The translations under genes were made by a program, and so were the position numbers. This document shows, one piece after another, positions 1-64,000 of a stretch of 64,000 nucleotides of DNA. Origin of the DNA: Paenibacillus aceti (lineage in GTDB: Bacteria > Bacillota > Bacilli > Paenibacillales > Paenibacillaceae). The notes under the pieces are model-generated. The model did not search any database. It was not told the DNA's origin and saw only the letters and a list, made by a program, of their open reading frames with translations. Positions within the stretch are counted from its first letter, which is position 1, and each line of letters opens with the position of its first letter. Location: NCBI RefSeq assembly GCF_003614185.1, contig NZ_KZ987724.1, positions 3,287,319 through 3,351,318 of the forward strand, in the 5' to 3' direction.

Positions 1-1055
1 AACTGAACCGCTGCCTCCCCGATTGGATAGTGCTCGGAGATCGCCCCCATCGTCATATCATCAGAGATTACGACCCCCTTGAAGCCAAGCTCATCGCGCA
101 GCAGATCCTGAATGACCGCTTTGGAGAAAGAAGCCGGGCGATCCGGATCCAGATGAGGCATCAGCAGATGAGCGACCATGACCACGTCAGCACCCGCATC
201 AATTGCCGCCTGAAAAGGCACCAGCTCAAGCTCTCGCAGACGCTCCATATCATGCTCGACGACCGGTAATCCCAAATGTGAATCCACCGATGTATCACCA
301 TGTCCCGGGAAATGCTTGACGACCGGAATGATCCCTTGTCCGCTCAGTCCCTTCATTTCCGCAAGCCCCATCTGGCTGACCACATCGGCGGAATCGCTGA
401 AGGATCGATCTCCGATGACGGGATTATCCGGATTGCTGTTCACATCCAGCACAGGAGCAAAGTCCATATTCAGTCCGAAGCCTGTCAGTTCCGCACCGAT
501 CAATTCCCCCAAATTCTCGGCAGCCTTCGAATCCTTCGTAGCGCCGATTTTTCCCGCCGCAGGTAGCTTCACTAGCTCAGCCGGCATCCGTGAGACCCGT
601 CCGCCTTCCTCATCCACACTGAGGAATAACGGAACCGGATTGTGCTTGTTCTCCTGCTTGAGCTTATTCAGCAGGCCAACCGCCTGCTCTGTATTCACGA
701 TATTGTTCTTGTAGAGAATAATCCCGCCGACATGACGCTTCTGCAGCAGTTCGCGAATAGGTTCATTGCTCTCAGTCCCGTCCATACCGACAATGAACAG
801 TTGTCCGATCTTCTCCGCTGTGCTTAACGCAGCTAGCTGCTCTTGAACAGGATCTGTCGGTTCAGGGATCGACAGATTAGCATTCCCACCGCTGGACTGC
901 CCGTTAGTCGAGTCTCCCTCCGTCTTGTCCGCTGGAGTATTAGCGCCATTAATAGCGCCAGAATTGGCGGCTCCGCCTGCCCCACAGCCTGCAATCAGTA
1001 TAAAGGTAGCTAGCAAAGGAATGGCCAGGTAGCGATTTAGCCATCTATCTCTCAT
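1..1055 (-). CDS. nagZ: Glycoside hydrolase family 3 beta-N-acetylhexosaminidase, lipoprotein (3' end beyond window)
   Basis: Translating the reverse strand from ATG 1055 gives an open frame to the window edge (about 351 codons). The N terminus is a lipoprotein signal: a hydrophobic stretch ending in LIAGC, so Cys22 is probably lipidated and the enzyme sits outside the cytoplasmic membrane. A Ser/Asn/Gly/Thr-rich linker of about 50 residues follows, then a GH3 TIM barrel with IGQLFIVG, SVDEEGGRV, and the KHFPGHGDTSVDSH motif that carries the catalytic His-Asp pair and substrate Lys of NagZ-type enzymes. A later SDDMTMGAI stretch matches the usual position of the nucleophile Asp. It should remove terminal N-acetylglucosamine from muropeptides in wall recycling. 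The start has a good GGAGG site 8 nt upstream. The C-terminal part lies outside the window, so the presence of an extra C-terminal domain cannot be judged. Confidence 0.88.
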   Translation of the reverse strand, partial: MRDRWLNRYLAIPLLATFILIAGCGAGGAANSGAINGANTPADKTEGDSTNGQSSGGNANLSIPEPTDPVQEQLAALSTAEKIGQLFIVGMDGTESNEPIRELLQKRHVGGIILYKNNIVNTEQAVGLLNKLKQENKHNPVPLFLSVDEEGGRVSRMPAELVKLPAAGKIGATKDSKAAENLGELIGAELTGFGLNMDFAPVLDVNSNPDNPVIGDRSFSDSADVVSQMGLAEMKGLSGQGIIPVVKHFPGHGDTSVDSHLGLPVVEHDMERLRELELVPFQAAIDAGADVVMVAHLLMPHLDPDRPASFSKAVIQDLLRDELGFKGVVISDDMTMGAISEHYPIGEAAVQ

Positions 1056-1143
1056 ACGTTATGCCTCCTGTCTATTTCTTAGTGTGTCAAGCTCGTTGTA
1101 TGCTAGGATTCCCTGCCCTCATCATTACATCCACTATGAGATA

Positions 1144-1174
1144 GAAAGGAGACATCCTCCCGTCAGATGTCCCC
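1144..1174 (-). terminator. Intrinsic terminator of the selD-mnmH unit
   Basis: On the minus strand GGGGACATC (1174-1166) pairs with GATGTCTCC (1156-1148), with one G-T pair, and is followed by CTTT. It lies just downstream of the mnmH stop. The U tract is short, so strength is uncertain. Confidence 0.5.
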
Positions 1175-1188
1175 TTGCACTCAACTGT

Positions 1189-2229
1189 TTATTCTCTAGG
1201 GTAGAGCTTCTGCAAGAGCTGCTCAACCTGCTGCTCCGCTTCCTCCATCGTCTCTGCAGCAATCGTGATGAAATCACCATCCCCGTAATATTGCTCCGAA
1301 TAAGCATACCGTTTGTCATAGTAATGGAGCAACAGCAATTCTACGGCCTGCTCATATTGTTCTTGCTCCAAGTACGTAGCAATATCTGCGGCGATCGGAA
1401 CATGGATCTTGGAACGAATCCTTTGAAAAGCTTCCTTGCACTCCTGCGGATGCTTTCCGGGTTCATAGTCTTTGATAATATTCTGCACTCGTACTTCCAG
1501 CGGTAGTTCGAGCTTGACATGATAGCCTTGATCCTTCTTCGACAGGATGAAGTCAGGAACGCAAATTTTGCCGATTCGTTTGCTCTCCGCTTCCAGCATG
1601 ACATAATCCGCCTGCTTCAAGCGCAGCAGCTCCTCCAAAAGCAGAGCATCGAACATTCTCTGGTTATGGGCTCTCAGTCCGATCTGTCCGAAGGCCGAGC
1701 CGCGATGTCCAGCCATCCCCTCCAGATCAATGACCGGGTAACCCTTGGCCTGTAAATTGCGTAGTATATTCGTCTTGCCATTCCCTGTATCCCCATGGAT
1801 GACCAGAGCTTTTGGTTTAAACTCCAAGCTTTCCAGGGTCGAGACGACCCATTTTCTATAATTGCGATAACCGCCAGCCAGACGACAGACATGAATATCC
1901 ATCAAGGATAATAAGGTCGCTGTCGTCTTGCTGCGCATCCCCCCTCGCCAGCAAAATACCGTCTTGGGTCCTTCGATATCCGCAAATTGCCGAATAAAGG
2001 CTGGCAGCTTGGCCGACACAATCTCCAGTCCTCGCTCTTTGGCTGCCTCTACGCTTACCCGCGTATATATCGTTCCGATCTCAGCCCGCTCTTCATCGTT
2101 AAATAACGGAATATTAAGGCTGCCCGGAATCGTCGCATCAGCATATTCCGAGGGGGAGCGAACATCGATCATCGTCATTCCCTTTTCCCGTCTCTCCAGC
2201 CATTCCTGTATGCTAAGATCCTGAAACAT
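1189..2229 (-). CDS. mnmH: tRNA 2-selenouridine synthase (rhodanese-like, SelU/MnmH)
   Basis: This 346-aa protein has the two-part build of the MnmH/SelU (YbbB) family. An N-terminal rhodanese domain (residues about 5-130) carries the catalytic Cys in FCWRGGMRS, and a C-terminal P-loop domain has GDTGNGKT around residue 147. The family replaces the sulfur of 2-thiouridine at the wobble position (U34) of tRNAs for Lys, Glu and Gln with selenium, through a geranylated intermediate, using selenophosphate. The gene follows selD by 30 nt on the same strand, so the donor-making and donor-using enzymes are one transcription unit. No selA, selB or selC is visible in the window, so whether the cell also makes selenocysteine is unknown. 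Length is normal for the family. Confidence 0.93.
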   Translation of the reverse strand: MFQDLSIQEWLERREKGMTMIDVRSPSEYADATIPGSLNIPLFNDEERAEIGTIYTRVSVEAAKERGLEIVSAKLPAFIRQFADIEGPKTVFCWRGGMRSKTTATLLSLMDIHVCRLAGGYRNYRKWVVSTLESLEFKPKALVIHGDTGNGKTNILRNLQAKGYPVIDLEGMAGHRGSAFGQIGLRAHNQRMFDALLLEELLRLKQADYVMLEAESKRIGKICVPDFILSKKDQGYHVKLELPLEVRVQNIIKDYEPGKHPQECKEAFQRIRSKIHVPIAADIATYLEQEQYEQAVELLLLHYYDKRYAYSEQYYGDGDFITIAAETMEEAEQQVEQLLQKLYPRE

Positions 2230-2259
2230 CTGCTTCTTTCCTTTCTGGCTGCATTTGAT

Positions 2260-3309
2260 CTATTCAACCACAATATGGCTTGGATGCTGCTCTGTTACCT
2301 CCCCGATCAGGCTCGCTTCCACCCCTGCCTGAACTAGCTCGGCCAGCAAGGAATCCGCCTCTGCGGCCCCGACGGCGATCAGCAGCCCGCCCGAGGTCAC
2401 TGCATCGCATAGAATCCAGCGATCGATCTGATCCATCGCTTCTGGGAATGTGATATCCGCCTCCACATGGGCGAAGTTATTCTTCGTTCCGCCAGGGATG
2501 AATCCACCCTCTGCCAGCTCCCGAACGCGCGGCAGCACAGGAACCTGATCCCGCTTGATCCGAATGCCCGTATTGCTGCCCTTGGCCATCTCGAGGGCAT
2601 GTCCCATCAAGCCAAAGCCCGTTACATCGGTGCAGGCATGCACATCATAGGGCTCCATGATCTCCGCAGCTTTTTTATTCAACGTCGCCATGACACGGGT
2701 AACCCGCTCTGTCTCTTCTACAGTAAGCTGCCCCTTCTTAATGGAGGTCGTCATGATTCCAACCCCGATCGGCTTCGTCAGGATCAGCTTATCGCCGGCC
2801 TTGGCGCCAGCATTCGTTCTGACCTTGTCAGGATGCACCAAGCCAGTTACCGCGAGACCGAACTTCGGCTCCTTATCATCGATCGAGTGTCCACCTACCA
2901 GAGTAGCTCCGGCTTCGCGAACCTTGTCCGCAGCTCCACGCAGGATATCCGCTAGAATACTCTTATCCAGCGTCGAGATCGGAAAAGCAACTATATTCAT
3001 CACCGTCAGCGGTTTCCCGCCCATCGCATATATATCACTGATCGCATTGGCTGCGGCAATCTGTCCGAAGGAATACGGATCGTCTACAATCGGCGTGAAG
3101 AAATCCAGCGTCTGCACCAGCGCAAGCTCCTCACTCAGCTTATATACCCCCGCATCGTCACTCGTATCTAGACCAACCAGTAAATTTGGATTTGCTTCAG
3201 CAGGCGGCAGACTGCGAATCACCTGCATCAGATCGGCCGGACCGATCTTGCAGCCGCATCCCCCCTTGCTGGATAAAGCTGTCAACCTTACGGTATTGGG
3301 AGCTTCCAT
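2260..3309 (-). CDS. selD: Selenide, water dikinase (selenophosphate synthetase)
   Basis: At 349 aa this is a full-length SelD. The N-terminal catalytic loop reads GGCGCKIGP, with Cys in the first catalytic position (often Sec in other SelD proteins), so no recoding is needed; both codons are TGC. The glycine-rich ATP-binding segment and the AIR-synthase-type fold (DFFTPIVDDPYSFGQIAAANAISDIYAMGG) follow. The enzyme makes selenophosphate from selenide and ATP in the cytoplasm. The adjacent mnmH gene indicates that the product is used for 2-selenouridine in tRNA. The ATG start has an AGGAAGGAAA-type site upstream. Confidence 0.95.
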   Translation of the reverse strand: MEAPNTVRLTALSSKGGCGCKIGPADLMQVIRSLPPAEANPNLLVGLDTSDDAGVYKLSEELALVQTLDFFTPIVDDPYSFGQIAAANAISDIYAMGGKPLTVMNIVAFPISTLDKSILADILRGAADKVREAGATLVGGHSIDDKEPKFGLAVTGLVHPDKVRTNAGAKAGDKLILTKPIGVGIMTTSIKKGQLTVEETERVTRVMATLNKKAAEIMEPYDVHACTDVTGFGLMGHALEMAKGSNTGIRIKRDQVPVLPRVRELAEGGFIPGGTKNNFAHVEADITFPEAMDQIDRWILCDAVTSGGLLIAVGAAEADSLLAELVQAGVEASLIGEVTEQHPSHIVVE

Positions 3310-3387
3310 TTGAATTCACTTTCCTTCCTCTCAATATTGCTTGCCCTAAAACCTACTAATTAATCGTACCTCTAACCCCTTAAAAAA

Positions 3388-3450
3388 GGCAAATTGCAAC
3401 GAAACAAGGTATTGCTATTTGCCTCAAAAGGAGCGATTGCAAACTCTAGT
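3388..3450. repeat. Dispersed intergenic repeat, copy 1 (second copy near 63510-63575)
   Basis: The core GCCTCAAAAGGAGCGATT (3421-3438), preceded by GGTATTGCTATT, recurs in the other dispersed copy at 63535-63562 as GGTATCGCTATTC then the same core. Flanking bases are similar over roughly 50 positions. Both copies lie in short intergenic spacers, which suggests a small mobile or structured repeat family of this genome. Confidence 0.6.
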
Positions 3451-3461
3451 GCTAGTGCTTG

Positions 3462-3860
3462 TTACTCATCTGCTGCTGCGATGTCAGGATTTGTTGGCTT
3501 ACTGTCCGTTTTGATCCGAAAAATAAAATAATAATACATAAAGCACATAATGAGCACGATCGAGGTTCTGCCGATCCAGTTATGCATGACGATGAACGAA
3601 ATCGTCATCATCGTGGTCGCTAGGGCCAGAATGCTGACCTTGGAGCGCAGCGTTAAGGAACGGGAGATAACATAGCTCTCCAGATGTTTCTTATATAGCT
3701 TCGTGCCGCGGAACCAGTGATGAAAGCGATCGGAGCCTTTAGATAGAAAGAATGAAGCCAGCAGCAGAAATGGAGTCGTCGGCATCACGGGAAGAAACGC
3801 ACCTATAGCACCGAGTCCCAGGCACAAAAAGCCTAAGGTTAAGTACAGATATTTCATCAT
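3462..3860 (-). CDS. DUF454 (YbaN-like) small membrane protein
   Basis: The 132-aa product starts with a hydrophobic hairpin rich in Gly and Pro (LGFLCLGLGAIGAFLPVMPTT is the family hallmark region), followed by SFFLSKGSDRFHHWF and a second hydrophobic pair near residues 78-115. This is the DUF454/YbaN pattern, a family of small inner-membrane proteins with no established activity. The tail is polar. It stands alone between selD and the sdh terminator, with its own spacer on both sides, so it is probably transcribed by itself. The family call is firm but no function can be given. Confidence 0.8.
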   Translation of the reverse strand: MMKYLYLTLGFLCLGLGAIGAFLPVMPTTPFLLLASFFLSKGSDRFHHWFRGTKLYKKHLESYVISRSLTLRSKVSILALATTMMTISFIVMHNWIGRTSIVLIMCFMYYYFIFRIKTDSKPTNPDIAAADE

Positions 3861-3962
3861 TGGCCTCCTTGATTCAGGTCAATAGTATAAACCGTATGTA
3901 TAGTGAATTTTATCACATAAATAGGAAAGGTACAGAGCTTTGTCAGAGAAATCAATCCTAGC

Positions 3963-4007
3963 AAAAAAAGGGTGCCCCGAGCCCGTTCCAGACTTCAAGG
4001 GACACCC
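3963..4007 (-). terminator. Intrinsic terminator of the sdhCAB operon
   Basis: Reading leftward, GGGTGTCCC pairs with GGGGCACCC (one G-T pair) and is followed by seven T residues (the A tract at 3963-3969). It begins about 20 nt after the sdhB stop. Confidence 0.85.
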
Positions 4008-4027
4008 TTCCACACACCATCCGCCCG

Positions 4028-4798
4028 TTACATTCCTAACCAGCGCTTGAACATATGCTTGGTGGTCGCTTTATTCATCTCAGCGATAGATGTCGTCAAC
4101 GGGATGCCCTTCGGACAAGCCCGCACGCAGTTCTGCGAGTTGCCGCAGCCTTCGATCCCGCCATCCTCCATCAGTGCCTCCAGCCGCTCCTCAGCGTTCA
4201 TTTCCCCTGTCGGATGAGCATTGAATAAGCGAACCTGGCTAATCGGGGCCGGTCCGATGAAGTCCGTCTTCTCATTCACATTCGGACAAGCCTCTAGACA
4301 GACGCCGCAGGTCATGCATTTCGACAGCTCATAAGCCCATTGTCGTTTCTTCTCCGCCATCCTCGGGCCTGGGCCGAGGTCGTACGTACCATCGATCGGA
4401 ATCCAGGCTTTTACCCGCTTCAGAGCGTTGAACATCCGGCTGCGGTCGATAACTAAGTCGCGGACTACCGGGAAAGTACGCATCGGTTCAATACGGACCG
4501 GCTGCTCCAGATTATCAATCAGAGCGGCGCATGCCTGACGCGGCTTGCCGTTAATTACCATCGAGCAGGCTCCGCATACTTCCTCCAGACAATTCGATTC
4601 CCAGCATACCGGGGTGATATGCTCCCCCTTTGTGTTGACCGGATTACGCTGAATCTCCATCAAAGAGCTGATCACGTTCATGCCGGGGCGATAATCAAGC
4701 TCGAATTCCTCTGTATAAGGCTTCGTCTCAGGGCCGTCCTGGCGTGTTATAATGAACTTCACCTTTTTACCCGTTGCTTTTGTTTCCGCCATTGCCAT
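4028..4798 (-). CDS. sdhB: Succinate dehydrogenase iron-sulfur subunit
   Basis: This 256-aa protein carries the three Fe-S centres of complex II. A plant-type ferredoxin N-terminal domain has CWESNCLEEVCGAC (2Fe-2S), and a C-terminal bacterial ferredoxin domain has CMTCGVCLEACP and CVRACPKGIP for the 4Fe-4S and 3Fe-4S clusters. It passes electrons from the SdhA flavin to menaquinone at the membrane anchor. It is the last gene of sdhC-sdhA-sdhB, 12 nt after sdhA. The AGGAGGGGA site supports the ATG at 4798. The terminator follows directly. Confidence 0.97.
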   Translation of the reverse strand: MAMAETKATGKKVKFIITRQDGPETKPYTEEFELDYRPGMNVISSLMEIQRNPVNTKGEHITPVCWESNCLEEVCGACSMVINGKPRQACAALIDNLEQPVRIEPMRTFPVVRDLVIDRSRMFNALKRVKAWIPIDGTYDLGPGPRMAEKKRQWAYELSKCMTCGVCLEACPNVNEKTDFIGPAPISQVRLFNAHPTGEMNAEERLEALMEDGGIEGCGNSQNCVRACPKGIPLTTSIAEMNKATTKHMFKRWLGM

Positions 4799-4810
4799 TG
4801 CTCTCCCCTC

Positions 4811-6556
4811 CTACTTTTCCTTCGTATAGTCGCGAATACGCGGCGGAATCAGTGACACATCTACCTCTTCATAAGAGATCTGTGGGCCGTCCGGCGTCCA
4901 AGTTGCCTTGGTCGTCTTCAGGAACTCCTCATCATTACGATCCGGATAATCCGGCTTATAATGAGCACCGCGGCTTTCATTCCGGAGCAGCGCCCCAAGC
5001 GTCATCGCTTCTGCCAGCTCTATCATATTCCACAATTGACGTGTAAAGGAGGCACCGGCATTACTCCAGCGCGAAGTATCATTGACATTGATATCGTTAT
5101 ATCGAACCTTCAGTTCCTTAATTTTGTTAATCGTCGCTTCCAGCTTGCTGTTAACACGAACCACGGTCATGTTATCCGTCATCCAATCGCCAAGCTCTTT
5201 ATGAAGCATATAAGCATTCTCTTTACCATTCATATTAAGCAGCTTCTCGTATTTATCCTCTTGAACCTTACGTTCCCTGTCGAGCACTGCTGAGCCCATA
5301 TCATCGATAGACTTCTTCAAGCCGCGGACATATTCAACAGCCTTCGGTCCGGCTACCATACCGCCGAAGATCGCAGATAAGAGCGAGTTAGCTCCAAGCC
5401 GATTCGCTCCGTGGTATTGATAGTCACATTCTCCAGCTGCGAACAAGCCCGGGATATTCGTCATCTGATTATAATCAACCCACATGCCGCCCATAGAATA
5501 ATGGACCGCCGGGAAAATCCTCATCGGAACCTTACGCGGATCATCGCCCACAAATTTCTCGTAAATTTCAATGATGCCGCCGAGCTTCACATCAAGCTCC
5601 TTCGGGTCCTTATGCGACAGATCAAGATACACCATGTTCTCGCCATTGATGCCCAGCTTCTGGTCAACGCAGACGGAGAAGATCTCCCGGGTCGCGATAT
5701 CCCGCGGCACCAGATTGCCGTATGCCGGATATTTCTCTTCGAGGAAGTACCACGGCTTGCCGTCTTTGTAAGTCCAGATCCGTCCCCCTTCACCACGGGC
5801 CGATTCTGACATCAGGCGCAGCTTGTCATCACCAGGAATGGCTGTCGGATGAATCTGAATGAATTCGCCGTTAGCATAATGCACACCTTGCTGATACACC
5901 GCGCTCGCTGCCGTTCCCGTATTGATAACGGAGTTGGTCGTCTTGCCGAAGATGATCCCCGGCCCGCCCGTCGCCAGAATAACAGCATCGGAAGCGAAGC
6001 TCACGATCTCCATCGAGCGGAGATTCTGTGCGGTAATACCGCGACAGGCTCCTTCATCATCAAGAATAGCCGACAGGAACTCCCAGTTCTCATACTTCAC
6101 GACGAGCCCCTCTGTCTCATGGCGGCGAACCTGCTCATCAAGAGCGTAGAGCAATTGCTGTCCGGTCGTCGCCCCGGCGTAGGCAGTGCGGTGATGCTTC
6201 GTACCCCCGAAGCGGCGGAAATCAAGCAGTCCCTCAGAAGTACGGTTGAACATCACTCCCATCCGGTCCATCAGATGGATGACGCCCGGAGCCGCTTCAC
6301 ACATCGCTTTAACTGGCGGTTGATTGGCGAGAAAGTCTCCGCCATACACCGTATCGTCAAAGTGCACCCACGGGGAGTCGCCTTCCCCTTTCGTATTGAC
6401 CGCACCGTTAATTCCGCCTTGCGCACAAACCGAGTGCGATCTCTTGACCGGAACGATGGAGAATAGATGAACCTGAACGCCGGCTTCAGCCGCCTTGATC
6501 GTAGCCATTAGCCCGGCCAGCCCTCCGCCGACGACAATTATGCTTTGTTTCGACAT
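4811..6556 (-). CDS. sdhA: Succinate dehydrogenase flavoprotein subunit
   Basis: The protein has 581 aa from the ATG at 6556. An upstream in-frame TTG at 6565 directly abuts the TAGGAG ribosome site and is less likely, while ATG 6556 lies 9 nt from it. The N-terminal dinucleotide fold is IIVVGGGLAGLMA, and the covalent FAD region is HSVCAQGGINGAVNTKGEGDS, a long form typical of Bacillus-type SdhA. The active-site region RPAVHYSMGG-like stretch reads RIFPAVHYSMGGMWVDY, and the C terminus has RNESRGAHYKPDYPDRND. It oxidises succinate to fumarate on the cytoplasmic face. It is the middle gene of the operon. Confidence 0.97.
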   Translation of the reverse strand: MSKQSIIVVGGGLAGLMATIKAAEAGVQVHLFSIVPVKRSHSVCAQGGINGAVNTKGEGDSPWVHFDDTVYGGDFLANQPPVKAMCEAAPGVIHLMDRMGVMFNRTSEGLLDFRRFGGTKHHRTAYAGATTGQQLLYALDEQVRRHETEGLVVKYENWEFLSAILDDEGACRGITAQNLRSMEIVSFASDAVILATGGPGIIFGKTTNSVINTGTAASAVYQQGVHYANGEFIQIHPTAIPGDDKLRLMSESARGEGGRIWTYKDGKPWYFLEEKYPAYGNLVPRDIATREIFSVCVDQKLGINGENMVYLDLSHKDPKELDVKLGGIIEIYEKFVGDDPRKVPMRIFPAVHYSMGGMWVDYNQMTNIPGLFAAGECDYQYHGANRLGANSLLSAIFGGMVAGPKAVEYVRGLKKSIDDMGSAVLDRERKVQEDKYEKLLNMNGKENAYMLHKELGDWMTDNMTVVRVNSKLEATINKIKELKVRYNDINVNDTSRWSNAGASFTRQLWNMIELAEAMTLGALLRNESRGAHYKPDYPDRNDEEFLKTTKATWTPDGPQISYEEVDVSLIPPRIRDYTKEK

Positions 6557-6642
6557 CCTTTTCAACTCCTAAAAGTTTTGTGAGCAATGCTTCTTTGATC
6601 TACTTTCTTACGCTATTTACTTCGGTAAACAATTCATTCTTC

Positions 6643-7308
6643 CTAGCCTATCATCCTGATATTTTGCAGCAGAGCCGTAGCCCCTGCGAATTCCTCAGTA
6701 CGGAAAGTGAACAGCGACCATACGAACATTACCGACACAATAACGAACAAGGTCATACAAACATACGAGGACACACGCTGCGACCGAGGTCCCACCGTGA
6801 TTCCCCAGCTAACGAGAAACGACCACAGACCATTGGCGAAGTGGAAGGAAGCCGACACAACTGCGATAGCATACAGAATAAAGAAGATCGGCTGCGTCAA
6901 AATCCCATGCATCACACTGCCCATTTCATCATGTGTTACCTTGCCAAGAGCCAGTTGAATCCGCGTCTCATACACATGCCAGAAGACGAAGACGAATACG
7001 ATGACCCCGGTAATCCGCTGCAGCAAATAGCGTAGATTACGCTCTGTCGCATAGCTGCCGTTGTTCGGCTTCGCCTGAAAAGCGATATACATGCCGTAGA
7101 CCCCGTGATACAACAGCGGCAAATAAATACCGACAATCTCCAGGACTAGCAGCAGAGGCAGACTATTCAAGAACGCCACACTATCCTTGAAGCCCTGGCT
7201 TCCGCCTTCCACGGCGGAGAAGTTCGTAAGCATGTGCTCCAGAATGAACAAGCCCAACGGAATGATGCCCAGAAGCGAATGAAGTTTCCTGGAATAAAAC
7301 CCTTTCAT
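6643..7308 (-). CDS. sdhC: Succinate dehydrogenase cytochrome b558 subunit
   Basis: The 221-aa product is a five-helix membrane anchor of the Bacillus type. It starts RKLHSLLGIIPLGLFILEHM, and further His residues in helices (LLYHGVYGMYI, FVFWHVYETR, SASFHFANGLW) are the expected axial ligands for two b-type hemes. It anchors SdhAB and passes electrons to menaquinone. It is the first gene of the operon, about 80 nt upstream of sdhA, and there is no separate sdhD gene, as usual for this subclass. Its promoter must lie in the 266-bp spacer shared with the divergent LysR gene. Confidence 0.95.
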   Translation of the reverse strand: MKGFYSRKLHSLLGIIPLGLFILEHMLTNFSAVEGGSQGFKDSVAFLNSLPLLLVLEIVGIYLPLLYHGVYGMYIAFQAKPNNGSYATERNLRYLLQRITGVIVFVFVFWHVYETRIQLALGKVTHDEMGSVMHGILTQPIFFILYAIAVVSASFHFANGLWSFLVSWGITVGPRSQRVSSYVCMTLFVIVSVMFVWSLFTFRTEEFAGATALLQNIRMIG

Positions 7309-7429
7309 AAGTGCGTGTACCCCTTTCTCATTTCCATCGTTCCATATTAACTCTCAATCATCACCATTCGACAACTATCTGCAATTTAAGCGTAAATGAT
7401 AAAGCGCACAAATAGCCGCCGGGAAAAGT

Positions 7430-7495
7430 ATGTTACAAACGTAACATGTGAACATCTTGTGTCACTTTCAATGTTACTCCTTTTTAGCTTATAAT
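7430..7495. promoter_or_regulatory. Palindrome and promoter element between sdhC and the LysR gene
   Basis: The perfect inverted repeat ATGTTAC-AAAC-GTAACAT occupies 7430-7447, and a further half-site AATGTTAC lies at 7470-7477. A TATAAT hexamer at 7490-7495 is placed to serve the rightward LysR gene, about 80 nt upstream of its start. The palindrome is a plausible operator for the divergent pair. Which regulator binds it cannot be told from sequence. Confidence 0.5.
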
Positions 7496-7574
7496 GGAAT
7501 TGCAATATAATTATTAACTGTTATAACAATTTTGCATAAGAGAGTCTATTATTCTATAAGAATGAGGGGATCAG

Positions 7575-8477
7575 ATGCTTGAAGATTTACTCGTTTTTAC
7601 AACCGTTGTAGAACAGTCTAGCTTAAATAAAGCTTCAAAGCTGCTTAATTTGTCTCAGCCCGCCCTATCGAGGAAAATAGCCAAGCTGGAGGAAGAATGG
7701 GGGGTCGCCCTATTTAATCGTAACGGTAAAAAGCTGGAGCTTACACGTGTCGGTCATGAAGCCTATCTGTATGCACTTGAGCAGCGCCAGCGGCATCAGA
7801 ACTTTCTGCAGTCTGTCTCCCGATTCAAAGCTGTTGAACGCAGCACCGTAACCCTCGGAGCAAGTCTCACTACTCTTCAAACTACGCTTCCTCCCCTGGT
7901 TACAGCACTGATGAATAATAATCCGGATATGGAGGTCAAGCTGATCACCGGCAAAACCCATGAAATTGTCTCCTATGTAAAAGAGAAAAAAGTCGATATC
8001 GGCGTAATCGCTTCTTCCATCAGTGAGTCCGGCTTGAAATGTATCCCGCTGTTCCAGGATCATCTCGAGCTTGTCGTCCCGCGCGGTCATGAGCTTGCGA
8101 AAGGCAGACCCGCGACGATGGACGATCTGAACGGACGCTCCATGATTATTTTCTCCAAGGGAACCTGGTACCGCAAATTGATCGAGGAAGTATTCGTGCG
8201 GCACAGTATTATCCCTGACGTCAGGATGGAGATCGATTCCTTCGAAGCCATCGTCCGGCTGCTGCCCACTTGCAAAGCCGCTACATTGCTTCCCAAATCA
8301 TACTTGCGCAAACAGCTGCTTAAAGACAATGAGCTAGTCACTTTGCCGATGAAGGAGCTAGAGCAGACGCGCAGAGAAACCTGCCTGATTTACGGTAACA
8401 AGACGAATTTGAGTAACGAAATCAAAGAGTGGGTGAGCGATATCCGAAGCCATCTCACTGAGGTTCTTACTGTTTGA
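7575..8477 (+). CDS. LysR-family transcriptional regulator
   Basis: The 300-aa protein has the LysR layout. An N-terminal winged helix-turn-helix spans residues about 1-60 (SSLNKASKLLNLSQPALSRKIAKLEEEWG), a linker helix follows, and an effector domain of the periplasmic-binding-protein type starts near residue 90. It is transcribed away from sdhCAB across a spacer with a perfect palindrome. LysR proteins commonly control the divergent neighbour and themselves, so control of sdhCAB is a reasonable guess. The co-inducer is unknown. A GAGGGG site precedes the ATG. Confidence 0.9.
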   Translation: MLEDLLVFTTVVEQSSLNKASKLLNLSQPALSRKIAKLEEEWGVALFNRNGKKLELTRVGHEAYLYALEQRQRHQNFLQSVSRFKAVERSTVTLGASLTTLQTTLPPLVTALMNNNPDMEVKLITGKTHEIVSYVKEKKVDIGVIASSISESGLKCIPLFQDHLELVVPRGHELAKGRPATMDDLNGRSMIIFSKGTWYRKLIEEVFVRHSIIPDVRMEIDSFEAIVRLLPTCKAATLLPKSYLRKQLLKDNELVTLPMKELEQTRRETCLIYGNKTNLSNEIKEWVSDIRSHLTEVLTV

Positions 8478-8511
8478 TGGAGCGGCCCAACAGACACTCC
8501 CTGTAATTGGC

Positions 8512-8701
8512 GACATAGCTGCAGATATACACTTATTTTCGGAGTGGGGGCCTGAAATCGGAAAATAGCTGCGTAAATACAACTATTTCCTGACTAAAGC
8601 CCCGTTTATGAGAAAATCCGTCTGAATAGTTGTATAAAAGCAGTTATCTCTCAAGTGGGGAGCGAAAGGCACCGATATAGCTGCATACTTACACTTATAC
8701 T
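8512..8701. repeat. Cluster of four short intergenic repeats
   Basis: The 310-bp spacer between the LysR gene and the next gene holds no credible coding frame. It carries four related 26-30-bp units built on ATAGCTGC-N5-TACA-N-TTAT: at 8512-8538, 8562-8590 and 8674-8701 in one orientation and at 8623-8649 in the other. The bases between units (AGTGGGG...GAAA) are also repeated, so the larger period is about 55 bp. The opposed copies could fold into stem-loops in RNA. Function unknown. Confidence 0.65.
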
Positions 8702-8730
8702 GACTAGCTGGCAGGCTCGCGATATTGGAA

Positions 8731-8772
8731 ATGAGGACAATCCTCGCTCTCAAGCGTATAGATCGTCCTCAT
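8731..8772 (-). terminator. Probable terminator of the leftward GTPase/tubulin arm
   Basis: ATGAGGACGATC pairs with GATTGTCCTCAT (one G-T pair) 15 nt after the stop of the last gene of the arm. The downstream T tract is poor (TTTCC), so it may act mainly as a 3' end stabiliser. Confidence 0.45.
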
Positions 8773-8787
8773 GTCTAGTCTATATAT

Positions 8788-11700
8788 TTAAGCTCCCGGC
8801 TGCTCGGTCAGGCTCTCTTTAACGAAAGCCTCCTCGCGCGCCACGACAGTATATAGATGGTCTCCCACCTTAACTACGCTGCCTACAGGAACAATCGCCT
8901 TCTGACCTAAAGAGACGGTTACACGATTAGCATAAACTGGCTTCTGCCCGTTATTATCGATGCCAGCCCCGTTCTTGTCCTTGGCTTCAGCTGAATCAAC
9001 GCCATTTACCGCAGTTTTATCTGACGCACCATCCGACTCATTATCTGAAGCTGCGTTTCCCGCGGTATCCTTCGTAGCTGAACCAGACTTATCGGCTCCG
9101 TTTCCTGCTTTCGTCCCCTTTTCGGCCTCTGCTCCTTTTTCAGCTTTTGTCCCTTTTTCAGTTCCAGTATCCTGTTTAGCAACCGTGCCTTTTGGGGCTT
9201 CTATACCGTCCGTATCTGCGCCATCCGTATCTTTTGACGCGACTCCGTCCGATCCATTCCCAGCTGAGCCTTTTTCACCTTTATCCAGTCCAGCCGCTTG
9301 TCCGCCCGCGGGAACCTTATCGCCAGCCTGACTCTTGTCCGAATTCTCTCCAGACATTTCGCCCGCTGCACCGCCTGCACCCGCTCCATCGCTCGGGTTG
9401 TTCGAACTGCCCGGATCCCCTGGATGATCCACACCATCTCCACTGGAATCTCCGCCACTGCCACCGATCCCGTCCACATCATCCGCACAGCTAGCTGTAA
9501 ACTTCAAATTTGCAAACTGCTGAACCGCCTGATCTGGCGACTCGATCTCCAGCGCTGAAGGAGCGAAGGCTTTGCACTTCTGCGCCTCAGCAAACTGGAA
9601 TACGAGCGAGGTCGTCTCCGCTCCATCGAGACCTGTCACATTTTCCGCATAGACGAGCACGTTGGGCTCTACCTCTGCATTTAACGGAGGAGTGGCCTCC
9701 ACAGACGGCTTGGAACCGCCGAGCAGCCCTTGCTGCTGCATCACCAAAATACCTGTAAGTACCACGAGACTAGCCACCAGAACAAGCGCAGTCACTCTGA
9801 CCTTTTTCCCGTTCTTCGCCAGAAATCGCTTGAGCGGCGAGGATAACTCCAGGCGTATTTTCGCGAATACCGCGGCCATCGGCGCCCCCGCCTTATCGAA
9901 ATAGCGGGTCCGGTAATCCCGGCTCTTGAATGCATTAGGATCATGCTTCTTGAAATAATTCAGCAAAGCAGCTGTGTAGGCTGGAGCAATTCCACGAGAA
10001 TTAGCAAATAACTCCTGCCCCTGCGACCAGAGTATGAATTCATAGATTACCTCCGGACTCTTCGCATGCTGCTGCAGATAGTTTAACAAAGCGGCATAGT
10101 CCATATTGCCGTTTTTGGGGGTGTAAAAGGCCAGAATGATCTTGCAGAACTGCGTTAGCTCAACCATCGATTGCAGCCATTCCCTCCCTAACTGCTGCAT
10201 CTGCTTCACATCTGCTGAAGGCAAGCCATTAAAGATATCTTCTGTTACCTCCCGCTGAGCGAACCACTCATATAAGGCTTGCAGCATATCGACATGCCTG
10301 CGCTGTTTGTCCTCAAGCAGCAGCCCTTCAAAAGCGTCCGGCCGCGCCAGAAAATCAGCCGTCGTAATCTGCTCGAAGGTCAGCTTGTCCAGCTTCAGCT
10401 CGTCCAGCAGCACCCGCTTGGCCGCAAGGGCGATATCGCCTGCGAGCTCGGAGTCCGCCAGAGTCATCCCGCGGTCGCCCACCGGGGTTCTCCCCCACTT
10501 GCGGACATTGTCCAGCACCATATGCACGGCGGGCAGCAACTGCTGTTCCTTCCGCAGCTTATCCTTCAAGCTGGCTACCGCATATTCCTTGAACGCCGTA
10601 TTCCGCAGCACATCAGGATGAGTGATGGCCCAGCTATGCACCACGTTTAATACTTCGCGCGCTCCGCTTGCTTCTGTAAATTTATTTTGAATAAAAGGAT
10701 CGAATAAGGCATGCTCCAACTCATTGTGCTTCATTACCAGATCAAAAAAAGCTCTGCTCAATTCAGGCTGGCTCTCCACCAAACTATATAACGGACGAGC
10801 CAATTCAACCTTGCCCCCGGCCAGGGCGTTATTGATGGCATGGATCAAATAATTAATCAGCTTGATTCCATAGCTCCGGCTATCGAGCTGATAATAATCC
10901 CGGAAGCATTCCACTACACTTAGCTCAGCCATGTTCCGCAGCTTCACCGCATCAAACTCGCGGTCAAAAGCAGCGAGAAATATATCATTGAGCCGTATTC
11001 TCGAATCCAGCGCTCCCGCAGGCTCCAGGTAGTTAAGCAAGCCACGCAACACCGTAACTTTATGGGCCTCATACAGGTCCCAATCCCCGGCTTCGATCTG
11101 GTAGAATACAGACAGCTCATGATAGCTGGACAGCAGCGTCCGGCGCTGCGAATCCATACCTGCCAGCATCTCATCTGCGAAGCGATGGAATTCCTCCAAA
11201 CGCTCGAGATCGCCTATAGACCTCCAGACCATGTCGAGATATGGCTGCCGTCCTTCATCCAGCTCATCCTGGGGCACGCGGCCGATAGAGAGATCGAACA
11301 CATAATCTTTCTCAATCTCGCGATCATTCGGGCGAATGCTGCCGCGCTCCACAAATTGCAGGTGGATAAACTTGCGGCTCTTCGGCTCCTTCGCATAAGT
11401 GATAAAGCCGAGGCGACGGCGCAGCTCGAATGGCAAGCAGGCAAATAGCACCTGAAGCAACGCCGAGGCCGAGGCGGGAATCTGCTCTGCCGGAACATCC
11501 AGCGCGACATAGACCTTCTTCCGTCCCTCGCCAACCGCAGTCATGACAGCGAACAGGAGCTGCTTGAACGTCTTCTCGTCCAGCTTCAGCTCATGCAGCA
11601 GCTTCTCAGCCATCAGACGTGGCAGACCCATCTGCGCATAACGCGGATTCTGCGGAATATCCTCCAGCTCCGGCAGCTGTCGGCCGATCTCGGGGACATA

Positions 11701-12102
11701 CATTTCCGCGAACGCCGCTTCAAGATACTCACGATAATGGGTGACGATCTCATCTTGCCGCGCAGCTGGTATGACATAGTTATGTGTCAGAAAAGCGCTG
11801 CGCAGACCGGTGAAATCAGCCGACTGGTGAATACTGCGGCCCAGCACGGTATCCCCATTCTCCGCATGGAATAAATGGAGGGCCGGCGGGAAGCTTGCGT
11901 CATCCTTCTCTCCCCGGGAGACAAGCTCTGCTGGCGCATCATATCCGCAGAATGGATGCAGTTGCTTTTTGATAAACACCGCATCCAGTCCATCCGAGAC
12001 CGCCACTGTGTCAAAGCCTTCCGTCGAACGGAAAATACCGCTCCGCTCCCGGGTGTAGATTTGCTGTTGGATCAAGTCAGGGGATGATCGCCTTATACTC
12101 AA
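8788..12102 (-). CDS. GTPase-associated protein 1 (GAP1)-like membrane protein with low-complexity tail
   Basis: This is a 1104-aa protein of unknown activity. Its N terminus (QQQIYTRERSGIFRSTEGFD, then VSDGLD and FIKKQLHPFCGYDAP) resembles, from memory, the N-terminal domain Pfam calls GAP1-N2, found beside bacterial TRAFAC GTPases. A long helical middle region follows. A single membrane segment lies near residues 769-785, preceded by a basic stretch (RFLAKNGKKVR), so the first 770 residues should be cytoplasmic. The outer part is a Gly/Asp/Ser/Lys/Ala-rich low-complexity tail (about 870-1050, with EKGTKAEKGAEAEKGTK repeats) ending in a small beta-rich domain (VTVSLGQKAIVPVGSVVKVG). The start is a TTG that overlaps the TGA of the upstream GTPase gene, so the two are translationally coupled. 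It is the last gene of the arm. Confidence 0.7.
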   Translation of the reverse strand: MSIRRSSPDLIQQQIYTRERSGIFRSTEGFDTVAVSDGLDAVFIKKQLHPFCGYDAPAELVSRGEKDDASFPPALHLFHAENGDTVLGRSIHQSADFTGLRSAFLTHNYVIPAARQDEIVTHYREYLEAAFAEMYVPEIGRQLPELEDIPQNPRYAQMGLPRLMAEKLLHELKLDEKTFKQLLFAVMTAVGEGRKKVYVALDVPAEQIPASASALLQVLFACLPFELRRRLGFITYAKEPKSRKFIHLQFVERGSIRPNDREIEKDYVFDLSIGRVPQDELDEGRQPYLDMVWRSIGDLERLEEFHRFADEMLAGMDSQRRTLLSSYHELSVFYQIEAGDWDLYEAHKVTVLRGLLNYLEPAGALDSRIRLNDIFLAAFDREFDAVKLRNMAELSVVECFRDYYQLDSRSYGIKLINYLIHAINNALAGGKVELARPLYSLVESQPELSRAFFDLVMKHNELEHALFDPFIQNKFTEASGAREVLNVVHSWAITHPDVLRNTAFKEYAVASLKDKLRKEQQLLPAVHMVLDNVRKWGRTPVGDRGMTLADSELAGDIALAAKRVLLDELKLDKLTFEQITTADFLARPDAFEGLLLEDKQRRHVDMLQALYEWFAQREVTEDIFNGLPSADVKQMQQLGREWLQSMVELTQFCKIILAFYTPKNGNMDYAALLNYLQQHAKSPEVIYEFILWSQGQELFANSRGIAPAYTAALLNYFKKHDPNAFKSRDYRTRYFDKAGAPMAAVFAKIRLELSSPLKRFLAKNGKKVRVTALVLVASLVVLTGILVMQQQGLLGGSKPSVEATPPLNAEVEPNVLVYAENVTGLDGAETTSLVFQFAEAQKCKAFAPSALEIESPDQAVQQFANLKFTASCADDVDGIGGSGGDSSGDGVDHPGDPGSSNNPSDGAGAGGAAGEMSGENSDKSQAGDKVPAGGQAAGLDKGEKGSAGNGSDGVASKDTDGADTDGIEAPKGTVAKQDTGTEKGTKAEKGAEAEKGTKAGNGADKSGSATKDTAGNAASDNESDGASDKTAVNGVDSAEAKDKNGAGIDNNGQKPVYANRVTVSLGQKAIVPVGSVVKVGDHLYTVVAREEAFVKESLTEQPGA

Positions 12103-13361
12103 AACGCCTCTCTCCCCTCAATATAGTTCAGCTTATACAGCAGCCAAATGAACGGTTCATCCACGCGAATCGGCTGCACCACGTCCTGCAGCTTCTGGTC
12201 TATCGGGTTGCTGCCGAGCGCAGATACTGCGAAATATCCCGTATCCTTAAAATATACGTCCATCGTCCCTTTGAAAGGGCGATCCACCTTTTCGATAAAA
12301 CGGCGAATTTCCCCGTCGATATTCTCGAACTCGGTCAAATTGAAATATTTACGATGCACAGCATTGTTAAATATATTACTATTCGACTTGATATACTCTC
12401 CTTCTTCATCCTTCAAGACATGCAGCATATCACTCTTCGTCAGCACTACCGCCGTCGGGATATCCGTCTTGTTCTGCTCCTCATAAGCGATGAAATCACC
12501 GAACATAGTCAGCACGACATCCCGCGGTTCATCATACTGCGATACCCATTCCCCCGGCTTGTCGCCGACATTAATGCGAATCTTCTCGCGGATCGAACGG
12601 ATCTGCAGCGGGTCCACCATGAACAGCAGACCTGAAGAATTCTTGATATGCTGCCCCTGCAGGCCCAGATAGTCCTGATCGACCATACCCTCTCCGGCGA
12701 CATCGAAAAAGACCAGCGTCAGCGGCGGTTTCGACTCATCCTTGAACACGAATTGGAAAATAAACGGCTCCTGCATCTTCTCCTTCTGCGTGGAGGCCAG
12801 CAAATCACCGCGTTCAAACAACGGCTCCTCATACATCGTGCGGAATTTGCGGCTGATCTCCGCATTGAGCGGCATGCAGGCCGCATCGAAATGATCGGCC
12901 GTCGTATTCTGGAGTGTATGAATCAATGAAGTCATATACACGGATTTCCCCACTTGGGAAGCACCGACGATCGAAATAATGTTGCTCGGCACTTTGCCTG
13001 CGGTCACCGGCAATTCATTATGGCAATGCGGACATAATCTCCGCTTGGTCACCTCGCCATAACGGTCATTCAGCCCGATCAAAACATGATCGGAATAGAT
13101 CAAATGCTCAGGCGGTACATCCTGGGGCCGCAGCACCGCCTCCATATCGTACACCGTATCCAGTCCGAACCGCTCCCGATATCTGTTCAGTTCCTCATCT
13201 TCGCCCAGCGCATAATCCTCATCATCCTCACGGTAATGAGTCGCCCGGAAGACCACCTGATCCGGGGTGAATTTGCTGAAACAGTACGGACAGACAATAT
13301 CATAAAATAACGGCCGCGGCTCGGCCTGCGGTTTCCTTTTGAATAGATCTAAGAAGCCCAT
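12099..13361 (-). CDS. Zinc-ribbon TRAFAC-type GTPase of a GTPase/tubulin/vWA system
   Basis: The 420-aa protein has two CxxC knuckles, CPYC at residues 24-27 and CPHC at 110-113, with an acidic insert (residues 45-57) between them. A GTPase core follows: G1 GASQVGKS at 133-140, G3 DVAGEG in FFDVAGEGMVDQDYLG, and G4 TKSD in VVLTKSDMLHVL. This fits the double-GTPase-like (DO-GTPase) proteins seen with GAP1 partners. The knuckles probably form one split zinc ribbon for partner or membrane-complex binding. No membrane helix is seen, so it should be cytoplasmic. It has an AGGAGG site 8 nt before ATG 13361 and overlaps the GAP1-like gene by 4 nt, which argues for a stable complex. No effector domain with known enzymatic toxicity is visible. 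Confidence 0.8.
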   Translation of the reverse strand: MGFLDLFKRKPQAEPRPLFYDIVCPYCFSKFTPDQVVFRATHYREDDEDYALGEDEELNRYRERFGLDTVYDMEAVLRPQDVPPEHLIYSDHVLIGLNDRYGEVTKRRLCPHCHNELPVTAGKVPSNIISIVGASQVGKSVYMTSLIHTLQNTTADHFDAACMPLNAEISRKFRTMYEEPLFERGDLLASTQKEKMQEPFIFQFVFKDESKPPLTLVFFDVAGEGMVDQDYLGLQGQHIKNSSGLLFMVDPLQIRSIREKIRINVGDKPGEWVSQYDEPRDVVLTMFGDFIAYEEQNKTDIPTAVVLTKSDMLHVLKDEEGEYIKSNSNIFNNAVHRKYFNLTEFENIDGEIRRFIEKVDRPFKGTMDVYFKDTGYFAVSALGSNPIDQKLQDVVQPIRVDEPFIWLLYKLNYIEGREAF

Positions 13362-13389
13362 CGTTCATTCCTCCTCGCTAGCAGTGCAT

Positions 13390-14037
13390 TTATTCCGGGA
13401 TCAGCTCAAAGAAGCGGCCATACCTGCGCCCATCCGTAAAGAATAGCCGCACATAATCGTTCTTGCCGACCTCGATAGGCGGCAACGTGCTTCTTCCCGC
13501 CGGGAAATCCCGGAGAAAAGGATACACCGTCCCGTCTTCAATGCTTGCCGGATAGCTGTCCTGCTTCTTCACATAGCATAAAACTTCCTTAGGGACCTCT
13601 ATCTCGGCTAGCACCGAGATTTGCACTGTTTTATATTTACGCAACAAGCTGCTCTTCTGCCGGATCGAATAACGGATCTTGGCCCGTCCAGTGCTGATCT
13701 CCACCGTATTCTCCGCCCCCGGCTGACGAATAAGCAGCTTCTCCCCGTTCTCCATCATGCAGGCATATACGGTGTAGACCACCAGACCGACCTTGTCGAT
13801 CCGGTCACGGTACCCGCCCGCTGCCTTATACTCTTCGCGCGTATACAGTCTCAGACCCTCGCTCGGGGATGGATATTCATCCATCCCGTACGATCCGCGA
13901 TCCGCTGATCGCTCCTCGATATAGACCGCCTGCAATCCATCTGGCCATTGCCAGCGGAGCAAACAATGATCCTCATCGAGCTTGTAGCTCAGCCCTGTGA
14001 TGAGCGGCAAGCCGTCCTCAGCATCAATATAACGCAT
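13390..14037 (-). CDS. Uncharacterised 215-aa beta-rich protein of the GTPase/tubulin system
   Basis: No family is recognised. The protein lacks a signal peptide and membrane helices. It alternates short hydrophobic strands with polar turns (CLLRWQWPDGLQAVYIEER, GLVVYTVYACM, YVRLFFTDGRRYGRFFELI), which suggests one or two beta-sandwich domains of the fibronectin type. The gene lies 27 nt before the GTPase and 20 nt after the second vWA gene in the same direction, with an AAGGGGG site before ATG 14037. It is therefore part of the operon and probably a scaffold or adaptor of the complex. This role is inferred from context only. Confidence 0.65.
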   Translation of the reverse strand: MRYIDAEDGLPLITGLSYKLDEDHCLLRWQWPDGLQAVYIEERSADRGSYGMDEYPSPSEGLRLYTREEYKAAGGYRDRIDKVGLVVYTVYACMMENGEKLLIRQPGAENTVEISTGRAKIRYSIRQKSSLLRKYKTVQISVLAEIEVPKEVLCYVKKQDSYPASIEDGTVYPFLRDFPAGRSTLPPIEVGKNDYVRLFFTDGRRYGRFFELIPE

Positions 14038-14057
14038 CGCTTCGCCCCCTTACGCCT

Positions 14058-15344
14058 TTAAAATCCTCTGCTGTTCCGGTCCCTGGCAGGCTCTGTATAT
14101 CCTGCTCCAGCATTCCTCACCGCAGCTCCTCTACGGCGAATTCCGGTTCGTACAGCATTCTCATGCATCGGCACCACGACCGTGAACATCGTCGTGACCG
14201 CTGCCAGAACCAGACAGGCGAGCAAGCGGATCATCACATCGCCGATAAAGCTGCCATTCAGGCCGAATTCCAGCAGCAGACCAGCAAGCAGGCCGGATAC
14301 AGCGCCGCCGATCGTGAAGCTCTTAGCCAAATAGCGATTATCGAACATGAGACCCAGAGATAAGCCGATAAGTGCCCCGAGCAGCAGAACGAGTACAATT
14401 CTCAGAATCATGTAATAAACGCTGTTCTCCATCATCCCGGTGCGTTCCGTAACTAATGTACGATCATCCAGATTGTCATAAATTTGCCGGAAAACAAAGG
14501 ACAGATTCTTCGCATCGGCCTCGTCATAATACCGTCCTCCCGTCTCGCTGGCGATATCCTTAAGCAGAGTGGCCCCTGCGGAATTTCCATATCGGCTAAG
14601 TCCAAGACCCACTGTGTTGATAACGACTCCCCGCTCCTGATAATCCGCTAGAACTTCGGCCGTATTCACATCGCTGAAGCCATCAGACAGCAGCACAGCC
14701 ATCGCTCCTTTGGAGCTGTTCAGCCCTTTCAGCTGATCCATCCCCAATTCCAGAGCCGAGGCGATATCCGTACCAGCATTCGTCGGCTCCAGCGCATCGA
14801 TAGCCGCATATACTTCATCCTTCACCCCTTGACCCTTAACCTGGACAAAAGGCTGGATTAACTCAGGTGCGTCATTGAATACAATAACGGATACCTGCTT
14901 ACTGCTATCCATCTGCTCCACGAATGATTTGGCCGCTTCATAACGCAGATCCTCCGGGTCCGTCTCCAGCATACTGCCGGAGTTATCAATGATCAGCACG
15001 ATGTCCTTGGTCGTCTTGGCACGGCCGACATTCAGTTCATATAAGAATTCAAAGGCCGTTCCAGCCAGAAGCAGCATCACCAGTGTAGCCGGGATTAACA
15101 GCTTCCAGGAGGTCCCCATATACCTTTGCCGCCAGGATGCTCCGTTCAACCGCGGAGAGATCATCTCCGCGATCAGGCAGAATAGCCCGATCGATAGGGC
15201 AAGTATGCCGAAATACAGACCGATCAATAAGATTTCCGGCATCCGGCCAGAGAGTCTGCCTAACAGTACCTCGCCGATTACGAACCCGACCGCCCCGCCA
15301 ATAAGGCTGAATAGCACCAATAGCCAGTTAATTTTACGCTGCAT
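14058..15344 (-). CDS. Membrane vWA-domain protein (second vWA of the system)
   Basis: In this 428-aa protein three N-terminal membrane segments (about 7-27, 38-60 and 82-103) precede a von Willebrand A domain. The MIDAS starts DNSGS at 120-124, and later parts include GTDIAS and VLLSDGFSD. Three more hydrophobic segments follow from about residue 315 to 400, then a basic cytoplasmic tail. The positive-inside rule (basic loop before the third segment) puts the vWA domain outside the cytoplasmic membrane. vWA domains bind ligands through a MIDAS-held metal. The gene lies between the IS30 copy and the 215-aa gene. An AGGAAGGA site precedes the ATG, but the promoter side now abuts the IS element 26 bp upstream, so expression may have changed. 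Confidence 0.85.
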   Translation of the reverse strand: MQRKINWLLVLFSLIGGAVGFVIGEVLLGRLSGRMPEILLIGLYFGILALSIGLFCLIAEMISPRLNGASWRQRYMGTSWKLLIPATLVMLLLAGTAFEFLYELNVGRAKTTKDIVLIIDNSGSMLETDPEDLRYEAAKSFVEQMDSSKQVSVIVFNDAPELIQPFVQVKGQGVKDEVYAAIDALEPTNAGTDIASALELGMDQLKGLNSSKGAMAVLLSDGFSDVNTAEVLADYQERGVVINTVGLGLSRYGNSAGATLLKDIASETGGRYYDEADAKNLSFVFRQIYDNLDDRTLVTERTGMMENSVYYMILRIVLVLLLGALIGLSLGLMFDNRYLAKSFTIGGAVSGLLAGLLLEFGLNGSFIGDVMIRLLACLVLAAVTTMFTVVVPMHENAVRTGIRRRGAAVRNAGAGYTEPARDRNSRGF

Positions 15345-15370
15345 ATACGTACTTCCTTCCTACCATTTTT

Positions 15371-16460
15371 ATATGACGGATTGTCAAGGCAAGTGCGACA
15401 GTTCCTCTGAAAAAGATTCGCGAGCGGTTCTCCATCCCAGACATTTTCGTGGTCTGTGGTTAATCAGATCAAGAGCATGGTGTAAAGCCTCGTCCGTAAC
15501 TTGAGCGAAGTCCGTTCCTTTGGGAAAAAACTCTCGCAAGAGGCCGTTGGCGTTCTCATTGGAGCCTCGTTGCCAGGAGGAATACGGATCAGCAAAGTAC
15601 ACCTGTATGCTATGGGTGGCCTCCAGATTGGTGTAGCAAGCAAACTCCTTGCCACGATCTGCTGTAGCGGTTTGAAAGGCTCCGATAGGATACTCAGAAG
15701 CAACTACACCAAAAGCGATCTCCATAGACAACGCTGTGCGGTCTGGCATCCGAATGGCTTTGTACAAGCGCGTTTTACGCTCAATGAACGTAGCTACACA
15801 GCCCTTGCTTTTCCCACGGCCTGAGACCACCGTATCGAGTTCCCAATGACCAAACGTTTCCCGAGACCGTACCTCTTTGGGACGCTGAGAGATAGACTTG
15901 CCCACGGTAAACTTGCCACGCGTCTCAGCAGGCTTCTGCCGCTTGCCTTTGTGTCTGAGAACGGTGAGGATGCCTTTGGACAACAGGCCCGCGTACAGCC
16001 AGCGATAGATCGTTTTAAAGCATACGATGGCTTGCTTCTCCTGCCGAAACCGCTGTGTGATCTGCTCCGGAGACCAGGTGGCCTGAAGCTTCTCTTCGAT
16101 GACTCTAGCCAGCTCCGGCGTCCACTTGCCTTCGGGAACCGAGGTTTTACGACGCTGGGTATAGCTCTCCTGGGCTCGCTGTGCACCATAGGTCTCCTGA
16201 CCCTCGTGACGCTCCAGTTCACGGCTGATGGTGGAATGATGTCTGCCGAGCTCTCTGGCAATCGCTCTGGCACTTTTCCCCTGCTGGTGGAGGATTTCTA
16301 GCTTGCTGCGCTCGATTATGCTAAGATGTGTGTAGTTCATGGTGGATTCTCCTTGTGTGAATGTAGGGTGTAGGAACTTTCATTCTACACGAATCCGGCC
16401 ATGGGCTCTTTTTTATTTATTTCCAGCAGGTGTCGCACTTCATTTTACAATCCGTCATAT
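15371..16460 (-). mobile_element. IS30-family insertion sequence
   Basis: Terminal inverted repeats of about 30 bp bound the element: the left end starts ATATGACGGATTGT and contains AAGTGCGACA, and the right end is its reverse complement with 26 of 30 positions matching. The flanking ATAT could be either the outer end of the repeats or a 4-bp target duplication, because ATAT is its own complement. The element is about 1.09 kb with one transposase gene. It sits in the spacer between two genes of the GTPase/tubulin system and has the same orientation as the arm. Confidence 0.9.
15384..16340 (-). CDS. IS30-family transposase
   Basis: The 318-aa product is intact. An N-terminal helix-turn-helix (LSIIERSKLEILHQQGKSAR then AIARELGRHHSTISREL) is followed by a DDE catalytic domain with GHWELDTVVSG (first Asp), TADRGKEFA (second Asp) and NENANGLLREFFPKGTDF (Glu region), all IS30 hallmarks. 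The length is normal and no frameshift is seen, so the copy is probably active or recently was. Confidence 0.95.
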   Translation of the reverse strand: MNYTHLSIIERSKLEILHQQGKSARAIARELGRHHSTISRELERHEGQETYGAQRAQESYTQRRKTSVPEGKWTPELARVIEEKLQATWSPEQITQRFRQEKQAIVCFKTIYRWLYAGLLSKGILTVLRHKGKRQKPAETRGKFTVGKSISQRPKEVRSRETFGHWELDTVVSGRGKSKGCVATFIERKTRLYKAIRMPDRTALSMEIAFGVVASEYPIGAFQTATADRGKEFACYTNLEATHSIQVYFADPYSSWQRGSNENANGLLREFFPKGTDFAQVTDEALHHALDLINHRPRKCLGWRTARESFSEELSHLP

Positions 16461-16533
16461 ACATGCAAGAGCTCCTCCAATGACCCCATCATCGCAGCCA
16501 TCGGAGGGAACCACAGCAAGTCTACGCAGGCGA

Positions 16534-18912
16534 TTAACGCAGCTGGGGCAATGAAGCCCGATCTATTCCGTGAAATTCATAACCGTTCTGCAAGTAAGAC
16601 TCATAGTAAACCTTCCCGTTCAGGTAATACACCAAATCCTCTATGTGGAAGCCGCCCATCAGGTTGAGCTTCTCCAGACCGCTGCTCCTCTGCTCATGAA
16701 CACATCCCAGCTTGTAAATCCGCGATGACTCATCTGCCTGGAAAATATGCCGTACAAGCTCACTCGTATAGTCCCCGAACACATACTTCTCCTCATAACG
16801 ATGCTCCTGGGTGTAATCGTACAGACGGACCTGAATCGCGGCGTTGTCCTCCAGAATGCGATACAGCTTCTTGAACAGTTCTTCCTTGGTCAGCACCGTC
16901 TTGTTGCCGTACTCTACTGCGACATTAGCCCGCTGCAGCAATTCTTCCTCGAAGGTGCGCTTGAACAGCGGTGAAGCCAGGATCGCCTCCCTGCATACCT
17001 GGATCAGCCGATCGATCAGTCCTTCAGGACCTTCCTGCAACAGCAGCTGCGAGTCACCGAGCGCGCTCTCAGCAAAGAAGGCATTTCGCCCTCGCTTCGC
17101 CTCCCACTGCTCCATCAATTCAGCGGTTACCCGCTCATAATACTCCATGATGTTCTGACCGATATAATCATCCGCAGTCTTGATGCTGCTATACGCAGTA
17201 TCACGCAGCTCACGCTCCAGCGCCTCCAGCTGCATAATCTCGGCGCGGTATCGGCCATGCATGCCCCGCAGCGCTTCTTCAAGCTTCGTAATCAGCTTCA
17301 GCCGGATCTCAAGCCGCAGTATATCCCGTCTGCGCGAGTACACATTGCTGAACAGATAGTGGATGAGGCTACGCAAATTATGCCGATCCATAAGCGGAAT
17401 GCGCGGGAATGCCTGCTCCTCGACCCGCCCCTGGCGGAATTGCTCCAATTCAGCCTTTGCCGAAGCTAATAACATCTCCGCCTCACGGCGACTATTGCGC
17501 AGCAGATCGGCAACGCCCGTTCCCTCGTCTCCCGTCCAGGCAGACAGGGAATAAATCTGCACTTCCGGACGCTGCTCCAGCGAGCGCATAACTGCCTGAC
17601 TAAGCCATTTGGTCGCGTCGAATTCCTTCCATTGCCGGGTCGCTTCCTCCTCGAAATTGCTGCGGAAGAAGGCCTCTCCACCACCGCCAAATAGCGTCTC
17701 CTCCGCTTCCTTCAGCGATAGCTTGCGAACCGCCCCATAGCTGACATCATTCGTCATCAGCCCGTGCATTTCGTTTAAGCCCTCCGGCGAGGGCAGCATG
17801 CCCTCCACCGCCCGCTCCAGAGAAGCCGCATCCAGGCCGAAGAAGCTCAGCTTCTCAGCCAGGGTCAGCGGCGGCTCTTGCTTCATCCTCTCCAGCAAGC
17901 CGCGATAGAAATGATAGAGTACAGCGAGTGCAATCGACTGGTTCGGACGCTTCACGCGGGACAGACCAGCAGAGACCAGGCCCTGGCGCCCCGATTCGGC
18001 CATAATGTTGTTCTTGAATGAAGTATTGTTGTAAGCCGGATTATTCGCTCCCCAGGGCTGTTCCTTCTGATGTCTGTTCTTCAGCAAGCTGATATGCGAG
18101 ATAATCTCGTAGCAGCTCTGCATGCCGTTCAACGAAGCGATTCCCCGCTCATCCCGATCTGACAGCACATAGACGAGGTCGAACAACGGGGACGGCGCAT
18201 GCGTAACCGGAATCGCAATCCCATCCTCCGTCACATGCAGCGGTGCGCTAAATTCGTAATCAGACTGCTGCATCATTTCTAGCTCGCGAAGGAATGCAAC
18301 CCCCAGCGAGCTGCTGTAACCGAAGGCTTCAGCCCCTTCGCGCTCGCTAATCAAGGCGTACAGATCAAGCTGTACCGCCTTGAACGACTGCCGGAAGATC
18401 GCTTCCGCCAGCAGCGCGATTTCCGGGACAAACACATTAAGCGGGTCATCGACCCGCGTAATGATCGAGAGACGTACCCGGTCAAAGGACGGGTACAGCC
18501 GCCCATACTCTGCCAGGGCGCCGCTCGCCTGCCGCAGAACCCGGTTCAACGCCGGCAGGCATTCGGCTTCCTCATAGAAGCGCCGGTAAATATCGCGGCG
18601 CAGCGCAGGTTCAGCCGAACCCTCCTGCATTACGACCGGAATGCCATAGTGCAAGAGGCCAGGCTGCGAGGAGGAAGTGCCAGCAGGCTCAGCCTGAGCG
18701 CCAACATGAATGTAAATCAAGCTCTCGCTGTTCTCCCAATTCTTCTCATTCATCTGCATGATCGGCTTGATGGCCTCTTTGCTCTTGTCTCCAATGAACA
18801 AGAACACTGCGGGATAATGAATGATGCTCTGATCATCGCCGAGACCTGTGTTCCGTTCCTCTGCCAGATCATAGGCAGCGGCGAACTGCTCCAGCTTCGG
18901 TCTGATCATCAT
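16534..18912 (-). CDS. Uncharacterised 792-aa partner of the tubulin-like protein
   Basis: No family is recognised with confidence. The N-terminal 70 residues look like an alpha/beta unit (YPAVFLFIGDKSKEAIKPIM, SLIYIHVG), and the centre and C terminus are strongly helical with long charged stretches (residues about 470-640), compatible with coiled coil. There is no signal peptide or membrane helix, so it should be cytoplasmic. Its ATG overlaps the tubulin-like gene's TGA (ATGA at 18912-18909), so the two products are probably made in fixed ratio and bind each other. An adaptor, cap or cofactor of a filament is plausible. The IS30 copy begins about 75 bp after the stop codon. Confidence 0.7.
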   Translation of the reverse strand: MMIRPKLEQFAAAYDLAEERNTGLGDDQSIIHYPAVFLFIGDKSKEAIKPIMQMNEKNWENSESLIYIHVGAQAEPAGTSSSQPGLLHYGIPVVMQEGSAEPALRRDIYRRFYEEAECLPALNRVLRQASGALAEYGRLYPSFDRVRLSIITRVDDPLNVFVPEIALLAEAIFRQSFKAVQLDLYALISEREGAEAFGYSSSLGVAFLRELEMMQQSDYEFSAPLHVTEDGIAIPVTHAPSPLFDLVYVLSDRDERGIASLNGMQSCYEIISHISLLKNRHQKEQPWGANNPAYNNTSFKNNIMAESGRQGLVSAGLSRVKRPNQSIALAVLYHFYRGLLERMKQEPPLTLAEKLSFFGLDAASLERAVEGMLPSPEGLNEMHGLMTNDVSYGAVRKLSLKEAEETLFGGGGEAFFRSNFEEEATRQWKEFDATKWLSQAVMRSLEQRPEVQIYSLSAWTGDEGTGVADLLRNSRREAEMLLASAKAELEQFRQGRVEEQAFPRIPLMDRHNLRSLIHYLFSNVYSRRRDILRLEIRLKLITKLEEALRGMHGRYRAEIMQLEALERELRDTAYSSIKTADDYIGQNIMEYYERVTAELMEQWEAKRGRNAFFAESALGDSQLLLQEGPEGLIDRLIQVCREAILASPLFKRTFEEELLQRANVAVEYGNKTVLTKEELFKKLYRILEDNAAIQVRLYDYTQEHRYEEKYVFGDYTSELVRHIFQADESSRIYKLGCVHEQRSSGLEKLNLMGGFHIEDLVYYLNGKVYYESYLQNGYEFHGIDRASLPQLR

Positions 18913-21900
18913 TTCAGCCTTCTGCGAATATCGTTGAGATTCGCGGACACCTGTTTGTAGAACTGATACATATCTTCTCCGTTGGCCAGCTCCACCTTCT
19001 CATATTCCAGCGAGTCCCGCCCCTCCTGGAATCGTTCGGCCAGCTCATCCAGCGTCTGCAGCAGTGGCTGAATATCTTCGGTAGCCGTAAGCTCGGCAGC
19101 GCGGCGAGACGCTTTGCGCATCAAGGTGCTGCGACTCTTCTCATCCAAGCCATGGAAGTGCATGAACACTTCATATTCCACATAGTTGCGGCTCTTCATC
19201 AGATTCGCGAACGGCTCCCATGCCTCTTCCTCCGGATCACGGTCATAGACATAGAGCGCGCCTTTTTTCGTAATCGTTCCAGTATAGAACGCCTCGATGA
19301 ACTGCTCTAGCCACTTCTCTTCGTCCTGATGCTGCTCCAGCACCGCTTCCAGCTTGGCAGCCATAGCCATAATCTCGTCGTACTTGGCGATCTCCTGCCG
19401 TACACGAATAATCAATTCAGGGGAACGAATCAGGTTCTCCTTGGCTAAATCCCCGTTAATACTGCCGAAAATGTCCTTGTCTCCCTCCCGCGGCAGCCCT
19501 TCTGTCAACAGCCGTCTGAGTTCATCTGTCGCCCGCTTCACTTCGCCCAAATTCGGCTTCGGCGCATCGAGACGCATATCATAAGCCGCCAGCATGTTAT
19601 TCAAATCGAACGGCTTCGTCAACACCACCGAATAACGATTGCTCGTATTGTGATCGACATCCTTCTCAAGGATTACCTTCAGCTTAAGTGCCTTGTCAAA
19701 CTCTTCGCGTACGCGCGCGTTATAGCCCTGCACCCGCGAGTTGACGTAGGTGTCGCCCCAGGATTTCTCCGGAATTGGCGAAGGCAGATACGTCCAGTTA
19801 TTCTTGTCCGTCTGCACCAGATGGCGGCCAATCCCTTCTTTATCGAGAATCGTCCGTTCATAGCTCTCTTCATAGACCTTCAGCGGCGTATAGACGAATA
19901 ATGGCACCCCGTTGCGCGTGTTCAGCCAGAATATTCTGTTCTTCACTTCGCTTTCCTTCACCGTGAAATGGGATTTACCAACCGCATTATTCTGATAATT
20001 GCGAATCCCTTTGAGAATGCTCGGCGCCTGGGTTGGAACCGATACGAAGCCCCAGGAAGGGAAGTGCAGATTGCCTGTGCTGTTGGACAAATGGAAGACA
20101 GGAACCGCCTCCTCATCCAGCTTGCTGGCAATGAAGCGCTCGACGAACTTCTCGATCGACTCGTCCTGCCCGTATTTGATGACCAGGAAATCCTCCATCG
20201 ACTTCGTAATGAGATCCCCGAATTTCTCGGTCAGGAAGTCGGAAATGGAGCTGACGATATCGATTTCCTGCTCCTTCACCCATTGATTGGAGTTATTCAG
20301 CAGCTCCATAGAGAAGTCGCGGATCAAATCATCGACATCCTTCTGGTCCATAATGCTGCTGACCACCTTGGATATGTCAGGTACGCTGACGATATTCCAA
20401 TAGTAGGTTTTATTCCCTTTATGATCGACCTGCTCATCACCGCTCGTCAGAATGTCGCCATTCTTGGAGAAAATCGAGCTCAGCGCGTTCAAAATTTCCG
20501 TAAACACCCCATAGATCCGGTTATTCTCCGAGTTCAGCAGCTGATACAGATCCTCATAGAATTCAATCATCTGTTCTGTACGCTCAACATCGGCATGCAG
20601 CCAATACTCATTGATCTTGGCTTCAATATACGCATTCTTCTTCTTCTCTTTAGAGACGAATGCACTCTTGGCATCGCCCAGCTTCTCATTCGCCTGATCC
20701 TGCGCGGCCTCAATGTCACGCGGGATGCGCAGCAGGTTCTCCCGCAGTGCTTCGATGTAGGAGAGCAGCATCTTGAGCAGACAGAAGCCTTTTTCCGTAT
20801 AGATCAAGCGGGACACGTAGAACGGCCCTTGCTCCGGATGCAGGAATAGCCGGCGAATCTGCTCGCTGAATTGCTCCAGCATCTCGCCTGGCAGCTGCTT
20901 CTTGGCCTTGATATACTCCTCTCTTGCCCGGGCCAGGAAGGTCTGCTCCAGCTCTGTGTCCATATTCACAACCTGGGATTTAACAACATTAGCGTAGCTC
21001 AAGCGCTCACTATTCTCGAAGCCCGGCAATGGCTCAGGAACCCGGGACTCGAACGTCTTCACCATACTATCCAGGTCGATCCCCAGCTTACGGGCGAACT
21101 TCTCGACATCTTCCTGGCTCGGCGCTTGCCGGAACATCTTCTCCATCTTCTCGAACAGCCGGTACGCCAAATACGTCGTCATTTCCTCGATCGGCAGGAC
21201 AGCCGAAGAGGCACCGATAATGTTATATTCATAATTCGCCGGATATACCTTGTTCATCTGAGCGATATTCGTGCGAATATTGCTGATATAATCATGGATG
21301 GCAAATTCCTCGCCGGACTGCTTCTCTTCGCTGGCCATGAAATTCGTAATATTCTCTGCGGTAACATTCATGCAATAGTCATAAGCATTCTCGAGCAGCT
21401 TGCCCTCGGTATTCGTCGCCGAGATCAAATGGCAGAGATTAAACGGCGGCAGCGGAGAATTAACGGTAAGGATATTGCCGTACTGCTGCTTGAACCGCTC
21501 ACCGCGATTATCTACGTTCATCCAGTAATCGAGCTCTTTCAGCGCGGCATAGCCGTTCTTCTTGATATATTCGCGCGTATGCTCGCTCAAGCTCTTGTTG
21601 GACAAGTTAATGTCCGGCGTGAACAAATAGCCGAGCGTATTCACCCGGTCGATCCCGGCCGAGCCGTGATCACGCTCGATAATGCCGCGGACGATATAAG
21701 CGATGTCGAGGAAGCAGCCGCTTCCTGTACCGCCGGACAAGCCGGTCAGCAGGAATACCATCAGCTTCTTATTCGTACCTACGGACAGCGTCTTGATCTT
21801 CTTGTCGATGGCCTGCACAACCTGATTGATCTTCGTGAACAAGAGGAGCCGTCCTGCTTGACGCACTCCCGCCGCTCCATTCATCCCATCGGTGATACTA

Positions 21901-22298
21901 AGCTCCGGCGACAGCCAATCCGTAATATAAGGCTCCAAAATGCTGCGATTCTGCAGCAATCCGCCGATTTCCGGATTCGACAGCAGCACGAATTCATTGA
22001 TCGGATCGAGCCCGATTCCCTTATAACGCTTCGTCCGATCCTGCTCATTCGTCTCGAAGGCGAGGAATTCTACATTGTCGGGCTTGTCACGTCTCTTCTT
22101 AGTCAGCGGGTCCTCCGGCAGCTTGAAGCGTCTGTTGATTTGATATTTCAGCCGCAGCAAGGCATCGATGCCTGTTCCGCCAAGGCCGATGATAAGGATC
22201 GGATTGTCGATGGTATCGACACGGATCTTGTCGCTGACGATCCCTCCCCCCAGCGATACGTCCAATTGCTGAATATGTTCTCTGACTATCGGTTTCAT
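18909..22298 (-). CDS. Large tubulin/FtsZ-like GTPase (Tubulin_2-type)
   Basis: The 1129-aa protein begins with a tubulin-like nucleotide fold. NPILIIGLGGTGIDALL (residues 32-48) is the T1 region, and TGLSGGTGSGCF (about 185-196) is the T4 tubulin signature GGTGSG. Strands such as EFLAFETNEQD also match the fold. From about residue 400 onward it is a long helical extension with no recognised domain, far larger than FtsZ or TubZ. This build matches the bacterial family Pfam names Tubulin_2, recalled from memory. It should bind GTP and may form filaments or a scaffold in the cytoplasm. It lies 18 nt after the secreted vWA gene and overlaps the 792-aa gene. The T7 catalytic loop was not identified, so hydrolysis is unproven. 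Confidence 0.85.
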   Translation of the reverse strand: MKPIVREHIQQLDVSLGGGIVSDKIRVDTIDNPILIIGLGGTGIDALLRLKYQINRRFKLPEDPLTKKRRDKPDNVEFLAFETNEQDRTKRYKGIGLDPINEFVLLSNPEIGGLLQNRSILEPYITDWLSPELSITDGMNGAAGVRQAGRLLLFTKINQVVQAIDKKIKTLSVGTNKKLMVFLLTGLSGGTGSGCFLDIAYIVRGIIERDHGSAGIDRVNTLGYLFTPDINLSNKSLSEHTREYIKKNGYAALKELDYWMNVDNRGERFKQQYGNILTVNSPLPPFNLCHLISATNTEGKLLENAYDYCMNVTAENITNFMASEEKQSGEEFAIHDYISNIRTNIAQMNKVYPANYEYNIIGASSAVLPIEEMTTYLAYRLFEKMEKMFRQAPSQEDVEKFARKLGIDLDSMVKTFESRVPEPLPGFENSERLSYANVVKSQVVNMDTELEQTFLARAREEYIKAKKQLPGEMLEQFSEQIRRLFLHPEQGPFYVSRLIYTEKGFCLLKMLLSYIEALRENLLRIPRDIEAAQDQANEKLGDAKSAFVSKEKKKNAYIEAKINEYWLHADVERTEQMIEFYEDLYQLLNSENNRIYGVFTEILNALSSIFSKNGDILTSGDEQVDHKGNKTYYWNIVSVPDISKVVSSIMDQKDVDDLIRDFSMELLNNSNQWVKEQEIDIVSSISDFLTEKFGDLITKSMEDFLVIKYGQDESIEKFVERFIASKLDEEAVPVFHLSNSTGNLHFPSWGFVSVPTQAPSILKGIRNYQNNAVGKSHFTVKESEVKNRIFWLNTRNGVPLFVYTPLKVYEESYERTILDKEGIGRHLVQTDKNNWTYLPSPIPEKSWGDTYVNSRVQGYNARVREEFDKALKLKVILEKDVDHNTSNRYSVVLTKPFDLNNMLAAYDMRLDAPKPNLGEVKRATDELRRLLTEGLPREGDKDIFGSINGDLAKENLIRSPELIIRVRQEIAKYDEIMAMAAKLEAVLEQHQDEEKWLEQFIEAFYTGTITKKGALYVYDRDPEEEAWEPFANLMKSRNYVEYEVFMHFHGLDEKSRSTLMRKASRRAAELTATEDIQPLLQTLDELAERFQEGRDSLEYEKVELANGEDMYQFYKQVSANLNDIRRRLK

Positions 22299-22316
22299 AT
22301 ACTCTCCCCCTCAAAT

Positions 22317-24155
22317 TTATACCAGGTACTCTATGAAAATCGTCTTATCAATATGCTGCAGCGGCAGGGTAATTCTATCTCCGCTCTTCAGCTCCAAGCC
22401 CGCGCTGGCATCTACGACCCGGCCGGACTTCTCGACCTGGGCTTCTGAACCGTTGCGCAGCATGATCTTGTCCCCCTTCGCCGGCGTAAAGATAACCTTC
22501 TCGGTCTCCTTCAGCTCTGGCGCGAGCTGCAGCAGCTGATGCAAGTTGAACTTGCCCTTGAACGAGGTCAGCTTCTTATACTGCGGGAAGGACTTCTCAT
22601 TTGTGTTCTCGTCGCGGATTTCTATGACGATCTGCCCGACGAAGCCGCGATTGGCCTTCTTCACCGCCGTCGCAATGAAATAACCGGCTGCCCCCAGCAC
22701 AGCCAAGGATACGACCGCGATCACCCAGGTTAGCCATGGGAATGGCTTCTCCTCCTCAGGCGCCGCTGGTACGGACGGCTTCGCCGCAGCTCCCGAAGCT
22801 GAATTAGCTTTGGCACTGATCGTAACCGGCTCCGATTCCCGGTAGAAGCTGCGCTCTTCAGCACGTATCTTCAACTCATAATCATGGGCTTCGGGAATTT
22901 TAAAGCTTCCCTCGAAGCGGTCGCCTACATTGTTCAGCTTGATTTCCTCCGTCTTGCCGCTGTCGATATCCTTGGCGAGCAGAACGGCCTTCATGTTCTT
23001 GTATAATTCGGCGCTTTTCAGCTTCTGGCCGTTGCTATTCAGATAGGCGCCGATCTGCAGCTTATCGCCAGGCTTATGGCTTCCAGCCGCGAGCGGCTCC
23101 ATCTCCAGCTCCAAGTCGTAGTTGAACACGAGGTTAATGTCGATCTTGTCCTTGGAAGCCCCCTTAACTCGCAGCTTCCAATCTCCCTCCGCCGGACTCA
23201 GCATCTTAATGAGAGAGTAGCTCTTCGACTTCGACAGCAGTACCTCATCCGAAGGAATCGCTACCTTGTCCCCGGCCGGGTTCACCAACTCCGTCTCTAC
23301 CGGCTGTGCCGACATGATCGAAATATTCGCTTCCAGCACATTCGCATTCGGCACGTTGACCGTAACCTCCTGGAAGCTGCCTGTACCGGTCATGCTCTTG
23401 ATCGGCACAATCTTCAGCTTCAGATGACTGGCGAATATCTCGCTGAGGATGCGCGGGAGATCATCCGCCGAGCTGGTAGAGAAGGACTTGGCGTCTGTCT
23501 GCTTGGCCAAATCCTCCAGCGGCGCTTTGTTCAGCTTGCCATCGGCATTCAGCCCGATCGTATAGATGGGAATGCCTGCGGCCTTCGCTTCATCAACAGA
23601 TTTGGCGAGCTCTTGATCGGAGGCCTTCTGCGTACGGCCAGAGCTCTTGTTGAAGTCATTATTGCCGTCCGCCAGCAGAACGATCATCGGTTCGTGGTTC
23701 GGATCAGCGCCCTTTTGCAGGACCTTCACCGCTTCCTTGACTCCGATAGCGATATCGGTGTAGGGACCTCTATCGAGGCCATCGATGAAATCCTTCAGAT
23801 CCTGTTTATCTTCAGGGCCTTTGATTTCAAGCAATGCCTTCTCGCGCTGGACCTTATCCGTATAGGCGATAATTCCTACCTTATCCCCTTGCGCAGACAG
23901 CATATCGATGAACATCTTCATCGCTTCATTGCCGACTTTATTCGCGTCACTCTTCTTCATAGAGTTACTTACGTCGACAACGAGTACAGCATCGATTCGC
24001 GAGCTGGGCTGACTCCCTTGGCTTCCCTGACCTGCTTGACTCCCGTTCGCGGCTGACACGGCTCCAAGCATATGGGAACCCAGTGTAGACACGAGTAACC
24101 AAAAGACTATGAAAACCGTTAATATACGTAAAGACTGCTTATATCCTTGCTGCAT
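22317..24155 (-). CDS. Signal-peptide vWA protein with C-terminal membrane anchor
   Basis: In this 612-aa protein a signal peptide (about 1-36) and a Gly/Ser/Gln linker lead to a vWA domain with a full MIDAS start, DVSNS at 61-65, and VLLADGNND further on. Beta-rich segments follow. A single membrane helix lies at about 474-498, flanked by KKANR, and a 109-residue cytoplasmic domain ends the protein (GQIVIEIRDENT ... ITLPLQHIDKTIFIEYLV), which could be a FHA-like or beta-grasp fold. The vWA domain is thus outside and a readout domain inside. It is the first gene of the leftward arm, with an AAAGGAGC site before the ATG. It probably reports an outer signal to the cytoplasmic tubulin/GTPase modules. 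Confidence 0.87.
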   Translation of the reverse strand: MQQGYKQSLRILTVFIVFWLLVSTLGSHMLGAVSAANGSQAGQGSQGSQPSSRIDAVLVVDVSNSMKKSDANKVGNEAMKMFIDMLSAQGDKVGIIAYTDKVQREKALLEIKGPEDKQDLKDFIDGLDRGPYTDIAIGVKEAVKVLQKGADPNHEPMIVLLADGNNDFNKSSGRTQKASDQELAKSVDEAKAAGIPIYTIGLNADGKLNKAPLEDLAKQTDAKSFSTSSADDLPRILSEIFASHLKLKIVPIKSMTGTGSFQEVTVNVPNANVLEANISIMSAQPVETELVNPAGDKVAIPSDEVLLSKSKSYSLIKMLSPAEGDWKLRVKGASKDKIDINLVFNYDLELEMEPLAAGSHKPGDKLQIGAYLNSNGQKLKSAELYKNMKAVLLAKDIDSGKTEEIKLNNVGDRFEGSFKIPEAHDYELKIRAEERSFYRESEPVTISAKANSASGAAAKPSVPAAPEEEKPFPWLTWVIAVVSLAVLGAAGYFIATAVKKANRGFVGQIVIEIRDENTNEKSFPQYKKLTSFKGKFNLHQLLQLAPELKETEKVIFTPAKGDKIMLRNGSEAQVEKSGRVVDASAGLELKSGDRITLPLQHIDKTIFIEYLV

Positions 24156-24390
24156 GATCGTGCTCCTTTATTCATTTTTAAGATTCATATAAACTAGAGG
24201 TAGTTCAAAAGTCCGCATTTGAAAAGATCCCTGAAATAATCTCTATATCATTGTAATCAACATTCCTTAAGAAAAGGTTAAGAGGTTGTTGAATTTCGGC
24301 TCGCTTTATTCGTCAAATTCTACCAATCTTCTCGATGCCCATATGATATAATTAATACCTTCATAATTCAATTACGAAAGGAAACTGCAT
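24156..24390. promoter_or_regulatory. Divergent promoter region of the GTPase/tubulin system
   Basis: The 235-bp spacer separates the two arms. A TATAAT hexamer at 24347-24352 is well placed for the rightward arm (about 40 nt before ATG 24391). For the leftward arm a TTGATT-like -35 can be proposed near 24260, but its -10 is weak. A short inverted repeat, CTTAA-N7-TTAAG, sits near 24267-24285. No coding frame is present. Confidence 0.45.
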
Positions 24391-24540
24391 ATGGTTACAT
24401 ACGGATGCCTGGCTCTTATGTTTCTATTCGTTATCATTAAGTCCATTCTATACTACACGCGCAGAAACAACATCATCGCTCCTGAAGAGCTCGATGAACA
24501 ATTGCTGCAGCTTATCAACCATAAAGAGAGAATGCCATGA
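24391..24540 (+). CDS. 49-aa single-span membrane peptide
   Basis: This is a short gene with a GAAAGGAAA site and ATG at 24391. The product starts MVTYGCLALMFLFVIIKSIL, one membrane helix, followed by a polar tail (YYTRRNN ... EELDEQLLQLINHKERMP) expected in the cytoplasm. Its TGA overlaps the ATG of the next gene (ATGA at 24537-24540), so it is translationally coupled to the zinc-ribbon membrane protein. It opens the rightward arm. The tight coupling and clean ribosome site make it a real gene despite its size. It may be a small assembly factor of the membrane complex; that is inference. Confidence 0.75.
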   Translation: MVTYGCLALMFLFVIIKSILYYTRRNNIIAPEELDEQLLQLINHKERMP

Positions 24541-25487
24541 ATAAGAAAAATATAGTATTGCGTCCTCCAATAAAGACGAAGTATGCCTATGAAAAGTTAA
24601 GATGCTGCAATAAATGTCATAATTACACCGCGCTCCAGGAGGAGAACTGTAGCATCTGCGGCAAGTCTGCCCTTCTGCCGATGCTGGAGGTTGCCAAGCG
24701 TGCAGCCAAACGCTCGATGGGAAACGATCTGCTGTTGACCTTGCTGCTGACGCTGCTCTCGATAATATTCAGCCCGACTCTGCAATGGGTGATCATATCG
24801 GCGATAACCGGAGCTGTGCTGCTGGTAGTATTCGTGATCGTGCATCGTATAGCACTGCCCAGCCGGACATCCATCGAGCTGAGCAAAATATTCGTCCGCG
24901 ACCGCGATCGCATCGCTGAGGGGCTGCTGCGTAATCTCGATACTGCTGTCGCGCAAGAGAACGAAGCCCGCTCCTATGAATTGATGCGAGAAATAGCCGC
25001 CATCATTCACGATGACCATATTCGTAAATTGCAAATCATTCTTCTGCAGTCGCTCAAGCTGCGCAAAGATATGGAGTTGGAACTGGAGCCGCTGCTGGTG
25101 AAGGACTTCGACCCGGAGCTGGCCGACTACATCGGTGAGCTCGCCAAAATCAAACGCGAGCTGATCAAAGACCACACCTTCCAGTATGTGATCAAATACG
25201 AGGCGAAAATCTCCGTGATGGAGCATGGAGACGACATTCTCACCGGAGTTGCTGGAGCAGCAGTAAGAATGAAACGCTATGTACTGGCCTATGCCGACTT
25301 CATCTCCCGTCACGCCCGCAAGCTACCCAAGGACCGATTCCTGCGACTATACCGAATCGTCATGGAGAACCCTAATTTAAATTGGGGAGCGCTCAAAGCA
25401 GAGACCGTACGAGTCTATGAAGAGAAATACCAGTGGGATGCCGATTTTCAACAAATAAAATCGAGGTCTAATATACATGACGTTTAA
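24537..25487 (+). CDS. Zinc-ribbon two-helix membrane protein of the GTPase/tubulin system
   Basis: In the 316-aa product an N-terminal zinc ribbon (CNKCHNY ... CSICGK, residues about 23-42) is followed by a basic stretch, two membrane helices in a tight hairpin (about 61-103), and a helical C-terminal region of about 200 residues. Both ends should face the cytoplasm. No enzyme motif is seen. It overlaps the upstream 49-aa gene by 4 nt and the downstream gene by 11 nt. The zinc ribbon recalls the split zinc knuckles of the GTPase in the other arm, so a shared docking mode is possible. No family was recognised. Confidence 0.72.
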   Translation: MNKKNIVLRPPIKTKYAYEKLRCCNKCHNYTALQEENCSICGKSALLPMLEVAKRAAKRSMGNDLLLTLLLTLLSIIFSPTLQWVIISAITGAVLLVVFVIVHRIALPSRTSIELSKIFVRDRDRIAEGLLRNLDTAVAQENEARSYELMREIAAIIHDDHIRKLQIILLQSLKLRKDMELELEPLLVKDFDPELADYIGELAKIKRELIKDHTFQYVIKYEAKISVMEHGDDILTGVAGAAVRMKRYVLAYADFISRHARKLPKDRFLRLYRIVMENPNLNWGALKAETVRVYEEKYQWDADFQQIKSRSNIHDV

Positions 25488-27291
25488 AAAATGGTTAACC
25501 CTGCACCATCTGCTCATTTTATTATGTCTATTATTGATTCCACTGCTTATTTACAAAGGAATAGGAATTTCTCAGAAAGTAAGTGCTGTTAAAAAGGCTG
25601 AGGTCTTCTATGGGGAGAAAAATCTGATCGATGCGGAGACCTGGTATCAAGAAGCCCAAAAGAACAGAATGATTCAATATAAGGAAGAGCTGATCGCCTC
25701 TCGATTAGAGGAATTAGCGCCGATCACAGCGATAAAGGACAGCTTGTCCAATATTGCCTCGGAGGCCTCCAAGGCGGCCCATAAAAAAGATTTCGAACAT
25801 CTGATGACCGCCTATACCGAGCTTAAGCAGGTCCGCAGCACCTACCTCAAGGCTGAGGGAGTCTACAGCGAGTATTATAAGCAGCTCTCCAAGCAATACG
25901 GGATCTCGCATAGCTTCACGGACTATTTCCAGCAATTCCGCACCGATCTGTTGAAGCAGTCGCAGCAAAATTTAACCCACCATAATTATGAGAACGAGTC
26001 GTTCAAATGGAAGCTGCTGCGTATCCCCGCCCATTTCTTCGGCACCGAGCAAGAATGGCTCGATGAGCTAAACTCCGTGTTCAAGCAGTACGATGAGGCT
26101 AAGCTGGAGAACCTCGCGACACGCGGAGATATAGAGAATATGCTGCGGCATACCTCCTCGATGCTGAAAGAATACAAGGAACATAGCCATGAGGCTCCCT
26201 GGGTGACAGCCAAGATGGACGCCCTGATGCAGACACAGTTCAATCAGGACTGGAGCCGTGAGGATTACGCCGCCTTCGCCCAGCATGCGCGCCAATTTGA
26301 TACTTTCGCCAGCTCGGCCAATCCCCATTCCAAGGTGCTGACCTACGCCAAGCAGGGGATCGATAAATTGCTGCGCTCCGCCGAGAAGAGTGTGAGAAGC
26401 AGAGATTATCAGACAGCGATCGATCTGTATACGGCGCTCGGTAATTATCAGGATACTAAAGCAGATATCCACGCGGTCGAACTGGCCTGGACAGCCGCCG
26501 AGCCTGTGAGGCTACTGCCTGCACTTAACAATGGGGAAGGATATAAGCATGTTGCCGGAGGGGTAAAAAGATTCGGCTCCAGCATTTACGTCGCTGCTAC
26601 CGATGTGAATAATCAGCTATTCTTTGGCCGCATGAATAATGAGGAAAGTGTGCAAATCTTATCAAATCGGGACTTAACAGCGAACGAGCAAATCCGCAGC
26701 CTGAATATAGATCCGAATCTGAGCACCTCGGACATTCCCGTCGTGACCATCGAAGCGGAGTCTAAGACGCGAACCACACTCTATATCGCTTTTGAAGTGC
26801 TCGAGGATCGTATTTCGCTGCTATATTGGATTGAGGCGGATGACTTAAGTATCCAGACGGACGGAACACTGCAGGTCGTTAATCCAATCGGGGAGGGCGA
26901 GGGGCAGACTGCTATTTTTGAACGTTATGGCGATACCTATCAATTCATCGGAATCAAGCAGGAGTTCAAGGACATCGCCGCCGATGATGTCAGCTTATAT
27001 CCCGATATGCTCGTCCGCTTCACCTGTACAGTCATTTCCCCGAGGACGGGAGAGGCGCTTGCTCAGGGTGAGCAAGGCCATATGATACTCCAGGGCGATC
27101 TCACCTTCAACGAAGGGAAGGCTGTTGTCATTGGGCGCTTTACGCATTACACCGAGCTGATGACCGAGGTTCAGCCTGGGGAAGAAGGCACGGAACCCAA
27201 TGCAAGCTCACCTGATGAGCCTGCTTCAGGCCAACCCGCCACCCAAACCATACGTGTCCCCGTCATCAAAGTAGAGTCCGTGAAGCAATGA
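25477..27291 (+). CDS. Membrane-anchored 604-aa protein with helical repeats
   Basis: The protein begins with a short basic N terminus and one uncleaved membrane helix (LLILLCLLLIPLLIYKGIGI, residues about 12-31), so the rest should be outside. Residues 35-330 are helical with repeat-like segments (KKAEVFYGEKNLIDAETWYQ, RDYQTAIDLYTALGNYQDTK), suggesting TPR-like or coiled-coil packing. From about 345 on the sequence is beta-rich, and the last 35 residues are Pro/Glu/Ser/Thr-rich. The gene overlaps the zinc-ribbon gene by 11 nt and ends the rightward arm. It may be the outer structural partner of the vWA proteins. No known family was recognised. Confidence 0.7.
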   Translation: MTFKKWLTLHHLLILLCLLLIPLLIYKGIGISQKVSAVKKAEVFYGEKNLIDAETWYQEAQKNRMIQYKEELIASRLEELAPITAIKDSLSNIASEASKAAHKKDFEHLMTAYTELKQVRSTYLKAEGVYSEYYKQLSKQYGISHSFTDYFQQFRTDLLKQSQQNLTHHNYENESFKWKLLRIPAHFFGTEQEWLDELNSVFKQYDEAKLENLATRGDIENMLRHTSSMLKEYKEHSHEAPWVTAKMDALMQTQFNQDWSREDYAAFAQHARQFDTFASSANPHSKVLTYAKQGIDKLLRSAEKSVRSRDYQTAIDLYTALGNYQDTKADIHAVELAWTAAEPVRLLPALNNGEGYKHVAGGVKRFGSSIYVAATDVNNQLFFGRMNNEESVQILSNRDLTANEQIRSLNIDPNLSTSDIPVVTIEAESKTRTTLYIAFEVLEDRISLLYWIEADDLSIQTDGTLQVVNPIGEGEGQTAIFERYGDTYQFIGIKQEFKDIAADDVSLYPDMLVRFTCTVISPRTGEALAQGEQGHMILQGDLTFNEGKAVVIGRFTHYTELMTEVQPGEEGTEPNASSPDEPASGQPATQTIRVPVIKVESVKQ

Positions 27292-27431
27292 AGGGGCTGT
27301 CGCGCCACTGCTGGTCGCGTGCCCCATCCCTGCTTGTTCTGCCAGATCGAAGCCCATGGCTGGAGAGCTGAATGGGTCACGATTGTTGCGCAGCAAATAA
27401 CGAACCCTATTTCCGTTAGTGAGCTACCGCT

Positions 27432-27484
27432 AAAAAAGGGGCGTCTCCAAGTCGCAAAAATCGACTTTTGAGACAGCCCCTTAT
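27432..27484. terminator. Bidirectional terminator between the system and ktrA
   Basis: GGGGCGTCTC at 27438-27447 pairs with GAGACAGCCCC at 27470-27480 (one bulge), with an inner AAGTCG/CGACTT stem. A6 precedes and a T-rich tract follows, so it can end transcription from both sides. Confidence 0.8.
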
Positions 27485-27489
27485 CTTGT

Positions 27490-28161
27490 TCAGGAAATAT
27501 TCTCGTTAATCATCATTTCGAATTCTTCAATATTGTCATTGGAGCCGATTATAACCATAATATCCCCGGTTCTTAATTGATCCATCGCCGTCGGGGCTAC
27601 GATCACGCCATCCTCGCGATGAATCGCGACGATACTGCAGCCGTACTGCGTCCGCGGGTGGAGATCACCTACATTCGTACCATGCAGAAACTCCGGAACC
27701 GTCATCTCTACAATACTGTAATTCTTCGAGAGCTGAATATAATCGAGCAGATTGGGCGTGACCAATTGATGTGCCACCCGTATCCCCATATCCCGCTCCG
27801 GGTAAATGACCCGATCCACTCCCAGCTTCTCCAAGGCACGGCCGTGCAGGATGGAGATCGCCTTGGCTACTACAGTATTCAGGCCGAGATCCTTCAACAG
27901 AATCGCCGCTAGTATACTCATCTGAATGTCATTGCCGATAGCTACGATTCCGCAATCAAAATTACGCACTCCTAATGATTTCAGAACTTCCTCATCCGTC
28001 GCATCAGCCACGACGGCATGAGTAAGACGGTCACTCCATTCGTTCACCACCTCTTCATCCCGGTCGATCCCCAGTACCTCATAACCGAGATCCATCAGTT
28101 CCAGTGATAAACTAGCTCCGAAGCGCCCCAGTCCAATCACCACAAACTGCTGTGTCTTCAT
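27490..28161 (-). CDS. ktrA: Potassium uptake regulatory protein KtrA (RCK domain)
   Basis: The 223-aa protein starts with a Rossmann fold (FVVIGLGRFGASLSLEL) that binds ATP/ADP or NAD, and ends with a TrkA-C domain that can bind c-di-AMP. It forms the cytoplasmic gating ring of the KtrB channel. The start was placed at ATG 28161, 10 nt from an AAGGGG site and 13 nt after the ktrB stop. A longer frame running into ktrB is unsupported. The operon is ktrB-ktrA, preceded by a c-di-AMP riboswitch, so the nucleotide probably controls both expression and gating. Confidence 0.94.
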   Translation of the reverse strand: MKTQQFVVIGLGRFGASLSLELMDLGYEVLGIDRDEEVVNEWSDRLTHAVVADATDEEVLKSLGVRNFDCGIVAIGNDIQMSILAAILLKDLGLNTVVAKAISILHGRALEKLGVDRVIYPERDMGIRVAHQLVTPNLLDYIQLSKNYSIVEMTVPEFLHGTNVGDLHPRTQYGCSIVAIHREDGVIVAPTAMDQLRTGDIMVIIGSNDNIEEFEMMINENIS

Positions 28162-28174
28162 TCTCAACTTCCCC

Positions 28175-29521
28175 TTATCCAATAATAATTTTACCTTCCG
28201 GATGTCTATATAATTCTTTGCCCTTCTTAGGGCCAAGCGCAAATGCCATCGTAAGCGGCCCCAGTCGTCCAGCGAACATGGTGAAGCTGAGAATGATCTT
28301 CCCGAAGATTGTCAGCTTGGCCGTCAGCCCCATGCTCAGACCTACTGTACCGAAAGCCGAGGTCGTCTCGAATAGAATACTAAGGAAGCTGGCATCCTCT
28401 GTCGTCGACAATACCATCGACACTGTAATCACGAGGAACAAGGCCAGCATCGTAAGCGTAACGGCCTTGAAGATACGATCTTGAGCCAGCCGATAACGGA
28501 ACAATACGAGATCTGAACGCCCGCGAATCATCGATATCACTGCACCGATCAGGATCATGAAGGTCGTCGTTTTGATCCCGCCCCCGGTAGAGCTTGGTGA
28601 AGCACCGATGAACATTAGAATAACGATAAAGAATTGCGAAGCTTGCCTGAGCGCTCCAATATCCAGCGTATTGGCTCCGGCCGTACGTGCCGTTACCGAT
28701 TGGAAGAAGGATGACCAGATCTTCTCCCCCCAGCTAAGACCGGATAGTGTGCCGCGATTTGTCAATTCGAACACGAAGATCACTAAGGCGCCGATCAGAA
28801 TCAACGACCCGGTCATTGTGAGTACGACCTTGGAATGAAGCGATAATTTGCGATGCTTCCTGAAGTCAACCAGATCTGACAGCACGATAAAGCCGAGACC
28901 GCCCGATACGATCAGGAACATCGTCACCAGGTTAACGATTGGATCGCCAACATACTTCGTCAGGCTCTGATAATGTCCAAACAGATCAAAGCCCGCATTA
29001 TTGAACATGGAGACCCCATGGAATATTCCAAAATACAGCGCACGACCAAACGGCATGTCCAAGGACCAGCGAATCGTAAAAATCAATGCGGCACTGCTCT
29101 CGATCACTAGAGAATAGAGCAGCACCTTGCGGATCAAGCGAACGATCCCTTCCATCGTGTTCTGATTCATCGCCTCCTGCAGCAGCAGACGGTCCTTGAG
29201 CGATATTTTGCGTTTAAATACTAACGAGAACAAGGTGGCTACGGTCATGAAGCCAAGTCCGCCAATCTGAATTAGCAGCATAATAACGACCTGACCAAAC
29301 GTAGAATAATATGTCCCCGTATCCACAACGATCAAACCGGTCACGCAGGTCGCTGAGGTTGCCGTAAACAGCGCATCTACGAATGGCAGAGACTCCCCTG
29401 TCGTGCTTGAAATAGGCAGCATCAATAACAGGGCACCAGTAAGAATAATAGCTGCGAAGCCTAATACTAATATTTGCGGCGGGGAAAATTTGAACCATTT
29501 TACCCACATATTTAACAGCAA
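28175..29521 (-). CDS. ktrB: Potassium uptake membrane subunit KtrB
   Basis: The 448-aa protein has the four repeated membrane-pore-membrane units of the SKT superfamily. Selectivity-filter segments are visible as SATCVTGLIVVDT, NNAGFDLFG, RTAGANTLD and SAFGTVGLSMG. It conducts K+ (with Na+ dependence in some members) and is gated by the KtrA ring. The start is a TTG at 29521 with GGGAG 9 nt upstream; a later in-frame ATG at 29509 lacks a ribosome site. It is the first gene of the operon downstream of the riboswitch. Confidence 0.94.
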   Translation of the reverse strand: MLLNMWVKWFKFSPPQILVLGFAAIILTGALLLMLPISSTTGESLPFVDALFTATSATCVTGLIVVDTGTYYSTFGQVVIMLLIQIGGLGFMTVATLFSLVFKRKISLKDRLLLQEAMNQNTMEGIVRLIRKVLLYSLVIESSAALIFTIRWSLDMPFGRALYFGIFHGVSMFNNAGFDLFGHYQSLTKYVGDPIVNLVTMFLIVSGGLGFIVLSDLVDFRKHRKLSLHSKVVLTMTGSLILIGALVIFVFELTNRGTLSGLSWGEKIWSSFFQSVTARTAGANTLDIGALRQASQFFIVILMFIGASPSSTGGGIKTTTFMILIGAVISMIRGRSDLVLFRYRLAQDRIFKAVTLTMLALFLVITVSMVLSTTEDASFLSILFETTSAFGTVGLSMGLTAKLTIFGKIILSFTMFAGRLGPLTMAFALGPKKGKELYRHPEGKIIIG

Positions 29522-29553
29522 CTCGGGTCACTCCCATCCTTTTTGTAGCAAAG

Positions 29554-29578
29554 AAAAAAAGCACTGGAAATCCAATGC
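29554..29578 (-). terminator. Riboswitch-controlled intrinsic terminator upstream of ktrB
   Basis: On the minus strand GCATTGGA (29578-29571) pairs with TCCAGTGC (29568-29561), with one G-T pair, and is followed by seven T residues. It lies between the c-di-AMP aptamer and ktrB, so it is the expression platform: ligand binding should favour this hairpin. Confidence 0.82.
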
Positions 29579-29598
29579 CTTTTGATTGGTCCCTGCTC

Positions 29599-29735
29599 AA
29601 AGGCCTACGAGGTTAGCTGACGGATTCGGACATGAACGGCTTGCCCTATTCGCTTTGATCCAGGCCGTGAGCCAGGATTAGCGAAATTCACCCCTAAAAA
29701 TCGGTTCCCCCGTTTTCGGTTGAAATTCGGCCATT
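29599..29735 (-). ncRNA. c-di-AMP riboswitch (ydaO/yuaA)
   Basis: The leftward leader of ktrB carries the hallmark blocks of the ydaO/yuaA class in order: CGGGGGAACCG (near 29712-29702), AGGGGTGAATTTCGC (near 29695-29682), AATAGGGCAAGCC, TCCGAATCCGTCAGCTAACC and CTCGTAGGCC (to about 29603). The match to the consensus is very close. In other Firmicutes this class represses potassium uptake genes when c-di-AMP is high, which suits the ktrBA operon here. A terminator follows 20 nt downstream. Confidence 0.93.
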
Positions 29736-30022
29736 TTTATTTATTTGTTATTTCATTATTTTCATTTCATTTTCGTCAAAAGGATTATAAGCCTTATCGC
29801 TAACTATCACAAAGTTTCTAATGGATTAAATAACTCGAAATAGACGTATATGGAGCGAAACTATGATCATGGTACTCTGTTCTCTGAGCTACGCGAGTCA
29901 TAGCCGATGTTATTGCGTCTTTTCGCAAACTATTGTTCGATTGGCGAAGTCCTGTTCCCTATGTTATCTTTAATTGAGCTATATGAACGCCTCTTAAAAA
30001 AAGTATTAAAGGAGTTGTGGAG

Positions 30023-31750
30023 ATGCAAACTACCAAGGGTTCGCCTGGTTCGTTATTAAAACAGCCTAAGGTTCTCTGGACACTGGCTGCCATCGGATTG
30101 GTTGTCTTCTTCGTCATACAACTGCTGCTACCTTCACTCAGTGAATCTCAACAGCAGCTGACTAGTAAGACAATTAGCAAAGCTGAAGCAAAACAAGCCG
30201 CTATTACATTCGCGCAGACAGAGCTCGGGATCAATGGTAATTTTGAGGACGCTCTGGTTACATACGATACGCAGTCCGATTTGTTCGGATACTTGACTAA
30301 GGAAGATCTGGTCGATAAATATGCTAAATCTTATGGCAAGCAATTCCCGTACGACATATTCCATGTTACTTTTACCGACCCGGATGAGATATTAAGCCTG
30401 TTAAGCATTGACGTTAATATGCAAGAGGGCAATGTCGTCGCTTTTGAAAAGGTCATTTCAACGAGTAACGCCGCCAAGCAGGCCTTGCTGGACTATGGGC
30501 GGGAAAATACGGAGTCGCTGATCGCCCGGGAAGGCGATATCAGCCTGGCCGATAAGGAACTGCTGGCACGGCCTTATCTGCAAGCATTGGGCTTCAGCCC
30601 GAACGATCTGCAACTGGCCTCCAGCGAAGGCCAATACGGCCTTCTCTATGAATTGCCGAATTACAAGATCGGACAGTCACAGGCACAGCTCCAATTCCAT
30701 TATGAATACGGCGCGGTGTCTTCTATGTCTTCGCAGTTCACGGTTCCTAAGTCGTACAATGATTATGTCGGGAACCAGAAGATCATCGCCTACATTCTTA
30801 CCTTTGGCGGATATGGGCTATTGACCTTCGTTCTGGCCATCCTGGCCGTTGTATATAGCATTCTGACGAGGGCGCATACCTCTTTTAGACGAGGTCTCTT
30901 CCTGTCTTCTTTATATTTTGTCCTAAGTATGCTTGGAACAATCAATATGCTGCCCTATTTGCAGAAGGATGGCACTAGCGACACTATGCTCATTTTCACT
31001 CTCGCTCTTCAAAGTGTGTTCACTCTCCTGCAGTCCGGAGCGATCTACGTATCTCTGGTCGGCGGCGACGCCTTATGGAGGCAAAGGGGACATATCCTCT
31101 GGCCGAGAGCGAAGGAGCAAGGTTATGGCCGCCATGTGCTGACGGCGATGAAGGACGGCTACGCCTGGGCCTTGATTCTGCTCGGCGCACAATCGATTAT
31201 TTTCCTGATCCTGGAGAACACCATTCAGACCTGGGCGACTACAGATGCTGCACAATCGACTTATAATATGTATCTGCCGCTGCTCTTCCCATTGCTGGCC
31301 TGGGTGGCCGGGATCGGTGAGGAAGCGGTCTACCGCCTGTTCGGGATCGCCATGCTCAAGAAGATGTTCAAGAGTACATTTGTGGCCAGCCTGCTCACTT
31401 CGCTGATCTGGGCCTTCGGCCATACGCTGTATCCGATATATCCGGTTTTCTCACGTCCGATCGAGCTGATGTTTATCGGTTTATTATTCAGTTTCGTCTT
31501 CCTGCGTTACGGGTTTATCACCGCTGTCTTCGCGCATGTTATCTTCGACTCAATTCTGATGGCGATCAGCCTGATGGTGATGGGCGGCGGACTGAATATC
31601 ATCGGCGGTATATTCTATATCGTACTGCCTGCGATCGTCGGCTACCTGATCTATCGCTTCAACCCGAAATATAAGGAGCGTCCGATACCACCACAACGCA
31701 AAGAAGAGGAGCCGTTTATTCCGACTCCTCATCCCGAAGCGAATCTATAA
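30023..31750 (+). CDS. CPBP-family intramembrane glutamic protease
   Basis: The 575-aa protein has a membrane helix at about 15-35, a large outer region to about residue 250, and then a multi-helix C-terminal part with the CPBP (Abi/Rce1) motifs. [11 protein letters not shown] gives the EExxxR motif, FGHTLYP the second, and HVIFDSI the third. Such proteins are membrane peptidases or scaffolds; the substrate is unknown. ATG 30023 is chosen because the AAAGGAG site lies 8 nt upstream; an in-frame GTG at 30017 is only 2 nt from it. The 3' end overlaps the convergent uvrC gene by 35 bp. Confidence 0.85.
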
Positions 31751-33662
31751 TTGTCTGTGCAAGCTTGTCACCAATAGAAAGAGGCCGAAAATCTTCGATT
31801 GAGGCCTCTTTTATTTTTTTGAGCGAGCCGAAATGCTTCAGCAGCATTTTACGCCGTTTCTCGCCCACGCCAGGAATGGCGTCAAGCTGAGATACGACCA
31901 TCGATTTAGCGCGCTGTTCGCGGTGGAAGGAGATCGCGAAGCGGTGCACCTCATCCTGGATGCGTTGCAGCAAGTAGAACTCCTGGCTATCGCGGGCCAG
32001 ATGCACCGGCTCCGGCGGATCGCCAATGATCAACTGCGCCGTCTTATGCTTCGTGTCCTTGACCAGACCGCAGACCGGAATGTACAGCCCCAGCTCATTC
32101 TCAAGCACATCCTTGGCCGCAGCCATCTGCCCTTTGCCGCCGTCCATGACGATCAAATCGGGCATAGGCAAATTCTCCTTCAACACCCGTTCATATCTGC
32201 GCCTCACTACCTCGCGCATCGTCTCCACATCATCCGGGCCCTGAACGGTGCGAATTTTATATTTGCGATATTCCTTCTTGGCTGGCTTACCATCGATGAA
32301 GACCACCATCGCGGATACCGGATTGGTTCCCTGAATATTCGAGTTATCGAAGGCCTCAATTCGCGACAGATGCGTCAAGCCAAGAGCCTCCCCCAGGTTC
32401 TCGGCCGCTCTGGACGTTCTTTCCTCATCCCGCTCAATCAGGCGAAATTTCTCATCCAGGGCAACCCGGGCATTCTCAACAGCCATCTGCGTCATTTGCC
32501 GCTTCAATCCCCGCTTGGGAACCAGCGTCTTCACGTTCAGCCAGTTCTGCAGCGCAGCAGCTCCACTCTCCGCATCAAGCAGTTCATCCCTCTCTCCCTC
32601 ACCGGAAGACAGGCTCTCCTGCCCCTCCTGTTCCTCTTGCTTCATCAGTTTCATCTCTGGCAGCAGAATCTCCTGCGGGAGGGCAGGATTATCACTGTAG
32701 TATTGCGTCACGTAGGATAGGAAATCACTATAGGCTTCTCCGTAGAATGGAAACACCGAGGCATGCCGTTCGATCATTTTCCCCTGACGCATGTACAGAA
32801 TCTGCACACACATCCAGCCTTTGTCGACCGCGAAGCCGAATACATCCCGGTTCTTCGCATCATTCATCGTGATCTTCTGCTTCTCCATCAGCGCGTCAAT
32901 GCTACGGATCTGATCGCGTAATTCCTTGGCCCGCTCAAAATAGAGCTCTTCCGCTGCTTCTTCCATCTTGCGCATCAGTTCCTGCTTGATCTCCTCATGC
33001 CCGCCGTTCAAGAAGGAGACGATCTCCGCGATCATCTCTTCATACGTCTGCGGCTGCACTTCCTTCACGCAAGGTGCCAGGCATTGCCCCATATGATAAT
33101 AGAGGCATACCTCCTTCGGCATCACATTGCATTTGCGCAGCGGATACATCCGGTCAAGCAGCTTCTTCGTCTGCTGCGCCGCATAGGCATTCGGATACGG
33201 ACCGAAATATTTGGCCTTATCCTTCAGGATTCTGCGCGTCACTTCCAGCCTGGGATGGGTCTCATTCGTAATTTTGATATAGGGATAAGTCTTATCATCT
33301 TTGAGCAATACATTGTAACGGGGAGAATGCGTCTTAATCAGGTTGCACTCCAGAATGAGTGCTTCCATATTGCTGCCGGTCACGATATATTCGAAGTCGC
33401 GGATTTCCGAGACAAGGCGCTGGGTCTTTCCATCATGACTGCCCGTAAAGTAGGAACGCACCCGGTTCTTCAGTATTTTGGCTTTTCCGACATAGATGAT
33501 CGTGCCGTTCTTATTCTTCATCAAATAACAGCCCGGCAAATCGGGCAGCAGCGCGAGCTTATGCCGGATCGCTTCCAGCGCTTGCTCCTGCTCCTGCACT
33601 TGCTTGGCAAAGGAATCTGAGTTATGTCTATCGCTAATCGTCCTCTCCTCCTCTCTCTTCAC
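31716..33662 (-). CDS. uvrC: Excinuclease ABC subunit C
   Basis: The 648-aa protein has a GIY-YIG nuclease domain near residues 40-100 ([19 protein letters not shown]), a UvrB-binding UVR motif (residues about 230-265), the RNase H-like C-terminal nuclease ([22 protein letters not shown]) and a tandem helix-hairpin-helix end ([16 protein letters not shown]). It makes both incisions in nucleotide-excision repair. The GTG at 33662 is only a provisional start: the best GGAGGAGAGG site lies inside the first codons, so translation may begin slightly downstream. The trxA-uvrC order is the usual one in Bacillales. Confidence 0.95.
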
Positions 33663-33675
33663 AGCTTACCTGCAC

Positions 33676-33704
33676 AGAAAACGCCCCCGGACATGCCGGA
33701 GGCG
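33676..33704 (-). terminator. Terminator of trxA
   Basis: CGCCTCCGG (33704-33696) pairs with CCGGGGGCG (33690-33682), with one G-T pair, followed by TTTTCT. It lies between the trxA stop and uvrC, so uvrC needs its own promoter or read-through. Confidence 0.75.
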
Positions 33705-33735
33705 TAGATGTAGCACCTTCTGAATCAGTGGCCAA

Positions 33736-34050
33736 TTAATGCTTGGCAATCATGTTCTTCAGCGCATCTTTGGAGTTCAGACCAACAACCTTATCCACAG
33801 GTTGGCCATCCTTGAACAAAATAAGTGTCGGAATGCTCATTACGCCAAAACGGGATGCAGATTCCGGATTTTCATCCACATTCACCTTCGCGATTTTAAC
33901 GGAGTCGCCCAAGTCGCTGGACAATTCTTCGAGAATTGGAGCAATCATTTTACAAGGACCACACCAAGGCGCCCAAAAGTCAACCAGAACGGTACCTGTA
34001 CTTTCGACTTCGCTATTAAAAGATTGATCGGAAACATTTACTATTGCCAT
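33736..34050 (-). CDS. trxA: Thioredoxin
   Basis: This is a 104-aa single-domain thioredoxin with the active site WAPWCGPC (Cys30 and Cys33), the buried Asp in VDFWA and the cis-Pro in SIPTLILF. It is the general cytoplasmic dithiol reductant. A near-ideal AGGAGGA site precedes the ATG. A TATAAT hexamer on the minus strand (34166-34161) is a likely -10 about 110 nt upstream. Confidence 0.97.
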   Translation of the reverse strand: MAIVNVSDQSFNSEVESTGTVLVDFWAPWCGPCKMIAPILEELSSDLGDSVKIAKVNVDENPESASRFGVMSIPTLILFKDGQPVDKVVGLNSKDALKNMIAKH

Positions 34051-34318
34051 GATATCTCCTCCTTGTATGTTACTGGAATGCCTGCATAAAGCCAGCTAAC
34101 AGCATTCCTTAACTGGTTTGTTATCGGTTAGTATGCGCCATTTGTAGCGCTACGGACTTCATTATAACATAACTTTTTAATAAATGGGAATTCACGTGCA
34201 GACATTATCTTTACAAACTTTAACGGGATTAGGTATACTAAGAATATCCAAATCTCGGTTTGTCTATGATATTTTTAATTGACATTACATAAAATTTGGT
34301 CAAGGAGGCCTCGCCCAT

Positions 34319-34474
34319 ATGGACGCCAACACGCAAGTGAACGACCCGCGCCAGCATATTAACGAAGAGCCACGTAATGATTTCTTCGATTTAATGAACG
34401 GTTTCTTCGGTATGCTTACTTTTATGGCTGTTATTTTCTTCGGTATGGTGATCTTGAAGTTTATCGCCAGCTAG
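34319..34474 (+). CDS. 51-aa single-span membrane peptide (YqzM-like?)
   Basis: This short gene has an AAGGAGG site 10 nt before ATG 34319 and its own terminator. The product has a polar, Asn/Asp/Glu-rich first half (NDPRQHINEEPRNDFFDLM) and one membrane helix (FFGMLTFMAVIFFGMVILKF). The layout recalls the YqzM-type small proteins of Bacillales, but I am not sure of the family. Function is unknown. Confidence 0.7.
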   Translation: MDANTQVNDPRQHINEEPRNDFFDLMNGFFGMLTFMAVIFFGMVILKFIAS

Positions 34475-34534
34475 CAGTTCACTCACCGTCAGCGGCTCTG
34501 CGTGTTAGGCCTGCTGATCCGAATCGACACAGTG

Positions 34535-34584
34535 AGAAGACCCCGGCATTCAATCCCCAGGATTGTGGGCCGAGGTCTTCTTTT
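34535..34584 (+). terminator. Terminator after the 51-aa gene
   Basis: AGAAGACCCCGG at 34535-34546 pairs with CCGAGGTCTTCT at 34570-34581 (one mismatch) and is followed by TTTT. It separates the small gene from the convergent dnaI. Confidence 0.78.
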
Positions 34585-34603
34585 GTTATGATCCTCAGGA
34601 TCT

Positions 34604-35560
34604 TCATGATCTAGTGCCGCGTTTATTGCTACCCTTAACCGTAACTACGTCCACGAACGGAGCGATCCGATCCATCAACCGCTGTCCTTTATGCCGCTCT
34701 TCTCCGTCCTTGCTCGTAAAGCTCAAATGCTGCTCCAGCGCTTCCAGAGAGTAATTGGAGGTATAGAAGGTCGGCTTGCGATTCATGCGATAGTTCAGAA
34801 TAGAGCCCATCACATGGTCGCGTACCCATGGATTCAAATTCTCCGCCCCGATATCGTCGAAGATGAGCAGATCCGCCTGCTTCATAACCTCTACCGTTTC
34901 CTTGATCTTCTGCGAATCCTGAAGCATCGATTTCAAGTCCTCTACGAATTCCGGCATATATACGATGACGCCAGAATAGCCTGACTTGGCTAGCTTATGC
35001 AGCAGATAGCACATCAGGAAGGTCTTACCCGTTCCGAAGCTACCTTCCAAATACAAGCCGCGTGACTGAAGGCCATTCTCTTCAGTATTCGTAATATACT
35101 GCAGCACCTGTGTTACGGCAGGGGCGCGGACGCGATCCTTGGTCAGAATCTCGACCTCGTCATACCCTTCCTGCAGTGCACGTTCATCGACATAGAAGCT
35201 GCGGATCTTCTTCTGGATCAAGAGCTCATTTTCTCTTTGCAGCTGCTTGGCGCAGGGAACCTGGCGATCGACCATTTGCGGACCGAGCACATTGCTCTCT
35301 ACCGTCAGCTTCGTGAAATGGCCGGGAAAATCATTAGGACATTGATCAAGACCCGGACAATGGGCGCAGTGGCGACTATCATTCACATATTGATACAGCT
35401 TGGCCATATCGCGGATCAGCTGTTCTTCCTTCAGCTCCGGATGCCGCGCGCGCAATTCAAGTACCAGCGGGTCATTCAACAGCTCCTGCTTGAGCTGCTC
35501 TGTACGCCGGCGCAGGTCATTATTCTTCATGCTTGACAGGATTTGACCGAGCGAATCCAT
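34604..35560 (-). CDS. dnaI: Primosomal helicase loader DnaI
   Basis: The 318-aa protein has a Cys-containing N-terminal domain (HCAHCPGLDQCPNDFPGH, a zinc-binding feature of DnaI) and an AAA+ ATPase with Walker A GSFGTGKTF and Walker B LLIFDDIG. DnaI loads the replicative helicase DnaC at origins and restart sites with DnaB and DnaD. It lies 18 nt after dnaB in the same operon, as in Bacillus. Confidence 0.93.
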   Translation of the reverse strand: MDSLGQILSSMKNNDLRRRTEQLKQELLNDPLVLELRARHPELKEEQLIRDMAKLYQYVNDSRHCAHCPGLDQCPNDFPGHFTKLTVESNVLGPQMVDRQVPCAKQLQRENELLIQKKIRSFYVDERALQEGYDEVEILTKDRVRAPAVTQVLQYITNTEENGLQSRGLYLEGSFGTGKTFLMCYLLHKLAKSGYSGVIVYMPEFVEDLKSMLQDSQKIKETVEVMKQADLLIFDDIGAENLNPWVRDHVMGSILNYRMNRKPTFYTSNYSLEALEQHLSFTSKDGEERHKGQRLMDRIAPFVDVVTVKGSNKRGTRS

Positions 35561-35578
35561 ACTATCCCCCCCTCCGCA

Positions 35579-37102
35579 TTAAGCCTCATTATTTTTCCCG
35601 GATTGCATCCGTTCAGCAAGCTTCAGCATCTCAGCAAACTCTTCATCCGAGACTCCACGTTCCTCTGCCGAGCTCTCCATGATCGGGATTTCCGGCTTGG
35701 GCTTATTAGCGGCTGTGTTCCCTTTATAAGAACGCCTGCGGCTCGTCCCCGTCTGCGGCCCAGTCGATGACTTCATCTTCACCTTCGACTGCTCTCTGAT
35801 ATAAGCTACGGCCTTCTCATAAGTATTAATCTGCTTCATCAGCATATTCGATGCGATCGCCTCGACAAAATTGCGATTAATTCGCTGCTCCGTATTCGAA
35901 GTGAGCAAAGACATTAAATAATGAATCAGTACGTTGATGACTTCTCCAGGCAATTTATAGTTCAGATCGATCTTCGTAAATATATCCAACAGATTATCCG
36001 GCACCGCTCCCGGGAAGAAGGTTTTGAGCAAACCAGTATAAGGCTCGTTGCGAAGCATCATATTGTATTGGTGAATATCGCATTTATCAACAAATTGCTT
36101 CGGCACCTCCAGATAATACTCCATCTGCACGGGGTGCTCTTCCAGATGCCCTTCATTCTCAGGCTGGGCAGAAGGGCCAGGGACCACCTTCGCATAGGCG
36201 ATCTCCCGTTCTTCCTTGCGTCGCTTGCCTTGACGAAAATGAAGGTTGGCCCGGCGCTGCAGCTCGTCCAGCAGGATTCCGCCGCTCGGGTCGAAGACTC
36301 CATCCTCATCCAGCAGTCGGCACAGATCCTGCACGCTTAAATCGAATTTACGGGCTACATAGTTCAAGACGCCCATCTCTTCCGGATTGAAGCGAAGCCC
36401 CTCCACATGAGCGCGGTTCACCGATTCCCGGGGAAAGCGAAGGATAATGTCAGCGTAATTGATTCTATCTTCTTCATCCGCTACATTTCCCTTCGTCTGT
36501 CTTGCCATGGCTGTCTCGGCGATCGCCTGCTCCAGCTCATAGTCTATCGAGTGAGTGTTCAGTTCGAAAATCTCATAGAACGGCACCGTAATATTCTCTT
36601 TATTATAGGACAGAGCGTACATATCCCCCGGCTCCTTGCTGAAGAACCGTTCACGCAAAGATAGAACCGCAAATTTCCCGATCTTGTCCCGAAGCAGCAG
36701 CGTTAAGTGCTGAGTATAGAAAAATTCTGTCGGTGACAAAGGCGGCTGCAGCTCATATTCATACATATATTCATCGCTATCCGTCATATACATCCGGCTG
36801 GTCTGCAGCAAACCGACCGCTTCGAGCCTGGAGGTCTGTTCAACCAGATAGGAACGCCCCTTCTCGCTCGGCTCGATTCCAAGCGTCAAGAACAGCGCCC
36901 GTTGCTGTTCAACCCGAGAATAACCAACCTGATCCTGAGGAACCTGCTCCACAAGCAGTCGATATAACGAAATAGCAAAAGCCCCAACCATGGGCTGATA
37001 AATTAAATTTAGCGTTTTCCCGTCAACAGGACTGAGACTGAAGTCACGATATACGCAATAACGGTGATTTTCAGTAAAATGCAGCATGTTGTTCATGCGC
37101 AC
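35579..37102 (-). CDS. dnaB: Replication initiation and membrane attachment protein DnaB
   Basis: This is a Firmicute DnaB, not the replicative helicase. The 507-aa product has the N-terminal winged-helix-like region (FSLSPVDGKTLNLIYQPM) and the C-terminal DnaB_2-type helical region (residues about 370-450, INRNFVEAIASNMLMKQINTYEKA), with a polar tail. It helps load helicase at oriC and restart forks. The start is set at GTG 37102, 10 nt from GGAAGGAGC; ATG 37096 is the alternative. Longer frames run into the untranslated leader. It is cotranscribed with dnaI. Confidence 0.88.
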   Translation of the reverse strand: MRMNNMLHFTENHRYCVYRDFSLSPVDGKTLNLIYQPMVGAFAISLYRLLVEQVPQDQVGYSRVEQQRALFLTLGIEPSEKGRSYLVEQTSRLEAVGLLQTSRMYMTDSDEYMYEYELQPPLSPTEFFYTQHLTLLLRDKIGKFAVLSLRERFFSKEPGDMYALSYNKENITVPFYEIFELNTHSIDYELEQAIAETAMARQTKGNVADEEDRINYADIILRFPRESVNRAHVEGLRFNPEEMGVLNYVARKFDLSVQDLCRLLDEDGVFDPSGGILLDELQRRANLHFRQGKRRKEEREIAYAKVVPGPSAQPENEGHLEEHPVQMEYYLEVPKQFVDKCDIHQYNMMLRNEPYTGLLKTFFPGAVPDNLLDIFTKIDLNYKLPGEVINVLIHYLMSLLTSNTEQRINRNFVEAIASNMLMKQINTYEKAVAYIREQSKVKMKSSTGPQTGTSRRRSYKGNTAANKPKPEIPIMESSAEERGVSDEEFAEMLKLAERMQSGKNNEA

Positions 37103-37500
37103 GGCTTCATCGCTCCTTCCCACTTTTAGAGGACATTCAAACCTCACCCTTTGATCACGAAGTAACTCTGGGTAGCTTATTCGACATCGAATCTTGAATT
37201 CAGCCGGGCCTTCCGGTGCTCACGTACAAACTACGTACGCTCCGCTCCTCATACCCAGCTTCATCCAACCTTCTCGGTGCTGAAAGTCTGACTTTTGAAT
37301 TCCCGCTTTTTACGATCCATGTAGATTTCTCTATTCTATCACAAAATGATTCTACTTGAATCGTGCAAAGCATACAAAAATCGAGAGATTTCCCTGGCAA
37401 TAATTATAGAGCACGCTCCAAAAAATAGACAAAAATAGAGCCGACAACGCTGCATTAAGCAATCATCGGCTCATTATGATATCTATATCCATACCTATGT
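37103..37500 (-). promoter_or_regulatory. Promoter and long structured leader of dnaB
   Basis: This 398-bp stretch has no credible gene. On the minus strand TTCAAG (37360-37355) and TAGAAT (37338-37333), 16 nt apart, form a good promoter, giving a leader of about 225 nt before dnaB. In the leader CTGGGTA (37258-37252) can pair with TACCCAG (37174-37168), and a smaller CGTAC/GTACG hairpin lies near 37223-37239. No terminator or known riboswitch class is recognised. Confidence 0.5.
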
Positions 37501-37803
37501 CTAAAACATCTTATACCCTGCGAATCGCAGCTTGCGAATCGTCCACCCGCTCAGAATCGCCCCGGCTAGCCCCGCTAGCGCTGTCAAATAATCGACCAGA
37601 CGGAATGAGGCCAGATATAATCCCAGGCTCATATCATGATCCCAAATTGTATAGACAACGATCGGGAGAATGACAATAATAAAGATATAAGCGGGAAACC
37701 AGGTCGTCTTCATCAGCATATTAAGAATGAATCCGATCCCGAACATCATTACAAAAAACAATACCATTAATATCAATACGACGAGCCAGCCCAAGTAACT
37801 CAC
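37501..37803 (-). CDS. YuiB-like small membrane protein
   Basis: The 100-aa product has three hydrophobic segments (about 6-30, 36-55 and 64-88). The first contains FGIGFILNMLMKTTWFPA, which recalls YuiB of Bacillus. In Bacillus yuiB lies near genes for NDH-2-type and ferredoxin reductase-like proteins, and the same neighbours appear here within 3.5 kb. Function is unknown. The gene stands alone, divergent from hemQ. Confidence 0.65.
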   Translation of the reverse strand: MSYLGWLVVLILMVLFFVMMFGIGFILNMLMKTTWFPAYIFIIVILPIVVYTIWDHDMSLGLYLASFRLVDYLTALAGLAGAILSGWTIRKLRFAGYKMF

Positions 37804-37997
37804 CTCTCACGTTCACACTATAACATAGGTCACACTATTTATAACTAGTAGATAGTTTACTAAAAAAAATGTTGCAAAGCAATGAACTTTACATATAATT
37901 ATACCGTTTTCATTTGCCCCTGCCGATCATATTAGGATACAATGGTAACAGCGCATAATTTGTGCCTACCTAATGATTATTTAGGAGTGATCATAAA

Positions 37998-38744
37998 ATG
38001 AATGAAGCTGCATTAACCTTGGAAGGCTGGTACGCTCTCCATGATTTCCGCACCATGAACTGGACGGCCTGGAAAGAAACAGATGATGAAGAGCGTGCTG
38101 GTGCCCTGGAAGAGCTTCACAACTTTCTTCAAGAGTGGGATTTAATGGAGCAAGACAAGACGGGCAGCACCGCCGTATACTCCATCGTTGGACAGAAGGC
38201 TGACTTTGTGTTCATGCATCTCCGCGAATCACTAGAGGAGCTTAACGCTCTAGAGAATGCTTTCAATAAAACTACCTTTGCAGAATATACTAACAAGACT
38301 TATTCATACGTTAGCGTAGTGGAGCTGAGCAATTATCTAGGTTCCGGCGGCGGAGATCCAAGGGAGAATCCGGAAGTGATGGCCAGATTACAGCCTATAC
38401 TCCCGAAATCCAAGCATATCTGTTTCTACCCGATGAACAAAAAACGTGATTTAAGCGATAACTGGTACATGCTCTCCATGGATGAGAGACGCGCTATGAT
38501 GCGCAGCCATGGAATGATTGGCCGCAGCTATGCCGGCAAAGTCAAACAGATTATCACCGGCTCGGTCGGGCTGGATGACTGGGAATGGGGCGTCACTCTG
38601 TTCTCTGACGATCCGCTGCAATTCAAGAAGCTCGTCTATGAAATGCGCTTTGACGAAGTCAGTGCCCGTTACGGCGAGTTTGGCTCCTTCTACGTAGGCA
38701 ATCTGCTGAACGAGCAATTATTCGAAGATATACTCAAGCTCTAG
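37998..38744 (+). CDS. hemQ: Coproheme decarboxylase HemQ
   Basis: The 248-aa protein belongs to the chlorite-dismutase-like family. The motif FYPMNKKRD holds the catalytic Tyr144, and RSHGMIGR holds the proximal heme ligand His171; these are the HemQ features, without the distal Arg of true chlorite dismutases. It turns coproheme into heme b in the coproporphyrin-dependent route of Gram-positive bacteria, supplying heme for Sdh and cytochromes. Both domains of the fold are present and the length is typical. It is monocistronic with its own terminator. Confidence 0.92.
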
Positions 38745-38791
38745 TGGAAGCAGTCATAGAGCACGCTTTTCAACTACGATTAAAGTAATTT

Positions 38792-38836
38792 CAAAAAAGG
38801 GGTACCCTCTGATCTTATGATCGGAAGGTGCCCCTT
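38792..38836. terminator. Bidirectional terminator between hemQ and the 86-aa gene
   Basis: A 16-nt arm at 38799-38814 (GGGGTACC...GATC) pairs with 38819-38834 (GATC...GGTGCCCC) with two internal mismatches. An A6 run precedes the stem; the following T tract is short. Confidence 0.75.
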
Positions 38837-38843
38837 AGTCCTC

Positions 38844-39104
38844 TTATTCTTCGTTGTCTTCTTCTTCCTCCAGCTTGCGAAGAGATTCCAGGAACTCCGC
38901 TGTCATGCGATCGCGGTCCCTGCTCTTCTGCTTCAAGCGCTCAATGGCAGGTAGAATCAGAATATCGACTTCCTTCTGAACTATATACGATAAGTCATAC
39001 TGCCCCTGTGACTCCAGATAGGAGCCGACCTCCATCAAGTCATTATAGCGATCCAGTTCCTCTCGGGTTAATAATCCCCGTACCTGCACACTGCAATGTC
39101 TCAT
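38844..39104 (-). CDS. Uncharacterised 86-aa helical protein coupled to ndh
   Basis: The ATG at 39104 lies 1 nt after the ndh stop codon, with no clear ribosome site of its own, so translation likely re-initiates after ndh. The product is helical and charged, with an acidic end (KLEEEEDNEE). No family is recognised. Its coupling to ndh suggests a role linked to the NADH dehydrogenase, which is inference. Confidence 0.65.
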   Translation of the reverse strand: MRHCSVQVRGLLTREELDRYNDLMEVGSYLESQGQYDLSYIVQKEVDILILPAIERLKQKSRDRDRMTAEFLESLRKLEEEEDNEE

Positions 39105-39105
39105 T

Positions 39106-40299
39106 TTACAGGAATCTGCCTTTCTTCAGGACAAGCGGAATCCCGCCGATGGTGAACAGATAGCGGATATCGACCAGCTTCTTGATCTGCGCAGCCACCC
39201 AGCCCTTGTACTTCTTGCCAAATGCGCTTGCCACAGCCTCCCCTTTGCCCAGAGAAGCTACTGTCCCTTTATTGCTGAAGACGAATTTCTTAAGCTCTTT
39301 ATTACGGATCGAAGCGACAACATTCTGTGCACAGGTAACTCCTTGCTGCATAGCAATTTGCGCTGTCGGTGGATAAGGCCGACCTTCGGGGTTAAGCATA
39401 ATCGAGTTGTCCCCAATAATAAAAATATGGTCATAACCCGGCGCATGCAGATACTCATCGACCTGTACCCGGCCTCTGGAAGTCTCGAAGCCAGCAGCTT
39501 CGACCAGACGATTACCGCGAATCCCGCCGGTCCATACGACGGTAGCGGAGCGGATGACCTCGCCGTTCGCTAGTACCACCCCATCCTCCATACATTCCTT
39601 AATCGCTACGCCGATCTTGAATTGAACGCCTTTCTTAACGAGTATATCATGCGCATATTCTACCAATTCAGGATCGAAGCCCGGCAATATGGCTGGAGCC
39701 GCCTCTACATTATATATATTAACGAGACCCGGATCGACGTCATATTCCTTACATAGACGCGGGATGCGGTCCGCTAATTCAGCCACGAATTCAATACCGC
39801 TGAAGCCTGCTCCGCCAACGACAAAATTCAGCCGATCAGTACGGCTCTCATCGAGCTTATACAGAGCGAACTGATATTCAATATGCTCGCGGATCAAGCG
39901 TACGGAATTAATACTGCGGATCGTCATCGCATATTCCGAAAGCCCTGGAATGCCGAAGGATTCCGGCTCCCCACCCAGCGCAATAATCAGATAATCAAAA
40001 GAGAGCGTTCCATCCTGCAAAATGACCTTACGATCGGACAGACGGATTTCTTTGACATTGGACTTGACCAAAGCTATCTTAAATTCATCGATTAGCTTCG
40101 AGATAGACACCCGGGTATGCTCGATTGAATCCGTACCGGCTGCCGGCATATGCAGATGTGTCGTAAAATAATGATAATCATGGCGATTGACTAAGGTGAC
40201 ATCCGCTTCATTATAATTCAATTCCTTCTGCAGACGCTGCGCCGTTAAAATTCCGCCATATCCAGCACCGAGAATGACGATTTTAGGTATGGTACTCAT
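39106..40299 (-). CDS. ndh: Type II NADH:quinone oxidoreductase
   Basis: The 397-aa flavoprotein has two dinucleotide folds, FAD at the N terminus (IVILGAGYGGILTA) and NADH mid-protein (FVVGGAGFSGIEFVAEL). The redox-family motif IIGDNSIM lies around residue 300, and an amphipathic C terminus serves for membrane association. It passes electrons from NADH to menaquinone without pumping protons. It is the first gene of a two-gene unit with the 86-aa protein. The shared 419-bp spacer with yumC is AT-rich and holds several TGTG/CACA half-sites, but no firm operator. Confidence 0.93.
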   Translation of the reverse strand: MSTIPKIVILGAGYGGILTAQRLQKELNYNEADVTLVNRHDYHYFTTHLHMPAAGTDSIEHTRVSISKLIDEFKIALVKSNVKEIRLSDRKVILQDGTLSFDYLIIALGGEPESFGIPGLSEYAMTIRSINSVRLIREHIEYQFALYKLDESRTDRLNFVVGGAGFSGIEFVAELADRIPRLCKEYDVDPGLVNIYNVEAAPAILPGFDPELVEYAHDILVKKGVQFKIGVAIKECMEDGVVLANGEVIRSATVVWTGGIRGNRLVEAAGFETSRGRVQVDEYLHAPGYDHIFIIGDNSIMLNPEGRPYPPTAQIAMQQGVTCAQNVVASIRNKELKKFVFSNKGTVASLGKGEAVASAFGKKYKGWVAAQIKKLVDIRYLFTIGGIPLVLKKGRFL

Positions 40300-40718
40300 C
40301 TTTAGTGCTCCTTCCAGTCTGAACCACTCTATATTTGTATTTTTCTATCCGGTATTAATTTAATGTGAAAATAACCACATAAAAAAATAATAGCCAGTTT
40401 AAATGTTGTTCCACATGAAATTTACGATATTTGTCACAATTATTGTAACCCTTCTTTCCATTTCAAAGCAAAAAATTAGCAATAAAAACTTCCAAATGTA
40501 CTTTTTTCGTCACAAATATATGTGCATACAATTTGAATAATATCGACTTTTGTATAAAAGATCAAGTCTTATTTTACGCCACTTGCGGGCATTTCCTAGG
40601 TCGCATAAATTGGAAATTCGACGAATATCGCCTTAGCTTTGCAAGTCTTCCGCGGACGATTATAATAAAGTAGAAATGACAATATAAGCTTCATGAAATG
40701 ATTTGGAGGTGTAAGTCT
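40300..40718. promoter_or_regulatory. Divergent spacer of ndh and yumC with yumC promoter
   Basis: This is a 419-bp AT-rich spacer without a gene. For yumC, TTGCAA (40639-40644) and TATAAT (40661-40666) with a 16-nt gap form a good promoter. CACA-N6-TGTG at about 40512-40525 and similar half-sites could be a redox-regulator operator but do not match the Rex consensus well. Confidence 0.55.
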
Positions 40719-41720
40719 GTGTCATCCCTGAATGCCAGCGGAGAATTTACCGACCTTCTCATTATCGGAGGAGGACCGGCAGGTATGTTTGCCGCTTTCT
40801 ATGGCGGAATGAGAAAGGCTTCCGTCAAGTTAATCGAAAGTATGCCTCAGCTTGGAGGGCAAGTGGCCGCTCTCTATCCTGAGAAATATATTTACGATAT
40901 TGCCGGCTTTCCTAAAGTAACCGGTCAGGAATTGGTTAACAATTTAACGGAGCAACTCAAAATGTTCACCCCTGACATTCGTCTTGAGGAAAAGGTACTA
41001 CAAATCGAGAAGAAGGATGAGCGACATTTCGTCGTAACCACTGACAAGGGCATTCATCACGCACATGCCATTATTATAACAGCTGGTGTCGGCGCATTTG
41101 AGCCACGACGTCTCGAGGTAGAGAATGCACTGCACTTCGAGAAAAGCAATCTGCACTATTTCGTTAACGATATGGAGAGATTCCGGGGACGGAAGGTGCT
41201 GATCAGCGGCGGCGGTGATTCCGCGGTCGACTGGGCGCTCATGCTTGAACCTATCGCCGAACAAGTTACGCTTGTTCATAGGCGTGATAAATTCCGGGCC
41301 CATGAGCATAGCGTAGAGAGATTGATGTCTTCCCGAGTCCATATCATCACACCGACAGAAATCACGGAGCTTCACGGTGAGGAGCAGATCGAGCAAGTCA
41401 CCCTCTCCCATGTCAAGACGAAAGAGACTACGATCGTTGAGGTAGATGATGTCATCGTGAACTTCGGCTTCGTATCTTCACTCGGACCTATTGCAGAGTG
41501 GGGGCTCGATATTCAAACGAACTCCATCGTCGTTGATTCGCGGATGGAGACCTCGATTCCGGGGATCTTTGCCGCGGGGGATATTACGACCTACCCTGGC
41601 AAGCTGGATTTGATTGCGGTTGGCTTCGGAGAAGCGCCTACAGCCGTGAACAACGCCAAGGTCTATATCGATCCGGAGGCGAAGTTATCACCAGGCCACA
41701 GCAGCAACATGAAACTATAA
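40719..41720 (+). CDS. yumC: Ferredoxin/flavodoxin--NADP+ reductase, thioredoxin-reductase type
   Basis: The 333-aa protein has the FAD site [16 protein letters not shown] and the NADP site [15 protein letters not shown], but lacks the CxxC active site of thioredoxin reductase, as in the YumC class. The C-terminal FAD motif [14 protein letters not shown] is present. It reduces ferredoxin or flavodoxin with NADPH. The start is GTG 40719, 7 nt after GGAGGTG; an upstream in-frame ATG at 40698 precedes the ribosome site and is rejected. Confidence 0.93.
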
Positions 41721-41753
41721 TATGTGAACCAAATCTACATTAGATTCAAATAA

Positions 41754-41809
41754 AAAGGGTATCTTAACTTTACGCAGGAAAATGATGTCGTAAAGGAGAG
41801 ATACCCTTT
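41754..41809 (+). promoter_or_regulatory. Hairpin enclosing the ribosome site and start codon of the zinc-ribbon gene
   Basis: AAAGGGTATCT (41754-41764) pairs perfectly with AGATACCCTTT (41799-41809), and an inner TTTACG (41769-41774) pairs with CGTAAA (41789-41794). The GGAG ribosome site (41795-41798) lies in the internal loop between the two stems, and the TTG start (41808) is partly inside the outer stem. It may block translation, or act as the yumC transcription end. Confidence 0.6.
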
Positions 41810-42056
41810 GCCTTATGTCTGCCCGTTGTGCAACGGCCTGGCCCCATTAACTGCAGCTTGTCCTGATTGTGGATATACTCTGGATAACGAGGGCAAAAGA
41901 GAAGACTATGCCGGACCATACAGTCCCTATGGTTCAGCGGACCAGTACACCTCTGCCCTTTCACTCCACAGCCTGGAGGGCTGCGAGCATGTAGTCCAAT
42001 GTCCACACTGCCATGAAGCTTATATTTATCGTGTTAATCTGTGGGAATCCCCTTAA
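41808..42056 (+). CDS. Small zinc-ribbon protein
   Basis: The 82-aa product has three CxxC pairs (VCPLCNG, CPDCGY and CPHCHEAY), enough for one zinc ribbon plus a spare pair. It contains no other recognised domain. The start is TTG 41808, 9 nt after AAGGAG; the start region lies in a strong hairpin (see 41754-41809). Function is unknown. It follows yumC by about 90 nt and could be cotranscribed if the hairpin does not terminate. Confidence 0.72.
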   Translation: MPYVCPLCNGLAPLTAACPDCGYTLDNEGKREDYAGPYSPYGSADQYTSALSLHSLEGCEHVVQCPHCHEAYIYRVNLWESP

Positions 42057-42105
42057 CTACGAGTGAATGGATACGAGATTTTGACTGGAAGCGAGGCTTG
42101 TCCAA

Positions 42106-42249
42106 TTAATGCAAAATAGAACTGTCCGATGTATTTAAGTCTCGTTTATGGATCTCTGCCAACAGAAGTGCAATGAACTCCCGATCCAGGTTCAGCTCTG
42201 TGGCCATATGATAGGATTCAAGCAACATTTCATCTGTTAACATCGCCAT
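42106..42249 (-). CDS. sda: Sporulation inhibitor Sda-like protein
   Basis: The 47-aa product, MAMLTDEMLLESYHMATELN then LDREFIALLLAEIHKR, closely follows the Sda helical hairpin (compare [34 protein letters not shown], split here: [18 protein letters not shown] / [16 protein letters not shown], from memory of Bacillus). Sda binds the sporulation kinase KinA and blocks phosphorelay signalling when replication is perturbed. An AAAGGGTG site precedes ATG 42249; ATG 42243 is the alternative. Four DnaA boxes lie 68-168 bp upstream, matching the DnaA-controlled expression known for Bacillus sda. Confidence 0.85.
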   Translation of the reverse strand: MAMLTDEMLLESYHMATELNLDREFIALLLAEIHKRDLNTSDSSILH

Positions 42250-42316
42250 TGATCATACACCCTTTCTATTTTTTTCCTAATCATAACAAGAATCTCTCAG
42301 CAGAACAAGCGTTCTG

Positions 42317-42417
42317 TTATCCACAATCACCTGTGGAAATCCTGTGAATAACTTGTTAGTAAAGTGTGAAGTCCACTGTAAAATCTGATTGGATAATGTG
42401 GATAAAAGTTATTCACA
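42317..42417. promoter_or_regulatory. Four DnaA boxes upstream of sda
   Basis: TTATCCACA at 42317-42325 (+), TTATTCACA at 42351-42343 (-), TTATCCACA at 42405-42397 (-) and TTATTCACA at 42409-42417 (+) all fit the DnaA consensus TTATNCACA exactly. Two further near-matches lie between them. The last pair is arranged head to head. They sit in the promoter region of sda, where DnaA activates transcription in Bacillus. Confidence 0.85.
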
Positions 42418-42482
42418 GGATTTTTGTGTCAAAATTTCTCGTAAAATTTTTTTAGATATTTTTTTGGAAATAGGGCTTTTTC

Positions 42483-43151
42483 TTATTGCGGTCTTGTATT
42501 CACTTCAAAAATCCACACCCTGCCATTCACATCGATCCCATAGTCGAAGCCGAGCTGTTCAATTCCCGGGAAGGAACTTTCCATGATCCCAATGCAGGTA
42601 TTCGTTAAATTACGCATCTCCTGCCGCTTCCTCTTCGCAACCCCTCTCGACAACGAACGACTCAAGCCTGCACGCGCCGTTAGCAGAGTTCCTCCCTTGC
42701 ACAGGTTCGTAACGAAGAGACCGGGACGGGCCAATCGGCCTACCATAGCGCGATATACCCAGTTCCCGTTCTGTTTGACAACCTTTACACGGTAATCGAT
42801 CGGCCGGCCGCCAATGCTCGCCAGATGGATTCCCTGTTGAATAATATAAGAGCGGCGAACCTTCGCCCGGTTCAAAGCTCGAAACATGGCATCATAACTT
42901 GCGAATGATACTCTTCTAGACATATTCGTGAAAGAATAAACTCCGCCTGAATATGTTACCTTGATTACACCATAACCTCCACCGCCACGGACCGGCTTGA
43001 TGACAACCATACCGAACTTATGAAGCATCTGCCTTAATGCTTCCGAACTATACATCCTGGTTTGTGGTATGTGGGCAGCTACACTTTCGTTACCGAGCAG
43101 CGCTTCCGTCTTGAGCCACTTGTTGGCAAACTGTCTTCCCACGGGTGACAT
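42483..43151 (-). CDS. YheC/YheD-type ATP-grasp spore-coat-associated protein
   Basis: The 222-aa protein has the ATP-grasp pieces of the YheC/D family: VVIKPVRGGGGYGV (nucleotide loop), VDYRVKVVKQNG and, at the end, FDYGIDVNGRVWIFEVNTRPQ with the metal-binding Glu and Asn. Members are found in endospore formers; their substrate is unknown. It is short for the family and lacks the usual N-terminal region. The AAAGGGGG site directly abuts ATG 43151, so GTG 43142 may be the true start. Confidence 0.8.
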   Translation of the reverse strand: MSPVGRQFANKWLKTEALLGNESVAAHIPQTRMYSSEALRQMLHKFGMVVIKPVRGGGGYGVIKVTYSGGVYSFTNMSRRVSFASYDAMFRALNRAKVRRSYIIQQGIHLASIGGRPIDYRVKVVKQNGNWVYRAMVGRLARPGLFVTNLCKGGTLLTARAGLSRSLSRGVAKRKRQEMRNLTNTCIGIMESSFPGIEQLGFDYGIDVNGRVWIFEVNTRPQ

Positions 43152-43329
43152 CCCCCTTTCCGTTATGTGTTATTCATACTCTAACTCTCGTTTTTATTCT
43201 TGTATGTTTGTCCAAGGCAAAGGCCTGTTTTACTCGCAACCACTTTCTATGCAAAATTTCAAATTTGACGTATAGTATGTAGCAGGTATATTCGCAGTAT
43301 ATTAAGCTGCTGGGGAGGGTCTTTTTGCT

Positions 43330-43530
43330 ATGTCCGCTTTATTTGAAGTATTGTATTGGATCGCCATGGTTGCCATGTCACTTGTTCTGGCTGCAATCAC
43401 GGTAGCCATGTTCCTGTTCGGCTTCAAGGCAATCAAGACAGCACGCAAAGGACTTGGAATCAGTTGGATCGCCTTCTCGGTCGTTGCTGCCGGAATGGTC
43501 GTACTCATGATCAATAGACAATTTTTCTAA
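43330..43530 (+). CDS. Uncharacterised 66-aa two-helix membrane protein
   Basis: Two hydrophobic helices (about 5-30 and 44-61) flank a basic loop ([11 protein letters not shown]), so both ends should be outside or in the membrane surface. A GGGAGGG site precedes the ATG and a strong terminator follows, which supports a real monocistronic gene. No family is recognised. Confidence 0.65.
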
Positions 43531-43557
43531 GCGCATATCACGTATCCAGGCAAAAAG

Positions 43558-43601
43558 AGATTCGTTCCTTTCCTCTTTTGAAAGGTGCGAATCTTTTTTT
43601 T
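43558..43601 (+). terminator. Terminator after the 66-aa gene
   Basis: AGATTCG (43558-43564) pairs with CGAATCT (43588-43594), with an inner CCTTTC/GAAAGG stem, followed by eight T residues. Confidence 0.88.
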
Positions 43602-43676
43602 CTGAAAAATTTGAAACTATCTGAAGATAAATCGTATTATTTATATAACATGCTCTACAGGAGGTTCTACAACTAT

Positions 43677-44873
43677 ATGGAAAATACACAGACATGGAGC
43701 GGACGGTTCAAGAAGCTGTTCATCAATAACCGTTTTGTTCTATTCCTGTTGATCGCGCTCTTGGTCGGTTTAAATATATTGGTGTTCAACAAAATTTCCT
43801 TCGTCTTCCGACCGTTAACTGTATTGCTCAAGACCGTGCTTCTGCCGATTATCCTGACGGGGGCGATTTATTACCTGTTGAATCCGCTCGTGGATTGGCT
43901 GGAGAAGCGGGGCGTTAAGCGTGTATACACGATCGCCGCCCTATACCTGCTGATTATCGGCTTGCTGACGATCATTATCGTCTCTGTCATGCCACTCCTG
44001 CATGAGCAGATTATTCGACTGATCGATAATTTCCCGAAATACAGCTATGAGGTGCAGCTGCAATTTGAGAGCATGATTGGGAGCGACTTCTTCCATCAAT
44101 TCCAGACAACGACGGGCTTCGATCCGTCCACGGTTGGGCAGACCTTCTCCAAGCAGGCGACCACCATCCTGAATAATGCCTGGAATGGGATCGGTGGCTT
44201 CCTTGGCACGATCAAGGATGTCGTTCTGGCGATCGCAACGGTCCCTTTTATCCTGTTCTACCTACTGAAGGATGGAAGGAAGCTGCCGCAGTTCATTCTC
44301 AGATTTGTACCGAGCCGACTGCGCGAGAGCACTCATACTGTGATGTCTGAAATGAACGGACAAATCAGCCATTATATCCGTGGCCAAATTATCGTCAGCT
44401 TCTGCATCGGTATTCTGATGTATATCGGCTTCCTGATTATCGGGCTGGATTACTCGCTGATTCTGGCTCTGATTGCTTCCTGTACTAGTATCGTTCCTTA
44501 TCTGGGACCAGCGATTGCGATCACCCCTGCACTCATCATCGCGACCGTAACTTCACCGTTTATGCTGCTGAAGCTGATCATCGTATGGACGGTTGTGCAA
44601 TTAATCGAAGGCAAGCTGATCTCGCCGCAAATTATGGGCAAGACGCTGCGGGTGCACCCGATCACGATTATTTTCGTCATTCTGACCGCAGGGAATCTGT
44701 TCGGCTTCTTCGGAATACTGCTCGCGGTTCCAGGATATGCGGTGCTTAAAGTAGTCGTGACACATTTATTCAAATGGTTCGAGCGCCGCTCGCATCTATA
44801 TGAGCCGCTTGAGTCGGATGAGCAGGACGGGGATAAGCCTGATGGGAATGGGAATAACCTAGGGCTAAGATAA
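43677..44873 (+). CDS. AI-2E family transporter
   Basis: The 398-aa polytopic protein has the AI-2E (PerM-like) layout. There is an N-terminal helix pair, a helix-rich loop, then a conserved C-terminal block ([56 protein letters not shown]). Family members export small molecules or ions; the substrate here is unknown. ATG 43677 follows an AGGAGG site by 12 nt. The frame is open further upstream, but those codons lie inside the preceding terminator, so they are rejected. Confidence 0.9.
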
Positions 44874-44899
44874 GTCCCTCCTAAGGAGGTAAAATCGAT

Positions 44900-45178
44900 A
44901 TGAAAGATTACGGCATGGAAGAAGACGGAGACGTGATTCCCGAACCATCTCGCTCAGCCGATATCGTTACAGAATCAAATCAAGTCGTTGTATTAATTGA
45001 CGTCTGGATGCCACCGGTTCGCGATAATATGGCGGGGCGTGCAGTCAAGAAGACGCTGACTATTCCTAAATGGCTCGACGATATAGCCGCTGAAAATAAG
45101 GTTAATTACTCACACATCTTACAGGACGCATTAAAGGATTATCTCGGCGTAAGTGAACGGAAAAAGATCCGCGACTAA
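44900..45178 (+). CDS. Orphan HicB-like protein
   Basis: In the 92-aa protein the C-terminal half (VKKTLTIPKWLDDIAAENK then VNYSHILQDALKDYLG) is the ribbon-helix-helix-like tail of HicB antitoxins. The N-terminal half is shorter than a full HicB partial RNase-H fold. No hicA toxin gene is next to it: the upstream gene is a transporter 26 nt away and a terminator follows. It may be a free-standing DNA-binding regulator. AAGGAGG precedes the ATG. Confidence 0.68.
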   Translation: MKDYGMEEDGDVIPEPSRSADIVTESNQVVVLIDVWMPPVRDNMAGRAVKKTLTIPKWLDDIAAENKVNYSHILQDALKDYLGVSERKKIRD

Positions 45179-45194
45179 TCGCATAATTTCACAT

Positions 45195-45240
45195 AAAAAA
45201 ACCGGATCATCCCCTATACAATAGGAATGTCCGGTTTTTT
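45195..45240. terminator. Bidirectional terminator
   Basis: AAAAAACCGGA at 45195-45205 pairs with TCCGGTTTTTT at 45230-45240. The A and T runs on both sides allow it to end both the hicB-like gene and the convergent Fe-S carrier gene. Confidence 0.9.
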
Positions 45241-45261
45241 CGTGTCATAATACGTGTTTGC

Positions 45262-45618
45262 TCAATCGCAAACTTCCGGTTTGCCCTCTTCATCCCGCAT
45301 GCGGAACGATTGTCCACAGCCGCAGGTGGCGATGGCGTTCGGATTATGAATGGTGAAGCCGCCGCTCATGCCGGATTCCTGGAAGCCGATCTCTAGACCG
45401 CTCAGATAGCGAAGCTCTTCCTTATCCACCACGACCTTCACGCCTTTGATGTCCATATAGACATCTGCCTCGCTCTCCTCATCATCCAATCCCATGCTAT
45501 ATGAGAAGCCGCTGCATCCGCCTGGTTTCACTGCTAAACGCAAGAACATACCCGGTATTTCCTGTTCAGCCAGCATATCTTTGATGCGCTCGATGGCACT
45601 ATCCGAAATTTCAATCAT
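45262..45618 (-). CDS. Iron-sulfur cluster carrier of the IscA/ErpA type
   Basis: The 118-aa A-type carrier has the three conserved Cys: one in VKPGGCSGFSY and two in the C-terminal ATCGCGQSF. It receives and passes on Fe-S clusters. A corresponding gene (yutM) lies near yumC and yutI in Bacillus, and both neighbours occur here. It is monocistronic, with AAAGGAGGG before the ATG. Confidence 0.92.
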   Translation of the reverse strand: MIEISDSAIERIKDMLAEQEIPGMFLRLAVKPGGCSGFSYSMGLDDEESEADVYMDIKGVKVVVDKEELRYLSGLEIGFQESGMSGGFTIHNPNAIATCGCGQSFRMRDEEGKPEVCD

Positions 45619-45950
45619 TTTACGCCCTCCTTTAGATTCCTTTCAAGAGGCTATTCAAAAAAATGAATCATGTTTTTTGAATTCTCACTATTAAAAGTAT
45701 ACTCCACATGGCAACTCCCCTCAAGAGACGCAGGTATAACTCCCTTCCAATTGTCACGTTTTTCCTCTAAAATTTTAGTCTTTTCTCCCAGACTTATTGC
45801 CCCTTCCAAGAACCAAGGTTTATAATAGGGTGGGATTCAACAGCTTCAACGGGATATGATCGAAAAATGCATCTATATAAGCCGGGCACATGCTCAGGCT
45901 ATTTCGTTAAAACCTTCACAGGCATATCCAATAGAAACGGAGGTATAGTC
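45619..45950 (+). promoter_or_regulatory. Spacer with the mqnE promoter
   Basis: This is a 332-bp spacer without a gene. TTGCCC (45797-45802) and TATAAT (45821-45826), 18 nt apart, are a likely promoter for mqnE, with a 5' leader of about 120 nt. No known riboswitch is recognised. Confidence 0.55.
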
Positions 45951-47057
45951 ATGATTCCAACAGTGATCGAAACAACGGATCAAAGAATGCTTGAAATCAT
46001 TCATAAAGTAAGAAATGGCGAGAGATTAACCCTGGAGGACGGGGTTTACTTGTATGAGAGCGACGATATTCTGACCATCGGCCAGCTGGCCAATGAGGTC
46101 AATTTAAGAAAGAACGGCAAAAGGGTTTATTTTATCGAAAATATGACTCTGTACTTCACCAATGTCTGTGAATCACACTGCGCATTCTGCAACTTCAGAC
46201 GTGATGAAGGAGAAGAGGGAGCTTATACACTATCTGGCCAGGAAATGATCGCTTATGTTGAGCAGCATATTCATCCCGGAGTGCGGGAGTTCCACATCAC
46301 AGGCGGGCATAATCAGCATGTTCCCTTCCAATATTATGTGGATTCCCTGAAGGCGCTGCATGAGCGCTTCCCAGACGTAACGATCAAGGCCTATACGGCG
46401 GCAGAGATTGAGTTCTTCACCCGCATCAGCGGACTTAGCACGAAGGAGGTACTCATGGCGCTGCAGCAAGCCGGGCTGAAGTCGTTGACCGGGGGCGGAG
46501 CGGAGATTCTATCCGATCAGTATCGGCAAAAGATGAAGGTAGAGAAAGCTAATGTAGATCAATACCTGGACGTCCATCGCACGGCCCATCAACTGGGGAT
46601 GAGAACGCACACCACGATGCTCTATGGGGCGATCGAGACCCATGAGGACCGTGTTCGCCATATGATCCAGATCCGCGAGCTGCAGGATGAGACCGGAGGC
46701 TTCATGGTCTTCATTCCATTGTCGATGCAGCCCCGCAACAAGAATGCCGGGATCATGCGCCGCAACTCCGCATTCGAGGATCTGAAGACAATCGCCATCA
46801 GTCGGCTGATGCTGGACAATATTCAGCATATCAAGGCCTACTTCATTAACATCGGTGTTCAGCTCACCCAGATGTCGCTCGCTTTCGGAGCATCCGATGT
46901 CCATGGCACGCTCGTTAGAGAACGGATCAGCCATGCGGCTGGAGCCAATACGCCTGAAGGATTAACCCGCAAGGAATTGATCTGGCTCATCAAGGGCGCG
47001 GGCAGAATCCCGGTAGAGCGCGATACCTTCTATAATGAGATTGAGGTTTACGAATAG
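45951..47057 (+). CDS. mqnE: Aminofutalosine synthase MqnE (radical SAM)
   Basis: The 368-aa radical SAM enzyme has the cluster motif CESHCAFCNF (CxxxCxxC), GGHNQH, LTGGGAE, and TTMLYGAIETHEDR, features of the MqnE/MqnC/CofH group. The overall pattern fits MqnE best. MqnE joins the SAM-derived adenosyl radical to carboxyvinyloxybenzoate in the futalosine route to menaquinone. The ATG at 45951 has a GGAGG site. It stands alone here; the other mqn genes must lie elsewhere. Menaquinone serves the Sdh and Ndh enzymes in this window. Confidence 0.88.
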   Translation: MIPTVIETTDQRMLEIIHKVRNGERLTLEDGVYLYESDDILTIGQLANEVNLRKNGKRVYFIENMTLYFTNVCESHCAFCNFRRDEGEEGAYTLSGQEMIAYVEQHIHPGVREFHITGGHNQHVPFQYYVDSLKALHERFPDVTIKAYTAAEIEFFTRISGLSTKEVLMALQQAGLKSLTGGGAEILSDQYRQKMKVEKANVDQYLDVHRTAHQLGMRTHTTMLYGAIETHEDRVRHMIQIRELQDETGGFMVFIPLSMQPRNKNAGIMRRNSAFEDLKTIAISRLMLDNIQHIKAYFINIGVQLTQMSLAFGASDVHGTLVRERISHAAGANTPEGLTRKELIWLIKGAGRIPVERDTFYNEIEVYE

Positions 47058-47191
47058 TAAATTCCTCGGTACCATGCGCCGTATTATGGGTACAATACTC
47101 AATAATGCCCGCAAATGGATCTCCTCCATGTCAAAGGATTCAAATTTAAAGTTTTTTGTAATATAATAAGAGGCGAAAGGAGCTGAAAACA

Positions 47192-47437
47192 ATGAGTGAA
47201 AACGTACAAGATAAATTATATGACGAAGTATCCGAAGTTCTGGACAAACTCCGTCCATTCCTGCAACGTGACGGCGGTGACGTCGAACTGGTTGACGTTG
47301 AGGACGGAATCGTCAAGCTGAAGCTGATGGGTGCTTGCGGCAGCTGCCCAAGCTCAACCATTACGCTGAAAGCAGGGATCGAACGCGCACTGTTCGAAGA
47401 AGTAGAGGGCGTTCAAGAGGTTGTACAAGTATTCTAA
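47192..47437 (+). CDS. NifU C-terminal-like Fe-S scaffold/carrier
   Basis: The 81-aa protein has the Nfu domain with CGSCPSS (CxxC) and [11 protein letters not shown]. It probably binds a 4Fe-4S cluster as a dimer and delivers it to client proteins. It corresponds to YutI of Bacillus by size and context. An AAAGGAG site lies upstream, and TATAAT at 47162-47167 may be its -10, although that leaves a very short leader. Confidence 0.92.
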
Positions 47438-47492
47438 TGAAAGCCAGCTAACCGGGATATCCTATTCCGGGAGAATAGGCAGCCATGATGAG

Positions 47493-47531
47493 CCTGGCCC
47501 CTTCGGCATAGCCGAAAGGGCCAGGTTTTTT
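47493..47531 (+). terminator. Terminator after the NifU-like gene
   Basis: CCTGGCCCCTTCGGC at 47493-47507 pairs with GCCGAAAGGGCCAGG at 47511-47525, with one unpaired base, and is followed by a T6 run. Confidence 0.92.
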
Positions 47532-47545
47532 AGATATCCCCTATA

Positions 47546-48319
47546 TCAAGAACGCTTCACCACCCATGGACGAATCGGGTCCAACCCACCCGAAATATCC
47601 ATCACATTTCCTGTAATGAAATCCGAATCTGGATGGCACAGAAAGGAAATGACGCGGGCGACATCCTCCCCGCTGCCCGGCCGTCCCAGCGGCGTCTCTC
47701 CATCGGACAGCTCCCGGGCCTCCTGTATAGAGATTTCCTTATTGCGGCCGCGAATATCTCCAGGACAGACCATATTCACTGTAATGCCATAAGAAGCTTC
47801 CTCGACCGCCAGCGTCTTCGTAAAGGAGACCAGTCCGGTCTTGGCAGCAGCATATACCGCCCGATGCGGCCAGGCCCGTGATTCTGCGGCATGACCGAAG
47901 CCGAAATGAATAATTCTCCCCCAGCCCTTCTGCCGCATCCCCGGCAGGACCTGATGATCTAGCAGCATCGCGCCGACCAGATTGCCGTCGACCATCGCCA
48001 GAATATCCTCCTGATCATAGTCAGCAAACATACGCCGCTCGCGAATAAAAGGGCCTGCATTGTTCACAAGAATGTCCACGATGCCCAACTGATCATTCAC
48101 CTGCCGCACCAGGCCTTCAAGCTGCTCCCTGCGGGAAATATCCGCTCTGACTGCAATAGAACGAACGCCTAGCCCTTCAATCTCGGCCCGAAGCTGCTCA
48201 GCTTCCTGTTCACTATGTACATAATTGATCGCAATATCGCATCCCTGCTCGGCCAGCATGAACGCAGTCTTCTTCCCGAGACCTTTGGCGCTTCCGGTAA
48301 TGAGGGCGACTTTTCGCAT
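47546..48319 (-). CDS. Short-chain dehydrogenase/reductase
   Basis: The 257-aa classical SDR has the cofactor motif TGSAKGLGKKT, NNAG, and the catalytic YAAAK in AVYAAAKTGLVSFTK. The lack of an acidic residue after the second strand leaves NAD versus NADP open. The closest general type is 3-oxoacyl-ACP reductase-like, but the substrate cannot be given. It stands alone, convergent with the NifU-like gene. Confidence 0.88.
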   Translation of the reverse strand: MRKVALITGSAKGLGKKTAFMLAEQGCDIAINYVHSEQEAEQLRAEIEGLGVRSIAVRADISRREQLEGLVRQVNDQLGIVDILVNNAGPFIRERRMFADYDQEDILAMVDGNLVGAMLLDHQVLPGMRQKGWGRIIHFGFGHAAESRAWPHRAVYAAAKTGLVSFTKTLAVEEASYGITVNMVCPGDIRGRNKEISIQEARELSDGETPLGRPGSGEDVARVISFLCHPDSDFITGNVMDISGGLDPIRPWVVKRS

Positions 48320-48582
48320 ATTCCGTTCTTCTCCTTCTTATAAGAAGTTATTTAAACTCGCAAGTAAACTCTTTTTATTTTAAGTATAAGAGATTTGAAG
48401 AATTCCCTCAAACAAGCCCATGCATTAAATCCTCCTCTCTCCCATTTATTTTCCAATAAAGATAGACTATTTTATTATTTTTATGGATTATTCTATCCTG
48501 TCGTGGCAAAAGCTACCGTATTAACTGGTCGGCTCCCAAAGCTATGATAAAATAATGAATAACAAATTGAAGGGGCAATTCT

Positions 48583-50328
48583 ATGTTACGTCAATTCAAA
48601 ATACAGCATCGATTAATTGGAACCTTCTTAGTCGTATCTATATTGCCGATCCTGTTCCTTGGCTACTACTCTTATCAATTGTATTCGGAATCCATCAATG
48701 ACAAGCTGAGCAAATCAACCTTCCAGGCACTCAGCCTGGTCAATAAAAATCTGCTCGCCGAGCTGCAGAACTATCAGTTCCTATGCGGCTCGATCTCGAC
48801 CAATGAATTTGTACAAGAGAATCTGTCCAAGGGTTTGAAGCAAGAGCCCATTAATGAGAAGGCAAAAGAGGATGCGATGGATGCCATATTTCGCACCATA
48901 TTTCCCTCTCATGTGATCAATGTAAGCATATTTGATGCCGAGCATCGGCTTTTTTATGAGCTGGGCTTCGAGACAGTCGATAATCATTCCTTGGTACAAG
49001 CGATGCGGGACGTAGATGCGAACGCCCCTTACGACGGCCTGACCTATGTCAAGACGATGCGGTCCTATGATACCGTCGTCCTGGGCCGTAAAATTCACGC
49101 CATGGAGGACAGTACCGTTCCCATAGGCTATGCCTTTATTTTTATTAGCGGGGATCTTTTCTCGAAAAATATTTTATCAAGCGTCAATCTTGGAACCGGT
49201 TCCAAAATGATGATTATGGGGCGAGACGGAACCGTGCTATCGGCCAATGACGAAGAGACCCCTCTAGGCGGCCCTTATCTGGACCCAGAGCTTATCCGGC
49301 AGATTAAAGATCATCAGCAACAGGACATTCATTCCTTCTCATTACAAGTGAATGGTGCGGAGCAGCAGGTTTCCTATATATATAATGAACAAATTGGCTG
49401 GTACCTGATTTCCTTACTGCCCTTCTCCTACATCAATTCGGAGACGAGCAAGATCACCGTCAGTATGACGATTATCATGATCCTGATGGTTATATGCTGT
49501 ATTATCATTATTTCCTTCATGAGCAGCAGCATCGTTAAGCCGATCAAGAAGATTATCAGCTTCTGTAATCAAATATCGACGGGCAATTTCTCCAGCCGCA
49601 TCAAGGATGATAAGGAAGATGAGATGGCGATTCTATCTTATAAAATCAATATGATGGTGGACGAAATCGAGCATCTGATGCAGAACCAGAAATTAGACCA
49701 GAAGCGCAAGCGCGAGCTTGAGCTTCAGATGCTGCAGTCGCAGATCAATCCTCATTTCTTATTCAATACCCTGAATACGCTGCGCTGGCTCGCCATCATC
49801 AATCATGTGCCTGTACTCAGCAACGGGATCAGCTCCTTATCAGAGCTATTGCGGAGCACCATTCTGGATCGTGATGAACAGATCACCATCCGGCAGGAAC
49901 TGGAGAACCTGAGCAATTACTTCGAAATCCAGAAGATCCGTTATGCGGATAGCTTCCAGGTTGAATATGATCTGGATGAGAAATTGCTGGATTGTCTGAT
50001 TCCGAAGCTGATTCTCCAGCCTGTTGCGGAGAACGCAATTATCCACGGTCTGTCTGAGCATAGCAAAGCGATCGAAATCAGGATAAGCGTCCAGCAGCAA
50101 GAGGAACTCATCTGCATCGAGATCACGGACAACGGCAAAGGCTTCGATACCAGCGCAGTCCAGGAAACCGATCGAACGAGCAATAAGAAGCTGTCCGGCA
50201 TCGGAATAACCAATGTGGATGAGAGAATCAAGCTCTATTACGGAGAGAGCTACGGGCTATTCATTACTAGTATTATTGGCGAAGGCACCTGCTGTAGAAT
50301 AATCATTCCGGTGCAGAAGACACCTTAG
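48583..50328 (+). CDS. YesM-type sensor histidine kinase
   Basis: The 581-aa protein has a membrane helix at about 12-32, an outer sensing domain of the dCache type to about residue 280, a second helix (about 290-312), HAMP, and a HisKA_7TM/His_kinase unit with QSQINPHFLFNTLNTLRW holding the phospho-His. An HATPase domain follows (ENAIIHGL, DNGKGFD, GIGITNVDERI). It pairs with the AraC-type regulator 18 nt downstream. Next to a sugar ABC locus it should sense an external carbohydrate or its binding-protein complex. Confidence 0.93.
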   Translation: MLRQFKIQHRLIGTFLVVSILPILFLGYYSYQLYSESINDKLSKSTFQALSLVNKNLLAELQNYQFLCGSISTNEFVQENLSKGLKQEPINEKAKEDAMDAIFRTIFPSHVINVSIFDAEHRLFYELGFETVDNHSLVQAMRDVDANAPYDGLTYVKTMRSYDTVVLGRKIHAMEDSTVPIGYAFIFISGDLFSKNILSSVNLGTGSKMMIMGRDGTVLSANDEETPLGGPYLDPELIRQIKDHQQQDIHSFSLQVNGAEQQVSYIYNEQIGWYLISLLPFSYINSETSKITVSMTIIMILMVICCIIIISFMSSSIVKPIKKIISFCNQISTGNFSSRIKDDKEDEMAILSYKINMMVDEIEHLMQNQKLDQKRKRELELQMLQSQINPHFLFNTLNTLRWLAIINHVPVLSNGISSLSELLRSTILDRDEQITIRQELENLSNYFEIQKIRYADSFQVEYDLDEKLLDCLIPKLILQPVAENAIIHGLSEHSKAIEIRISVQQQEELICIEITDNGKGFDTSAVQETDRTSNKKLSGIGITNVDERIKLYYGESYGLFITSIIGEGTCCRIIIPVQKTP

Positions 50329-50346
50329 ATAAGGGGGTAATCTTAG

Positions 50347-51942
50347 TTGTATAACGTATTGCTAGTGGATGATGAACCGATTGTGAAGATTGCGCTGCGA
50401 ACGATGATCGCCTGGGAAGCGCTTGGATTTCCGATTTGCGGAACCGCTTCCGACGGAGCCGAGGCGCTGGCTCTTATCGATAAATTGCAGCCTGATATCA
50501 TTATCACCGATTTGAAAATGCCCAATATGGACGGGCTGCAATTGATCCGGGAATTGAACAATTTGAATTATCACGGAAAGGTGATCGTGGCCAGCAACTT
50601 TGGCGATTACGAGCTGGTACGCGAAGCCCTGCTACTCGGCGCGGTCGATTATATGCTCAAGATCAGCATCAAGACCGATGACCTGATTAACCAGCTTCAT
50701 AAGACGGCCAAGCTGCTTGAGGAGCAGCAGCATTCATTAGAAGAGCAGGAAATGAGACAAATGATGCAGAGCAGCCTCAAAAGCGTGAAGAACTCGATTT
50801 TAAAAGATTATTTTACAGACACCTATTATGAACTTGAGCATTTCGTACAGGATAAGCAGATCGCCCTCCATATGACGGATACCCCCTGCTACCTGTTCTA
50901 TATTACCTTTAATCTTGAGAAATCAACGGATCATAAAGAGAAATCGGATATTTCCCTCGCCTTCATCGAGAATACGATTCTGGACATCATCGAAGATGCG
51001 GCTGATATAGAACTGTTCCAAGTAGATATTAACGGCATGGTAGCGATGATCTCGAAGAGGCAATTAGAGCAGCATCATAGTGATCCGGTTAGCTTCAGCA
51101 ATAAAATACGCAAGCTGATCCAGATGTATATAGCGGTGGAGCCTGTCATCGTCTATTCCCAAGAGATACATGGGTACAAGGAGGCCAGAGCTAAATACTG
51201 GAGCTGCAGAAATGCCCTGAATATCAACTTCTATGAGCATCAAGCCGTGATCTACGAACAGGATGTGGCGTTCAGACAGGAACTGAGCAACATCAATTAT
51301 GTCGACTATTCCAACTCGCTGCTGCGCCATTGGCAGGAACAAGGTAAGGAGGCAATCCGGCCATTGATACAGGGCTTCATTGAGCAGTGCCAGGATCATC
51401 ACATCCATCCCGAGACGGTGAGAGTGTTCATGCTTAAATGCCTCGACTATATTCCATTATGTAAAAATACGATCCGAATCACTCATGAAGAGCAGTATGA
51501 CACCGAGAAGAAGGCTCTTCTGCATTGCATGGATACGGCTTCATTACTGGAGGATACGATATCCGCCTTCGATCATCTTAGCTTGGTTAACGAGGCTACC
51601 GACTTGCCAGCGATGAAGAAGGTGGTTCTGGATGTGATGGATTATGTGGAAGCCCATTACCAGGATAAGATTACACTGGAAATGATCTCGACCTACGTTA
51701 ATTTCAGCGAAAACTACCTTTGCCGCGTCTTCAAGGAACAGGTGGGCATGAGCCCGATCAGTTACATCAACACTGTGCGCATGAACAAAGCCGCCGCTTT
51801 GATCTCCAACGGGCATACTTATATGAAGGAAGTGGCCGCTCTCGTCGGCATCAGCGATCAATTCTACTTCAACCGCCTGTTCAAGAAGCAATTCGGGGTC
51901 TCTCCGTCAAAATATAAAGGCCAAAAGCAACAGGTTAATTGA
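50347..51942 (+). CDS. YesN-type response regulator with AraC DNA-binding domain
   Basis: The 531-aa protein has a receiver domain with the DD pair near the N terminus, phosphoacceptor Asp in IIITDLKMPNMDG, and Lys in YMLKIS. A long helical middle follows, and a C-terminal pair of AraC helix-turn-helix motifs (NFSENYLCRVFKEQVGMSP, GISDQFYFNRLFKKQFGVSP). It starts with TTG 50347 after an AAGGGGG site. It is cotranscribed with the kinase and probably activates the adjoining ABC/phosphorylase operon. Confidence 0.93.
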   Translation: MYNVLLVDDEPIVKIALRTMIAWEALGFPICGTASDGAEALALIDKLQPDIIITDLKMPNMDGLQLIRELNNLNYHGKVIVASNFGDYELVREALLLGAVDYMLKISIKTDDLINQLHKTAKLLEEQQHSLEEQEMRQMMQSSLKSVKNSILKDYFTDTYYELEHFVQDKQIALHMTDTPCYLFYITFNLEKSTDHKEKSDISLAFIENTILDIIEDAADIELFQVDINGMVAMISKRQLEQHHSDPVSFSNKIRKLIQMYIAVEPVIVYSQEIHGYKEARAKYWSCRNALNINFYEHQAVIYEQDVAFRQELSNINYVDYSNSLLRHWQEQGKEAIRPLIQGFIEQCQDHHIHPETVRVFMLKCLDYIPLCKNTIRITHEEQYDTEKKALLHCMDTASLLEDTISAFDHLSLVNEATDLPAMKKVVLDVMDYVEAHYQDKITLEMISTYVNFSENYLCRVFKEQVGMSPISYINTVRMNKAAALISNGHTYMKEVAALVGISDQFYFNRLFKKQFGVSPSKYKGQKQQVN

Positions 51943-51969
51943 TGGCTATCTGATATCCGAACTAAATCA

Positions 51970-52010
51970 GGGCTGTTCTGTCAAGTTACCTCCAACTTGT
52001 AGAACAGCCC
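51970..52010. terminator. Convergent terminator of the regulator and the binding-protein gene
   Basis: GGGCTGTTCT (51970-51979) pairs with AGAACAGCCC (52001-52010), and an inner CAAGTT/AACTTG adds to the stem. T tracts are weak on both sides. Confidence 0.65.
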
Positions 52011-52030
52011 TTCATAGGCTTCTCTATAAA

Positions 52031-53470
52031 TTATTCCGCCGCCATCTCTGTTTGGATTTGGGCAAAGACCTGCTCCACTCGTTCCATCCACTGCTCCGTC
52101 GTCATTTTTCCTGTCATAATCTGGGTCATGTAGTCCCTGAACAACACATCCTTAATAATAATCTTCGAGCCCTTGGGCAGTGCCTTCCAATCCTGAAAAA
52201 TCGCCGTCGCCCCATCATAGGCGCTGAACATTTCATATACCCCCGGGGTTAAATAAGGCTTCGATAGTTCCTGGGCTCCCTTTAGAGCAAAAGCCCCGTT
52301 AGATTTCTGTGCAAACAGCTTAACTGATTCATCGGTGTACAGAAACTTCAGGAATTCCTTGGCCAGTTCCGGGTTCTTGGCACGCACAGGGATCGAGAAT
52401 TGCTCGTAGCTGGACAGAATATAGCGCTCGTCATCTTGATGGAAGACCGGTACAGGAATCATACCGAATTCGAAGCCTTCCTCCCGCGGCGAATCCTTCA
52501 TCTCATTCTCCATCCAGCTGCCATTAACAATGAAGATGGCCTTGCCCAGCATCATATCTGTCTGGGATTGCGTATGGTTCAAATTCAATGTTCCGTCCAT
52601 TAAATATCCTTCAACGCCGATCTTGGCGAACATATCCAATACCTTCTTCACTTCATCGGTGTGGAAGGAACCCGGCTCGTAAGCGAAGATTCGCTTAAGC
52701 TGCTCCATCCCGACGGCATTAGCCAGCGAAGGGTACATGATTTCCTCCAGATAATCTGGATAGATACCTTGGTAAGTGAACAGAGCCCTTTTTACCTTAT
52801 GACCATTCTGATCGGTCAGATAGTTCTCTTCCTTCTCTAATTCCTGACCCAGAGCGAAGAATTCCTCCCAGGTCTCCGGCAGCTTCCACCCTTTCTCCCG
52901 GAACAGATTTTTGTTATAGATCAAACCCATCGGTCCCGCATTGAACGGAGCCATATAGATTTTGCCGTCCTGATAAGGCGAGAAACGGGTGCTCTCCAGC
53001 ATCCCCGGCAGCACCCTATCCTTCAGCTTCATATCCTGATCGAGCGCCTTGCTCTCGAAGACATCAGTGATATCCAGTAGCCCCTTCTCTTTCACTAGCG
53101 AAGAGATCAAGCCGCTCTGCTCCGTATCCGCGACCGCCAGCAGATCCGGCGGATTGCCAGCAACCAGCTGCGGTCTGACCACATCCGCGATTCTGGGACT
53201 AATCGTCATATTCACTTTGACTCCTGGATAAGCCGCCTCGAACTTGCTGATGATTTCCTTCCAATATTCCGGGCCGTAGCCCCCCATGAATACAGCTATA
53301 TTCAATTCCTTGTTCTTGAAATCAGCCGCTGGATGATCACTATCTCCATTCGGAGCAATAGAAGACGAAGGCTGCTCCGCCCCGCGGCTGGTTATTAAGT
53401 CACTGCTGATATAGACGATACCGAAGATACAGATCAAGACAATCGCGATCATGCTGACTACTTTTTTCAT
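52031..53470 (-). CDS. Membrane-anchored extracellular solute-binding protein
   Basis: The 479-aa protein is of the bacterial family 1 solute-binding type (ITSRGAEQ linker, then LNIAVFMGGYGPEYWKEIIS, WEEFFALGQELE, SYEQFSIPVRAKNPELAKEF). The N terminus is a hydrophobic anchor (VVSMIAIVLICIFGIVYIS) without a lipobox, unlike the other binding protein of the locus. ATG 53470 follows AGGAG by 9 nt; a longer frame upstream lacks a site. It is monocistronic and divergent from the transporter operon. It may serve sensing by the kinase rather than uptake. Confidence 0.85.
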   Translation of the reverse strand: MKKVVSMIAIVLICIFGIVYISSDLITSRGAEQPSSSIAPNGDSDHPAADFKNKELNIAVFMGGYGPEYWKEIISKFEAAYPGVKVNMTISPRIADVVRPQLVAGNPPDLLAVADTEQSGLISSLVKEKGLLDITDVFESKALDQDMKLKDRVLPGMLESTRFSPYQDGKIYMAPFNAGPMGLIYNKNLFREKGWKLPETWEEFFALGQELEKEENYLTDQNGHKVKRALFTYQGIYPDYLEEIMYPSLANAVGMEQLKRIFAYEPGSFHTDEVKKVLDMFAKIGVEGYLMDGTLNLNHTQSQTDMMLGKAIFIVNGSWMENEMKDSPREEGFEFGMIPVPVFHQDDERYILSSYEQFSIPVRAKNPELAKEFLKFLYTDESVKLFAQKSNGAFALKGAQELSKPYLTPGVYEMFSAYDGATAIFQDWKALPKGSKIIIKDVLFRDYMTQIMTGKMTTEQWMERVEQVFAQIQTEMAAE

Positions 53471-53793
53471 AACGTCGGCTCCTAATTTCCATTCTGTCCT
53501 CTCAATTCTACTATAACATTCGTCCACTCACGGTAAATGCAAAAAATAATAAATCCATGTACAAAATTATCTTTAATCTCAGGCTGCAAACCGGCGTTGT
53601 ATCGCTCATGGATTCCAAGTATAGATTATCTTTGCAGATGCATGGACGATTCTCTTCACATCGCTTGAACCCATTGAAAGCATCGATCAGGATGAGCTAA
53701 CTTGAATATGCCGGAGGTCATTCCGGTGTACGCTCCAAGTTTCGTAAGCGTATGCAAGCTTCGATAAGAAAGACATATACAGGAGGGTTAATC
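53471..53793. promoter_or_regulatory. Divergent spacer of the two binding-protein genes
   Basis: This is a 323-bp spacer with no gene. For the leftward gene TTTACC (53537-53532) and TATAGT (53515-53510), 16 nt apart, form a probable promoter. For the rightward operon no clear promoter is seen; an imperfect CCGGAGGTCATTCCGG dyad lies near 53711-53726 and could be the YesN-type operator. Confidence 0.45.
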
Positions 53794-55161
53794 ATGAAAA
53801 AGCTACTTAGCCTGGCACTGGCAGCAACACTGACTCTAAGCCTGGCAGCATGCGGCGGCAATAACAGCGGATCAGGCTCCGACTCTGCAAATGCACCTGC
53901 TGCGAACAATACTGAAGCAGCCAGCGGCTCCACGCGGACTTTAAAGGTTGCCGCTTTGGAAACCGCTTACGGTGCTGATGTATGGCAGGAAATCGCCACC
54001 GCCTATGAGAAGGTGAAACCGGAGGTCAAGATCGAGCTAACCATCGACAAAAACCTGGAGGATGTGATCGGCCCGGGCATGAAGTCCGGTGATTTCCCGG
54101 ATGTCATTCACCTTGGGGTCGGCCAGCCAAAGGGCCTGACGGAGACCTTCGTCAAGGACAACAATCTCACCGATTTAACGGAAGTGCTCTATATGACCGT
54201 TCCAGGTGAAAGCGCCACCGTGCGCGAAAAGCTGATTCCAGGCTTCACCGATACAACCATCACCAACCCATATGGAGAGGGCAACACTTATCTGATGCCT
54301 ATGTTCTACAGTCCTTGTGGCTTGTTCTTTAACGCTGGACTCTTCGAAGAGAAGGGCTGGACAGTACCGCAGACTTGGGATGAAATGTGGGCGCTGGGCG
54401 ACAAAGCCAAAGCCGAAGGCATCGCTCTGTTCTCCTATCCGACCACTGGCTACTTCGATGCTTTCTTCTATGCGCTGCTGAACGAGGCAGGCGGTCCTGA
54501 ATTCTTCACCAGAGCGATGAATTATACGGAAGGCATCTGGAAGACGGAGGAAGCAGCCAAGGCCTTTGATGTTGTCGACAAGTTGGCTAACTATACAGAA
54601 AAAACCGTTCCGGCTAATGGCAACAAGGATAACTTCGTGAAGAACCAGCAGCTGATTCTCGATAACAAGGCTCTATTCATGCCGAACGGGACCTGGGTTG
54701 TCGGCGAGATGAGCAAGGCCCCTCGCGCTGACGGGTTCAAGTGGGGCTTCACCGCATTGCCAGCTCTGACCGATGGCGGGGATCGTTACTCTTATACCTT
54801 CTTCGAACAAATCTGGGTTCCGGCCAAGGCAAAGAACGCCGATCTGGCCAAAGAATTTATCGCTTATTTGTATTCCGATGAAGCAGCGTCCATCTTCGCC
54901 AAGGTTGGCGCGGTTCAACCGATCAAGGGCATGTCGGATAAGCTGGAAGGCGATAACAAGCTGTTCTACAGCGTATATGATTCCGGTGCTAAGGCAGCTA
55001 TGGGCGCATTCGCAACCACCGACCCGGTCGAAGGCGTTAGCATTTCGGATACAGTATTCGGCACCGTTGATTCATTAGTAACCAAGTCCAAGACGAAGGA
55101 TCAATGGATCGAAGCCATTACGAAAGCAAGCGACTCCCTGCGCGGCGCCCTAAAAAAATAA
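53794..55161 (+). CDS. Carbohydrate ABC transporter binding lipoprotein
   Basis: The 455-aa product has a lipoprotein signal ending LSLAACGGN (lipidated Cys), a Ser/Ala/Asn linker, and a family 1 binding fold (VAALETAYGADVWQEIATAY, WDEMWALGDKAKAEGI, WVPAKAKNADLAKEFIAYLY). It captures the sugar for the two permeases downstream. ATG 53794 follows AGGAGGG. The downstream hairpin suggests it is made in excess over the permeases. No ATPase gene is in the operon, so a shared MsmX-type ATPase is expected. Confidence 0.92.
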   Translation: MKKLLSLALAATLTLSLAACGGNNSGSGSDSANAPAANNTEAASGSTRTLKVAALETAYGADVWQEIATAYEKVKPEVKIELTIDKNLEDVIGPGMKSGDFPDVIHLGVGQPKGLTETFVKDNNLTDLTEVLYMTVPGESATVREKLIPGFTDTTITNPYGEGNTYLMPMFYSPCGLFFNAGLFEEKGWTVPQTWDEMWALGDKAKAEGIALFSYPTTGYFDAFFYALLNEAGGPEFFTRAMNYTEGIWKTEEAAKAFDVVDKLANYTEKTVPANGNKDNFVKNQQLILDNKALFMPNGTWVVGEMSKAPRADGFKWGFTALPALTDGGDRYSYTFFEQIWVPAKAKNADLAKEFIAYLYSDEAASIFAKVGAVQPIKGMSDKLEGDNKLFYSVYDSGAKAAMGAFATTDPVEGVSISDTVFGTVDSLVTKSKTKDQWIEAITKASDSLRGALKK

Positions 55162-55196
55162 ATAAGCCCGCTAACAGCGTTTCGCCCGCAACATGT

Positions 55197-55235
55197 AAAT
55201 AATGGTGGTCAGCCCGGCTGTCCACCGTTATTTTT
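55197..55235 (+). terminator. Intra-operon terminator between binding protein and permease
   Basis: AAATAATGGTGG (55197-55208) pairs with CCACCGTTATTT (55222-55233), with one G-T pair, and then TT. Partial termination here would give more binding protein than permease. Confidence 0.78.
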
Positions 55236-55257
55236 ACCCTAGGAAGGAGATGAACCC

Positions 55258-56151
55258 ATGGATAACAGAAAAGGACGGGGGCGGTTCATATTTTTCTGTC
55301 TTGCACCTGCAGTCATTCTCTTTATCATCTTTCTGATTATTCCTACGATCGATGTATTCCGCATGTCTCTCTATAAATGGGGCGGCTATACGGATCATAA
55401 AACCTTTGTAGGATTGCAAAATTTCACCAAGCTGTTCCAGAGTGAGAAGTTTTACCAGACCTTTCAGAACAGCGTTCTGTTGATCGTCGTGGTGTCGATC
55501 GTTACCTTTGCCTTTGCACTTCTATTTGCCTCTATGCTGTCCCGTGAAAAATTGATCGGACAAAATTTCTTTCGGATCATCTTTTATATTCCAAATATCT
55601 TGTCCATCGTCGTCATCAGTGCGATCTTCTCTGCCATCTACGACCCGAACAACGGATTGCTGAATGCGTTCCTGAACCTCTTCCGTTCAGCCAGCTCAGA
55701 CCCAATCCTCTGGCTCGGCGATCAGAAGATCGTCATCTACAGCTTATGCGGGGCCATGGTCTGGCAGGCGATCGGCTACTACATGGTGATGTATATGGCC
55801 AGTATGGCCAATATTCCCGAGAGCTTGTATGAATCGGCCGAGCTCGAAGGCGCAAGCCGCAGACATCAATTCTTCGCGATCACCATTCCGCTGATCTGGA
55901 CGAATATTCGCACCACATTGACCTTTTTTATCATCAGTACGATTAATATGAGCTTCCTGTTCGTGATGGCTATGACGGGCGGCGGGCCGGACGGAGCTAC
56001 CGAGGTTTTCCTGAGCTATATGTACAAGGAAGCCTACACCAACTCTTCGTATGGATACGGAATGGCGATCGGTGTCGTGGTATTTCTGTTCTCCTTCGCG
56101 CTGGCGGCGGTTCTGAACGCAGTCACCAGGCGAGAGCATTTGGAATATTAA
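55258..56151 (+). CDS. Carbohydrate ABC transporter permease (MalF type)
   Basis: The 297-aa protein has six membrane helices and the EAA loop (ESLYESAELEGASRRHQFFAITIPL) that contacts the ATPase. It starts with an AAGGAGA site and precedes the MalG-type gene by 12 nt. Confidence 0.92.
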   Translation: MDNRKGRGRFIFFCLAPAVILFIIFLIIPTIDVFRMSLYKWGGYTDHKTFVGLQNFTKLFQSEKFYQTFQNSVLLIVVVSIVTFAFALLFASMLSREKLIGQNFFRIIFYIPNILSIVVISAIFSAIYDPNNGLLNAFLNLFRSASSDPILWLGDQKIVIYSLCGAMVWQAIGYYMVMYMASMANIPESLYESAELEGASRRHQFFAITIPLIWTNIRTTLTFFIISTINMSFLFVMAMTGGGPDGATEVFLSYMYKEAYTNSSYGYGMAIGVVVFLFSFALAAVLNAVTRREHLEY

Positions 56152-56163
56152 GGAGGGGACAAA

Positions 56164-57048
56164 ATGAATACAGATCATCAGCATAGCAGCAACAGATTCT
56201 ATAAATTCATCATTTACATCCTGCTGATTGCACTTGCGATCATCATTATCGTCCCTGTCGGCTGGGCATTCCTGGCTTCGATCAAGCAGGATGCTGAATT
56301 CTATGGCAGTCCATGGGCTCTGCCGGAGGGAATACATCTACAGAACTTCACCGATGCCTGGCAGAAGGCCAAAATGGGCAGCTACATGCTCAACTCAGTC
56401 ATTACTACAGCGATCGCCCTCAGCTTGCTGCTGGTCATCGCCTTGCCGGCCGCCTATGTGCTGGCCAGATATAAATTCAAAGGCAGCACCTTCTGGAACA
56501 TGCTGTTCATGGCGGGCTTATTCATCAACATCAACTATATCGTCGTTCCGATCTTCCTCATGCTGAACAATGGGGACAAATCGATGCGCAGCATCCTGGG
56601 CCAGCCTATTTTCCTCAACAATCTGTTCATTCTGGCACTCGTCTATGCTGCGATGGCTCTGCCTTTTACGATTTATCTGCTATCGGGCTATTTCAAGACC
56701 CTGCCTAAGGAATATGAGGAGGCCGCTTCGGTTGACGGGGCCGGATATTTCCGCACGATGGTCCAGGTGATTATGCCGATGGCCAAGCCCAGCATCGTCA
56801 CTGTCATCCTGTTCAATTTCCTCTCCTTCTGGAATGAGTACATCATCTCGATGACGCTACTCACCAAGCCGGGGCTGAGGACGCTTCCGGTCGGGCTGAT
56901 GAACCTGATGGCAGCTCAGAAATCCGCTGTTCAGTACGGCCAGATGTATGCAGGTCTGGTGCTGGTGATGCTGCCGACCCTGCTGCTCTATATTCTAGTA
57001 CAAAAAAAGCTGACCCAAGGCATGACGATGGGCGGGCTGAAAGGTTAG
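56164..57048 (+). CDS. Carbohydrate ABC transporter permease (MalG type)
   Basis: The 294-aa protein has six helices and the EAA loop (EYEEAASVDGAGYFRTMVQVI). The C-terminal VQKKLTQGMTMGGLKG is typical for the MalG group. It pairs with the upstream permease to form the channel. No nucleotide-binding subunit is encoded nearby. Confidence 0.93.
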   Translation: MNTDHQHSSNRFYKFIIYILLIALAIIIIVPVGWAFLASIKQDAEFYGSPWALPEGIHLQNFTDAWQKAKMGSYMLNSVITTAIALSLLLVIALPAAYVLARYKFKGSTFWNMLFMAGLFININYIVVPIFLMLNNGDKSMRSILGQPIFLNNLFILALVYAAMALPFTIYLLSGYFKTLPKEYEEAASVDGAGYFRTMVQVIMPMAKPSIVTVILFNFLSFWNEYIISMTLLTKPGLRTLPVGLMNLMAAQKSAVQYGQMYAGLVLVMLPTLLLYILVQKKLTQGMTMGGLKG

Positions 57049-57237
57049 GTGCTCATGATGAACGATTCTTCGAGAACTCGGCTGCATCACTTACTCATGC
57101 TGATCGTTTTTGTGATTGCGATCGCGTTGGTGATTACCGGCCAGAAAAATATTGGAGCAACCGGGCTCGGGACGATGCTGATCGGCCTTGCCCTGCTCAT
57201 CGGCTTGCTCTGGTTCTATAATCGACAATATAAATAG
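57049..57237 (+). CDS. Small two-helix membrane protein
   Basis: The product of up to 62 aa has two hydrophobic helices (about 10-29 and 35-55). The frame opens with GTG 57049 directly after the permease stop; ATG 57055 or 57058 is more likely. From memory it resembles the DUF6903 type found near GH112 phosphorylase genes, but that is not certain. Function is unknown. Confidence 0.6.
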   Translation: MLMMNDSSRTRLHHLLMLIVFVIAIALVITGQKNIGATGLGTMLIGLALLIGLLWFYNRQYK

Positions 57238-57251
57238 GAAGGAGCTTCACC

Positions 57252-59426
57252 ATTGCTAATAAGCAAGGTCGTGTTACTATTCCAACGGATCTGGACGTGA
57301 TCTCACAAACCCGGGAGATCATGGAGCGCTGGGGCGCAGATGCGATCCGGGACTGCGATGGCACCGATTTTCCAACGGAGCTGAGCCAGACCGATGCCAA
57401 AATCTATTCTACGTATTATACGACTCGCAAGGATAATGAATGGGCTCTGGCTCATCCAGATGAGATCCAGCAGATGTACCTGATGACCCCCTTCTATACA
57501 GCTACAGATACGAGGCTGACTATCCCATTGATGAAGGGCTTATATCCCGATATGCTCAAAGTCAATGAGCGTGATGATATAACGCGCTGGTGGGAAGTGA
57601 TCGACCGCACGACAGGCGAGGTCGTGCCTACTGCGCAGTGGAGCTATGATCCGGCAACGGTGAGCGTTACGATCAAGGCCGTGCCGTACCATGACTATAC
57701 TGTGAGCTTTCTCGCGTATATCATGTGGGACCCGGTGCATATGTATAATTCCGTCGTCAATGACTGGCAGGATGTCGAGCATCAGGTGACCTTCGATGTC
57801 AGGCAGCCTAAGACGCATCAATTCACGATGGAGCGAATCCGTAAATTTATTGCCGACCACCCTTATGTTAACGTGATAAGGTTCACAACCTTCTTCCATC
57901 AGTTTACGCTTATATTTGATGAACTGGCCCGGGAGAAGTATGTAGACTGGTACGGTTATTCAGCCTCGGTGAGCCCGTATATCCTGGAGCAATTCGAGCA
58001 GGAGGTCGGATACAAGTTCCGGCCAGAGTTTATCATCGATCAGGGTTATTTCAACAATACGTATCGAATTCCTTCGAAGGAGTTCCACGACTTCCAGGCT
58101 TTTCAGCGGCGTGAAGTCGCCAAGCTGGCCAAGGAAATCGTCGATATTGTCCATGAATGCGGCAAAGAAGCGATGATGTTCCTCGGCGATCACTGGATCG
58201 GGACCGAGCCGTTCATGGATGAATTCACCTCAATCGGTTTGGATGCGGTTGTCGGTAGTGTAGGCAATGGTTCAACCCTACGGCTGATCAGCGATATTCC
58301 CGGAGTTAAATATACAGAAGGACGTTTCCTGCCTTACTTCTTCCCGGACACCTTCCATGAAGGCGGAGATCCCGTCCGCGAAGCCAAGGTGAATTGGGTG
58401 ACCGCCCGCCGGGCCATCCTGCGCAAACCGATCGACCGGATCGGCTATGGCGGGTATTTGAAGCTGGCGCTGGACTTTCCCGAGTTCGTCGATTATGTGG
58501 AGAGCGTCTGTGATGAATTCCGAACCCTGTATGACAATGTGCAAGGAACGACACCTTACTGTGTAAAAACGGTAGCTGTACTCAACTGCTGGGGTAAAAT
58601 GAGAGCCTGGGGCAATCATATGGTTCACCATGCCCTCTATTACAAGCCCAACTATAGCTATGCCGGGATCATCGAAGCCCTCTCCGGGGCACCGTTCGAT
58701 GTCAGATTCATCAGCTTCGATGATATTAAACAGGATGCCTCGATTCTCGAGGATATCGATGTGATCCTTAACATCGGAGATGCCGATACCGCATATACGG
58801 GGGGAGACTGGTGGCTGGACCCGGACATCATGACCGCGATCAAGCGCTTCGTCCATGAGGGCGGCGGCTTTATCGGCGTAGGCGAACCCGCGGCTCATCA
58901 GGCGAATGGACGCTATTTCCAACTGAGCTCGATCCTCGGGGTGGAGCTGGAACGAGGCTTCACGCTGGGCTACGATAAATACAATTGGACCGAGCATGAT
59001 CATTTCATTACCGCTGATTGCAAGCTCGATGAACAAGGGCATAAGCGGATAGATTTTGGTGAGGGTAAGAAGAATGTGTTCGCCCTTGAAGGCACGACTG
59101 TCCTGCGCCAGATCGATAAGGAAGTACAGCTCGCCGTCCATGAGTTCGGCCAGGGCCGCGGGGTCTACATCAGCGGTCTGCCATACAGCTTCGAGAACAG
59201 CCGTCTGCTCTATCGCGCAATTGTATGGAGCGCCCATAGCGAGGATGAGCTACAGCGCTGGTTCAGCGACAACTATAATGTCGAGGTTCATGCTTACGTG
59301 AAGAATGGCAAATATTGCGTGGTCAACAATACCTATGAGCCACAGCAGACGACCGTCTACCGTGGCGACGGCACAAGCTTCGAGCTGCAGCTAGCAGCGA
59401 ATGAAATCAGATGGTATGAAATCTGA
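57252..59426 (+). CDS. GH112 beta-galactoside phosphorylase (galacto-N-biose/lacto-N-biose type)
   Basis: The product is 724 aa if initiation is at ATT 57252, which lies 7 nt after AAGGAG. The reading from there (ANKQGRVTIPTDLDVISQT then REIMERWGADAIRDCDGT) matches the family N terminus (GRFTLP ... LWGADAIRNSDGT in Bifidobacterium, from memory). The next in-frame start, GTG 57297, lacks a ribosome site and would cut that conserved part. GH112 enzymes split galactosyl-beta-1,3-N-acetylhexosamine, or galactosyl-rhamnose in some members, with phosphate to give galactose 1-phosphate. The exact substrate is unresolved. The transport genes upstream supply the sugar. Confidence 0.88.
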   Translation: MANKQGRVTIPTDLDVISQTREIMERWGADAIRDCDGTDFPTELSQTDAKIYSTYYTTRKDNEWALAHPDEIQQMYLMTPFYTATDTRLTIPLMKGLYPDMLKVNERDDITRWWEVIDRTTGEVVPTAQWSYDPATVSVTIKAVPYHDYTVSFLAYIMWDPVHMYNSVVNDWQDVEHQVTFDVRQPKTHQFTMERIRKFIADHPYVNVIRFTTFFHQFTLIFDELAREKYVDWYGYSASVSPYILEQFEQEVGYKFRPEFIIDQGYFNNTYRIPSKEFHDFQAFQRREVAKLAKEIVDIVHECGKEAMMFLGDHWIGTEPFMDEFTSIGLDAVVGSVGNGSTLRLISDIPGVKYTEGRFLPYFFPDTFHEGGDPVREAKVNWVTARRAILRKPIDRIGYGGYLKLALDFPEFVDYVESVCDEFRTLYDNVQGTTPYCVKTVAVLNCWGKMRAWGNHMVHHALYYKPNYSYAGIIEALSGAPFDVRFISFDDIKQDASILEDIDVILNIGDADTAYTGGDWWLDPDIMTAIKRFVHEGGGFIGVGEPAAHQANGRYFQLSSILGVELERGFTLGYDKYNWTEHDHFITADCKLDEQGHKRIDFGEGKKNVFALEGTTVLRQIDKEVQLAVHEFGQGRGVYISGLPYSFENSRLLYRAIVWSAHSEDELQRWFSDNYNVEVHAYVKNGKYCVVNNTYEPQQTTVYRGDGTSFELQLAANEIRWYEI

Positions 59427-59439
59427 TAGAATCCCGCAA

Positions 59440-59497
59440 TAAAAAAGAAACCAATCCCGGCGGACTTGGAACGTCCGCGTTGGGATTGGTTTCTTAT
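59440..59497. terminator. Bidirectional terminator after the phosphorylase gene
   Basis: AAGAAACCAATCCC (59445-59458) pairs with GGGATTGGTTTCTT (59482-59495). The A6 run before and T-rich end after serve both the phosphorylase gene and metQ. Confidence 0.9.
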
Positions 59498-59551
59498 ATT
59501 TGACACCCTCTCCATAAATGAAGCGGTGGCATGGTATTACTTTATGGTTCC

Positions 59552-60412
59552 TTAGAACGCAGGTACTAACGCACCTTTGTAAGTATCCTCGATAAATGTC
59601 TTCACATCGTCGGAAGTCAGCGCCTTGGCCAGCTTCTGGATAGCATCGGACTCCTTGTTATCCGGGCGAGATACGAGAATATTCGTATAAGGGGAATCTT
59701 TATCCTCAATGAACAGAGCATCATTCATCGGATTCAAATCCGCTTTGAGCGCATAGTTCGTATTGATCAGAGCCAGATCCACCTCGTCCAATTGGCGCGG
59801 CAGCATAGCGGCATCCACTTCTTTAAATTTCAGGTTCTTTGGATTTTCCGTAATATCCTTAGCGGTAGCCGTAATACCTGCATCCGGGTTCAGCTTGATC
59901 AGGCCTTGCTTCTCCAGCAGGAGCAGCGCACGTCCGCCATTTGTCGCATCATTCGGGATCGCAATCGTAGCGCCATCGGCGATTTCATCCTTGGATGTAT
60001 ACTTGTTGGAGTAAGCGCCAAATGGTTCAACGTGTACGCCTACGACCGAGACCAGATCGAAGTTATTCTGCTCATTCTGTGCATCGAGATAAGGCTGATG
60101 TTGGAAATAGTTCGCATCCAGTTGCTTCTCATACACTTGAATATTAGGCTGCACATAATCAGAGAATTCCTTCACTTCCAGCTCAACTCCTTCTTCCTTC
60201 AGAGCTGGAGCAATATGCTTAAGAATATCTGCATGAGGCGATGTCGCCCCAACGACCAGCTTCACCGGCTTATCCGAGCTTGCCGTATTCTCAGTTCCAG
60301 CAGCATTGCTGCTTCCCGCCGTATTATTTGCCCCCTTGTCTCCGTTGCTTCCGCAAGCGGACACCACCAGCACCAATACAAGAGTTAACAGGGTAAGACT
60401 CCACTTTTTCAT
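59552..60412 (-). CDS. metQ: Methionine ABC transporter substrate-binding lipoprotein
   Basis: The 286-aa NlpA/MetQ-type lipoprotein has a signal ending VVSACGSN, then LVVGATSPHADILKHIAPAL, and YFQHQPYLD, a conserved ligand-loop motif. It binds D- or L-methionine or a close compound. It is the third gene of metN-metI-metQ, downstream of an S-box. Confidence 0.93.
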   Translation of the reverse strand: MKKWSLTLLTLVLVLVVSACGSNGDKGANNTAGSSNAAGTENTASSDKPVKLVVGATSPHADILKHIAPALKEEGVELEVKEFSDYVQPNIQVYEKQLDANYFQHQPYLDAQNEQNNFDLVSVVGVHVEPFGAYSNKYTSKDEIADGATIAIPNDATNGGRALLLLEKQGLIKLNPDAGITATAKDITENPKNLKFKEVDAAMLPRQLDEVDLALINTNYALKADLNPMNDALFIEDKDSPYTNILVSRPDNKESDAIQKLAKALTSDDVKTFIEDTYKGALVPAF

Positions 60413-60475
60413 ACAGTATGACCTCCTATTAATTAAATTTGAATAAGGATAGCAGCTTCTATATTTAGTAATTCC

Positions 60476-61144
60476 TTATTTCCGAGTAAAATAAATGACC
60501 AGCCGATCGCCCAGCATCTGCAGTACCTGCACCAGAATAACCATGAAAATAACCGAGACGATCATAACTTCCTTCTCATAACGGTAATAACCGTAACGGA
60601 TCGCCAGGTCCCCCAGGCCTCCGCCGCCGATCATCCCCGACATCGCGGTATAGCTGACGAGAGTGACTACCGTAATCGTAACGCCCGCGATAAGTCCAGG
60701 CAGCGACTCCGGCAGCAGCACCTTGCGGATTACCTGGAAGGGCGTTGCCCCCATCGCTTGCGAAGCTTCGATCACTCCGCGATCCACTTCACGTAGCGCC
60801 GTCTCCACGAGACGGGCGAAGAATGGCGCAGCGGCGATGACAAGCGGAGGAATCGTCCCCTGTACACCGGAGGATACGCCGACGATGGCCCGGGTTAGCG
60901 GGATCAAAGCGACGATCAGAATAATGAATGGTACTGAACGAATAATATTAACGATAAATGACATTACTCTGTATACCCACTGCAATACCGCGGAATTGGA
61001 CCGTGAGGAGACATACAACAGTACCCCCAACGGTAAGCCGATAACGAGAGTGAATAGCGTGGAGTACAGCATCATCTGCAATGTATCCACCGAAGCCGTT
61101 CCCATCTCGGTCCAATCAATCTTCGAGAAATCCAGACCTCCCAT
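60476..61144 (-). CDS. metI: Methionine ABC transporter permease
   Basis: The 222-aa membrane protein has five helices and the EAA loop (GVIEASQAMGATPFQVIRKVLLPESLPG), followed by SAMSGMIGGGGLGDLAIRYGY-like sequence typical of MetI. Its ATG overlaps the TAA of metN by 1 nt, so translation is coupled. Confidence 0.94.
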   Translation of the reverse strand: MGGLDFSKIDWTEMGTASVDTLQMMLYSTLFTLVIGLPLGVLLYVSSRSNSAVLQWVYRVMSFIVNIIRSVPFIILIVALIPLTRAIVGVSSGVQGTIPPLVIAAAPFFARLVETALREVDRGVIEASQAMGATPFQVIRKVLLPESLPGLIAGVTITVVTLVSYTAMSGMIGGGGLGDLAIRYGYYRYEKEVMIVSVIFMVILVQVLQMLGDRLVIYFTRK

Positions 61145-62157
61145 TATTTCACTACCTCCACATCTAGCTCACGCTGTCGTAACAGTTCAATCGTCCGCTT
61201 CACATCTTCATCCTTGCCCTCAAATGCTACTGTCAGCTTCCCGTAAGGCGTATCCTTGATTGTAGATATGGTGCCCTGCAGAATAGCAAAATTAACGCCT
61301 GTCTCCCGCACGACCTGGGACATGATCGATTCGTAGGTCTTCGTACCGAGGAACGTAATTCTCGCCAAGCGGGAGCCACTCGCCAGCGAAGCCGCCGCCA
61401 GATTGAAGCCTTCCTCCCCGCGCGCATCCCGCTCGATGAACTCCTTCGTCACCGGATGCTGCGGCTTCAGGAATACCTCCGTCACCGGTCCCTCTTCTAC
61501 AATGCCGCCGGCATGAATGACAGCGACACGGTCACAGATGCTCTGGATCACATGCATCTCATGCGTGATCAGCATGATCGTCAGATTAAACCTGCGATTG
61601 ATATCGAGTAGCAGCTTGAGAATGGAGTCGGTCGTCTGCGGATCGAGTGCAGAGGTCGCTTCATCACATAAGAGCACATCTGGATCACTCGCCAGCGCTC
61701 TAGCGATGCCAACCCGCTGCTTCTGACCGCCGGACAGCTGGGCCGGATATTTACTGCCATGCTCCTGCAGCCCGACCAGTTCGAGCAGATCATTCACCTT
61801 TTTCTCTATCTCCTGCTTCGGTGTATGAATCAACGTTAACGGAAAAGCGATATTATCAAATACCGTCGCCGAGGACAGCAAATTGAAATGCTGAAAGATC
61901 ATGCCGATCTTCCGCCGCTTCTCCTGCAATTCCCGCTTGCCAAGCCGGGTCAGCTCTACACCACCAACCCACACCTCGCCTTCCGTCGGACGCTCCAGCA
62001 GATTAATGCAGCGGATCAAGGTGCTCTTCCCTGCCCCGGAATGACCGATTACACCGAATATTTCACCTTTGCCAACGGATAAATTAAGCCCGGATAAGGC
62101 GGTTGTTTTTTTCTTTTTGTCGCCGTAAGTCTTCGTCAGCTGTTTGAGTTCAATCAA
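61144..62157 (-). CDS. metN: Methionine ABC transporter ATP-binding protein
   Basis: The 337-aa ATPase has Walker A GHSGAGKST, signature LSGGQKQRVGIARAL, Walker B VLLCDEATSALD, and a C-terminal NIL domain (residues about 260-337) that senses methionine and inhibits transport. It starts with TTG 62157 after AGGGGG. It is the first gene after the S-box. Confidence 0.95.
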   Translation of the reverse strand: MIELKQLTKTYGDKKKKTTALSGLNLSVGKGEIFGVIGHSGAGKSTLIRCINLLERPTEGEVWVGGVELTRLGKRELQEKRRKIGMIFQHFNLLSSATVFDNIAFPLTLIHTPKQEIEKKVNDLLELVGLQEHGSKYPAQLSGGQKQRVGIARALASDPDVLLCDEATSALDPQTTDSILKLLLDINRRFNLTIMLITHEMHVIQSICDRVAVIHAGGIVEEGPVTEVFLKPQHPVTKEFIERDARGEEGFNLAAASLASGSRLARITFLGTKTYESIMSQVVRETGVNFAILQGTISTIKDTPYGKLTVAFEGKDEDVKRTIELLRQRELDVEVVK

Positions 62158-62569
62158 GTCAATTGCCCCCTAAATGCAGTCATGTAATGCGGTACGCCCG
62201 CTCTTCACATCACTGTTATTCCTAGAATATCTACCAATTAATACAAGAAAAGAGCCCCTCACAGAATCAAAGGGCTCTCTTTACGTAAAGACAATGCCTT
62301 CTCATCTGCCAAAGTTGTCCGCCGGAAGCTGAACAAACTTTGAAGGAATTAGCACCATGACATTTATCTTGATCAAGGTATCATACCAAAGATTCAGATA
62401 AATCGGTTGCCGGGCTTCATCGGGCCTTTCCCTCCACCACTCTCGATAAGAAAAGTTATGAAATTATATACACGGGTTTCTGAAACTATCCTGAGTATAG
62501 TAACATTCTCACAGTTTGTCAAAGGAAATTTGACACAGTCGGCAAAAAGAGCGTCGCACGGGGGATTTA
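62158..62569 (-). ncRNA. S-box (SAM-I) riboswitch with terminator in the metNIQ leader
   Basis: On the minus strand the leader carries CTTATCGAGAGTGG (from 62450), GGAGGGAAAGGCCCGATGA, AGCCCGGCAACC, GGTGCTAATTCC and CAGATGAGAAGG (to about 62298), the hallmark S-box blocks. A terminator follows: AGAGCCCT (62278-62271) pairs with AGGGGCTCT (62259-62251) and then TTTCTTG. SAM binding should favour termination and shut off methionine uptake. The remaining bases of the spacer, 62451-62569, are AT-rich and hold the promoter, with no gene seen. Confidence 0.95.
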
Positions 62570-63292
62570 TTACCCAGAAGCAATTTGCTTCCATCTTTGA
62601 TTCGTGTACTCAAATACCGTCTCTAGCGTCTCGCACACCATCTGATAGCCCTGATCGAGATCACGGATATGCAGATCCAGATTTTCAAGCTCTATTTTGC
62701 CGAATAAAGCCTGATGCCGCTGCCACAGATCATCCCTCATCTCAGAGTTCATATAATGGATTTCTGTATTACGGCGGCGTCTTAGCTCCGATAGCGCTTC
62801 ATGGTATTGACCCTTGATCACGGCCAGTCTCTGACCCAACTCGGCATACTTGGGCGCGGCTTGAAGCTGACGAAGCACCGTAAAGTAAGAGAAATGCGTC
62901 TTGACCTTGCCCATTTTCATATCGAACAGCTCATTAAGCACTGTACCGAGCTTGTCCAGCACAGCAAACACTCGAATGAATCCATCTTTATAGAAAAACA
63001 CATACCTGGCATAGTTCTCGCGTTCCGCCGCATCCATATCTGTGACCGAATCATGGACGACCTTCCTGCGGAAGAAGCTTGAGGCGAAATAGCATTCCTC
63101 CAGCTCATCAAGCGAAGAGATCAAGCCGAGAATCCAGATTTCCAGCTTGCGGTAATCATGGGTCGGATCATGGTGAAGCTCAATTTCCTTACGGACATGG
63201 CGAACCGTCTCGTTCATCGCCTTTATCGCTTTTTCTAGTCTGTCCTCGGGTTGTCTGGGCGGCTCTCCAAGTAAGCTACGCAGCATTGTCAT
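62570..63292 (-). CDS. Cthe_2314-type HEPN-domain protein
   Basis: The 240-aa all-helical protein has the motif RNTEIHY (R-N-x3-H), the HEPN active-site signature, near residues 178-184. The overall pattern resembles the Cthe_2314-like HEPN family, from memory. HEPN proteins are often RNases or nucleic-acid-binding helpers in stress and toxin-antitoxin loci. No MNT nucleotidyltransferase or other partner gene is adjacent. No signal or membrane helix is seen. Confidence 0.75.
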   Translation of the reverse strand: MTMLRSLLGEPPRQPEDRLEKAIKAMNETVRHVRKEIELHHDPTHDYRKLEIWILGLISSLDELEECYFASSFFRRKVVHDSVTDMDAAERENYARYVFFYKDGFIRVFAVLDKLGTVLNELFDMKMGKVKTHFSYFTVLRQLQAAPKYAELGQRLAVIKGQYHEALSELRRRRNTEIHYMNSEMRDDLWQRHQALFGKIELENLDLHIRDLDQGYQMVCETLETVFEYTNQRWKQIASG

Positions 63293-63741
63293 TCCTCATT
63301 TCCTGCAAGTGACTGGGTGTCTATGCTCTTGCTCTATTCGTGCAACCATTTATATATACAGAATAAGACTTCCAGCGTTCATTCACCAATTTCACGATAT
63401 CCTCACGCGGGAATAATTCATCAGACTTCACTCTCCGGCTCGTCCTCATAGGATGCACCAGATCCGACAAGACATCCATCATGGGAGGCAGAAATTTGAC
63501 TGATCTTCCCCCCTGAATTTGTAATGAACGTGGTATCGCTATTCGCCTCAAAAGGAGCGATTTCAAAATCTAACGAATCTGGGTATCGTTATTAGAGTAA
63601 ATCAGGGCCTAAATAGCCGTTTTTTGCCTGAATAACGATATTTCGTTAGATTTGAGTTGATGCTGATTTCGCCGAAATAACGATATGGTGTTTCGTTACT
63701 GCTTACACATCCAGCTGCTCCCCGCCTGGCTTCTCACTTGG
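63293..63741. repeat. Intergenic repeat cluster with a doubtful 81-codon frame
   Basis: The 449-bp spacer has the second copy of the dispersed repeat (63535-63562, see 3388). TAACGAATCTGGGTATCGTTATT (split TAACGAATCTGGG / TATCGTTATT) at 63571-63592 is inverted by AATAACGATATTTCGTTA at 63631-63648, and AATAACGATATGGTGTTTCG at 63676-63695 is a further direct copy. A minus-strand frame at 63321-63566 (81 codons) starts inside the repeat, has no ribosome site and matches nothing known; it may be a gene remnant (RREDIVKLVNERW-like end). Confidence 0.55.
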
Positions 63742-64000
63742 CTAGACGGTTAGCTGCAGCCTGCTGAGCTGCCAGGTTCTTACGCTCAGATAGCATAATA
63801 CGCCGAACAGCGAGGCCAACACGACAATATGGGCAAGTGAGGTGAATAGGTAGACGTTGTAATTAGTCAAGGTAAGTGCAATCCCGGCTCCCGTGAACAC
63901 CTGAATGATAATCAGGACCGTGGCGGCAATCCCCAATTTGCGAATCTCCTTATGATGCGGGTGCTTCCAATAAGCCAAATGCCCGACCAGCGCAATCAGC
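63742..64000 (-). CDS. ctaA: Heme A synthase-like protein, C-terminal part (5' end beyond window)
   Basis: The open frame runs into the window edge and ends at 63742. The visible 86 residues are two or three membrane helices. The region reads HPHHKEIRKLGIAATVLII, then QVFTGAGIALTLTNY, then SLAHIVVLASLFGVLCYLSV, where the Gln-rich helix start and a helix His match the C-terminal half of CtaA/COX15 heme A synthases. The protein would oxidise heme O to heme A for aa3-type oxidases. Only the end is seen, so the call is moderate. Confidence 0.65.
   Translation of the reverse strand, partial: LIALVGHLAYWKHPHHKEIRKLGIAATVLIIIQVFTGAGIALTLTNYNVYLFTSLAHIVVLASLFGVLCYLSVRTWQLSRLQLTV

Follow-up and report, generated by a model that had tools for sequence, protein, structure and literature searches.

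Results

Genes of the block

Positions below refer to the window, the whole stretch of 64,000 nt from Paenibacillus aceti (contig NZ_KZ987724.1) that was analysed, and Pfam matches were counted above the families' own cut-offs. The genes form two arms that diverge from a shared promoter region (Table 1), and overlaps between open reading frames are all short (12099-12102, 18909-18912 and 25477-25487). An earlier note had counted ten genes. Ten open reading frames are indeed in place, but the one at 15384-16340 encodes an IS30 transposase (NF033563, 5e-92), leaving nine large system genes, and the gene of a 49-aa peptide had been overlooked. The insertion has 31-nt terminal inverted repeats (15370-15400/16431-16461) and occurs in six copies in the P. 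aceti genome; the transposase had no match among 15 relatives or 80 named loci, and a ribosome-binding site and the ATG of the adjoining gene both lie outside the element.

Table 1. Features of the block, in window coordinates
Feature	Position	Strand	Description
GAP1 (1104 aa)	8788..12102	-	GAP1-N2 and GAP1-M, one TM helix (aa 770-788), then low-complexity polar extension
DO-GTPase (420 aa)	12099..13361	-	two CxxC pairs, GASQVGKS, DVAGEG, TKSD
215-aa protein	13390..14037	-	stands where Kaur et al. have an FNIII protein
Multi-TM vWA protein	14058..15344	-	vWA domain flanked by three predicted TM segments on either side, DxSxS MIDAS (Pfam, hydropathy)
IS30-family insertion	15370..16461	-	intruder, outside the system; transposase 15384-16340
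Pseudo-tubulin (792 aa)	16534..18912	-	N-terminal tubulin/FtsZ fold (predicted) that lacks the GTP loop; middle part long and helical, C-terminus conserved
Tubulin (1129 aa)	18909..22298	-	Tubulin_2/FtsZl1, GGTGSG; Pfam 2e-77
vWA protein (612 aa)	22317..24155	-	N-terminal TM/signal, predicted outward vWA and beta domain, TM aa 478-496, conserved predicted cytoplasmic tail
Probable bidirectional promoter	24340..24371	.	TTGAAT-17-TATCAT toward vWA/tubulin arm; overlapping TGATATAAT toward peptide/zinc-ribbon arm
Single-TM peptide (49 aa)	24391..24540	+	4-nt overlap with next start codon
Zinc-ribbon-like protein	24537..25487	+	C24, C27, C38, C41; two predicted TM segments and helical domain; fixed component
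604-aa protein	25477..27291	+	N-terminal anchor, predicted outward; accessory

GTPase, GAP1 and vWA proteins

The GAP1-like membrane protein of the earlier note was recovered by Pfam as GAP1-N2 (6e-44, 149.8 bits) and GAP1-M (7e-30, 103.8 bits; cut-off 24), with its single membrane helix placed by hydropathy. No Pfam match to GAP1-C was obtained in the window's protein, where the corresponding region is present and poorly conserved (35%). With a mean pairwise identity of 39% (76 genomes), GAP1 is the least conserved of eight core genes, and its polar C-terminal extension shows 21% identity to the window's protein (68/90). The GTPase, proposed from its zinc knuckle and G1/G3/G4 motifs, matched DO-GTPase2 (8.5e-7, 29.3 bits; cut-off 27). 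CPYC/CPHC and DVAGEG, which includes the Walker B glutamate, are kept in 89 homologues, mean pairwise identity is 82%, and a hydropathy scan gave no TM segment.

Both proteins to which a vWA domain with a DxSxS MIDAS had been assigned matched Pfam VWA (1e-18 and 1e-17), and these motifs, like those of the GTPase and the GGTGSG of the tubulin, are kept among 89-98 homologues. One of the two is a multi-TM protein whose vWA domain would lie outside as placed by hydropathy, as in the firmicute tubulin theme discussed below. In the 612-aa protein, the vWA domain is not fast-evolving (72% median identity), and the predicted cytoplasmic tail has a median identity of 70% to that of the window. Among the 25 domain families listed for 32 sequences of this vWA protein were MG2 (20/32) and a hemicentin-type beta domain (30/32), and YtkA was not among them. 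For the 215-aa protein, 44 sequences searched at E 0.05 gave no fn3 match, and sequence comparison with the PDB gave no convincing relative.

An active-type tubulin and a degenerate partner

The assignment of the 1129-aa protein as a tubulin was borne out by its Tubulin_2 match. Its T1 and T4 glycines that were checked and D336 are kept in 98/98 sequences, and the T4 loop contains five or six glycines in all 98. Tubulin and GTPase show mean pairwise identities of 80-82%, about as conserved as a core metabolic enzyme. By sequence, the tubulin had no solved-structure relative.

The neighbouring 792-aa protein, previously listed as unknown, turned out to be a degenerate tubulin. Profile comparison of its N-terminal part with that of the 1129-aa protein, with 97-98 rows, gave a probability of 62% (E 7e-5); full-length profiles gave 11% (E 0.003), the C-terminal halves 0.3%, and shallow profiles of 11 rows each nothing significant (probability 1%, E 0.05). 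A first AF2 model of the full protein from 11 rows, in which the long helices were visible, was poor over residues 176-319 and was left out of fold searching. Foldseek gave modest TM-scores of 0.33-0.38, with unrelated nucleotide-binding folds interspersed in the list. As modelled, the protein has the fold of a tubulin-type nucleotide-binding domain. Over residues 150-162, at the place of T4, 91 of 97 sequences are devoid of glycine and the other 6 have a single one. With this fold and the glycine-rich T4 GTP loop missing, the protein is a tubulin fold and not an active tubulin, and it can probably neither bind GTP nor give a T7 acid to its neighbour (T7 being read by eye).

Divergent arm and promoter region

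The shared promoter region noted earlier contains a conserved, nearly symmetric element that is a probable bidirectional promoter. A PhoP-type direct repeat considered in the same region was dropped because the 5-nt and the 7-nt spacer each showed about twofold enrichment. The reading frame of the 49-aa peptide was found in 104/104 intergenic regions from 97 distinct genomes, with dN < dS. The zinc-ribbon gene belongs to the system as a fixed component, being present in 78/80 named loci and in 71/148 genomes of the sampled family, the identical genomes that have the tubulin. Zinc-ribbon profile matches of its product were weak, and solved structures were matched at E 0.29 or worse only, mostly zinc-ribbon proteins. 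The 604-aa gene occurs in 14/15 relatives and in 37/80 named loci, about half being without it. Some of its homologues gave weak TPR matches, and in family f32 they have a bacterial SH3 domain at their end (SH3_3 above cut-off in 6/6 f32 members tested). The window's own protein had no SH3 match, and the 604-aa profile gave two weak SH3-type hits among solved structures (E 0.012 and 0.32).

Distribution and inheritance

The gene order of the block recurred in 15 relatives, in 80 named loci as far as contigs extend (seven genomes being common to both sets) and in two additional families, represented by 10 loci. Three marker genes were present in one copy each in 71/148 genomes of the sampled family, all or none. 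By hand count the cassette is present in 60/60 genomes of five genera; it is patchily distributed from genus to genus and, in three genera, also among their members. When the 90 loci were clustered, no gene family outside the block recurred beyond single clades; the most widespread flanking family, a helicase of one species group, reached 16/90 loci. Family f21 is represented by a single locus (L159), from a genome with 8% contamination. Downstream of the block, the commonest gene was found in 7 of the 15 relatives, and the clustered loci are short on this right side. Potassium-uptake and succinate dehydrogenase genes were not found flanking any of the 80 named loci and are therefore taken as incidental neighbours. 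Phage records gave no match to the block, and the one plasmid match was remote and partial, covering 27% of the tubulin at 27% identity. We make no claim of strictly vertical inheritance, because the window's tubulin resembles families of other orders more (70-73%) than it does a second family within its own order (68-69%), and because the genera nearest by SdhA differ from those nearest by tubulin.

Discussion

The block looks like a conserved cassette for a machine that faces membrane and wall and is apparently driven by GTP, with a tubulin-like protein and a seemingly dead tubulin partner at its centre. The 'trans-envelope NTP-driven machine' of the earlier note agrees with this predicted anatomy, work across the envelope being presumed. 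We consider it about as likely as not that the block is a GAP1-N2 GTPase-centric system of the firmicute tubulin type, carried once per chromosome and encoding a membrane-spanning complex that works as follows. The outward parts, namely the two vWA proteins, whose metal sites are intact, and, in loci that have it, the TPR-like, sometimes SH3-bearing 604-aa protein, would touch the cell wall or a ligand outside the cell. From there a signal would pass via the vWA cytoplasmic tail, the GAP1 TM helix, the zinc-ribbon protein and its small TM peptide to the DO-GTPase, a soluble switch that would govern GTP-dependent tubulin assembly beneath the membrane. The pseudo-tubulin would cap, seed or anchor the polymer rather than lengthen it, and the output would be a locally altered behaviour of the envelope or surface, not phage-specific killing. 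This proposal builds on the gene set, the domains, the predicted fold and motif loss of the pseudo-tubulin, the co-occurrence and the conserved promoter element. Topology enters it as predicted by hydropathy and T7 as read by eye, and the order of signal flow, the polymer, its capping and the output are inferred. More tentatively, the two tubulins may form an obligate unlike pair, in which a subunit permanently without GTP binding and T7 acid tethers each filament by one end to the membrane/wall complex. If so, a built-in dead subunit would set both polarity and length in this tubulin machine, which would be run by a GTPase switch that vWA domains read out from outside.

Kaur et al. (PMC7159879), in the parts of the paper available, read the whole class as conflict systems for its constant core, variable other parts, mobile neighbourhoods and link to multicellular habit. 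Applied here, an anti-phage or anti-invader system, normally off, would sense outward and let GTPase and tubulin build a defensive or suicidal structure. The patchy presence would suit this, as would the fast evolution of the GAP1 extension and of the 604-aa protein, which is changed or lost in lineages. Yet the cassette is single-copy and constant in five genera, its tubulin and GTPase are well conserved, the vWA domain of its 612-aa protein does not evolve fast, and the phage and plasmid searches yielded no more than the remote partial match. PADLOC models matched at chance level only (best system gene E 0.007, partial), and no toxic or nuclease effector was recognised in the block, three of whose proteins have no recognised domain. 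We thus consider the conflict reading doubtful for this subtype. The parts list, with its dead tubulin, peptide, zinc-ribbon partner, wall-binding tip in f32, promoter element and co-occurrence, makes the general label 'conflict system' testable in laboratory strains and weakens the view of the subtype as a fast-evolving defence system.

Membrane remodelling or vesicle formation, as Makarova and Koonin proposed for FtsZl1, would fit the common tubulin family, the vWA and GTPase partners and the several membrane proteins; with no membrane-bending domain recognised by Pfam, and a referee of that paper holding location and filament formation of FtsZl1 unresolved (PMC2875224), it appears unlikely. 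Least probable to us is a motility or pilus-positioning apparatus, with surface appendages or surface spreading steered or driven by the tubulin. Sll0445 and Sll0446 are deregulated in a pilus-defect mutant, according to the portion of PMC12313861 consulted, but Sll0445 is a remote homologue beside FtsA- and DivIC-like proteins, its mutant affects photosystem II too (PMC9880817), and no family recurring beyond single clades accompanies the block in the 90 loci clustered.

Comparison with known systems

The suspected link to a computational survey was correct: the exact counterpart of the membrane-spanning cassette proposed here is the firmicute form of Kaur et al. (PMC7159879), which the text seen describes as a pair of tubulin genes with helical or coiled-coil C-termini, a pair of vWA genes (one multi-TM with its vWA outside, the other fused to a YtkA domain), an FNIII protein, a DO-GTPase with N-terminal zinc ribbon and Walker B glutamate, and a GAP1 whose C-terminus carries a polar extension. 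The block shares with it the DO-GTPase, the extended GAP1-N2/M protein, both gene pairs, a small protein and the arrangement in one operon. The core was already known from computational surveys, whose descriptions, as far as seen, lack some of the parts. Since two vWA genes belong to that form, they make no new variant, contrary to the suggestion of the earlier note; its other ground, the divergent arm of 49-aa peptide, zinc-ribbon 2TM protein and outward 604-aa protein, is absent from the text seen on the firmicute form and may stand in its tables or Figure 6. Compared with the same text, the second tubulin here is without GTP loop, FNIII, YtkA and GAP1-C were not detected in the window's block, the cassette is single-copy and all-or-none in the family sample, and the IS30 insertion was seen in this genome only. 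No follow-up under the names DO-GTPase or GAP1-N2 beyond Kaur et al. was found in the open-access literature searched.

With the FtsZl1/Tubulin_2 clusters of Makarova and Koonin (2010; PMC2875224), whose alignment includes Brevibacillus brevis, the block shares the features of membership, an FtsZ-like N-terminal domain with GGTGSG and adjoining vWA and GTPase genes, as well as the long C-terminal region. It differs in having two tubulins, one degenerate, and in that Pfam recognised neither an OmpA-type protein nor a protein kinase in it. T6-H7 elements are not identifiable in FtsZl1 (PMC2875224), no demonstration of its polymerisation was found in the literature searched, and Tubulin_2 proteins have a history separate from canonical tubulins, as far as PMC9871819 was seen. 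Synechocystis sll0445-sll0447, likened here by description only, includes a Tubulin_2 protein and has a knockout phenotype, but its partners are FtsA-like and DivIC-like and not GAP1, DO-GTPase or vWA proteins (PMC9880817). For the present subtype, neither a function nor direct functional data were found in the open-access literature.

Eukaryotic alpha/beta tubulin is a pair with division of labour, and Asgard AtubA/B2 is reportedly a tubulin pair as well. Like both, the block encodes two unlike tubulin-fold subunits together; here, however, no polymer is known and one of the subunits is entirely without the GTP loop.

Gene content of the divergent block

In the 5.6-Mb genome of P. aceti, the minus arm of the block runs leftward from position 24155 and encodes a vWA protein of 612 aa (vWA612), a tubulin (1129 aa), a degenerate second tubulin of 792 aa (pseudo-tubulin), a vWA protein of 428 aa (vWA428), a 215-aa protein, a DO-GTPase (420 aa) and GAP1 (1104 aa), with an IS30 element lying between the 792-aa and 428-aa genes. 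The plus arm encodes, in order, a 49-aa peptide, a zinc-ribbon-like membrane protein of 316 aa and a protein of 604 aa. The closest named relatives of the tubulin among the best matches listed belong to P. ihumii, P. bouchesdurhonensis, P. fonticola and other Paenibacillus (94-95% identity). Curated Pfam cut-offs were exceeded for Tubulin_2, GAP1-N2, GAP1-M, DO-GTPase2 and both VWA domains, confirming the tubulin, GTPase, GAP1 and two-vWA identities proposed in the earlier note. The ten ORFs it counted exist, but the 318-aa 'unknown' is the IS30 transposase (NF033563, 308 bits), which leaves nine large system genes, and the peptide gene had been overlooked. None of the system proteins reached the cut-off of any NCBIfam family, and a PADLOC search of the system gave chance-level matches only.

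Features in and around the block (window positions)
Feature	Position	Strand	Remarks
Succinate dehydrogenase-like genes and LysR-type regulator	4811-7308; 7575-8477	-; +	left of the cassette; by eye
IS30 element	15370-16461		31-nt inverted ends
49-aa peptide gene	ATG 24391, stop 24540	+	overlaps zinc-ribbon start codon
Potassium uptake gene pair	27490-29521		
c-di-AMP riboswitch	29587-29742	-	RF00379, 100 bits; upstream of potassium uptake pair
SAM riboswitch	62299-62452	-	RF00162, 77 bits

The IS30 element occupies six places in this genome, five copies being protein-identical and one carrying a stop codon; this copy number and near-identity suggest recent activity. It had no match in the 15 relatives or 80 named loci compared, and by eye the ribosome-binding site ahead of the 428-aa gene stays outside it. 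The potassium uptake pair, which we take to be of the KtrB/KtrA type, was likewise sought around the block in the 80 named loci, and neither of its genes turned up there.

Conservation as a unit

The block is one unit. That its genes travel together, as the earlier note had supposed, is borne out by the gene order and divergent layout, kept in all 15 relatives (the 604-aa gene in 14), and by the core genes, each detected by tblastn in at least 77 of the 80 named loci. All 80 gave matches to vWA612, tubulin and pseudo-tubulin, 78 to the zinc-ribbon protein, and 77 to each of vWA428, the 215-aa protein, GTPase and GAP1. These loci are the 80 best-matching among 304 confirmed stretches from 84,980 species genomes and, all being at least 81% identical, form a close set; the two sets overlap, since seven of the 15 relatives are genomes also among the named loci. 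The 604-aa protein was found in 37/80 loci; of the 43 loci where its gene was missed, three (L065, L114 and L126) are cut by contig ends, and L095 and L120 gave only a short frame. Misses of the other genes are confined to L114, L121 and L126, where contigs stop early. Ten loci of two more families, nine in f32 (perhaps Brevibacillaceae) and one in f21, carry all nine genes by profile search (vWA428 in 9/10 by plain blastp). Across 76 genomes the eight core genes were compared solely with one another, and their pairwise identities correlate at r 0.80-0.96; flanking genes recur within clades only.

In one relative (L028) the N-terminal part of the pseudo-tubulin homologue (about 12380-12650) is extended, in the variable loop near residue 80, by a long insertion of low-complexity repeats. 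Downstream of GAP1 and in its orientation, a 197-223-aa protein with, by eye, a P-loop-like start is encoded in seven of the 15 relatives (L032-L036, L038, L040).

The 49-aa peptide has a single hydrophobic stretch followed by a basic and then an acidic/polar tail. A profile built from 78 copies, which match by construction, found it on a constant strand in 104/104 intergenic regions from 97 distinct genomes (weakest matches L026 and L052, E 0.001), and a strict pattern was met in 89. Among nine close copies dN was below dS in 35 of 36 pairs, those in which dS was computable; pairs with the window copy gave dN 0.12-0.23 and dS 0.32-1.77.

Between the arms, 100 of the 104 intergenic regions were examined for the conserved 13-mer ATTATATCATAAT; allowing at most two mismatches, 72 contained it, compared with 2.0 after single-base shuffling (five rounds). 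An eye count over 45 displayed rows placed TTGAA 17 nt upstream of TATCAT in 41 of them. Together, ATTATATCATAAT and TTGAA form a putative sigma-A type promoter facing the vWA arm; a simple scan places such a site at 24371-24343, a single site being the chance expectation for the region alone. Read in reverse, the element gives TGATATAAT toward the peptide arm, which we take, from the usual consensus, to be an extended -10, so that one nearly symmetric element probably starts both arms.

Distribution

In the class, the tubulin was detected in 61/398 genomes and 8/145 genera. In the family sample, tubulin, zinc-ribbon protein and GAP1-N2 each had a single match in 71/148 genomes with identical genome lists (SdhA, the rate control, in 148/148), an all-or-none distribution. 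Nineteen of the 71 zinc-ribbon matches cross one stop codon, taken to be the frame end, GAP1 frames are short in two genomes (G491, G515), and in G384 GAP1 and tubulin lie on separate contigs. By hand count, the block is present in 60/60 genomes of five genera, 1/1 of another, 4/15, 5/7 and 1/13 of three mixed genera and 0/52 of ten, and as these ten lack it the system is dispensable. In a separate set of genomes from the genus to which the window belongs, the figure was 14/24.

Predicted membrane topology and proposed function

Hydropathy predicts a single TM helix in GAP1, with the conserved domains N-terminal and a polar tail C-terminal to it; a TM or signal, vWA plus beta domain, TM and conserved tail in vWA612; six TM segments, three on either side of the vWA domain, in vWA428; two in the zinc-ribbon protein; and an N-terminal anchor in the 604-aa protein. 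SH3_3 was found in 7/30 sequences of the latter. Of the homologues whose C-terminus was tested, 6/6 from f32 (L156-L158, L160-L162) have SH3_3 above cut-off there, and it was not found in the one of f21 or in three from the window's taxonomic order. The tip varies by lineage: it is a bacterial SH3 in f32, while in those Paenibacillus members that were tested it matched no recognised domain. SH3-type wall-binding domains have been noted in the wider class (Kaur et al., PMC7159879).

The likeliest scheme, to which we give about an even chance, is an outside-in switch that would govern tubulin assembly beneath the membrane; each named output is less probable than the switch itself. The fast-changing GAP1 tail and the loss or alteration of the 604-aa protein would suit a sensor in conflict, but the core is slow, present in one copy and fixed in five genera; phage records gave no match, and the match among plasmids was a remote one. 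These latter features are more in keeping with a resident physiological role than with an arms race.

Comparison with known systems

The gene recipe is that of the firmicute theme of Kaur et al. (PMC7159879), and the tubulin is the FtsZl1 of Makarova & Koonin (PMC2875224); the system is thus of a known kind. The priority of the divergent arm is uncertain relative to the former paper, of which passages of the text were compared. As far as the compared parts of both papers go, the following are new: this arm, the peptide, the finding that the second tubulin is degenerate, the promoter element and the all-or-none pattern of presence.
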